A stretch of 31,890 nt of DNA from a virus. This document shows, piece after piece, positions 1 through 31,890 of the stretch. The first letter of the stretch is position 1; each line of letters starts with the position of its first letter. The DNA lies in IMG/VR virus record IMGVR_UViG_3300020192_000055, positions 1 to 31,890 of that record; one strand, given 5' to 3'. The notes below the pieces were generated by a model. It saw nothing but the letters and a program-made list of their open reading frames with translations. It did no database searches and had not been told where the DNA came from. The position numbers were made by a program, and so were the translations under genes.

Positions 1-10
1 GTAAAGCCAT
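1..10 (-). CDS. Start of next late gene (possibly major capsid), partial
   Basis: An ATG on the minus strand at 10-8 opens a frame reading Met-Ala-Leu before the window ends. It lies 30 bases beyond the stop of the scaffold-like gene; an AGGA stands upstream but at a long spacing. In T7-like phages the major capsid gene follows the scaffold gene, so capsid is the natural guess. Only three codons are visible, so identity rests on gene order alone. Confidence 0.3.
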
Positions 11-40
11 GATGTGTAATGTATCCTAAAGTGTGTTGTG

Positions 41-583
41 CTAATTGTTAAGGTCAACTAAACCTTGTGCATAAGCAGACTGGATATTAGCGATGTCAGC
101 TTTGTAAGCCACCTTACCAAGCGCAGTAATACCAGACTGTGTATACTTGAATCGTCCACTGGGAGAAGCTCCACCAGCCGCTTTACCACGGTCGAACGTT
201 GGTACGGTTTGTGCAGTTGCTTGCTGTTGGGCTTCTTGCTGAATCTGTTGCCAGATAAATCTAGCGCCATCCACGTTATCGTAGATAGCCTGTTGGTTTG
301 GAGGAAGTTGCTTGAACCGCTCTTTAACAGCGGCGAAGTTATCCGTAAACCCTTCTCCCCATTCGCTGCGTAGCGGTTGGAGTTGTGACTCTTGCACCTG
401 AGACTCTACGTGCTTAACGTAGTTCTTGAGAGCGTATGCATCCACACCTATATATTGTGTTAGTTGTTGATTGAATGCTTGAAACGTCTCGTCGTTAGGG
501 TCGAAACCCAAGTCTGGTGCTGTGGTCTGTTGTGGTGTTTCTAGAACCTGCTGTTCTACAGGCGCTAATTCTGTTGGTTCCAT
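41..583 (-). CDS. Scaffold-like (capsid assembly) protein
   Basis: A 180-residue hydrophilic protein with an acidic, Gln- and Pro-rich N-terminal third, a helical middle, and a Gly/Lys-containing C-terminal part around the motif DRGKAAGGASPSGRFKYT. It has no Cys and no membrane segment. Length, composition and position (after terminase and portal, at the place before capsid) fit a podovirus scaffolding protein, which fills the procapsid and is released on packaging. I chose the ATG at 583 instead of a GTG one codon earlier because AGGA lies 8-9 bases before it. Function is inferred from context; no catalytic motif is expected or seen. Confidence 0.6.
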   Translation of the reverse strand: MEPTELAPVEQQVLETPQQTTAPDLGFDPNDETFQAFNQQLTQYIGVDAYALKNYVKHVESQVQESQLQPLRSEWGEGFTDNFAAVKERFKQLPPNQQAIYDNVDGARFIWQQIQQEAQQQATAQTVPTFDRGKAAGGASPSGRFKYTQSGITALGKVAYKADIANIQSAYAQGLVDLNN

Positions 584-615
584 CACTGTGATTCCTAGCT
601 AAGGGGTTGTGGTTA

Positions 616-1062
616 TTAATAGACTATGCTTTGAACTAGACGTAACTGACCGGATGCAATATCTGCGGATGTACCGCAGGTTGCAAGGAATGAGTAGGTA
701 ACATTATCATCTAGTTCGAGTAATGCGTTGTATTGGAGTGAGAACTCCACAGAGGCAGTCTTCAAACCACCCGCGTAGCTGATGAATGTAGTTCCAGCAC
801 CAAACCCTAGCGTCCATTGAAACGCACCACTACCCGCTGCGATTACGATAGTTGCATCAATTTGGTACAGACCTGACACTGGTACAGTAATGTCGATGTT
901 GCCCACACCCGTATGCGTACAGCCGCGCAGTTTACGCCCCGCAGTTGTACCTGTTAGTTTAGCCGCTGTGGTGATAGCAGCCTGAGCGGTCTTGTCACAG
1001 ATGAGAATACCGGAGTTACCCGCGCTTGCGCTTAGTCCTGCTTCTGAATATAGAATTGTCAT
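616..1062 (-). CDS. Beta-sandwich virion protein (head decoration or fibre candidate)
   Basis: A 148-residue protein between portal and scaffold. The second half alternates hydrophobic and polar residues like a jelly roll: GLYQIDATIVIAAG, then VEFSLQYNALLELDDNVTYSF, ending in LRLVQSIVY. The order 'GxYxIdAtI ... V.f.l....leLddnvtysf' recalls C1q/TNF-like domains used by phages for surface decoration or receptor binding. The first 60 residues are rich in Ala, Gly and Thr. No enzyme motif is visible. It ends 29 bases before the scaffold-like gene and starts 7 bases after the portal stop. It could be a head decoration protein, a head fibre or a small tail protein; the fold call is by pattern only. 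Confidence 0.5.
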   Translation of the reverse strand: MTILYSEAGLSASAGNSGILICDKTAQAAITTAAKLTGTTAGRKLRGCTHTGVGNIDITVPVSGLYQIDATIVIAAGSGAFQWTLGFGAGTTFISYAGGLKTASVEFSLQYNALLELDDNVTYSFLATCGTSADIASGQLRLVQSIVY

Positions 1063-1069
1063 GGTGTTG

Positions 1070-3085
1070 TTATTGGATACCTAAAGTTTCTAGTTTGTCT
1101 GCAATCGCAGCTTCACCACCATCGGTAGCTAGTTGCGCCTGTGCCATGTCTTGAGCGGGTTTACCGCCTGACTCTCCCATAGCTTGCATAAGCTGCTGTA
1201 TGTCGTCTGGTGATGGCTCACCTCCCATAGGTGGGGCAGAACCCATCGTAGGTGGGGCACCTCCCATCATGGGGTCGTTCTGTTTAGGCTCAGCAGGTGG
1301 CTTGATGAATCGCTCGATGTCGTCGAAACCAAATCTCTTAGCAAGGTCTTTCATAATTTCAGACCACTGCATCATCTGTGCCATCTCTGGGTTCTGCGAT
1401 ACCAGACCCACAAAGTCAAGACGCTTCTGTAACTCGTATTCTTTATCGGCAATATGACCCGCCCCTACTGGTTCAATGTCGAAGTCGTGATGCAGTTCCT
1501 CAACACCAACCTCCACGTACAGGTACTCACCCGGTTCAAAACCTGGAATACGAATAACCTCGTCTTCTGTGACAAACTGCTGACACATTCGGTACACCTT
1601 TTTAAGTGTTAGGTGCAGCGCTGTACCCTCAATGTGAGTGTGAACACCCCCTAGTCTGTTGCCCCCCGCGTCTCGCGTAGCTTGAACCTCTTGAGCCGTT
1701 ACCCGCTCACCCCCGCGCCCCTGTCCAACACCTATAAAGGCACCAGTACCAGTTACTTTGTCGATGGTCTGTTCTAGCAAACCGCTTTCTTGGTACGTCA
1801 CAGTAAACTGTTGGTTGTGTACAACAGGACGTAGGCTGGAATGGTCTGCTACTTCAATCAGCTTACCGGGTGCTGTGTATAGGTCTTCGGGGTTCAGCAC
1901 ACCGTCGTCTACAAATGTCCACATAGAATCGATTGACAACTCTAGATTATCTAGACGTTGGTTTGTGACAATTGAAAGCTCATGCAGCATACCCAACACT
2001 GGTTCGATAGCCCCTACACCGTATGTCTGGTGTGGCACAGCGATGTATGTGCCGACTACGAAGGGCTTGCCACCCCAGTATGGGTTATTCTCAAACTTGC
2101 CTACCTTGTTCCCCATGCACGTAATCACAACATCCTCGTAATAACCGCATGAAGTTGTAGCGTTACCCCAGAATTCAACAATCTCCACAAGGTCGCTAGG
2201 TTGCCACTGCATACCGTTGAAGTTTGCCAGTGTATTTTTGCGGTTATCTGACTCACCAGACGTACCAGTGTTCTTCGCTCTGACTACATCCTCAACTGTA
2301 AGGTGCGGGTAGAACCCAGTGTTGATAAGCCGGACAACTTCACCCTTAGTCTTGACCATGCGGCGTATAAAGTTAGCGCGGTTAACGTCGCACACCTCGT
2401 CCGGGTCAAAGAAGCAGTCGAACATAGATAGTGTTTCAAACTCAGTACCACTGTATATTTGCTTCTGAACTGTCTTAACCTGGAACTTGGGGCGCGTTGG
2501 CTTCTGTTTGTATGAGGATGTGCCACCTTCATCTGTCAGCGGGTACTCTACCTTTACGCGGCACTTGTGGGGTACAACTTCCTTGCGCCACGGTAGCGCT
2601 AGAACAGATGTGCCAGTGATGAGCAGTTGACGGGTGAACATATCCCAGTGGCTACGGAAGTTTGACTGCTTCAGCTTTGTTTTGAGAAACTTCTTGATTA
2701 CATCTGTAACTTCAGATGAGCCGCTGTACAATGGGGTGATGTCGAACCAGTCACGGTTAGGGAAGAATGCAGACTGTAGGTAACTGTTAATGGTTTCGAT
2801 GTTCTCAAACGCCTTACCAGTAGAAACCTTGTGTCGCCATGATGTGTTAGCATCCCCAACTGTGCGAGTAGCCAACCTACGGGCGTAATCTAACGCTTGG
2901 GGTGAGCCGTTATACACTGCCCAACACTCCATCCACACGTCCTCTTTCTCGCGTCTAGCATGACGGTATCGTGCGTACTCAGAATGCACGAACGCACCAA
3001 TTGCAGCCATGTCAATAGGCTCAGATTCGTCTCCCTCTTTGCCGAACCCAACGAAAGAGAAGTCTTTGTTTAGTTGCTCATCCAC
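1070..3085 (-). CDS. Portal (head-tail connector) protein
   Basis: A 671-residue protein immediately after the large terminase; its start overlaps the terminase stop by one base. Length and gene order match T7-like portal proteins, the dodecameric ring through which DNA is packaged. Portal-like features include the early segment with WRHKVSTGKAFENIETINSYL and the later GQGRGGERVTAQEVQATRDAGG, which corresponds to the 'ER.TA.EV..' segment common in podovirus portals. The last 80 residues are low complexity, rich in Met, Pro, Gly and Gln (MMGGAPPTMGSAPPMGGEP), and probably form a flexible tail. Late gene; assembly role is established knowledge for the family. Confidence 0.85.
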   Translation of the reverse strand: MDEQLNKDFSFVGFGKEGDESEPIDMAAIGAFVHSEYARYRHARREKEDVWMECWAVYNGSPQALDYARRLATRTVGDANTSWRHKVSTGKAFENIETINSYLQSAFFPNRDWFDITPLYSGSSEVTDVIKKFLKTKLKQSNFRSHWDMFTRQLLITGTSVLALPWRKEVVPHKCRVKVEYPLTDEGGTSSYKQKPTRPKFQVKTVQKQIYSGTEFETLSMFDCFFDPDEVCDVNRANFIRRMVKTKGEVVRLINTGFYPHLTVEDVVRAKNTGTSGESDNRKNTLANFNGMQWQPSDLVEIVEFWGNATTSCGYYEDVVITCMGNKVGKFENNPYWGGKPFVVGTYIAVPHQTYGVGAIEPVLGMLHELSIVTNQRLDNLELSIDSMWTFVDDGVLNPEDLYTAPGKLIEVADHSSLRPVVHNQQFTVTYQESGLLEQTIDKVTGTGAFIGVGQGRGGERVTAQEVQATRDAGGNRLGGVHTHIEGTALHLTLKKVYRMCQQFVTEDEVIRIPGFEPGEYLYVEVGVEELHHDFDIEPVGAGHIADKEYELQKRLDFVGLVSQNPEMAQMMQWSEIMKDLAKRFGFDDIERFIKPPAEPKQNDPMMGGAPPTMGSAPPMGGEPSPDDIQQLMQAMGESGGKPAQDMAQAQLATDGGEAAIADKLETLGIQ

Positions 3086-4785
3086 TAGCGTGTTCCCCCG
3101 TACTTCCTATTAATGGTGTATGTCTGGTTACGTCTACGTTTACCAGCTTCAAGCCTTGATTTTGTCGGTACACATATATGTACTAGCATTGCTATCGCGT
3201 CTATGATGTCATCCTTAGCTCCCTGTCTGGGGAAGAAGGCAATCTCCTCTTGCATCTGGCTACAGCTTGCCATCCATTGGATTAGGAACAGTTTGCGGTT
3301 AGTGAACAGTGGTTCTAGGAAGGTGTTAATACGCGCCTTCTTGTCACCCTCAGCTTTGTATTCCCGCAACGATAGCACACGCCGGGTAGAGAACTGTTGC
3401 TTGAACGCATACACTAGAGCCTTCCCTAGCTTCTCGCTGTCTATGTGGACTGTGTTCATATGCCACTTGTCCACAAGCTCATACGTGTTGTTGATGACCT
3501 CGTTAGGGCTGAACTTGCCGAACTTCAAATCAACTAGATACATATTCTTGTTTTCGTCAGCGCCACCAATCACTATTGCTGTGTTATCTGCTGTTTTCCG
3601 CTGTGAGATAGCAGGGTCAATGATGCAGAACAGCTTAACCCGTATGGGCTTGTTGTCTACAGTGATGTCCACAGTGCCATCCTCTTTTGAAATAATGCCA
3701 ACACTATGTATGTATGACAGGTAGGTAGGGTCTAACACCACTTCATCATCTGTCATGATGCTGTTGAGGTACTGACTCGCGAAGCGCCTCAAACCGTTGG
3801 GGAGCTTGAGCATACGCTTCTTAATGCGTTCAATTACAGGTTCGCTGAACCGCTCATCCCACAGCATACCGTCGCTTGAATCAACACCATTCTTATAGAT
3901 GTTCTTCTTGTAGACAGCGTACTCGTCTAGGTCATGCTTCCCAGTGAATAAGTCTTTCCGCTCTTCCTTCTCATCCTCGGATAAGTCTTCACCCGTGTAG
4001 ATACCGTAGATGTCTTTGTAGAAATACCGCGTACCTAGCATGATGAACTCACCACCTAGCGACGTAGCTTCATTGAACGGGTCAACTACTGATTCAACGT
4101 CCCCTACCCAGTTGATAATCTTAAGGAGCTTCTCTTCTGTGTCTGAGTTGTCGAATGAAACCAAGTCGTCAAATATGGCTAGGTCATAGTGGAACCCTGT
4201 AGCAGGAGAGCCTACCGAACTAGCAACCAGTGTCGGTTCCTTCATAATCTTTGTGCGAACGACTTGCAGAGCGTCTGCTTTCCAGACTACTTTCTTGTCC
4301 TCAGCCTCAGTGAACTCCTCTTCAAAGTTGTCGTCATCCCCTATGTTGCGCTTAGACTTTGCCTTACGCGCCTGCCCATCTAGTTTTGGGATAAGGTTAC
4401 CGCTCATGTGGGGTCTTGCATTCCACACCGTCGTCTGTAGTTCGTCGTCTTCAAAGTACTGTTTGACTTCGCGGACGAACGATGTAGCCAACGGTTTGGT
4501 TGCAGTGCCTACTAGGATACGGATGTCGGGGTTCTGGTAGATACGCCATAACACCAGTGCTACAGAACATAGTGTAGACTTAAGGTGCCCCCGTGGCATG
4601 AGAATCAACCGACGAGGGGTTATTGTGTTCTCTGCTACAAAAGCGGCTAGCTCTTTGTGGCAATCGCCGAACTGACTGGTGCCACCCTTGAAGTTAATCA
4701 AGTCCAAGAACGCCCAAAAGTCGGTAACAGCCGCAACTTTTAGGCGATGATGTAGTGCGCGGTCTTTACTTGATAGTGTTACCAT
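3085..4785 (-). CDS. Terminase large subunit
   Basis: A 566-residue DNA packaging motor of T7 gp19 type. The ATPase has a Walker A variant, MPRGHLKST, at residues 63-71 and a Walker B stretch DLAIFDDLVSF near 203-213. The C-terminal RNase H-like nuclease domain shows CIIDPAIS near 388 and AKDDIIDAIAML near 522-533, supplying the expected acidic residues. It cuts concatemers and pumps DNA into the prohead through the portal encoded next. The start overlaps the end of the upstream membrane-protein gene by 20 bases, which suggests translational coupling. No small terminase subunit is recognisable nearby; the coiled-coil or Gln-rich proteins upstream could fill that role, but this is a guess. Confidence 0.93.
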   Translation of the reverse strand: MVTLSSKDRALHHRLKVAAVTDFWAFLDLINFKGGTSQFGDCHKELAAFVAENTITPRRLILMPRGHLKSTLCSVALVLWRIYQNPDIRILVGTATKPLATSFVREVKQYFEDDELQTTVWNARPHMSGNLIPKLDGQARKAKSKRNIGDDDNFEEEFTEAEDKKVVWKADALQVVRTKIMKEPTLVASSVGSPATGFHYDLAIFDDLVSFDNSDTEEKLLKIINWVGDVESVVDPFNEATSLGGEFIMLGTRYFYKDIYGIYTGEDLSEDEKEERKDLFTGKHDLDEYAVYKKNIYKNGVDSSDGMLWDERFSEPVIERIKKRMLKLPNGLRRFASQYLNSIMTDDEVVLDPTYLSYIHSVGIISKEDGTVDITVDNKPIRVKLFCIIDPAISQRKTADNTAIVIGGADENKNMYLVDLKFGKFSPNEVINNTYELVDKWHMNTVHIDSEKLGKALVYAFKQQFSTRRVLSLREYKAEGDKKARINTFLEPLFTNRKLFLIQWMASCSQMQEEIAFFPRQGAKDDIIDAIAMLVHICVPTKSRLEAGKRRRNQTYTINRKYGGTR

Positions 4786-5017
4786 TGTGTTCTTTGAGTT
4801 CTTTTAGTTCGTCTTCATCTTTCTTGATACGTGCGCGCGTACCTGATGGAACTTCCGCGCCAAAGAAGCCACCAGTGGCTGTTATTGCCATGGTCATAAA
4901 TGCGCCGCGATGTTCTTTATCAATGACCGCTACGCTTAACGCGCCGCCGATACAAAGCAACACAACGAATGACTTAAGCTCCAACTTGGTAACAAAGAAT
5001 TTGAGGAATTGGTTCAC
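4766..5017 (-). CDS. Two-helix membrane protein, holin candidate (copy 2)
   Basis: An 83-residue protein with two hydrophobic helices, about residues 16-32 (SFVVLLCIGGALSVAVI) and 40-56 (FMTMAITATGGFFGAEV), joined by the short charged turn DKEHRGA, followed by a highly charged, Lys/Glu-rich tail. This is the layout of class II holins. The start is GTG, supported by AGGAG eight bases upstream. It is an ungapped sequence relative of the small gene just upstream (5086-5265), with AV[VI]D...R..FM..A.T..G in common. It lies in a probable lysis cluster with the C39-like peptidase. Holin function is inferred from topology and context only. Confidence 0.65.
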   Translation of the reverse strand: MNQFLKFFVTKLELKSFVVLLCIGGALSVAVIDKEHRGAFMTMAITATGGFFGAEVPSGTRARIKKDEDELKELKEHNGNTIK

Positions 5018-5085
5018 GGGGGCATCTCCTGTTTAAGAAAGTAGACATATAGGAAGGTTGAACACCCTATACGTCTACAACTTAG

Positions 5086-5265
5086 CTAGTCATCGTCATC
5101 AGTTTCTCGCACACTCTGTAGCGCCCAATACGCGCCTAGAGAGGTAGTAGCGATAGACATGAATTGCCGTCTTTGAAGCGGGTCTACGACTGCTAAACCG
5201 AGACTACCCACAAGTGTAACCAACACTATAATACTGAGCAACCTATGTCTAGAGGGATAGAACAC
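5086..5265 (-). CDS. Small two-helix membrane protein, holin-like (copy 1)
   Basis: A 59-residue protein with a GTG start preceded by AGGGGG at six bases. It reads from MFYPSRHRLLSI; helix 1 is about residues 9-26 (LLSIIVLVTLVGSLGLAVV), the loop is DPLQRRQ, helix 2 begins FMSIATTSLGAYWAL, and the tail ends in four Asp. Topology and sequence match the following gene (4766-5017), so the two are tandem paralogues. The acidic tail here against the Lys/Glu tail of the partner suggests divergence, such as a holin and antiholin or two subunits of one pore. It is easy to miss because it is short and starts with GTG. Confidence 0.6.
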   Translation of the reverse strand: MFYPSRHRLLSIIVLVTLVGSLGLAVVDPLQRRQFMSIATTSLGAYWALQSVRETDDDD

Positions 5266-5302
5266 TTATGCCCCCTGTGTAAGTGGACACAACGACCATT
5301 AG

Positions 5303-5755
5303 CTACATGATACCCTTGTTGACGTTGTAACCAGTCGGTAGCGCGTTAGTACCGAACACAGATGCCCTACCCGCTGTGTTCTTAGCGCGTCGCTCTGACA
5401 ACACCCCATATGACCTACTGGCATTCTTGACGTTACGGGACTGTGCCTGTTGCGCGATGGCATCCTCACGGTTAGCCGCGTCTTGAACACCCTTAAGTTG
5501 TAGAGCCTGTTGCGCCTCAAGCTCTTTCAGGTATGCTTCTTGTTGCGCTTTGGACTCTTGAAGGGCTTGCTGTTGAGCTTGGTACACCCCTAACATAGAG
5601 TTGAACTGCTCCGATTGCTGCGCCGTCTGCTGTTGAATCATCTCCTGCTCACGTAGCCGCGCCTCGTCCGCTAGCCGCTGTTGATTAGCCATCGCCGCTA
5701 ACTGCGCTTGGTCAATGTTAGACGATGAACTACTTTTCTTTTTCTTACTTCCCAC
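5303..5755 (-). CDS. Gln-rich coiled-coil protein, possible virion protein
   Basis: A 150-residue protein starting MGSKKKKSSSSS, then a long Gln/Ala/Glu-rich helical region (about 15-105) with a strong coiled-coil look, and a C-terminal part with Arg and Gly (NTAGRASVFGTNALPTGYN). Small phage proteins with a poly-Lys start and a 'GRAS' type C-terminus often sit beside terminase and portal genes in podoviruses; some are internal or head-completion proteins. The start is GTG: an in-frame stop lies just upstream, and GGGGGA precedes it by eight bases. It overlaps the end of the preceding 45-codon gene by 11 bases. Function is unknown. Confidence 0.7.
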   Translation of the reverse strand: MGSKKKKSSSSSNIDQAQLAAMANQQRLADEARLREQEMIQQQTAQQSEQFNSMLGVYQAQQQALQESKAQQEAYLKELEAQQALQLKGVQDAANREDAIAQQAQSRNVKNASRSYGVLSERRAKNTAGRASVFGTNALPTGYNVNKGIM

Positions 5756-5882
5756 CAGTCAGTCCCCCATGCTTCTTTTTGTTGATGCCCACTAGCTTAG
5801 TCGTCCTGGAATCAGTGTTACGAGACGCTGATACACCACTTTTCTTATGTGTAACTTTAGGGTTAGGTGTTGGTTCAATCAA
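5745..5882 (-). CDS. Small Lys-rich protein with TTG start
   Basis: A 45-residue basic protein beginning MIEPTPNPKVTHKK and ending NKKKHGGLTGGK. The start codon is TTG, but it is preceded at five bases by the near-perfect ribosome binding site GGAGGAGGT, one of the strongest in the window. The start overlaps the end of the upstream coiled-coil gene by eight bases and the stop overlaps the start of the Gln-rich gene, so it fits exactly in a 120-base gap that otherwise would be empty. Part of the GGAGGAGGT also encodes Glu-Glu-Val of the upstream gene, so the signal could be partly coincidental. No known family recognised. Confidence 0.5.
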   Translation of the reverse strand: MIEPTPNPKVTHKKSGVSASRNTDSRTTKLVGINKKKHGGLTGGK

Positions 5883-6345
5883 GGTCTACCTCCTCCACTA
5901 CTGACTTAGCTTTAGACACTAGCCTAGATGCGGGTTTAGTCGTGACTTCGCTGTTCTTCTTCTTCGCTGCTCGTGCAGTTTTGATTGCCGCTTGGTTTAC
6001 TCGCTTGTCCTCAATCACCTGTTGCGCAGCGAGTGTTTCTTTACCCGCCTGTACCTGAGCGTTCTGGTTCTCCACGAACTTAGAGGGGAACACAATACCA
6101 ATCTCCTCTCCTACACCACTCATGTGTTTGTTCATCACAGCGATACGCTCACGCCGCTCTCGAATCTCTTCTTCTTCACCAGTGATTACAACAGTGGCTT
6201 CTTTGAACTGCTTCTCGATTGCCGCTTTAACTTTATCGGCTTCACCCTGAACAGAGATGTTGCGCTCAAGCGTGTCCTTCCGCTCAGCCATGATTTTGTT
6301 CAGTGCAGATACATCCTCTTCGTTCTTCTCAAACTGTGTCGTCAT
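5875..6345 (-). CDS. Coiled-coil protein of unknown function
   Basis: A 156-residue, highly charged protein (Glu, Lys, Ala), predicted largely helical from its heptad-like pattern between residues 1 and 75 and again from 95 to 130. There are no Cys, no membrane segments and no catalytic motif. The start is well supported by AGAGGG five to six bases upstream. It lies between the C39-like peptidase and the terminase group. Candidates by position are a small terminase subunit or an internal head protein; nothing in the sequence decides. Confidence 0.7.
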   Translation of the reverse strand: MTTQFEKNEEDVSALNKIMAERKDTLERNISVQGEADKVKAAIEKQFKEATVVITGEEEEIRERRERIAVMNKHMSGVGEEIGIVFPSKFVENQNAQVQAGKETLAAQQVIEDKRVNQAAIKTARAAKKKNSEVTTKPASRLVSKAKSVVEEVDLD

Positions 6346-6353
6346 AGTACCCT

Positions 6354-6878
6354 CTAGTTTTGTGTAAAGAAATGTGCCCAGACACCGTTCTCATCGCATA
6401 GTCGGTTGAACGTAGCGATGGTTAAATCGTAGCCACTGCCCGTGTTGTTAGTCTTGTAGCCAGTGCTGAACCATTCCCCATAGGGGTCATGCAAGTGTAC
6501 GTGTGTAGCGGAGTACCCAACTAACACCACAATATGCCCAACGCGGGTAAAGTAACCGTGAACAATAACAGGGTTTCCATTGTCTATAGAATCTCGAATA
6601 TCTTGGAGTGTGGCGTGTGGGTTGAACACACCCACAACCGAAGGGGATAGCTTAGCGCCGTAGACGTTAGCAATCAGTTCAATGTCGGAAGGGCTACCAC
6701 GGTTCAATCGCTTTGCTTTCTGGTAGGTCGATAGTTGGTCTTCAAGCTGACCCCGACCATTCCCTTTAAGACCGTAGAACGACAACACCATAGCAAGAGA
6801 TGTCATGTTACAGGTGTCATACGGGTCGGTAAGGTTATCAAGCTGACCAAACAGCGGTACGTTTTTGACAAGTTTCAT
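6354..6878 (-). CDS. C39-like papain-fold cysteine peptidase (lysis or virion)
   Basis: A 174-residue single-domain protein of the C39-like family. The catalytic triad is readable: Cys23 in DTCNMTSLAMVLSFYG, His115 in GHIVVLVGY, and Asp131 in HDPYGEW. C39-family enzymes cut peptide bonds; in phages such domains may open peptidoglycan cross-links or process proteins. It has no signal peptide. It is the first gene of the leftward late transcript and lies near two holin-like proteins, so an endolysin role is attractive; no amidase or lysozyme was found elsewhere in the window. I chose the ATG at 6878; a TTG nine codons earlier is possible and neither start has a good ribosome binding site. Confidence 0.75.
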   Translation of the reverse strand: MKLVKNVPLFGQLDNLTDPYDTCNMTSLAMVLSFYGLKGNGRGQLEDQLSTYQKAKRLNRGSPSDIELIANVYGAKLSPSVVGVFNPHATLQDIRDSIDNGNPVIVHGYFTRVGHIVVLVGYSATHVHLHDPYGEWFSTGYKTNNTGSGYDLTIATFNRLCDENGVWAHFFTQN

Positions 6879-6982
6879 AGGTGGTGTGGTGTAGTGGGTA
6901 CACAACTTACTAGCTGTGAGTAGTGTGTTTTGAAAGGTGAGCTATAAGAAATTATGAGGATTACTAATCAAGCCGAAGGCGC

Positions 6983-6997
6983 GTGAGCGAAGCTCAC
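6983..6997. repeat. Perfect hairpin with GAA loop
   Basis: GTGAGC, loop GAA, GCTCAC: six perfect pairs with a three-base loop. No T-run follows in either direction, so it is not a terminator by itself. It lies at the start of a GC-rich stretch (6971-7070) with other small symmetric elements such as CTCGCGAG at 7016-7023, and could be part of a structured RNA ending at the terminator at 7161. Confidence 0.5.
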
Positions 6998-7129
6998 TCG
7001 TCGAAACGAAGCGTACTCGCGAGATTGAGACAGTAGGCAGGGCGGCGAACCTAAACCGCAGTCACGGGGGTTATATGATAGTTGGATTGCGCGTCGGCTT
7101 CATTCTGCTCCAGTTATGGTTGTGTTGGG

Positions 7130-7161
7130 TAGCCCTAGGTTTTTAGGGTTATTTTTTTTTT
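7130..7161 (+). terminator. Intrinsic terminator, rightward
   Basis: Stem TAGCCCTA / TAGGGTTA (eight pairs, one of them G-T) around the loop GGTTTT, followed directly by ten T on the plus strand. This is a classic Rho-independent terminator for rightward transcription. No rightward gene precedes it, so it either ends a short RNA starting around 6930-7000 or blocks antisense transcription that comes from the late region. Confidence 0.75.
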
Positions 7162-7174
7162 GGGTTACAGTTTT

Positions 7175-7197
7175 TGAGTGTGTCATATATACACTCA
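7175..7197. repeat. Inverted repeat TGAGTGT / ACACTCA
   Basis: Two perfect 7-bp arms, TGAGTGT (7175-7181) and ACACTCA (7191-7197), separated by nine bases containing ATATAT. Arm length and centre spacing of about 1.5 helical turns fit a dimeric regulator site better than a terminator, and no T-run follows. Confidence 0.45.
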
Positions 7198-7235
7198 CGC
7201 ACGGAAGTCCCCCTATCTTCTTTTCCGAATCACCT

Positions 7236-7263
7236 GTACTATAGTTCATTGGTACTATAGTTC
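7236..7263. repeat. Direct repeat of a palindromic box, GTACTATAGTTC x2
   Basis: GTACTATAGTTC occurs at 7236-7247 and 7252-7263, a period of 16 bases. Each copy contains the perfect palindrome ACTATAGT, which also carries -10-like sequences in both directions. Likely an operator pair or a bidirectional promoter element; no protein that binds it can be named from the sequence. Confidence 0.55.
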
Positions 7264-7282
7264 GTTTGTTCTAACCACTAAT

Positions 7283-7305
7283 CCATCGCTCGATGGTTAT
7301 ATAAC
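7283..7305. repeat. Two adjoining palindromes
   Basis: CCATCG-CT-CGATGG (7283-7296) runs into the perfect 10-bp palindrome GTTATATAAC (7296-7305). The AT-rich second palindrome next to a GC stem could mark a melting region or an operator. No gene overlaps it. Confidence 0.45.
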
Positions 7306-7388
7306 TATGGAGTGATGGATGAAAAGCTGGGGGTAGGTAGACTTATGGCTAATGGTCTTATCAGAAGTAAACAACCATACCAATCCAT

Positions 7389-7420
7389 CACGGTCAGCAT
7401 CAGCCAGCACGGTCAGCATC
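7389..7420. repeat. 13-bp direct repeat CACGGTCAGCATC x2
   Basis: CACGGTCAGCATC is found at 7389-7401 and 7408-7420, spaced by 19 bases, with a further partial copy CAGCATC at 7421-7427. The spacing is close to two helical turns, so both copies face the same side of the DNA, as iterons or regulator sites do. It lies 80 bases before the first early promoter. Confidence 0.5.
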
Positions 7421-7505
7421 CAGCATCAACGGTAAGGGAGAAGCCGAACACAATCCTTATATACATAGAGCGATTCCCTTCTCTCTCAGCTAATTGGCGA
7501 ATATG

Positions 7506-7535
7506 TTGACAAACTCAAAAGGACTGTGTTAGTCT
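7506..7535 (+). promoter_or_regulatory. Early promoter P1
   Basis: TTGACA (7506-7511), 18 bases, then TAGTCT (7530-7535) with a TG one base before it, an extended -10. Perfect -35 and the key T, A and T of the -10 are present. It points toward the first early gene at 7662, giving a leader of about 120 bases. Confidence 0.55.
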
Positions 7536-7589
7536 TTAAGGGTGAAAGAAAATAGGTTACCCACTTCACCGACCTCGAAAACTATTTCC

Positions 7590-7618
7590 TTGACATCCAG
7601 AACAGAATCGAATAGACT
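7590..7618 (+). promoter_or_regulatory. Early promoter P2
   Basis: TTGACA (7590-7595), 17 bases, TAGACT (7613-7618). Spacing is ideal. The stretch TTGACATCC and the TAGA start of the -10 are shared with the promoter at 8880, which supports both as true sigma-70-type phage promoters read by host RNA polymerase. Expected start about 7625, 37 bases before the first gene. Confidence 0.65.
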
Positions 7619-7661
7619 GATTACATCGACCAAATCACAACACTACTAAGGAACCCATCAA

Positions 7662-8096
7662 ATGAACTACTCCATCGTTTCAGCTTCCCACCGAATCAAC
7701 TCCTACTTAAGAAGTGGAGAACTCCAAGACATCTCCTCTACTCTCTACTCCGTTGCTTGTGTCTCTATCGGCTACACCATCGCAATCTGCTACGTCCTCA
7801 CCATGTGGGCAATCGATACACTCCTAACCCCACACTTCGATAACTCATGGAGTCCCGAAGAATGGGAGCTAAGCCCAACCCACACCGCCGCTGAACCAAT
7901 CAAAGTCACTCCTGAACCAATCGTCGCTAAGCGCTTGACTGAATGCCTCGAATCCACGATTGAGACCGCAAAGAAGGTACGTAAACCTGAGTCCTTCAAA
8001 CTAGCCACTACTCCACGCAATCAACGATTTACGCACGACCAAATCGTAGCGGTAGGACTGGAACTCTGCGACCTGCCCGACAAACGCACCTACTAA
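7662..8096 (+). CDS. First early protein, one membrane segment, unknown
   Basis: A 144-residue protein and the first gene of early operon 1, just after two promoters. Residues about 28-53 form one hydrophobic helix (LYSVACVSIGYTIAICYVLTM), followed by a Pro/Glu-rich linker and a soluble C-terminal part ending in AVGLELCDLPDKRTY. It is probably anchored in the host membrane with a soluble domain on one side. AAGGAA precedes the ATG by eight bases. No family recognised. As the first gene expressed it is a candidate for host takeover or superinfection exclusion, but nothing in the sequence proves this. Confidence 0.8.
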   Translation: MNYSIVSASHRINSYLRSGELQDISSTLYSVACVSIGYTIAICYVLTMWAIDTLLTPHFDNSWSPEEWELSPTHTAAEPIKVTPEPIVAKRLTECLESTIETAKKVRKPESFKLATTPRNQRFTHDQIVAVGLELCDLPDKRTY

Positions 8097-8104
8097 CCAA
8101 AGAA

Positions 8105-8132
8105 CGACTAGCGGGGGGACTAAGCTAGGTCG
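8105..8132 (+). repeat. Conserved-loop RNA hairpin, copy 1
   Basis: Stem CGACTAGC (8105-8112) pairs with GCTAGGTCG (8124-8132) with one bulged G; the loop is GGGGGGACTAA. It begins nine bases after the stop codon of the first early gene. Two further small hairpins follow at once: GTCGG-TACT-CCGAC (8129-8142) and GTCTG-TACT-CAGAC (8148-8161). The GTCG at 8129-8132 can pair with either side, so the two structures exclude each other. Confidence 0.7.
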
Positions 8133-8215
8133 GTACTCCGACTGCTCGTCTGTACTCAGACTGCTCCACACTGCCCACACTGCCCAATCACAACACCTAT
8201 ACTAGGACTCACACC

Positions 8216-8479
8216 ATGACCGCACCTAACGACAAGTACAATCAGCCAATCATCATCTATGAGGCATACCACGACCTAGCTTTCTCCACAGTTGGGGAAG
8301 AAGGAGAAAAAACCTACAGTATGTACAGCACTAGAACAGGGGCATACTTAGGCTTTATCGCGCAATGGAAGAACGATACCTATATGGCATGGGGAACCCC
8401 ACACCAATCATATTGTGACAAGCTAAAGCGTCCAGTTTCCACGCTACATTCTGCGGTTATGGCATTCAAAAACCTATAA
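8216..8479 (+). CDS. Small early protein, paralogue family member A
   Basis: An 87-residue soluble protein with the core YSMYSTRTGAYLGFIAQW followed by an aromatic segment and a C-terminal helix ending AVMAFKNL. The same order, 'Y-x-T-x-(T/S)-G-x-x-LG-(F/Y)-I ... a-a-f/l-k', is seen in the proteins at 8492 and 10414, so it belongs to a family expanded within this operon. AGGA precedes the ATG by ten bases. Small alpha/beta proteins of this kind are common in phage early regions, and none has a function I can name. Confidence 0.75.
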   Translation: MTAPNDKYNQPIIIYEAYHDLAFSTVGEEGEKTYSMYSTRTGAYLGFIAQWKNDTYMAWGTPHQSYCDKLKRPVSTLHSAVMAFKNL

Positions 8480-8491
8480 GGACTCACGAAC

Positions 8492-8851
8492 ATGAACGGA
8501 TACACCGACGAAACTTTCGATGCTTGGTACGAAAGGCTGACCGACCTTGAACGCTACGACTATGACACTGCTGACTACGCTGACACTGCAACACCATACA
8601 AGGAACCCCACACCATGCTAACCATACACGAACAACTGCCACACCTAAGCACAGTTACATCCGGGCTAGGCGACGAGCAAATCATCACGGTCTATTCAAC
8701 CGAAAGCGGTGAATCATTAGGGTACATCGTCGTTTATAAGCACGTTTTTAAGAGTGAGAAGGGAGCTTATCACTGCTACGATAGGGCACATAGCAGGTTA
8801 GGGAAGAACGCAGTCAAGACTCTGCTGTCTGCACTAAAACGATTCAACTAA
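8492..8851 (+). CDS. Small early protein, paralogue family member B
   Basis: A 119-residue protein. The acidic, Tyr/Asp-rich first 45 residues (LTDLERYDYDTADYAD) are unique to this copy; the rest, with ITVYSTESGESLGYIVVYK and a C-terminal helix TLLSALKRFN, matches the family of 8216 and 10414. An internal ATG at 8616, after AAGGAACC, would give a protein of family size, so either the acidic extension is real or translation also starts internally. AAGGACTC precedes the first ATG. A hairpin of the conserved-loop class lies directly after the stop. Confidence 0.75.
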   Translation: MNGYTDETFDAWYERLTDLERYDYDTADYADTATPYKEPHTMLTIHEQLPHLSTVTSGLGDEQIITVYSTESGESLGYIVVYKHVFKSEKGAYHCYDRAHSRLGKNAVKTLLSALKRFN

Positions 8852-8852
8852 G

Positions 8853-8879
8853 GCAATAGCGGGGTCACTAAGCTATTGC
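8853..8879 (+). repeat. Conserved-loop RNA hairpin, copy 2
   Basis: GCAATAGC (8853-8860), loop GGGGTCACTAA, GCTATTGC (8872-8879): eight perfect pairs. The upper stem TAGC/GCTA and the loop frame GGGG..ACTAA equal the other copies, while the lower stem GCAA/TTGC differs on both sides, a compensating change. It starts one base after the stop of the upstream gene and ends where promoter P3 begins. Confidence 0.75.
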
Positions 8880-8908
8880 TTGACATCCCATCAAAGAACG
8901 ATTAGAAT
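8880..8908 (+). promoter_or_regulatory. Early promoter P3
   Basis: TTGACA (8880-8885), exactly 17 bases, TAGAAT (8903-8908): the -35 is perfect and the -10 has five of six consensus bases. The best sigma-70-type promoter in the early region. The expected start is near 8915, ahead of the gene at 8953. Its spacer contains the CAAAGAACGA word also found before hairpins 1 and 4. Confidence 0.75.
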
Positions 8909-8952
8909 TGTAGCATCGACTGACCCAATCACCCCACCATAGGACTCACACC

Positions 8953-9213
8953 ATGACTAAGCCTAACTCGATGATGGTATTCACACTTAACAACAGTCAC
9001 CCCTACGGTACTGGTTTCTATGCGCGCAGCATTACCGACAGTGCAGCATACGGTCAAACACCAACAGGTAAGCAACTTCTCTGCATCATGCAGCATTACC
9101 GCTCGTTAGGGTATGATGCCATCGCAATTGGTAACGGCTCGATGGATGCTCTAACCTACACCGATACACCTTCAGTCAACGTGTACGATAACACCAAACA
9201 CAAGTACGTATAA
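8953..9213 (+). CDS. Small early protein, unknown
   Basis: An 86-residue soluble protein, rich in Tyr, Thr and Ser, with no membrane segment. The central part LLCIMQHYRSLGYDAIAIG looks like a helix followed by a strand. It is the first gene after promoter P3 and is preceded by ATAGGACTCACACC, the leader also used by the gene at 8216. No family recognised. Function unknown. Confidence 0.7.
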   Translation: MTKPNSMMVFTLNNSHPYGTGFYARSITDSAAYGQTPTGKQLLCIMQHYRSLGYDAIAIGNGSMDALTYTDTPSVNVYDNTKHKYV

Positions 9214-9248
9214 GCCACAACACACCATACTATAGGACTCGCACAATC

Positions 9249-9566
9249 ATGGTTAAGCTCACCTTTAAGAAAGTTAAAGTCCTGTTCAATCAAGAACTGT
9301 ATCTAAACACAGACATAGCAGAACAAGTACCGTCAACACCGGGCATAGTGTTGGTCACGGTAGGGAACAGAGTCGAGGTATGCGATAGCTCCCTTGACCT
9401 ACCCTCTCTAGTGTCACGCACAATCAACAGTCTGAGATACTGTATGGCTTATGAGCCTAGAGTTTTCATTGTCAGCACAGAAGACCAATCAGAATTGCAT
9501 TCATCCCTCATCACTGATGGTGTAATGTCGCTAGTGCTACCACAGTCTGAGATTAAAAGACCGTAA
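9249..9566 (+). CDS. Small early protein, unknown
   Basis: A 105-residue protein, basic at its N-terminus (MVKLTFKKVKVLF), with alternating strands and helices (TPGIVLVTVGNRVEVCD, then PSLVSRTINSLRYCM). No known motif. It follows 8953 with a 35-base gap that contains ATAGGACTC as ribosome binding region. Function unknown. Confidence 0.65.
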   Translation: MVKLTFKKVKVLFNQELYLNTDIAEQVPSTPGIVLVTVGNRVEVCDSSLDLPSLVSRTINSLRYCMAYEPRVFIVSTEDQSELHSSLITDGVMSLVLPQSEIKRP

Positions 9567-9598
9567 CCAACCAACCACACATAGGAACCCTAACAATT

Positions 9599-9790
9599 AT
9601 GCAACCACTAACGACCCCAGCCACACAGATTATCGTAGACCGTGCCATCGAGGCGATAACCCGTACTAAACTGTCCTTCGAGGGGCAGATGGCGATTGAC
9701 GATGCTGTCACCGAAATAGCTGAGCTGCGTGGATGGAGCAGGAAACAAGCCGCAACCATCCTGCACGTAATGGCTTGGCGCAACCAATAG
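9599..9790 (+). CDS. Small helical protein, unknown
   Basis: A 63-residue protein that looks wholly helical: IIVDRAIEAITRT, FEGQMAIDDAVTEIAEL, then GWSRKQAATILHVMAWR. The last part has the rhythm of a helix-turn-helix (a Trp-Ser-Arg-Lys turn before a helix), but the length is marginal and DNA binding is a guess. A good AGGAA lies 11 bases before the ATG. Confidence 0.65.
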   Translation: MQPLTTPATQIIVDRAIEAITRTKLSFEGQMAIDDAVTEIAELRGWSRKQAATILHVMAWRNQ

Positions 9791-9836
9791 TAACTGAACA
9801 CCGACCAACCACAACCACACATAGGAAACTAAACCA

Positions 9837-10049
9837 ATGACAACCACAAACGAATACGTTAACTACATCGACTCGCTGGAAGACTACGCTACTGCACAGA
9901 AGGACTTCACCATACACACAACCCTGTTCACATCCCTTCCAACGCCTACCAATGCCGCTCACCTAGCAACGCAGCAAGCACGACTAATCAACGCTTACAA
10001 CGCCGTTAACGCGCGGCTAGCAGAGTTCAACCAACTGCTAAACAACTAA
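9837..10049 (+). CDS. Small helical protein, unknown
   Basis: A 70-residue protein of two probable helices, one around EYVNYIDSLEDYATAQKDF, the other AAHLATQQARLINAYNAVNARLAEFNQLL, which has heptad-like spacing of Leu and Ala. It may form a small coiled coil. AGGAAA precedes the ATG by nine bases. Hairpin copy 3 begins four bases after its stop. No family recognised. Confidence 0.65.
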   Translation: MTTTNEYVNYIDSLEDYATAQKDFTIHTTLFTSLPTPTNAAHLATQQARLINAYNAVNARLAEFNQLLNN

Positions 10050-10053
10050 CCAC

Positions 10054-10078
10054 ACCTAGCGGGGGGACTAAGCTAGGT
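10054..10078 (+). repeat. Conserved-loop RNA hairpin, copy 3
   Basis: ACCTAGC (10054-10060), loop GGGGGGACTAA, GCTAGGT (10072-10078): seven perfect pairs. The lower stem ACC/GGT differs from the other copies on both strands. It is followed at 10077-10090 by the GTCGG-TACT-CAGAC element (one mismatch), as after copy 1. Confidence 0.75.
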
Positions 10079-10125
10079 CGGTACTCAGACTGCTCCACGC
10101 CAACAACAACAACAAGGAAACTCAA

Positions 10126-10347
10126 ATGAACTTACTCAAGGTTACTATTCTAACTCTAATGATTGGAGCTACTGCCCTTCCCGCGATGTCTTGGTCACCC
10201 TGGCACCGGACAAGTGATAGAGAGAAGTATCGCAACTGTAGAACTTCAATCTACGGATGCCTACCAGAGAGAGTAACACCTACACCTAAGCCTACACCTA
10301 AACCTACACCTAAGCCTGCTGTTACACCTAAACCAGTACGCAAGTAG
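10126..10347 (+). CDS. Exported small Pro/Lys-rich protein
   Basis: A 73-residue protein with a clear signal peptide: a Lys at 5, hydrophobic core about 6-20 (VTILTLMIGATALPA) and a likely cleavage site near Ala-Met-Ser. The mature part has two Cys (NCRTSIYGC), then a repeat TPKPTPKPTPKPAVTPKP coded by three copies of a 12-base unit (10279-10314). Pro-Lys repeats often span the periplasm or wall, as in TonB. The protein likely acts in the cell envelope, for instance in superinfection exclusion or envelope modification; this is inference. A second exported Pro-rich miniprotein lies at 12806. Confidence 0.7.
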   Translation: MNLLKVTILTLMIGATALPAMSWSPWHRTSDREKYRNCRTSIYGCLPERVTPTPKPTPKPTPKPAVTPKPVRK

Positions 10348-10356
10348 GCAAAGAAC

Positions 10357-10381
10357 GACTAGCGGGGGGACTAAGCTAGTC
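10357..10381 (+). repeat. Conserved-loop RNA hairpin, copy 4
   Basis: GACTAGC (10357-10363), loop GGGGGGACTAA, GCTAGTC (10375-10381): seven perfect pairs, beginning nine bases after the stop of the exported protein gene. It is preceded by CAAAGAACGACTAG, identical to the approach to copy 1. No T-run follows, so it is not an ordinary terminator. Confidence 0.75.
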
Positions 10382-10413
10382 AGCACCTTCTACACACAGG
10401 AACCAACAACACT

Positions 10414-10662
10414 ATGACTAACCTAATTCCTCTTACAGCCTTGGCTATTGAAGTCTTCACTCCTCTACCAGACTACTCCACCTCTAGCACTACCTTCTAT
10501 GATGGTGTCACATACGTCTACAACACAGCAACCCTGGAACAGATAGGGTTTATAGCAAAGTTACATCACGGTTTAGGTTACGCAGCATACACGCTTGACC
10601 GCCTGATAATCGATGCCCCTGTAGACACCTTCACATCTGCTATCAAATTGTTTAACGACTAA
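10414..10662 (+). CDS. Small early protein, paralogue family member C
   Basis: An 82-residue protein whose core VTYVYNTATLEQIGFIAKLHHG and final helix FTSAIKLFND match the proteins at 8216 and 8492 in order and spacing, though identity is low. The family shape is two strands with a tight turn (the 'LGFI' element), an aromatic segment, then a short C-terminal helix. AGGAACC lies 13 bases before the ATG. Function unknown. Confidence 0.7.
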   Translation: MTNLIPLTALAIEVFTPLPDYSTSSTTFYDGVTYVYNTATLEQIGFIAKLHHGLGYAAYTLDRLIIDAPVDTFTSAIKLFND

Positions 10663-10698
10663 CACACACACCTAGGAACCCTACAAGGCAACACGATA

Positions 10699-10896
10699 AT
10701 GCTAATAGAACTCATTGACCCACAAGACGGAACGGATTGCGCGATGGCAGTCAAACAGATACAGGCATACAGCTTCAACGCTACAGGGTTAGACCCTTAC
10801 ACACTTGAAACCGACGCTAGTCCAGCAGTAGTGGACAGCATCCTCACATCAATGGGCATCACGTTCGCTGAAGTGGAGTACCAGGACAATGACTAA
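10699..10896 (+). CDS. Small acidic protein, unknown
   Basis: A 65-residue acidic protein (MLIELIDPQDGTDCAM ... AEVEYQDND). Its stop overlaps the start of the nuclease-like gene at 10889 by eight bases, so the two are probably translated together and may work together, for instance as inhibitor and enzyme or as a DNA-mimic partner. That pairing is inferred from arrangement only. Confidence 0.6.
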   Translation: MLIELIDPQDGTDCAMAVKQIQAYSFNATGLDPYTLETDASPAVVDSILTSMGITFAEVEYQDND

Positions 10897-11422
10897 GAAA
10901 GTAATCACGGTTGTACCATCAGGTAACACCATCCCAAGAACGTTAGAGCTTCACGCTAAGTCGGTGTCATTCGGAATGCGAGAGGAGCAACGCGTCATGC
11001 AGGAGATAGCAACACGCTACCGTACTGGCGTAGTGAAAGGTACAACATACGAGGATAGAAGATTAGACATCGATTGCTACGTAGGGGATGTAGCGGTCAG
11101 CATCAAGTCACAACCCATCGCTATGAGTAGCGGTAACTTCGGCTTCGAGCTTGAAGTATTCGACAAAGATACAAAGGCATGGGAACAATCGTGGTACCAC
11201 ACCGGGCAAGCAACAGTCTATGTGATAGCAGTAGGGGATGACCTCTACCACATCCTAAAGTCTAAGCTCGTGGCATACGTAGATGTGTTTGGATGGGATA
11301 GTACAAATGAACTAAGTGCTAGGGTCAAGGCTACCCAGGTACACCACCAACACCTCAACTCTAGGTGCGGGCTAGTCCGTATCACCTCACTCCTCAAACA
11401 TAACGTTGCTCGTTTCATGTAA
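10889..11422 (+). CDS. Probable PD-(D/E)XK-fold nuclease-like protein
   Basis: A 177-residue protein with a nuclease-like core: RLDIDCYVGDVAVSIKSQ at about residues 58-75 (Asp followed by a strand ending in S-x-K-x-Q), then FGFELEVFD and WEQSWYHTGQATVYVIAVGDDLYHIL. This order of Asp, strand-Lys and 'fElev...W..SW..tg.a.yyv' is typical of restriction-endonuclease-fold phage proteins. The usual Glu two residues before the Lys is Ser here, a known variation that may also mean loss of activity. Last gene of operon 1; a strong terminator follows. It might act on host DNA, but the target cannot be read from sequence. Confidence 0.6.
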   Translation: MTKKVITVVPSGNTIPRTLELHAKSVSFGMREEQRVMQEIATRYRTGVVKGTTYEDRRLDIDCYVGDVAVSIKSQPIAMSSGNFGFELEVFDKDTKAWEQSWYHTGQATVYVIAVGDDLYHILKSKLVAYVDVFGWDSTNELSARVKATQVHHQHLNSRCGLVRITSLLKHNVARFM

Positions 11423-11446
11423 CAGATACGGGCTGGCGCGGCACGG

Positions 11447-11479
11447 ATACCACACTACAACTAGCAGTGTGGTATTTTT
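11447..11479 (+). terminator. Strong intrinsic terminator of early operon 1
   Basis: ATACCACACT (11447-11456) pairs perfectly over ten bases with AGTGTGGTAT (11466-11475), with a nine-base loop and the T-run TTTTT running to 11479, then a pyrimidine-rich tract. It begins 24 bases after the last stop of operon 1. The pairing is perfect and one of the clearest features in the window. Confidence 0.9.
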
Positions 11480-11507
11480 CTTTCTCTCTCTCCCCTACTG
11501 CACGAGT

Positions 11508-11525
11508 TATGTAAAGTTATGTAAC
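11508..11525 (-). promoter_or_regulatory. HLR1-type box (cyanobacterial RpaB site)
   Basis: Read on the minus strand this is GTTACATA-AC-TTTACATA. It matches every position of the HLR1 motif (G/T)TTACA(T/A)(T/A) repeated after two bases, which is the site of the redox/light response regulator RpaB in cyanobacteria. It lies about 38-55 bases before the start expected from the TACAAT box at 11552, a place where bound RpaB usually activates. The motif match is direct; binding is inferred. Confidence 0.6.
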
Positions 11526-11623
11526 AATCCGGCACAACACCTCAAATCAATTACAATGGTTAGTATCTTACTCCGTCTTCCATCCCACCCCAACCCCAGC
11601 CCCCAAAGAACGATGCGGTACGG

Positions 11624-11637
11624 CAACCACGTGGTTG
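11624..11637. repeat. Perfect 14-bp palindrome, operator candidate
   Basis: CAACCACGTGGTTG is symmetric over all 14 bases and centred on CACGTG. It lies between the two promoters of the control region, where a dimeric repressor or activator could act. The next T-run is absent, so it is not a terminator. Confidence 0.55.
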
Positions 11638-11723
11638 TGGAGTTGGGGAAACACATCTTCCGCTTTACTGTTCATCTCTACTACTGTGTCTCTATTAAAT
11701 AATTAGTCTACGTGTTTATACGC

Positions 11724-11764
11724 TTGTGCTACTAGAACTGATAGTTATAATGGGGGTATACCCC
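11724..11764 (+). promoter_or_regulatory. Operon 2 promoter with operator at the start site
   Basis: TTGTGC (11724-11729), 16 bases, then a perfect TATAAT (11746-11751). The transcription start should fall near 11758, exactly at the centre of the perfect palindrome GGGGTATACCCC (11753-11764). A protein bound there would block initiation, so this looks like a repressible promoter. The first gene of operon 2 starts 19 bases after the palindrome. Confidence 0.75.
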
Positions 11765-11782
11765 GTAGAAGGAAGAGGTTAA

Positions 11783-12223
11783 ATGATTCATCTCAACTAC
11801 AACACACGCCGGATACAAGAGAAGGCTCTAAGAGGTTACTTAAAGCTCACTACTACACTACACATACCTCAGTGTAGGAGAGGAGTATACGCAGTCTTCT
11901 ACAACGGCTACTGTTTAGGTGTCAACACAACACACGACATGAGAGAAGCGTTAGAGGTAAGAGAGGATACAGTAACTACTAACGTAGAGGTGTTGTTCAG
12001 GTACACAACTACACCAGTTGAGGGTGTTACTAATCAACGGAGATTAATAGAAGCAGGTATACTAAGATGTGTGTTAGGAACTGAGTACACACCATCACTG
12101 CGGACGTTGAGGATAGAGAGAACCAAAGAGGAAGCATCACTCTACAGACCATTGAGGGTAGAGAGAACAGAAGCAGAAACACTACGCTTCAAAGACCAAC
12201 GCGCAACCATTAATCATACCTGA
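11783..12223 (+). CDS. First protein of operon 2, unknown
   Basis: A 146-residue basic protein with a good GGAAGAGG site before the ATG. The part RRGVYAVFYNGYCLGVNTTHDMREAL faintly recalls a GIY-YIG fold, but the second signature and the catalytic Arg and Glu are not convincing. The C-terminal third carries a protein repeat, LRIERTKEEASLYRP then LRVERTEAETLRF, which suggests a duplicated helix. Its position after a repressible promoter makes a regulatory role possible. No family recognised. Confidence 0.65.
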   Translation: MIHLNYNTRRIQEKALRGYLKLTTTLHIPQCRRGVYAVFYNGYCLGVNTTHDMREALEVREDTVTTNVEVLFRYTTTPVEGVTNQRRLIEAGILRCVLGTEYTPSLRTLRIERTKEEASLYRPLRVERTEAETLRFKDQRATINHT

Positions 12224-12262
12224 AGTTGTGTACTCCACTCCACTTTTCGTAGTGAAGCAGGA

Positions 12263-12294
12263 TACATACAAGAGAGGCAACGAGCTTGTATGTA
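12263..12294 (+). repeat. Perfect 10-bp hairpin between genes
   Basis: TACATACAAG (12263-12272) pairs fully with CTTGTATGTA (12285-12294) around a 12-base loop AGAGGCAACGAG. No T-run follows, so it is not a standard terminator. It lies 33 bases before the next small gene (12328) and may be a processing or translation-control hairpin in the operon 2 message, or an operator in DNA. Confidence 0.65.
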
Positions 12295-12327
12295 GACAAT
12301 GAACACAGAAACAATAGGAGATGTATC

Positions 12328-12447
12328 ATGACTGAAGATAAGAACGTAGATGTTAAGACTAGAGCTAAGGAAGCTGAGGCATACCGCCTACTCAATGAAG
12401 CCACGGCTAAAAGGTTTAAGGTGGACATGAAGGACTGCCCGTTTTAG
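12328..12447 (+). CDS. 39-residue protein, unknown
   Basis: A tiny charged helical protein (MTEDKNVDVKTRAKEAEAYR...) ending in KVDMKDCPF. AGGAG lies eight bases before the ATG, which is good support. The acidic-then-PF ending resembles the C-terminal tip of SSB proteins and of the SSB-like protein at 20166 in this window, so it might mimic an SSB tail; this is speculative. First of five tiny genes in close order. Confidence 0.55.
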   Translation: MTEDKNVDVKTRAKEAEAYRLLNEATAKRFKVDMKDCPF

Positions 12448-12483
12448 TGTTAGAATAGTAAGAGTAATCTAGGATAACACATC

Positions 12484-12657
12484 ATGTTTTGGATGAAGAG
12501 AAGAGAGAAGCTTGAAGAGAATATTAGATTAAGCTTCCTTAAGTTAGAAGAGGATGTGCTTGCTAACAGTACACCATACACTGATGATGATGCGGGTATA
12601 CTGGCTAGGAAACAAGAAGCTGAACGGTTATTAAAAGAGGTAACATCATGGCTGTAG
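12484..12657 (+). CDS. 57-residue charged protein, unknown
   Basis: A helical, charged protein (MFWMKRREKLEEN ... ARKQEAERLLKEVTSWL) preceded by AGGA at nine bases. Its last ten bases overlap the next gene. The basic aromatic start and amphipathic pattern would allow membrane-surface binding, but nothing is certain. No family recognised. Confidence 0.55.
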   Translation: MFWMKRREKLEENIRLSFLKLEEDVLANSTPYTDDDAGILARKQEAERLLKEVTSWL

Positions 12658-12812
12658 ATAAAGATAAAGAGAAAGAGGTTGTACGTGTAGAGGGTGACAC
12701 TGACAAGGTCGTGGTAATCCCAAACACCAACCCGCCTATTGTGGTAGTCCCTACCCCCAAGTCACATAGCACAACATACGAACACATCAGGAGGTACGAA
12801 CAGCCATGCTGA
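12648..12812 (+). CDS. 54-residue protein, unknown
   Basis: MAVDKDKEKEVVRVEGDTDK followed by a hydrophobic, Pro-containing strand region (VVVIPNTNPPIVVVPTP) and a polar end. AGAGGT lies eight bases before the ATG. It overlaps both neighbours (ten bases upstream, seven downstream), typical for translational coupling. No family recognised. Confidence 0.55.
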   Translation: MAVDKDKEKEVVRVEGDTDKVVVIPNTNPPIVVVPTPKSHSTTYEHIRRYEQPC

Positions 12813-12967
12813 CAGCCATACTCGTTGGGTTGATGCTATCACACCATGCACCAACACCACCACCAACACCAACACCACCTATCGTTAAACCAACACCACC
12901 ACCAGTACCACCTAAGCCTATCACTCCGCCTGTTGACCGACGTTCACCCTATGACCCAAGGTTTTAG
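12806..12967 (+). CDS. Exported Pro-rich miniprotein
   Basis: A 53-residue protein with a short hydrophobic leader (MLTAILVGLMLSHHA) and then a long Pro/Thr-rich stretch (PTPPPTPTPP, later PPPVPPKPITPP) before a polar end. A perfect AGGAGGT precedes the ATG by ten bases, the best ribosome binding site of this cluster. The design is like the exported Pro/Lys protein at 10126. It likely reaches the membrane or periplasm. The leader is short, so it may remain as an anchor. Confidence 0.6.
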   Translation: MLTAILVGLMLSHHAPTPPPTPTPPIVKPTPPPVPPKPITPPVDRRSPYDPRF

Positions 12968-12969
12968 TC

Positions 12970-13164
12970 ATGTCCAAAGTATCACCAGAAACAGCACGTC
13001 ATTACTACACGCACCGGACAGAGGAGAAGGCTGAAGAGTACCGCGCTACTCATGTTGAGAACCAACACCGCTCACGCGAGAAGGCTGATGAACTAGAGGA
13101 TGCACGGACAGACAGAGAAGGGGCGCGAGAAGGTAAACCACACGGTAACGGACTACCCAAATGA
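12970..13164 (+). CDS. 64-residue highly charged protein, unknown
   Basis: A very hydrophilic protein rich in Glu, Arg, His and Lys (RTEEKAEEYRATHVENQHRSREKADELEDARTD is the style of the middle, given here only in part as a helix-forming region around residues 15-50). It is probably a long single helix or disordered. Starts two bases after the preceding stop and its stop overlaps the next start as ATGA. Function unknown. Confidence 0.6.
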   Translation: MSKVSPETARHYYTHRTEEKAEEYRATHVENQHRSREKADELEDARTDREGAREGKPHGNGLPK

Positions 13165-13838
13165 CACGGCTACTAACTAACGATGAGATACGCAAGCGCT
13201 ATCTTCAGACGACGTTCGACAATGAAGTGTTGTTAGACCTACTAAGATTCCGAGGTAGCATTACTGAGTACGAAAGACAAGCTTGTTGGGTACTCCTGTC
13301 TGACCTGTGTTATAGCAGGGCAAAGGCACACTACAAGCAAACGCAAGCGACTGGTACGTACACACCTAACAGGTGCAGGAACTGGTTCGAGATGCCCCAC
13401 ACTTTGGATTTTTATGGGAACAGAGGGTATACCAAACACACTGATAGGATGATGCTACTGCTTGAGTTCCTTGAATCACGGTTAGACAAGAGCGTTGGAT
13501 GGTGTATCGTAGCCTGGAAGAGGCGCTTTATGCAGTTCGAGGAGCTTCTCTATCTGCGTGGTCTAGGTATTCATATACCAGTAGAGCGCGTACAGTCTAA
13601 GGAAGTTAGGGGTTCTATCCTATTCGGTAGGCTGATACGTGTGTCAGGGGTCAGCTTTGAGCCAGTGTACAACCGTGTGCTACGTGCTTGGACAGAAGAG
13701 CAGGAGTTAATGGGAAACACCATCACACCTAGGAGACTGCAAGGTTTTGTGAAGAGATGGCAAGCATACGATATGATGATGAGAGTTACGAAGTACAGCA
13801 AATCATTTGAGGTTCTACATGAAGGCAACCAAGTTTAG
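13161..13838 (+). CDS. 225-residue protein, unknown
   Basis: A basic, mostly helical protein without membrane segments. Regions of note are YERQACWVLLSDLCYSRAKAHY, an aromatic middle (RNWFEMPHTLDFYGNRGYTKH), and a C-terminal helix with RRLQGFVKRWQAYDMMMR. The Arg/Lys/Trp richness would suit nucleic acid binding, but there is no motif to prove it. It overlaps the next gene by 20 bases and lies just upstream of replication genes. Confidence 0.7.
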   Translation: MTRLLTNDEIRKRYLQTTFDNEVLLDLLRFRGSITEYERQACWVLLSDLCYSRAKAHYKQTQATGTYTPNRCRNWFEMPHTLDFYGNRGYTKHTDRMMLLLEFLESRLDKSVGWCIVAWKRRFMQFEELLYLRGLGIHIPVERVQSKEVRGSILFGRLIRVSGVSFEPVYNRVLRAWTEEQELMGNTITPRRLQGFVKRWQAYDMMMRVTKYSKSFEVLHEGNQV

Positions 13839-14331
13839 TGAGCAGTCCTTTGTACCACATGGTTATGTCAGAGTACACTTCCTAGGTTTAGATAGGTGTA
13901 GCCCGGTCAGTTGGGCTACGTGGTTAATGGGTAAGCTGCATTCTTTTGATATGCGCTTTGTCCACTGTGCCTTGCAGACAGATACCTTCTTCATTCATGC
14001 TACCTATGATGGCATTGAGTTCTTAGATAAGTATGATTGGGGTGTTCTTAGTAACCATAGGAGTGTGTTCGTCGATGTCCCAGCATACGTTGTAGTACCT
14101 GATGAGTATAACCGCGTAACCTATGGTGCTGTGTATAGAGCAGGTCGTGGTTTACCGCGTGAGTTTGATGACATGACTTGTGTTAGTTTCGTGCTGGATA
14201 TGTTGGGGTATGAGAACCTCAAGTTAATCGTCACACCCGTAGACTTGTACACATGGTTAGATGATTCCGATTTAATGTTTGACAGATTTGATAAGGGGTA
14301 TTATGATGGGTTCAGTTACCTAAAAGATTAA
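13819..14331 (+). CDS. Permuted papain-like (NlpC/P60-type) protein
   Basis: A 170-residue protein. An early His in FVHCALQTDTFFIHATYDGIEF and a later Cys in MTCVSFVLDMLGYENL, followed by TPVDLYTWL, give the order His then Cys seen in circularly permuted NlpC/P60 proteins (YiiX and LRAT type), which hydrolyse or transfer acyl or peptide bonds. The nucleophile would be the Cys near residue 122. I chose the ATG at 13819 since GAGG lies eight bases upstream; a TTG four codons earlier is less likely. Its place among early genes argues against simple lysis and suggests action on a host protein or lipid. The family call is by pattern. Confidence 0.55.
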   Translation: MKATKFSEQSFVPHGYVRVHFLGLDRCSPVSWATWLMGKLHSFDMRFVHCALQTDTFFIHATYDGIEFLDKYDWGVLSNHRSVFVDVPAYVVVPDEYNRVTYGAVYRAGRGLPREFDDMTCVSFVLDMLGYENLKLIVTPVDLYTWLDDSDLMFDRFDKGYYDGFSYLKD

Positions 14332-14335
14332 ACAC

Positions 14336-14506
14336 ATGAAGACTTGCACAACTTGCAACACCATTAAAGACATCAAAGACTTCTACCAGTACTGCCTTCA
14401 AGGTGTACCAGGTGCTGTGTTCGACACTTGCATCCCGTGTATCCTGAAGTATGACGGGTTCTATGATGCTTACAATGCAGAAGCAGAAGGTACACGGCAT
14501 GGGTAA
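14336..14506 (+). CDS. Small zinc-ribbon protein
   Basis: A 56-residue protein with two Cys pairs, CTTC near residues 4-7 and CIPC near 32-35, spaced as in a treble-clef zinc finger (C..C ... FY ... C..C). The same pattern begins many phage endonuclease VII-like and HNH proteins, but no catalytic His-Asn follows, so this is a finger alone. The ribosome binding site is poor. Its stop overlaps the proposed primase start by eight bases. Confidence 0.55.
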   Translation: MKTCTTCNTIKDIKDFYQYCLQGVPGAVFDTCIPCILKYDGFYDAYNAEAEGTRHG

Positions 14507-16394
14507 GTTCATCTGCCATAGTCCCTGCCCTGAGTGCGGGAGCAGGGACAATGTGTCAGTGTGGGATGATGGCGCAAAGTGTATGAGTTGTGCCTTCCAA
14601 ACATTCGACACTGGTGTACTAGAGACGTTGGTTGAACACGCGGTGAAGTCAAGTAGCAAAGGAAAAGGTAAAGGAAACAGAATGACATATGAACCTGTTA
14701 ACCTGAGAGCAATTGCTAAGGTGTGGAGAGGGATAACACCATCAACCTTTGCCAAGTATGGTGTTGGTTTGGATACAGATAACAACGTACACTTTCCATA
14801 TTACCTAGAGGGGTTACACGTTGGGTCTAAGGTACGCAGTGGGGTAGCTAAAGAGTTTTGGTTTTCTGGTGAGTCTACTGGTGTGCAACTCTTTGGTATG
14901 CAAGCTGCGAATGGTGACCGACGTATCATCGTAACAGAAGGTGAGATAGACGCTCTCTCTGCTGCACAGATGACAGGCTACGCCGCTGTGTCTATTCCTT
15001 TCGGTGCTGACAGCGCAGCTAAGCACATCAAGCACACGCTACGGTGGCTAGAATCGTTCGGAGAGATTGTTCTATGCTTTGACATGGACACGCCCGGACG
15101 TGCCGCGCAAGAGTCGTGTGTTGCGCTACTAGACAAGACCAAAGTTAAGGTGATGGTGTTGCCGACAGGGTTCAAAGACCCTAACGATATGCTCAAAGCT
15201 GGAAAGGAACAGGAGTTTAAGACAGCATACTTTAGTGCGCAGTCCTTCACCCCTACTGGCATCATCAGCACCGAGGATGTTATCGAGCGGACAGTTTCAT
15301 TCTTGATGGACAAGTCAGCACGTCACGGTAAGCCGACAGGGTATGATGGACTAGACAAACTGATAGGTGGGTGGAGAGCAGGAGAGGTAACAACCATTGT
15401 TGCGGGTACAGGCATTGGCAAGAGCAGCATCACTCGCGCTCTCTGCTACAAACAGATTATGTTGGGAGTAAAGACTTTGTATATCCCGTTGGAGGATATG
15501 CTAGAGCAGGCTACGTCTCGCTTCCTTGAGATGCACACGTCATCATCACTTGTTAAGTCCAATGACACACCTAACGAGGCGGTCATGCGCCAAGGTTTGT
15601 TTGAGGTGTTGGAGAACCTCACACTATTTGACCAGTCAGGCGCTATTAGTGTAGATGATTTAGTATCCTCCATTGGCTATGCCGTGCGCAAAGATGGCAT
15701 CGAGTTCGTAGCGCTTGACCATATCAGCGCCATGACTAGCAACCGAGACACAGACGAGAGGAGAGCATTAGACAATGCTATCCAAGCGCTTAAGCTGAGG
15801 GTTGCCAAAGACCTTAAGTGTGCTGTGTTGGTTGTGTCTCACATATCCCGTGACTCGTCGGACAAAGAGGACAACAAGCCAACACTAGCACGGGTCAAAG
15901 GTGCATCATCCATCGCGCAATACTCTGATGCTGTGTTAGGATTAGAACGTGAGCGGAAGGAACAGTTGACTACATTCCGAACGCTAAAGGCTAGCAGATT
16001 ATGGGGTGTGTTTGGAGAGTTCAGTGTTAAGTGGGATGAAGGAACCCAACAGTTCATCGAAGAAGTTGAGTTCGATACACAATTATTAGATGAGGGTCAA
16101 GCTCCACATGGTGAGGAAAGCAAGGGCACAGTTGGAGATGGTGCAGGGGAAGAGGTTCAGGAGTCCACACGAGCAAGAGGTTTGGAACACGAACCTACTG
16201 AGTGCGAAGGGGGTACTGTACGAAGCAGTCAAGACATCTTACATACTGAAGAAGACTTACAACCCAGACCTACTGCTACCCAACGGGATACTGGTGGAGT
16301 TGAAGGGGTTGCTATCGAAGGAGAACAGAACGACAATACTAGCAGCAAAAGACCAACACAAAAACTATCCCCTCGTGTTGCTCTTCCGCAGTAA
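14499..16394 (+). CDS. Primase-helicase (T7 gp4-like)
   Basis: A two-part replication enzyme. Zinc-binding domain: Cys10, 13, 28 and 31 (CPEC ... CMSC). Toprim primase domain: EGEIDALS near 147 and LCFDMDTPGR near 192-201. RecA-type ring helicase: Walker A AGTGIGKSS near 302-310, Walker B FVALDHIS near 402-409, and VVSHISR near 445-451. It unwinds DNA 5'-3' and makes primers for the polymerase encoded downstream. The start at 14499 places the zinc finger as in T7 gp4 and has AAGGT seven bases upstream; the frame is open to 14451. The last 95 residues, beyond a normal end near FDTQLLDEG, are low complexity and overlap endonuclease I in another frame. Confidence 0.93.
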   Translation: MGKFICHSPCPECGSRDNVSVWDDGAKCMSCAFQTFDTGVLETLVEHAVKSSSKGKGKGNRMTYEPVNLRAIAKVWRGITPSTFAKYGVGLDTDNNVHFPYYLEGLHVGSKVRSGVAKEFWFSGESTGVQLFGMQAANGDRRIIVTEGEIDALSAAQMTGYAAVSIPFGADSAAKHIKHTLRWLESFGEIVLCFDMDTPGRAAQESCVALLDKTKVKVMVLPTGFKDPNDMLKAGKEQEFKTAYFSAQSFTPTGIISTEDVIERTVSFLMDKSARHGKPTGYDGLDKLIGGWRAGEVTTIVAGTGIGKSSITRALCYKQIMLGVKTLYIPLEDMLEQATSRFLEMHTSSSLVKSNDTPNEAVMRQGLFEVLENLTLFDQSGAISVDDLVSSIGYAVRKDGIEFVALDHISAMTSNRDTDERRALDNAIQALKLRVAKDLKCAVLVVSHISRDSSDKEDNKPTLARVKGASSIAQYSDAVLGLERERKEQLTTFRTLKASRLWGVFGEFSVKWDEGTQQFIEEVEFDTQLLDEGQAPHGEESKGTVGDGAGEEVQESTRARGLEHEPTECEGGTVRSSQDILHTEEDLQPRPTATQRDTGGVEGVAIEGEQNDNTSSKRPTQKLSPRVALPQ

Positions 16395-16557
16395 CGATAA
16401 GATTATCCGGTCGAAGAGTACCTATGGGATGTGGTGTGAGAGACATGACATACCCTATGCTATCGGTGTCACCATTCCACATGAATGGATAGACCCCACC
16501 AGTTCATACAAAAGTGTGCTAGAGTTATGGAAGTTAAACAAAAGGAGATGGCTATGA
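16108..16557 (+). CDS. Endonuclease I (T7 gp3-like Holliday junction resolvase)
   Basis: A 149-residue PD-(D/E)XK nuclease that resolves branched DNA and in T7 also degrades host DNA. The active residues line up with T7 gp3: Glu22 in SPHEQE, Asp54 in YNPDLLLPNG, Glu64 and Lys66 in LVELKG, against E20, D55, E65 and K67. The later part STYGMWCERHDIPYA also matches T7. I chose the ATG at 16108 because GAGGGT precedes it and the numbering then fits T7; an ATG at 16090 has no such site. The first 287 bases lie inside the helicase reading frame, an unusually long overlap. The stop overlaps the next start (ATGA). Confidence 0.92.
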   Translation: MVRKARAQLEMVQGKRFRSPHEQEVWNTNLLSAKGVLYEAVKTSYILKKTYNPDLLLPNGILVELKGLLSKENRTTILAAKDQHKNYPLVLLFRSNDKIIRSKSTYGMWCERHDIPYAIGVTIPHEWIDPTSSYKSVLELWKLNKRRWL

Positions 16558-16739
16558 ACAACGAAGAACTACTAGACTTCTTACAGCTTGTTCGACCTAG
16601 CACAACAGAGGAGAAGTCTAAACCACAGAAAAATTTGATGTGGTGTATTGAGGAGAACACTAACCTTGTCAAACTCCTCGATAACCAACAAGACGAGATT
16701 GATAAACTAACAATGGAGAAACACAATGATGCCACTTGA
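16554..16739 (+). CDS. 61-residue acidic protein, unknown
   Basis: An acidic, helical protein (MNNEELLDFLQLVRP ... LLDNQQDEIDKLTMEK) with coiled-coil spacing in its second half. Start at 16554 has AGGAG six bases before it and overlaps the endonuclease stop by ATGA, so the two are coupled. A longer frame open from 16485 has no ribosome site. Function unknown. Confidence 0.6.
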   Translation: MNNEELLDFLQLVRPSTTEEKSKPQKNLMWCIEENTNLVKLLDNQQDEIDKLTMEKHNDAT

Positions 16740-17007
16740 AAGTGTACTCGATAGCCTGTTGCGTTACGTTGGTCTTGTCCGTCTCAGTGAGCATATCTGG
16801 GAAACTGAGAAGTGCCACCAAGAGCACAGCAAAGCATTGAACAAGCTTTACTTTCAGAGTAGAGGTATCGAATTACTGCGAGAAGTGGAACAACTACAAG
16901 CCGATAAGATTGCTCACCTTGAGGCAGTCATCACTGAGGTTCGTGGTGTTGTGTCTCCCTCTTTAATTCCAATGACCACTGTGTCTGGTTTCGTACAACC
17001 TAACTAG
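16726..17007 (+). CDS. 93-residue helical protein, unknown
   Basis: A helical protein (MMPLESVLDSLLRYVGL, then GIELLREVEQLQADKIAHLEAVI) whose middle looks like a coiled coil. It starts 14 bases inside the preceding gene, with GGAG eight bases before the first ATG, and ends nine bases before the DNA polymerase. Its position between endonuclease and polymerase suggests a replication accessory role, not provable here. Confidence 0.6.
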   Translation: MMPLESVLDSLLRYVGLVRLSEHIWETEKCHQEHSKALNKLYFQSRGIELLREVEQLQADKIAHLEAVITEVRGVVSPSLIPMTTVSGFVQPN

Positions 17008-17015
17008 AAACAAGA

Positions 17016-18920
17016 ATGCACAACACCACACCTTGCGTAGTAGACATAGAAACATTCGACCTAACTGGTAAAAAGATATGGTGTTGTGGTTTCGCTACTG
17101 ATGCTAGGTCGTGGTGTGTTGAATGGGATGACGCTAGCACACCCTCATACATTGAGGAGCTAGCTGAAACCTATACGCTTGTGTTCCATAACGCGAAGTT
17201 TGATGTTCGTATTTTGAGAGAGCATGATACCGATATTAAAGTAGGGTCATATTCCGATACGATGATTATGTCTTACGTTTGGAACACAAGGCGTTTAGGT
17301 GGGCACGGTCTAGAATCATGGGGTGACGAGCTTGGCTACCCTAAGATGGATTACAGGAAGGCGTGTATTGGCGCTGGACTACTAGACCCTAAATCACCAC
17401 GCGGTGCTGAGCATCGCCTACCATATGACAACTTAAAGCGTGACTACTGTATCCGTGACTGTGAGGTTACGCTCAAGCTCTGGCACAAACTGATGTTCTT
17501 GTTCAGCGGAGACAGCAAAGCAACCAAGCTTCTGTTAGAGGTTGAACTCCCAATGATTGATGCAATTATTGAGATGGAAACCACCGGGTTCTACGTTGAT
17601 AAGGTTGCCAGTCTTGGGATGTTGGACACACTGACCACAAGCTGCGACGACCTACGCGCAACGATGAAAGACATCATCCCATTTGTACCGGGTAAGGAAG
17701 TGATATACAAGTCTGGTTTTGTACGTCGAAAGATAGCCACAGTAGTAGAGCAGACAGGCACAACTAAAGACGGTAAGCCCAAGACCCGCAAAGTTGATAC
17801 GTTCAACACAACGTATGACCACTGCACACTGATAGAATTCAATCCTAACAGTGGGGCGCAAGTAGCCAGCTCCCTCACATCATTGTATGGGTGGGTTCCA
17901 AGCAAGCTCACACCATCAGGGGCACCATGCACAGATGCAGACACACTAGGCAGTCTAACAGACTACCCGCTAGCCGTCGCTCTGTGCGAGTACAGCACCA
18001 TTAACAAGATGCACGGTATGACTACTGGGTATCTAGAGTTCCTTGGAGAAGGCAGACGGTTGTTCTCGTCGTTCAACCAGTGCGTAACTAAGACGGGTAG
18101 GCTAAGTTCCAGTAACCCTAACGTGCAGAACATACCCGCTAATGGGGTGTGGGGTGACCGTATGCGTTCACTGTTCACCAGTCCGGGTGATGGTTGGAAG
18201 ATGGTAGGTTGTGACCTATCTAACATTGAGGGTCGGGTGCTAGCCCATTACCTTAGTCTGGTGTGTAAAGAGAATCGTATGACTGACACGTTTGCTGCTG
18301 GGGTAGACTTTCATCAGGCAAACGCTGACGCTTGGGGACTACCAAGACAGCAGGCTAAGACTGGGTTGTATGCTCTACTGTATGGCGCGGGTGCCGCTAG
18401 TGTTGGTAAAGGTGATGCAGTTAAAGGACAGGCGATTATGGATAGCATCTATGAGGGGATGCCTGCAATCAAGACACTAAAGGAAATGGTGTGGAAGAGG
18501 TGTGCTGATAACAATGGTTTGATATATGATGCTTTCGGCAGGCGGTTGAACTACCCAGAGATTAACGAGTCGGGCGCTACTGAAGCCGCGCTACGTGTTG
18601 AGGACAGGGAAGGCAAGACCGTTAAACAGGTGGCTAAAGGGTTCATGGCTCAGGCTAAGAGACAAGTGTTCAACGCTCTGCTACAGGGGACAGCGGCATC
18701 TGTTCTAAAGAAGATTGTGTTACTGGTTGCACTGTACCAGGATGAGTACAACGCCCATCTGTGCGCTAACGTGCATGATGAAGCGCTATACTACACACCA
18801 GTGGGGCAGACTGAAGAGTTCGCGGCACGAGTAACTAAAACATTTAGCACCCCATTATTATCAAACTGCCCTATAATGGGAGTAGCAAAGATAGGAGATA
18901 ACTGGCATGAAATCCACTAG
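17016..18920 (+). CDS. Family-A DNA polymerase with 3'-5' exonuclease
   Basis: A 634-residue replicative polymerase. Exonuclease motifs: Asp10-x-Glu12 (DIET), HNAKFD with Asp63, and YCIRD with Tyr144 and Asp148, so proofreading should be active. Polymerase motif A CDLSNIEGR (Asp400, Glu405), motif B RQQAKTGLY (Arg444, Lys448, Tyr452, the place of T7 Tyr526), and motif C VHDE (His587, Asp588). It is somewhat shorter than T7 gp5 (704). A T7-like thumb segment, FNPNSGAQVASSL then GWVPSKLTPSGAP, is present. It copies the genome together with the primase-helicase. Confidence 0.96.
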   Translation: MHNTTPCVVDIETFDLTGKKIWCCGFATDARSWCVEWDDASTPSYIEELAETYTLVFHNAKFDVRILREHDTDIKVGSYSDTMIMSYVWNTRRLGGHGLESWGDELGYPKMDYRKACIGAGLLDPKSPRGAEHRLPYDNLKRDYCIRDCEVTLKLWHKLMFLFSGDSKATKLLLEVELPMIDAIIEMETTGFYVDKVASLGMLDTLTTSCDDLRATMKDIIPFVPGKEVIYKSGFVRRKIATVVEQTGTTKDGKPKTRKVDTFNTTYDHCTLIEFNPNSGAQVASSLTSLYGWVPSKLTPSGAPCTDADTLGSLTDYPLAVALCEYSTINKMHGMTTGYLEFLGEGRRLFSSFNQCVTKTGRLSSSNPNVQNIPANGVWGDRMRSLFTSPGDGWKMVGCDLSNIEGRVLAHYLSLVCKENRMTDTFAAGVDFHQANADAWGLPRQQAKTGLYALLYGAGAASVGKGDAVKGQAIMDSIYEGMPAIKTLKEMVWKRCADNNGLIYDAFGRRLNYPEINESGATEAALRVEDREGKTVKQVAKGFMAQAKRQVFNALLQGTAASVLKKIVLLVALYQDEYNAHLCANVHDEALYYTPVGQTEEFAARVTKTFSTPLLSNCPIMGVAKIGDNWHEIH

Positions 18921-19179
18921 GTTTAACATTAGCGATGCATTACGTGGTTCAGTTGAAGAGGTAGCGCGTAAGTCAATTGAGTTAGTTGACAACATCCCTT
19001 ATGGTGTGTCAGACTCAAGAGAAGTTCTAGCCAAAATCGTGGCACAACTACCAGACGATGCTGAAGATTACCGAGATACGTTGCTCACAATTGCATCATT
19101 CTGTGTTACAATGGTAGCAATGGAAGACTTGAAAGAAGCAAACACTCACATAGCAAAAGGAAACACCAACAATGCTTAA
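18907..19179 (+). CDS. Possible degenerate MazG-like paralogue
   Basis: A 90-residue protein whose start lies within the end of the polymerase gene, with AGGAG nine bases upstream. Its C-terminal helix YRDTLLTIASFCVTMVAMEDL aligns without gaps with YREELVQTAAVCIAMVESID of the next protein, which is MazG-like. The Glu-x-x-Glu metal-binding helix is not evident here, so it may be an inactive partner from tandem duplication. Stop and next start overlap by eight bases. The relationship is seen in the sequence; the function is inference. Confidence 0.6.
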   Translation: MKSTRFNISDALRGSVEEVARKSIELVDNIPYGVSDSREVLAKIVAQLPDDAEDYRDTLLTIASFCVTMVAMEDLKEANTHIAKGNTNNA

Positions 19180-19480
19180 CATTAAACCTCCCTTCAAATG
19201 CGGCGAACCGGGTGAGATGAACGACGCGCAAGAGTACACCATTGAGGGGATTCTTGAGGATGTGTTTGAAGAGCGCCGCGCTCAACTACGCAAGTGGGGT
19301 GAGCAGACACATACCCCCGCTGAATGGTACACAATATTGGGTGAAGAGTTCGGGGAGATTGGTCATGCTATTAACGAGGGTGACCTTCCTAATTATCGTG
19401 AGGAGTTGGTTCAGACCGCCGCTGTTTGTATTGCTATGGTTGAGTCCATCGACCGTCAAAGTGCTAGAGGTTGGCTATGA
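19172..19480 (+). CDS. MazG-like nucleotide pyrophosphohydrolase
   Basis: A 102-residue all-alpha NTP pyrophosphatase of the MazG-like type. The metal-binding helix ILGEEFGEIGHAI carries Glu58, Glu59 and Glu62; the second helix YREELVQTAAVCIAMVE carries Glu77 and Glu78. Such enzymes hydrolyse (d)NTPs to monophosphates and diphosphate. In phages, including cyanophages, they are thought to tune nucleotide pools or alarmone levels during infection. The stop overlaps the next gene's start (ATGA). Confidence 0.8.
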   Translation: MLNIKPPFKCGEPGEMNDAQEYTIEGILEDVFEERRAQLRKWGEQTHTPAEWYTILGEEFGEIGHAINEGDLPNYREELVQTAAVCIAMVESIDRQSARGWL

Positions 19481-19611
19481 GCAACTGTGCGTGTGGTGAG
19501 TTACAAGAAGATTGTGCATACCCAAACTGTGATTCAGGAGATAAAGAAAAGAAATGCCAAAAGATAAACCGCGTGTTACTATTGACACAGACAGCCCAAA
19601 CAAGACAGCGA
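19477..19611 (+). CDS. 44-residue Cys-rich protein
   Basis: A small protein with five Cys (MSNCACGELQEDCAYPNC, then KKC) that could bind one metal ion. The ATG overlaps the MazG-like stop as ATGA and has AGAGG six bases upstream, which are good signs of translation. The polar end is unremarkable. No known family. Confidence 0.45.
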
Positions 19612-19685
19612 TAATTAGAACACTTGTAGCAAAGGAAAAAGAAAGCAATGGTAACGACAACAAAAACCCTGAGTCAAAGAATTGA
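19554..19685 (+). CDS. 43-residue charged protein, weakly supported
   Basis: Starts within the Cys-rich gene and ends 38 bases inside the ERF gene: MPKDKPRVTIDTDSPNKTAI and an Asn/Lys-rich end. The ribosome site is weak (GGAG at 13 bases). It would fill the space between two genes, but double overlap and a low-complexity end leave it doubtful. Confidence 0.3.
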   Translation: MPKDKPRVTIDTDSPNKTAIIRTLVAKEKESNGNDNKNPESKN

Positions 19686-20112
19686 GTCTGCTCGTAAGAC
19701 CTTCAAACCGATTATTAAAGACAGGGAGAACTCGTTCTTTAAGAACAAGTATGCTACTATCGACGCTGTAATAGATGCAATTCAATTGGCGCTATCTTCT
19801 GAAGGTGTTCGTATTTCCAGTATCCCTCAACTTAAAGATGGTGTGTTTGTTCTATCAGTTAGGTTGGTTAACATTGAGACTGAAGAGTTTGAAGAGTCCA
19901 TCATGCCGTTGACAATGGGTAAACCTCAAGAGCAGGGCATCGCTATCACATACGCTCGTCGGTACGCTATCACATCAATGCTTAACTTGTGTACTGAGGA
20001 TGACAATGACGGCAACCTACCCGCTGTAGCCGAAGTTAAGACCGAGCGCAAACGTGAGAGAGCTGCTCAACCAGTGGTCATGACATCAGAAGAAAGCTCT
20101 ACCCCGTGGTAA
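19648..20112 (+). CDS. ERF-family single-strand annealing protein
   Basis: A 154-residue recombinase of the ERF family. The typical core is present: FKNKYATIDAVIDAIQLAL near residues 30-49, then GIAITYARRYAITSMLNLCTEDDNDG near 94-119. ERF proteins bind single strands and anneal complementary DNA, helping repair and circularisation or concatemer formation. The C-terminus is a short charged linker, as usual. It sits with an SSB-like protein (20166) and a PD-(D/E)XK exonuclease (21214), which together form an annealing system. AAGGAAAAAGAAAGC precedes the ATG. Confidence 0.85.
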   Translation: MVTTTKTLSQRIESARKTFKPIIKDRENSFFKNKYATIDAVIDAIQLALSSEGVRISSIPQLKDGVFVLSVRLVNIETEEFEESIMPLTMGKPQEQGIAITYARRYAITSMLNLCTEDDNDGNLPAVAEVKTERKRERAAQPVVMTSEESSTPW

Positions 20113-20165
20113 GCCCGTACACTCCATATCTGTTCATTACAACATTCAAAAAGGAACCACACATA

Positions 20166-20537
20166 ATGGAATACTCGAACGAAAACAAGGGCGCGCTGTT
20201 CACTCCTAAGTCTGACAATGCACCGTGTGACCTATCGGGCAAGGCGGACATCAACGGTGTTAACTTCTACGCTGACTACTGCAAGTCTAACGGTCGCTCT
20301 CGTGGTGTCCTGATTCTGAAGGGGAAGAAAAACCAGTACGCTGTCATGCTACGCCCATCAACCAAGGGCAAGGCTATCATGTTCGGTAACGTGTCCATTG
20401 ATGGTGTTGACTGGATGGTGTCAGTTTTTCAGAACGAACCTAAGAGTGAACTGTCGCCTAAGTTGTCCCTGTCCTTCTTCCAAAAGACTGGGGTATCTGA
20501 AGTGGGAGCAGTCGATGCTAAAGATTCACCTTTTTAA
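20166..20537 (+). CDS. SSB-like protein with acidic PF tail
   Basis: A 123-residue protein that begins MEYSNENKGALFTPKSD and alternates beta strands (VLILKGKKNQYAVML, VDWMVSVFQNE) as in a small OB-fold. It ends DAKDSPF, like the SSB C-terminal tip (acidic residues then Pro-Phe) that recruits partner enzymes. I chose the ATG at 20166, which follows AAGGAA by nine bases; the frame is open from 20106 but without a ribosome site. Placement after the ERF gene supports single-strand DNA binding. The N-terminal 'NKGALF' also resembles DUF736-type proteins. Confidence 0.65.
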   Translation: MEYSNENKGALFTPKSDNAPCDLSGKADINGVNFYADYCKSNGRSRGVLILKGKKNQYAVMLRPSTKGKAIMFGNVSIDGVDWMVSVFQNEPKSELSPKLSLSFFQKTGVSEVGAVDAKDSPF

Positions 20538-20542
20538 CTAAA

Positions 20543-20905
20543 ATGGAAACTTGCCTCAATAGTTTTGATGAGGACGTAGCCATAGACGTTGGCTACGTCG
20601 TGGTTGAAAGAGCAGACCAAGTAGTCATACTAACGTATGGTGCTGTGTCAGTTGAGACGGCGGTTGATGATTACTCTTACGCTACTGGTATACTTGCAGA
20701 TTGGTTTGCTGAGAGTTACACTGGGTTCGTTCAGACTAGCGCTATTGCTACACGTCTGAACATGCCCAAGACTCACACCTATATAAAGGGCGCAACAGTT
20801 ATAGCTCTCGCGCCCTTCTACCACGTTGCCACAACTAGAACACTAGAGTATCTGTTAACGGAATGTATTAACCCATTTGTACTAGAGGTTGAACCACATG
20901 ACTAA
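20543..20905 (+). CDS. 120-residue protein, unknown
   Basis: An acidic protein with alternating strands and helices (VAIDVGYVVVERADQVVILTYG, then ATGILADWF and a later ATVIALAPFYHVA). No motif recognised. It starts five bases after the SSB-like stop and overlaps the next gene by eight bases, so it belongs to the recombination and nucleotide gene group by position. It might be a partner of the diphosphohydrolase-like protein that follows. Confidence 0.65.
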   Translation: METCLNSFDEDVAIDVGYVVVERADQVVILTYGAVSVETAVDDYSYATGILADWFAESYTGFVQTSAIATRLNMPKTHTYIKGATVIALAPFYHVATTRTLEYLLTECINPFVLEVEPHD

Positions 20906-21230
20906 GTTAATTGCTGAGCTTGTTGGTAAAGATGTGGAGACCGAGACTAATGAAGCGGGTGGCTCACAGTCTAAACTATCGGCTAGGTTTGATTTGATTC
21001 CTGCTGTGCCGTTGTTTGCTGTAGCAGTTGTGCTAGGTGAGGGTGCTAAAAAGTATGGTATCGATAACTGGAAACTCATCTGTACCAATGACCATCTGTC
21101 TCACGCACTGGCTCACATCTTTGCTTACCTAGCGGGTGACCGTAGCGATAGCCATCTGTCACACGCAGTCTGCCGTGTTCTGTTTGCCGCATACACATCA
21201 ACCAAGGAAGACGATGAATACAGCGATTGA
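20898..21230 (+). CDS. dATP/dGTP diphosphohydrolase-like protein (DUF5664 type)
   Basis: A 110-residue protein matching the DUF5664 pattern: GGSQSKLSARFDLIPAVPL, then VLGEGAKKYGIDNW, DHLSHALAHIFAYLAGD and HLSHAVCRVLFAAY. This family, named for dATP/dGTP diphosphohydrolases, is linked to nucleotide pool control and in some phages to 2-aminoadenine (Z) DNA. No PurZ or DatZ gene is visible in this window. I chose the ATG at 20898 since GAGG lies ten bases before it; the frame also opens with a TTG three codons earlier. The following gene starts inside its end. Confidence 0.75.
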   Translation: MTKLIAELVGKDVETETNEAGGSQSKLSARFDLIPAVPLFAVAVVLGEGAKKYGIDNWKLICTNDHLSHALAHIFAYLAGDRSDSHLSHAVCRVLFAAYTSTKEDDEYSD

Positions 21231-22095
21231 TTCCATACGCGCACTGTTAAACTCAGAGTCGATGTGTTCTGTGTTACCCACCCCCACAGTTAAAGGTCTA
21301 GCGAGTGACTACGGTAAACTTGTAGCCGCTTCAGCACTCAAACAATTCACTGACTACGAAAACGACATGAAGCACGGCGGGTTACGGTTGTCCTCTTTGG
21401 GTAAACCTGCTGTGCTACAGGCTATTGAACTCCCTGCTGTACGTGATGAGTTGATAGAGTGTGGTGTGTACCAAGAAGAGGGGGACGTAAGTTCTAGACT
21501 ACGCGAGTTGTTTCATAGGGGTGACCAATACGAAGCGCTAGTTATGTTTGTGTTGCAACTGCACGGGTACAAGATAATCTCAACGCAAGAGACTGTATCG
21601 TTTATGGGAGTACCCGGTCATACAGACGCTATCATTGAGACACCGTCTGGCGACCAACTGCTAATCGAAGTAAAGACAATGAGTGACTATTACTATAATC
21701 AGTTCGTCAAGTATCAGAATGATGACAGAGGTTACATAACACAACTAGCCACCTATGCTTACTGCACATCCAAGACACCAGTGTGGGTATGCCTGAACAA
21801 GGGCAACCATGAAGTGGCTGTGATTGAACCAGTACCCGAACAACTAGACCGTGCGTTGGAGAGGGCTAGGGTTATCATCCCCATCCTAACCGACAAGATT
21901 AGTTGTGTTGACGACATATTCGATAACCTCAAAGCACCGCCCGGTGTGGAGGAGGTGTACCGCAAACACAAAACGGACAAGTTTCTGTTAGCGCAGTCAA
22001 TCAAGTACAGCCCATACAGGAGTATGTTCTATGAGTTAGTCACAGAACCAAACGGTTACGGTAAGGACACTGAGTACATAATAGATATTAAATAG
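21214..22095 (+). CDS. PD-(D/E)XK exonuclease (Cas4/RecB-like)
   Basis: A 293-residue nuclease. The core is GHTDAII with Asp138, LLIEVKTM with Glu152 and Lys154, and the Gln177-x-x-x-Tyr181 helix (QLATY) that is typical of the RecB and Cas4 group. It probably resects DNA ends to make single strands for ERF annealing, and may degrade host DNA. AAGGAAGACG precedes the chosen ATG at 21214; an earlier ATG at 21136 lies inside the upstream gene without a site. Last gene of operon 2; its stop overlaps the end of the convergent tail fibre gene by eight bases. Confidence 0.85.
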   Translation: MNTAIDSIRALLNSESMCSVLPTPTVKGLASDYGKLVAASALKQFTDYENDMKHGGLRLSSLGKPAVLQAIELPAVRDELIECGVYQEEGDVSSRLRELFHRGDQYEALVMFVLQLHGYKIISTQETVSFMGVPGHTDAIIETPSGDQLLIEVKTMSDYYYNQFVKYQNDDRGYITQLATYAYCTSKTPVWVCLNKGNHEVAVIEPVPEQLDRALERARVIIPILTDKISCVDDIFDNLKAPPGVEEVYRKHKTDKFLLAQSIKYSPYRSMFYELVTEPNGYGKDTEYIIDIK

Positions 22096-23188
22096 TGTTC
22101 TCAAACTCTACAGCCGTAATAGAAGATACGCATAGCACCTCCCCGTTGGTGTTAACCCCCGCATTACGGAGTTCAATCTTTAGTGTGAACGCATCCGCTG
22201 TGCCCGGTGTATATACGCCCATTAACATCGCTGTAACAAAAGTAGCACCACTTAAAAACACTTGACTAATGTCTGTGGTGCCTGCTACCACACGTATAAT
22301 CGAACCAGTAACAGTTGGCAATACCTGGACACCCGCGATAACAAGAAACGATGTTGTAGCATTGCGTGGTGTGAGAGATGGTGATGTGTACGCTACCACA
22401 AACGTAACCAAGGAAGCTGTAGTAAACGATGTGTTCCACTGGAAGTTAGTAACCCTCTTAGCAACACTAGCGACATGACCGAACGCAGTAGATGCTAAGG
22501 TTGTGTCGTTAACTGTCTTTGCCGCTGTTGGGTACGTTGTGTTCTGTAGTGCCTTAAGTTCTGCACTGGTTAGGAAACCTCTCACACCTGCTGTTGTCTG
22601 TAGTTGTGTAGAGTTTGATGTCGTTGCGGGGGTTGGGGCTGTCGGTACGCCTGTTAGGGTTGGGCTAGCAAGCGGTGCGTACGTAGCAAGAGATGTGTTG
22701 ATTACTGCATCAGCAGCTATATAAGCCGCAACCACAGATTGTATCTTGTCATACACAGCTTGACGTGTTGGGGCAAAGATAGTGTCTGTTGCCCATGCAA
22801 TACCATACGCGCTGTTACTTGGTACACCAGTAACATCCCCAATAGACCCGATACCGAACGACTCATACTCAGCGGCACGTCGGGACACGCGGTTAATTTC
22901 ACGGTTCCACACTGCACTGCTGAACCTCTCACCATACAACACAACGCTAGCAGGGTCAATAGGTGTACGCCGTCTAAGCTGCACGGTAGTCGTGCCGATT
23001 GACGAACCGTCATACCTCACTGACACCGCTGACAGTTTTGTAAAAGATGTGTTTGGTTGAACGACAGCACCAAACAGAATAACGAAGTCCTTAAGTAGTG
23101 TATCCGGGTCAAGGTTTGCCAGTGTGGTGTCGATAGTCCACCCTGTACCAGACCTTGATTGAATAATAGCAACAGTTAGAAAGCTCAT
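22088..23188 (-). CDS. Tail fibre protein (T7 gp17-type N-terminus)
   Basis: A 366-residue receptor-binding protein. The first 100 residues match the T7 tail fibre N-terminal domain that docks on the tail: YDGSSIGTTTVQLRRRTPID then WNREINRVSRRAAEYESFG. The middle carries a phage tail repeat (YAPLASPTLTGVPTAPTP). The C-terminal 130 residues are Thr/Val/Ala-rich strands, likely a trimeric beta head that touches the cell. It is short compared with T7 gp17 (553), so a second adhesin may exist. Start overlaps the preceding stop as ATGA. Confidence 0.8.
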   Translation of the reverse strand: MSFLTVAIIQSRSGTGWTIDTTLANLDPDTLLKDFVILFGAVVQPNTSFTKLSAVSVRYDGSSIGTTTVQLRRRTPIDPASVVLYGERFSSAVWNREINRVSRRAAEYESFGIGSIGDVTGVPSNSAYGIAWATDTIFAPTRQAVYDKIQSVVAAYIAADAVINTSLATYAPLASPTLTGVPTAPTPATTSNSTQLQTTAGVRGFLTSAELKALQNTTYPTAAKTVNDTTLASTAFGHVASVAKRVTNFQWNTSFTTASLVTFVVAYTSPSLTPRNATTSFLVIAGVQVLPTVTGSIIRVVAGTTDISQVFLSGATFVTAMLMGVYTPGTADAFTLKIELRNAGVNTNGEVLCVSSITAVEFENTI

Positions 23189-26100
23189 TTTTTGAACGTC
23201 TCAATAAATAAATTAATCTTCTCTAAATCTTTCTCACGTTTGCGACGTTGCGATTGTGTCATCGCGCCGCGTTCAGTGAGCCATGTCTTGCTGTCTAGTC
23301 TACCAAGTTCAATCTCAGCGGCAAGGGCTTGGGTTGTGATGATGGTATCGGTAAGTTCCTTACGCCTAGGGTTACCCGGTTCCATCTCCTTTACTGCTTT
23401 CTCTAGCTTCTTGCTGTAGGTCTTCATGTCAGCCACCGCTTGCTTCAGCTTATCCTCAGTGAACCCCATACCTTTAACAGTGTCAACACTATTAACGGTT
23501 ACACCTGTGAGGCGTAGTGCTGTCACTAAGGCGTTGTTTGTTAGGTCATCATTAGAAGCATCGTTGTCGCTACGCGCGGCACCTGCCCAGCTTGGCTTAG
23601 CTGCGCGTGTGATGTTGCCCCTTCCGTCCTTATCTTCCTTAACCCCAAACTGTTGTAGAGGGTTGAGCTTGTTGAGGTTGGACAAACTGGGTAGTGTGTT
23701 CTCAATCAGGTACTTAACCAGTGGCGCGTGTTTACCGGGTATAGGTATACCTACAAAAGATGTCTGCTCCGTGTCATCATTGACTAGAGACTTACCTGTT
23801 CTAGGGTCTTTGCGCGTGGCTATTGCGTACAGTGCTTTGATAGAGCCGTACCCCCCAGTCACTAGCCCATCAACGAAAGGTATGGTGTCACTCTTGGGAC
23901 TCACTTGTTTAAGGTCTTCGTTGTACGAGCCGGGGAACAATCCAAACATCTGACCCAAACCGTTAGCGCCGTCTTCAAAGGAGTTAAGCGCGTCGGCTAT
24001 AGGGTCGAACGATGTGAACGGCACATGAACAAACTTGTTAGGGTCACCGGATGGGTGCTTAGAGTAGATGTGCCCCTGTCCCTGTTGGTAGTCTTGGAAC
24101 CCACCTACTGGTGCTTCTTCCCCTGCTTCCCTCACGTCTTGGTTCATCAAACTGTTGATACGTTGGTACGCCATGTACTGTCTGGGGTTTCTCAATACGT
24201 GTCGCACCACAGCAGGGGCGTTGCGTGACATATAAGTCCAGAACGGTATGTAGTTCTTGGACAGTAACCTGTCACCTAAACCTGTATTGCTGTAGTCAAA
24301 GAAGTAATCCGAGGCATGGGTAACAGCTTCATCAATGTCTGTGAAGTTAACCCGCCTCGTTGCTGTGACGAACTGACCGATTGCATTAAGCCCACCGTCT
24401 CTCATCACTGAGCGGTAGTGTGCAAGCTTAGCCATCTGTTCAAGCTGTGAACCTACAGACATCAGGTATCCCGACGCTTCATCTGTCATACGTTCAGCTA
24501 ACTCAGCACCGTACTGCACAGCATCCCATCTGAGAGAACCGTTACGGATTACAGGGAGTATGCCGCGCCCTTGGATGACAGTACCCCAGTACCCGATTGC
24601 TCGTGCCGCATTTCGCGGGTCTAGTGCGTTGAACATCTCGCTAGACTTCTTAGCAATCTCCCCTACAATAGGTGCTGTAGGGGTGGAGATGGCACCACGC
24701 TTTACTAACTCAGCCATCAACTCACGCTCTGTAAACTGCCCACCACCGTACACTTTTTTAGTGTTGTCTAGCGCCTCGAACCCTAGCTTCTTGTACTTGA
24801 TGTAGTCAGCCATAGCGGGTATGATGTTTGCTAGGTTCGTACCAGACATAGCCGAACTGATGAACAACTGGTACACCTGTCTACCTACAAACCCAGTGGT
24901 AGCTAGCGCCTGTTTCTTAAACATCCTGTTAGCGTACTGCCATACAGCCGCAAGTGTAGACAACTGTGCCGGGTCAGTGGCTACCTCAAGTATACCCGTA
25001 TACATATTTGCCACCATTGGGTTGATGTAGATGTCTTCAGCGCCCGGTATGTTCGCGATACCATAGTTCTTGTATACTTCAGGACTGAACTTCACATACT
25101 TACCATACAGTTCTGGTTGTGCATTCTTAGCCGCTGCGCTAACACCCCATCCTGTCTCGATAGCATTAGCAAACATAGCCTGAGACATAGCAGACTTACC
25201 CATCAACGTCTTGAGTTGGTCAGTGATGACACGGTATGCCAGACGGGGGTCAGTAACTAGCAACTCGTCAATGCCCTTGTATGGTAGTTTGTATCGCTTG
25301 ACCATGTAGTTGTATAGTGTCTCATTCTGCATGGGGAGTTTGCCCAACACACCACTATCTACTAGAGCATCTAGCGTACTGTCTGTTAGTGTGTTCAGTT
25401 CTGTAATCAGTGTTCGTTCATTGGTCAGCAACTTCGATAGTTTCTCTGTTGCCTCGTCACTGATAGACTTGAGTGTTGCTTGCGCCTCAAACAGTGCTAC
25501 CTCTGTGTCCCCTACTGTACCCAGTTCTTTCTGCCATGATGTAATGCGACTGTTTAGTTTAGTAGACTCACCCGCTAGTTCATCACGCATACGCTGGATG
25601 GACTTCATGTTATTAGTTAGAGTGTTGACCTCGTTGGGTTGTGCTTCCTTCAGTGCTGACTTGATGAATGTAAGCGCGTTGTCCGCCTCTACTAACTTTG
25701 CCTTGAGTTCTACCGACTTAGCAATTGCTTCAGGTAGGTCAACATCACGCGCCTTGATGATACGGTCAAGCGTCTTCTGTTTAGTGCGTACTGTGTTGCG
25801 TAGCTGCTTTGCTGAGCGGTCACCCTCAACGAACCCGAACGCCGACGCGAGAATCAGTTCGTCGTTAACCAGATACTCATGAGTTTTTCTAGACTGCTGA
25901 AACGCCGCGCCTAAACCCTTGGCACTAGACTCAAGGTAGCCCCCGTAGGCATCGGCTTTTTCTCTACCTAACCTGAACCTAGCATCGGCAGACAACACAC
26001 GGTTCATGTAGCCCATGTCTTGGAGTGCAGCTACATCCACACCCGCATTGTTAGCGAATGCCCATAAGTCATCATAGGCATCTGTGACGTTGGCTACTGG

Positions 26101-26781
26101 TGCGCGTAGAAGCTCTGCGCTTTCACGGGGTATACCGAACGACTCAGATAGTTCATAGAACTTCTCTAGTCTGTGTTCAAGAATACGTTTACCGTTGTCC
26201 CCAGATTGTGTCATTCGCATGATACGGTCATGCTGAGACACCTGAACAGCATCACCCCACAGTCTACCAATGTCGGACTGACTAAGGTCTAGGTTGTTGT
26301 TCTTTAGGACTAGAACGAACTCTCCATATGCGTTGTCGATAACCTCAGCAGAACCCATCTTAGCCAACACTTCATTAACTGTGCCAGCATAGTAAGGCAT
26401 GGTTTCCCATAGGTTCTCACCCTTCGCCTTAGCGTTGGTCAGTATGTTGCGTACCTGCTTAACCTGAGATTTGTCACTCAAGAAACTAGGGAACATCCTA
26501 GCCATCCACTGCTGGAAGTTCTTAGCACCATCACCGGGTCTAAGGTGTACCTTCGCAGCCATCTCAGACTCCCAACTGTTGCGCCTGATAACCTCAGACA
26601 GCATCTCTTGTGTTTCAACAGTACCCGCGAACCTGTTCAGGTCTACCTCAGATGCTAGAGCAATACGTTTCATCAGTTCAAAGTTAACCCGAACTGCATC
26701 AGGAATTTCAAGCTCTGACACATCCACCTTAGTGATTACTGGTGGTACTGTTGGTTCAAACGAACACTCAATCTTTTTCAT
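23185..26781 (-). CDS. Large internal virion protein
   Basis: A 1198-residue protein of the T7 gp15/gp16 position. It has a long coiled-coil region about residues 325-480, a helical middle, and the motif YIPFWTYMSRNAPAVVRHVLRNPRQYMAY near 846-874, which matches a segment of many podovirus internal or ejection proteins ('PF.TW...N.P......NP'). These proteins are stored in the head and form the channel that carries DNA through the envelope. A lytic transglycosylase motif, seen in T7 gp16, is not recognised here. Start and stop overlap both neighbours by ATGA. Confidence 0.75.
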   Translation of the reverse strand: MKKIECSFEPTVPPVITKVDVSELEIPDAVRVNFELMKRIALASEVDLNRFAGTVETQEMLSEVIRRNSWESEMAAKVHLRPGDGAKNFQQWMARMFPSFLSDKSQVKQVRNILTNAKAKGENLWETMPYYAGTVNEVLAKMGSAEVIDNAYGEFVLVLKNNNLDLSQSDIGRLWGDAVQVSQHDRIMRMTQSGDNGKRILEHRLEKFYELSESFGIPRESAELLRAPVANVTDAYDDLWAFANNAGVDVAALQDMGYMNRVLSADARFRLGREKADAYGGYLESSAKGLGAAFQQSRKTHEYLVNDELILASAFGFVEGDRSAKQLRNTVRTKQKTLDRIIKARDVDLPEAIAKSVELKAKLVEADNALTFIKSALKEAQPNEVNTLTNNMKSIQRMRDELAGESTKLNSRITSWQKELGTVGDTEVALFEAQATLKSISDEATEKLSKLLTNERTLITELNTLTDSTLDALVDSGVLGKLPMQNETLYNYMVKRYKLPYKGIDELLVTDPRLAYRVITDQLKTLMGKSAMSQAMFANAIETGWGVSAAAKNAQPELYGKYVKFSPEVYKNYGIANIPGAEDIYINPMVANMYTGILEVATDPAQLSTLAAVWQYANRMFKKQALATTGFVGRQVYQLFISSAMSGTNLANIIPAMADYIKYKKLGFEALDNTKKVYGGGQFTERELMAELVKRGAISTPTAPIVGEIAKKSSEMFNALDPRNAARAIGYWGTVIQGRGILPVIRNGSLRWDAVQYGAELAERMTDEASGYLMSVGSQLEQMAKLAHYRSVMRDGGLNAIGQFVTATRRVNFTDIDEAVTHASDYFFDYSNTGLGDRLLSKNYIPFWTYMSRNAPAVVRHVLRNPRQYMAYQRINSLMNQDVREAGEEAPVGGFQDYQQGQGHIYSKHPSGDPNKFVHVPFTSFDPIADALNSFEDGANGLGQMFGLFPGSYNEDLKQVSPKSDTIPFVDGLVTGGYGSIKALYAIATRKDPRTGKSLVNDDTEQTSFVGIPIPGKHAPLVKYLIENTLPSLSNLNKLNPLQQFGVKEDKDGRGNITRAAKPSWAGAARSDNDASNDDLTNNALVTALRLTGVTVNSVDTVKGMGFTEDKLKQAVADMKTYSKKLEKAVKEMEPGNPRRKELTDTIITTQALAAEIELGRLDSKTWLTERGAMTQSQRRKREKDLEKINLFIETFKK

Positions 26782-29700
26782 AAACAGCCGGGGTACTCTG
26801 TAATATCGATAGCGTCAATCGTGACAGTGTATTCTTTAGCGCCTTCGCTCAATCTACGCTCTGCATCTAATCTCTTCTGTGCTGTAACTGTAGCTTCTAG
26901 TGCATCGTCTGCTTCTAACATACGGGTGATAGCGTTGTCCGCTTTGTCTAGTGACCCCTCAACCAGTTCATCAGAACGTGAGAGTAGGTCAGCACCTAGT
27001 GCAACCTTAGCGTCTAGTGCCGCAACCGTAGACGTAACATCTAGCGTGATGCCTTGATGGTACAGCGCTTGGTTCATAGCACCCGCAGCTTGTTCTAGTT
27101 GTGAACCTGTACCGACTTTCGTCTTAGCTAACTCCGTCACCTTGTCAGTCTTGAACACAACTAATGTGTCACCTTCATCTGTCGTGTGTTTGATAGAATC
27201 AAAGCCTAGGTTCTCAAGTCTAGTCTGAACGTTTAACTCAAACTGTCTGAACATATCTTCAGGCATAGTCTCAGTGGGGTTAACCTTAGCGTACGAAGCG
27301 GACAGCTTGTTCCATTGGTCTGCAACCTTAGACTTAATTTGTGTACCGTCTTTCATCTTCTTAGTTACAGACAGCCTACGCTTGAATGACTTGATAACTT
27401 CCTCGTCAAAGCCAGCTTCCACCGCAGCTTGTGTAAACAAACTCTTAATTTCTGGGGTGCTGTCTAGGTTAGCGTCTAGTGTCTTGGTTACGTTGGGGAC
27501 TACCTCTCTCACAACACCTATCTCATCTATAGGTGTGTTGTTTAGTGGCACGTTATCTGTGAGCCTAGCCTTAGCTGCATCTGTCGCACGTTCAGGGTTA
27601 GTGTGGAAGTAACTACCCAAGCCTAGAGGATTCCGCGTTGGCATCGTGTCAACAGCAGACGGTAGTTGTGGTGTGTCAAACTTCGTACCGTGGTAGAAGG
27701 ACGAGACATCCCCACCTGCGTATGCGTAACCTGTCTTCAGTGCGCTGTCTGCAATCTCTGCTGTGTTTGCTGCGATGTCATCATTCAGTTTCCTAAGGTC
27801 GCCTATAGACTCGCTGATACCCTTTAGTTTATTGGTTGCATTCTCCATAGACTGCACGAGTTTAGACTTCTGAGCGGGTATGGGTACATCCCTAACAACG
27901 TCTTCGGGTTGTAGGGCGTTTACCGCTATCTTGGGAGTGTTAGGGGTTGCGGTGGGTAGTGGTACGTCTCTAACAAGGTCGTCTGCTTGTAGTGTGTTTA
28001 CAAACTTAGCCGCGTCACGCTTCTGTTTTTTGATGTCTCGTTGGTTTCTCTTACTCCCTGTTGGGGCAGGTGTCTCTTGCTTCCACACCTGAATGCGTTG
28101 CAGAAGGTCATCTTCATCTGTGTACTTAAGACCAAACTCATCAGCTTGTCTTAGATAGTCAGCTTCCCATTCACCCGTGGCTTTGAGAGCGTCTATCCTG
28201 GGAGTGTTAGCAGTTACCTTCTTAGGTGTTTCGTCAACACCACCTAACGCTGGCTTCTTCTTAACACCAAACACTTCTCCTATCTCACCCTTGCCGTAGT
28301 CCAGAGCAACCAGAGATTCAATGTTGCGCTTAATCACTGCCTCTTCAGCAAGCCTAGCCGCTAATACCTTAGAGTCTGGTACACCTAATTCTATTAGGGA
28401 CTGCTCATACAGCGCCGCGCGTTGAAGGTCAGCCTCAACGATAGACTTAGCGGCACCTTTAAGGTTAGTCTCCATACCAGACAGAGCCGTCTCTACTTGC
28501 TCGTCTATAGCGTTGATGTCGATGCCGAACTCATCAGCCGTCGTTAATGGTTTGACTACACCTAGCACACGCTCATTGAGTAGACCCTTATCATACGAAC
28601 CTACGTCCAGCGCAGCGGGTTCAACACGAGGCATCGTGTCAAGCTTAGCCATGTCTGCATCAATGGCTTTGCTAAGTAATACTGATTCTGCTGTGTACGA
28701 ACGGGCGCGTGTCATCTCTTCAGCAAGAGCAATCTCTGTCTGCTGTACAACCGCCGCTTGTTGTTTTGCCGCTTGCGTGGTGGGCTTCTTGCTGTCTGGG
28801 AGTGTTGCCTCAAACTGTTTGTATGGTTTAGTGCCTAGCGCCTGTCTAGCGTACAACTGTTCAAGCTCACTCTCTATATCTTGGGCACGAACGTCAAGGT
28901 CTGCTAGGGTGTCAGCATCAACGTCTGGGTCTAGTTCGTTCGCCTGTTCGTAGAGAGAGTTAAGCTCACCCTCTAAATCTGCTACTCTGTTATCTTCAAC
29001 CAGCGGAGCTACGTTAGGGGTAGAAGGCGCGGCTACCTCGTCTGGTATGCGGTTAATCACAACAGACTCTTGTGCCGCTCCTGACGCTGCTACGGCTTGC
29101 TTAGTTTCAACACGCACAACCCCAGTCTTAGCGTACTGCTTAAGCTTATTGACATCAAGCGGGTGCCCTACGTTGGCGTAGATGCTACCATGTACTAACC
29201 GTAGGTCGTCTAGTTCGTCACTGGTTATCTTACTTCTACCCTTATGGTGTCCTAAGAACCTAGCAAGCTCTGATAGGTCACTGGTGGTACGTTGAACGAA
29301 CTCAGCCGTGGATGTGTACACAGCATCACCCGGCTTGAGGTTTTTGATTGACTCATACAGCAGTGATGGGGCAGTAGCGGGTGCGAACGTATCCATAGGG
29401 ATGACAGGTATCGCGTCATCAACAAGCTTAGCGTTCAGCGGTTCATCTACCGCAGTCACACCCGCAGATACTACACGCTGTGCTTCTGCTATCTCTTTTT
29501 GAATCAGAGCCACTTGCTCTTGCAGTAGCGGTTTTTTATTGTAGTTAGGTTTCGCTCTTACCCCGTCTTCTCGAATACGCAACCGTGTGATTGCGCGTTC
29601 TGCTTCTTCAACAGCGTCGCTACCCTTCTTGATTACACCCGTCTCAGGGTTAACTACGATAGCCTTTACTCGTTCAGCTTCCGCTAGGATAGCAGGACTA

Positions 29701-31890
29701 GCTGCGGGGTCACGTAACAGACGTGCTGAAGCGTCACTTATCTCCCCCGCTTCTACTTCCTTGCTAATAACTTTAAGCGATGCTACCATTGGGGAATCAA
29801 CTGGTTCACCACGCGCCGCCCTTGCAGCTAGCACCTGCGCTAAGTTACTTGACGGTTTGGTTGATACAACCTTACCAGTAGATTTTGGAGGTGTTGACAA
29901 AGACGGGGGTGACTGTGTTAGTGTTGTGTTATCAGGAAACTGCTCGTCAATTAAATCTGCTATACGTTCGGACTGCTCACCATTTGCAGCATTGAACTTA
30001 GCAAGCTCTTCCGGTGTTTGGTACTTGTTACCAACACGGTCAGCTTCATTAAACAAGTCATCTAAAGGATTAACCGACAATGAAGAATCTACTGGTAAAT
30101 TTGGCGGTGGTGTTTGTTGTGTTACATTCGGTTGCCCCTGTAGCAAAGGGCTACTACCGGGTACTACAGGGTCTACCTTTCCAGGAGGTTCAGGTATTCC
30201 CGTCGAAGACAACCCCGTATACTGAGGAAGAGGAGCCTGTTGACGAGCGCCAGTGCCGCTACTGCTAGGGTCAATGGCTTTAGGTAGTAACTCTGGTAGA
30301 GTTATGGGGACTTCGTAGTCTTTAAGTTGCAGGTCTGGTAGGGGTGCATCTGGTTCTAGTTTGGGTAGCGCAATCCCTTGTAGTGGTGTACCTACAGCAC
30401 CTTTAGGGTACAGTTGTTCTAGTTTTGTGCCCATTAACTCCACACCTTTCTCACCTTTAGGTAGCAAATCTGGGAGCTTGCTAGCGTTAGTCAGTGGGTT
30501 AGGGTCTAAGTCAAGCATAGGCTTGTTGCGGAACAGTTGAGGAACCACCTGACCTAGTAGTTCTTCTCCAAACACAACCTGCGGTACTGCTGTAGGTCTT
30601 CGCGATGCAATGTTAAACACCTTAGACCCACCGTCTTTCACTATAGACTGTAGTTCTGGTAGAGGTGGGAGTAGGTTAACCTTCCCCCTAAGCTCAGGCA
30701 AAGGTGGTGTAGGTTGTAGTGATGTGATACGGGGGCGTAGGTCGCTTAGCACCTTCTTATCTGTGAGCGGTGGTAGCGCAACACCTAACAAAGGGGTGCC
30801 ATCTTTTACTGGTTCACTGAACTTAGACTCTAGTTTGGGTAACGGTACAGCCTCACCTAGTTTAGCAAACTCATTGTTACGGATGATTGAAGCCGCAACT
30901 TCAGCGGACGTGCTAGTCCTAACACTTCTAACATCAGTACCCGAACCACTTGGTTTGATAGGCTTGGTAGGTGTTGGTATTTGTACTGGTACTGGTGGAG
31001 TACCCTTTGGGTTTTTACGCGCTTCTACACGTGCTTTAGTTGCAGCTTTCCGCGCTGACTTTAGAATCTCTTCAGTTGTCTTGGGTCTAACGATGTCAAT
31101 CAGTGGGTTATCTAAACCCTTGATTGCTGAGCGCATTACCTCACTGGCTCTTGACGGGCGCAAAGACTTTATCGCTGTGTCTTTGGCAGTCTTCACTGCT
31201 CCTTTGCGTAAACCAGAGACAGCGGCTTTGCGTAGCGCGTTGAACGGGTTAACATCTGTTATGACCTCTAACGCCATACCACCAGCAAACGCACCCCAGA
31301 AATCGCCACCCTTTTTATCTTTACCCGTAACGTTCAGTGGGCTACCGGGGTCAACAAAACTAAATGACTTACCCCCAAGACCTTGCCCAAGACCATTCCA
31401 TTGCCACGGCTCACCTTTCTTTGCTCTCTCTTGGTTTAGTCTGATGTCTTGGATAGTACCCCTAACGACAGCGTTTCCTCCGAGCAGGTTGTCCATACCG
31501 TAGTTCAGCGCACCGACTAAACCAGTACCGTAATCCCCGAACGTAGCTTTACCAAGGTTTGTACGTTCGTTAGTAGGAGCTAACCCCTGAAGCACGGCAC
31601 TCTCGTTAGGAGCTAGCGGTCGCTTATCAAAGTCAAACGCACCTTTCAAACCTTTATTGTAGGTTTCCTTCTTGCGCGGACTGAAGTCACCACTGGCTAG
31701 CTTCTTAGCATCTGCTACTGTATCTTCAACAGCGGCAGAACCCAACCTCCCAACGAAACCCGCTAGACCACCTAGTTGTTCTAGTACGTTCCAACCACCC
31801 TTCTTACCACCCCCTAACGCGCCCGGTGTACCGTCCACAACGTTCTGCGTAGGGTCAATGTTAAACCCCCTGTCATTCAGCTTCTTCTTC
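26778..31890 (-). CDS. Giant internal virion protein with ART-like domain, 5' end outside window
   Basis: The frame is open to the right edge of the window without a stop, so the true start lies beyond; the first GTG in view (31838) has no ribosome site and is unlikely to be the start. At least 1700 residues are coded. The order is: Gly/Lys-rich start with hydrophobic patches (GDFWGAFAGGMALEVITDV), a Pro/Leu-rich repeat region (about 30280-30850) with GTPLLGVALPPL and GTPLQGIALPKL, long charged coiled coils, and a C-terminal region (about 27110-27715) with FYHGT, GLGSYFHTNPERA and LGFDSIKHT...TLVVF. That last set resembles ADP-ribosyltransferase domains of phage polyvalent proteins. Ejected into the cell with the DNA, by analogy with T4 Alt. 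Confidence 0.7.
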   Translation of the reverse strand, partial: KKKLNDRGFNIDPTQNVVDGTPGALGGGKKGGWNVLEQLGGLAGFVGRLGSAAVEDTVADAKKLASGDFSPRKKETYNKGLKGAFDFDKRPLAPNESAVLQGLAPTNERTNLGKATFGDYGTGLVGALNYGMDNLLGGNAVVRGTIQDIRLNQERAKKGEPWQWNGLGQGLGGKSFSFVDPGSPLNVTGKDKKGGDFWGAFAGGMALEVITDVNPFNALRKAAVSGLRKGAVKTAKDTAIKSLRPSRASEVMRSAIKGLDNPLIDIVRPKTTEEILKSARKAATKARVEARKNPKGTPPVPVQIPTPTKPIKPSGSGTDVRSVRTSTSAEVAASIIRNNEFAKLGEAVPLPKLESKFSEPVKDGTPLLGVALPPLTDKKVLSDLRPRITSLQPTPPLPELRGKVNLLPPLPELQSIVKDGGSKVFNIASRRPTAVPQVVFGEELLGQVVPQLFRNKPMLDLDPNPLTNASKLPDLLPKGEKGVELMGTKLEQLYPKGAVGTPLQGIALPKLEPDAPLPDLQLKDYEVPITLPELLPKAIDPSSSGTGARQQAPLPQYTGLSSTGIPEPPGKVDPVVPGSSPLLQGQPNVTQQTPPPNLPVDSSLSVNPLDDLFNEADRVGNKYQTPEELAKFNAANGEQSERIADLIDEQFPDNTTLTQSPPSLSTPPKSTGKVVSTKPSSNLAQVLAARAARGEPVDSPMVASLKVISKEVEAGEISDASARLLRDPAASPAILAEAERVKAIVVNPETGVIKKGSDAVEEAERAITRLRIREDGVRAKPNYNKKPLLQEQVALIQKEIAEAQRVVSAGVTAVDEPLNAKLVDDAIPVIPMDTFAPATAPSLLYESIKNLKPGDAVYTSTAEFVQRTTSDLSELARFLGHHKGRSKITSDELDDLRLVHGSIYANVGHPLDVNKLKQYAKTGVVRVETKQAVAASGAAQESVVINRIPDEVAAPSTPNVAPLVEDNRVADLEGELNSLYEQANELDPDVDADTLADLDVRAQDIESELEQLYARQALGTKPYKQFEATLPDSKKPTTQAAKQQAAVVQQTEIALAEEMTRARSYTAESVLLSKAIDADMAKLDTMPRVEPAALDVGSYDKGLLNERVLGVVKPLTTADEFGIDINAIDEQVETALSGMETNLKGAAKSIVEADLQRAALYEQSLIELGVPDSKVLAARLAEEAVIKRNIESLVALDYGKGEIGEVFGVKKKPALGGVDETPKKVTANTPRIDALKATGEWEADYLRQADEFGLKYTDEDDLLQRIQVWKQETPAPTGSKRNQRDIKKQKRDAAKFVNTLQADDLVRDVPLPTATPNTPKIAVNALQPEDVVRDVPIPAQKSKLVQSMENATNKLKGISESIGDLRKLNDDIAANTAEIADSALKTGYAYAGGDVSSFYHGTKFDTPQLPSAVDTMPTRNPLGLGSYFHTNPERATDAAKARLTDNVPLNNTPIDEIGVVREVVPNVTKTLDANLDSTPEIKSLFTQAAVEAGFDEEVIKSFKRRLSVTKKMKDGTQIKSKVADQWNKLSASYAKVNPTETMPEDMFRQFELNVQTRLENLGFDSIKHTTDEGDTLVVFKTDKVTELAKTKVGTGSQLEQAAGAMNQALYHQGITLDVTSTVAALDAKVALGADLLSRSDELVEGSLDKADNAITRMLEADDALEATVTAQKRLDAERRLSEGAKEYTVTIDAIDITEYPGCL

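Follow-up and report, generated by a model that had tools for sequence, protein, structure and literature searches.

Restriction avoidance is already known; in the virus fragment analysed here (31,890 bases or 31.9 kb, called the window in its full length, with about 10 kb of the genome missing from it) about ten sites are avoided almost completely. This avoidance very probably reflects selection against Type II restriction sites on phage DNA that carries no modification. The depletion is independent of protein sequence and codon usage and is still acting between close relatives, and avoidance has been gained and lost repeatedly within the phage family. We infer that host endonucleases are the agent, and likewise which enzymes are involved. 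The phage would inject unmodified DNA, and selection may have removed almost all targets of the Type II restriction enzymes that it met. A phage genome gaining such a site would be cut before the lytic cycle is completed, so that site-avoiding synonymous codons would be kept, and where no synonymous codon is available, as for Gly-Pro and Trp-Pro, the amino acid itself would be replaced.

Depletion of restriction sites

The initial annotation had reported GATC, GGCC, GGWCC, CYCGRG and RCCGGY as absent, and the exact count is indeed 0 for each in 31,890 bases. Expected numbers come from 200 shuffles of synonymous codons in 37 genes, which leave proteins and codon usage unchanged, and from a second-order Markov expectation over the window. 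The Markov model predicts 108 GATC, 41 GGCC, 41 GGWCC, 13 CYCGRG and 18 RCCGGY sites, and codon shuffling predicts 86.4 +/- 7.0 GATC (shuffle minimum 65), 39.3 GGCC, 21.8 GGWCC, 13.8 CYCGRG and 19.1 RCCGGY. The claim for GGWCC was correct but too narrow: because GGSCC is likewise missing (0 versus 11.5; GGNCC as a whole 0 versus 33.3), the avoided pentamer is GGNCC. Several depleted sites had been overlooked, namely GRGCYC (0 versus 16.0 by codon shuffle), GRCGYC (0 versus 17.6), CAGCTG (0 versus 12.4), CTGCAG and TTCGAA (each 0 versus 8.4), RCATGY (1 versus 18.4) and GWGCWC (1 versus 24.0), and CCWGG is strongly reduced (11 versus 43.6).

1..31890, both strands: no GATC, GGCC, GGNCC, CYCGRG, RCCGGY, GRGCYC, GRCGYC, TTCGAA, CAGCTG or CTGCAG
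16822..16827: sole GWGCWC site (GAGCAC)
20760..20765: sole RCATGY site (ACATGC)

The losses show an enzyme-like degeneracy, in that GWGCWC and GRGCYC are gone while GKGCMC is kept (12 versus 14), and CCWGG is low while CCSGG is not (28 versus 22). With GKGCMC at expectation, the full NspII site GDGCHC does not qualify as an avoided unit; nor does CMGCKG (28 versus 28), of which CAGCTG alone is missing. The asymmetric words CTGGTC, GACGCA, GCACGC and CCCACG are significantly rare in the window.

Compositional, codon-usage or replication/mutation bias could in principle remove words without any restriction, and AATT, TCGA, AGCT, TATA and ATAT are also moderately low, yet each of these has 39-116 copies in the coding set. 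Exact zeros against codon shuffles, together with a depletion that tracks enzyme-like degenerate sites, make such a bias very improbable. Equal depletion of unrelated palindromes was not seen, controls being normal or milder: GTAC, GCGC, CGCG, CTAG, ACGT, TTAA, GTTAAC and GCTAGC match or exceed the codon-shuffle expectation. ATGCAT and GCTNAGC occur as had been noted (2 and 16 copies); GTAC (172) and CATG (92) had both been described as common, which for CATG is true only outside RCATGY.

Gene content and family placement

The window belongs to a Saffermanviridae-like podovirus, a virus of freshwater cyanobacteria. Its main genes are as follows.

1070..3085, minus strand: portal protein gene (SU10 portal / Head-tail_con; Pfam PF23899, E 5e-34, and PF12236)
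3085..4785, minus strand: terminase large subunit (TerL), with identity to Saffermanviridae TerL
6354..6905, minus strand: C39-like peptidase gene
14451..16394, plus strand: DNA primase-helicase (Toprim + DnaB_C)
16090..16557, plus strand: Endonuclease I, which shares 305 bases with the primase-helicase gene in a different frame
17016..18920, plus strand: family A DNA polymerase, 93% identity to IMG/VR contig L090/L166
19648..20112, plus strand: Erf-like ssDNA annealing protein (PHROG 155)
21136..22095, plus strand: Cas4-domain/RecE-like exonuclease (PHROG 1990)
22088..23188, minus strand: tail fibre protein (PHROG 22682)
23185..26781, minus strand: tail fibre / host-specificity protein common to Saffermanviridae (PHROG 19395)
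26778..31838, minus strand: large late protein of 1,686 aa, positioned as the A-4L tail proteins (from ORF and gene order)

TerL shares about 41-46% identity with those of Saffermanviridae (A-4L, PP, Pf-WMP3, TR020) and the polymerase 27-35% with members of the family, and the portal and primase-helicase matched the Saffermanviridae gene set by Pfam; the placement is made on a fragment without the major capsid and tail-tube region. Comparison of the window ORFs with the A-4L annotation showed the same gene order, with early genes on one strand and late genes on the opposite strand, and with terminase before portal and tail fibre last in the late block. As a single sequence TerL found no relative in viral contigs, and its relatives there were retrieved with an alignment as query. 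A close relative, contig L166, has 89% nucleotide identity to the window.

Codon choice and dipeptide loss

The depletion is visible in codon choice. Before a codon starting with C, Asp is encoded by GAC 89 times and by GAT 0 times, compared with 252 GAC and 232 GAT elsewhere, and Gly is encoded by GGC in 0 of 59 cases, compared with 101 of 573 elsewhere. Every Gly-Pro spells GGNCC and Trp-Pro always contains GGCC; with these sites lost neither dipeptide can be encoded, and as no codon synonym exists, evasion of GGNCC bans Gly-Pro and evasion of GGCC bans Trp-Pro throughout the proteome. In 14 pooled GGNCC-free phages Gly-Pro occurs 0 times versus 304 expected, while Pro-Gly occurs 288 times; 17 GGNCC-tolerant phages have 221 Gly-Pro versus 314 expected. 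Trp-Pro, like Gly-Pro, is missing from the proteomes of avoiding phages. Candidate positions of such a replacement lie in the portal and TerL:

1502..1507, minus strand: portal codons 527-528, Gly-Val; this aligned column is Gly-Pro in 8 of 19 GGNCC-tolerant relatives and in 0 of 16 avoiders
1739..1744, minus strand: portal codons 448-449, Gly-Ala; Gly-Pro in some relatives
4396..4401, minus strand: TerL codons 129-130, Gly-Asn in RPHxxG(P)L; Gly-Pro in 6 tolerant relatives

In the literature searched we found neither a proteome-wide dipeptide ban nor any Gly-Pro or other dipeptide effect of restriction. Dipeptide loss makes the protein cost of immune evasion countable in any phage.

Gain, loss and current selection

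On a TerL tree of 50 phages, avoidance and tolerance have switched at least 8 times for GATC, at least 9 times for GGCC and at least 9 times for GGNCC, and such repeated gain and loss of each site inside one family is a further argument against a mutational or compositional bias. Contig L166 has the same avoided set as the window. Synonymous substitutions between the two have created avoided sites 19 times versus 60 expected, and control palindromes 128 times versus 120 expected. It is hardly conceivable, then, that the avoidance was inherited from a former host and is no longer under selection, for avoided sites have remained disfavoured since the split from L166 while controls arise freely. 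Sister contig L010, which is also without GATC, GGCC and GGNCC, would fit such inheritance, but GGCC is at near-normal frequency in the nearby lineages L011 and L013/L014.

Methyltransferases and site retention

The methyltransferase Pfam families PF05869, PF01555, PF02086 and PF00145 have no match in the window fragment, in any of the 46 related records from IMG/VR or in 7 genomes of Saffermanviridae type. With no recognised methyltransferase encoded, avoidance is therefore the strategy of this phage. Lbo402-yong5, a mostly unrelated phage also without a recognised methyltransferase, has nearly the site set of the window (GATC 0 versus 261).

Myophages bearing methyltransferases provide a natural experiment, site by site. 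A Dam-type gene occurs in six Nostocales myophages, all of a single clade, with PaV-LD as a second lineage; the N1 and Elbi Dam matches score below the Pfam cut-off. These six keep GATC (194-255 versus 216-252 expected), while GGNCC, CYCGRG, RCATGY and GDGCHC are all 0; most sites other than GATC and GGCC are at or near zero in Nostocales myophages. Four of the six have a PF01555 (N4/N6) methyltransferase and contain 23-33 GGCC versus 25-34 expected, and the two without PF01555 contain 0 versus 32 and 45. A site is thus retained where the phage carries a plausible matching methyltransferase, whose specificity we infer. CL131 keeps GATC without a Dam match, and the Saffermanviridae-like CHP58 and L023 tolerate GATC without any recognised methyltransferase. 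The C5 methyltransferase of N1/A1, used as query in one genome scan, had no cyanobacterial match.

These phages also bear on the proposal that selection acts against the methylated site, with host orphan methyltransferases marking phage DNA for a modification-dependent nuclease or disturbing its regulation. Orphan cyanobacterial methyltransferases do target three of the avoided sites, GATC, GGCC and RCCGGY (PMC7296061, PMC4390886). However, phages with their own Dam-type or N4/N6-type enzyme retain GATC or GGCC, contrary to this prediction, and GGNCC, CYCGRG, RCATGY and GRCGYC are left unexplained, so we regard this proposal as very unlikely. Restriction pressure on unmodified DNA, which the initial annotation had suggested, is well supported by the codon shuffles, the missing methyltransferases, the substitutions since L166, the TerL tree and the myophages. 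Against it stands the widespread avoidance of GATC, seen in 30 of 43 scored relatives, when no more than 10 of 97 cyanobacterial genomes have a predicted GATC enzyme (PMC4390886). One tentative, rather speculative reading is that filamentous cyanobacteria could possess restriction activities, so far unrecognised, whose protective halves are the orphan GATC, GGCC and RCCGGY methyltransferases; these sites would then be lethal to phages without a methyltransferase of their own, under a pressure strong enough to delete two dipeptides proteome-wide. With GATC so widely avoided and known GATC endonucleases so scarce, the function of these orphan enzymes becomes testable.

Host

The missing sites had been matched to AvaI, AvaII, DmtA, DmtB and DmtD and read as the mark of a Nostoc/Anabaena-type host. 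The sites are absent, but in Anabaena PCC 7120 the methyltransferases DmtA, DmtB and DmtD are orphans (PMC7296061), and naming them therefore supplies no cutting enzyme. The assignment of the host is unsupported, the profile being nearer to phages of Leptolyngbya (Lbo402-yong5) and Arthronema (TR020), and in 962 of 1000 motif bootstraps the non-Nostocales phages came out closer to the window than the Nostocales phages did. Among phages infecting Anabaena, Nostoc and Dolichospermum, GDGCHC, RCATGY, ATGCAT and TGCGCA each occur at most once per phage, and in most of them so does CMGCKG. The window keeps GKGCMC and CMGCKG at expectation, retains a few ATGCAT and TGCGCA, and has instead lost most CCWGG, so that it does not share the joint loss of CMGCKG and all GDGCHC seen in the Anabaena/Nostoc phages tested, a part of the Anabaena PCC 7120-type restriction profile. 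For ATGCAT (AvaIII) the window has 2 versus 4.4 by codon shuffle, and Nostocales phages 0 versus 8-9. The C39-like peptidase has its nearest phage relatives in Lbo402-yong5 (44%) and TR020 (42%), with no Nostocales phage among the matches listed. We therefore think that the host is probably a filamentous cyanobacterium outside the Nostocales. An Anabaena/Nostoc-like host, whose AvaI, AvaII and related enzymes would account for the loss of CYCGRG, GGWCC, GATC, GGCC and RCCGGY, and which would agree with the membership of the Anabaena phage A-4L in the same family, is doubtful in view of this profile and the C39 gene. A search of plasmids against the window at 28-base words gave no match. Avoided-site profiles may aid host prediction for uncultured cyanophages.

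Comparison with known systems

Prokaryotic dsDNA phages are known to counter-select Type II palindromic sites, and in each of 46 phages with an enzyme-bearing host GATC fell below expectation (Rusinov et al. 2018, PMC6286503). The window differs from that survey in having about ten sites at or near zero simultaneously and in an avoidance that reaches forbidden dipeptides, the term "amino acid" being absent from its main text. A-4L and TR020 resemble the window in gene order and TerL family, and in having 0 GATC, GGCC, GGNCC, CYCGRG, GRGCYC and GRCGYC. In A-4L, unlike the window, some RCCGGY sites remain and CMGCKG, all GDGCHC, ATGCAT and TGCGCA are lost as well, while TR020 keeps RCATGY (26 versus 47). 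Staphylococcus Rosenblumvirus phages such as phiAGO1.3 and 44AHJD, in which site loss is the main anti-restriction strategy, share with the window the absence of GGNCC and near absence of GATC (PMC6346686), and 44AHJD has no Gly-Pro either; they are unrelated phages that avoid fewer sites, and since they are AT-rich, few GGNCC are expected (6). The myophages N1, A1, Elbi, YongM, YongM2 and Dfl-JY23 are like the window in having 0 GGNCC, CYCGRG and RCATGY and 0-1 GRCGYC, and differ from it in carrying methyltransferases, in keeping GATC and, in four of them, GGCC, and in their many HIP1 (GCGATCGC) repeats.

Absence of restriction-like sites from the window

The initial annotation reported that GATC, GGCC, GGWCC, CYCGRG and RCCGGY were missing from the window, and an exact count over both strands of the 31,890 bases gave zero for each, against second-order Markov expectations of 108, 41, 41, 13 and 18, respectively. 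A stricter null was provided by 200 synonymous-codon shuffles over 37 genes, which leave all proteins and the total codon usage unchanged. Here GATC was found 0 times versus 86.4 expected (minimum across the 200 shuffles, 65), GGCC 0 versus 39.3, GGNCC 0 versus 33.3, CYCGRG 0 versus 13.8 and RCCGGY 0 versus 19.1. The list of five was incomplete, and its GGWCC was too narrow: because GGSCC is also missing, the avoided unit is GGNCC and not the AvaII site. By the same shuffles, GRGCYC (0 versus 16.0), GRCGYC (0 versus 17.6), TTCGAA (0 versus 8.4), CAGCTG (0 versus 12.4), CTGCAG (0 versus 8.4), RCATGY (1 versus 18.4) and GWGCWC (1 versus 24.0) are also gone or nearly so, CCWGG is down to one quarter (11 versus 43.6), and GKGCMC, CCSGG and CMGCKG are at their expected level. 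The limits of the avoidance follow those of enzyme-like degenerate sites. The unrelated palindromes GTAC, GCGC, CTAG, ACGT and GTTAAC are normal or high, and AATT, TCGA, AGCT, TATA and ATAT are moderately low, yet plentiful. Ahead of a codon starting with C, Asp is encoded by GAC 89 times and by GAT never (252 and 232 elsewhere), and Gly by GGC in 0 of 59 cases (101 of 573 elsewhere). Significantly rare 6-base words in the window include CTGGTC (1 versus 18), GACGCA (0 versus 13), GCACGC (0 versus 13) and ACTAGT (0 versus 14).

Identity and relatives

The window is catalogued as a virus sequence and, judged by its gene content, is a podovirus fragment. Its genes include those for a portal, a primase-helicase, endonuclease I and a family A polymerase, along with Erf-like and Cas4/RecE-like proteins and tail fibres. 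No capsid or tail-tube region is present in the fragment. Its terminase aligns with 44-46% identity to those of Saffermanviridae A-4L, PP, Pf-WMP3 and TR020 and of Mastigocladus phage CHP58, and its gene order is that of A-4L. Two features are as follows.

Window 16090-16394: 305-base overlap of endonuclease I with the primase-helicase 3' end, +1 frame
Window 6905-7662: gap between divergent late and early gene blocks, in which no convincing gene was found

A-4L has these two genes arranged alike, with a 401-base overlap, though the phages are distant. The gap is the counterpart of the A-4L genome-end region, so the two genome ends appear to be joined there in the contig. The closest sequence found, IMG/VR contig 3300020596_000276 (L090/L166), has a 93% identical polymerase and about 89% nucleotide identity, and its avoided set is that of the window except that GATC occurs once (67 expected) and RCCGGY once (13 expected). 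These sole sites, at 17859 and 17740 of L166, lie about 120 bases apart.

Selection on the sites

The 871 synonymous differences between the window and L166, each set singly on the window sequence, create an avoided site 19 times, versus 60 expected if they fell randomly among same-type synonymous changes; nine control palindromes are created 128 times versus 120 expected. Site avoidance is selection, still acting at present. Were the depletion due instead to the replication machinery or to composition, repeated switching within one family would be unexpected, yet on a terminase large subunit tree of 50 relatives there are at least 8 switches between avoidance and tolerance for GATC, and at least 9 for each of GGCC and GGNCC. 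Even the closest tree relatives of the window differ: one contig (L010) lacks GATC, GGCC and GGNCC, and two others (L013 and L014) lack GATC and have normal GGCC.

Methyltransferases and site retention

No match to PF05869 (Dam), PF01555, PF02086 or PF00145 was found in the window, 46 related IMG/VR records or seven Saffermanviridae-type genomes. Per-site retention in an unrelated clade (N1, A1, Elbi, Dfl-JY23, YongM and YongM2, with hosts Anabaena, Nostoc and Dolichospermum) offers a natural experiment with METHYLTRANSFERASES. A homologue of the A1 Dam-type gene is present in each of the six, and GATC is kept (194-255 versus 216-252), yet GGNCC, CYCGRG, RCATGY and GDGCHC are at zero throughout. 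GGCC is kept in A1 and Dfl-JY23, which have a PF01555 methyltransferase, and is gone from N1 and Elbi, which have none. This pattern, with the methylase adjoining RusA in the YongM and YongM2 annotations, predicted GGCC retention in the latter two phages, and GGCC was indeed kept (23 versus 31 and 33 versus 34, respectively), the methylase gene being confirmed in both. Among these six related myophages GGCC is thus retained in 4/4 with the RusA-adjacent N4/N6 methyltransferase and 0/2 without, and RCCGGY retention partly tracks the same gene, a candidate GGCC methyltransferase. This gene lies at 708-1592 of genome L165, with homologues in L202, L203 and L204.

PaV-LD has a Dam-type gene and keeps GATC; CL131 keeps GATC with C5 methyltransferase matches only. 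Retention goes site by site with a plausibly protecting methyltransferase, while the same genomes avoid the remaining sites. Since retention tracks methyltransferases, the restriction target would be unmethylated sites, provided that the inferred specificities are as expected.

GATC-keeping cyanophages (L008, L009, L198, L199, L201, L202, L203 and L204; Dam-type gene in all but CL131) have the cyanobacterial repeat HIP1, GCGATCGC, at a density of 27-70 copies per 50 kb, about 0 being expected. It is absent from GATC-avoiding phages, and GATC-tolerant phages without a methyltransferase have few or none. This distribution bears on models tying HIP1 to methylation.

Forbidden dipeptides

Gly-Pro cannot be encoded without GGNCC, because GGN followed by CCN always gives this site, nor Trp-Pro without GGCC, because TGG CCN always includes it; in a full enumeration these were the sole dipeptides ruled out by the nine main motifs. 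Of all dipeptides in the window, none is more depleted than Gly-Pro (0 versus 29.6, P about 1e-13; Pro-Gly, 22). Pooled, 14 GGNCC-free phages have 0 Gly-Pro versus 304 expected (Pro-Gly, 288), and 17 GGNCC-tolerant phages 221 versus 314. GGCC-poor phages have 0 Trp-Pro versus 68 expected (Pro-Trp, 44), and tolerant ones have 28 versus 53. The dipeptide absence itself results from site absence in the DNA; what it points to is acceptance of amino-acid replacements.

Candidate replacements are visible in aligned proteins. One portal column has Gly-Pro in 8 of 19 tolerant phages; among 16 avoiders the pair is Gly-Val, Gly-Ala, Asp-Pro, Leu-Pro or another, and in nearly every case either Gly or Pro is kept. 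In the terminase motif RPHxxGPL, Gly-Pro is found in six tolerant phages, whereas the window has GN, A-4L GR, TR020 GI and PP GA.

Host

An Anabaena/Nostoc host, as first proposed, is not the best fit. Nostocales phages lack CMGCKG, all GDGCHC, ATGCAT and TGCGCA, whereas the window fully keeps CMGCKG and GKGCMC, has a few ATGCAT and TGCGCA and has lost most CCWGG. Apart from its own close relative, its nearest neighbours in site profile are Leptolyngbya phage Lbo402-yong5 and Arthronema phage TR020, and non-Nostocales phages were closer in 962 of 1000 motif bootstraps that left out GATC and GGCC. The profile of Lbo402-yong5 is nearly identical to that of the window (GATC 0 versus 261, TTCGAA 0 versus 52). 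Protein-level overlap extends little beyond the polymerase, an exonuclease and the C39 peptidase, so the likeness looks convergent. The two closest phage relatives of the window's C39 peptidase are in Lbo402-yong5 and TR020.

Window 6354-6905, minus strand: C39 peptidase gene
Lbo402-yong5 (L200) 46948-47484, minus strand: C39-like peptidase reading frame, 44% identical to the window's, not annotated as such

On the site profile and these peptidase relatives, the host is probably a Leptolyngbya/Arthronema-like filamentous cyanobacterium.

Comparison with known systems

Restriction-site avoidance is an established phage strategy (PMC6286503), and staphylococcal phages without GGNCC are already known (PMC6346686). 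The references of PMC10140849 include a 1993 title on the resistance of cyanophage LPP-3 DNA to restriction enzymes. In the open-access literature searched we found no precedent for the breadth of the avoided set, the per-site methyltransferase link in cyanophages or the forbidden dipeptides. On the authority of Matveyev et al. 2001, PMC7296061 names orphan methyltransferases for GATC, GGCC, CGATCG and RCCGGY in Anabaena PCC 7120. Outside one group, almost all cyanobacteria have a GATC methyltransferase, and GATC endonucleases were predicted in just 10 of the 97 cyanobacterial genomes studied (PMC4390886). GATC is avoided by 30 of 43 scored relatives of the window, and A-4L of Anabaena has 0 versus 97 expected. 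Either GATC enzymes confront phages much more frequently than the sequenced genomes imply, or orphan methyltransferases protect against still-unrecognised nucleases.
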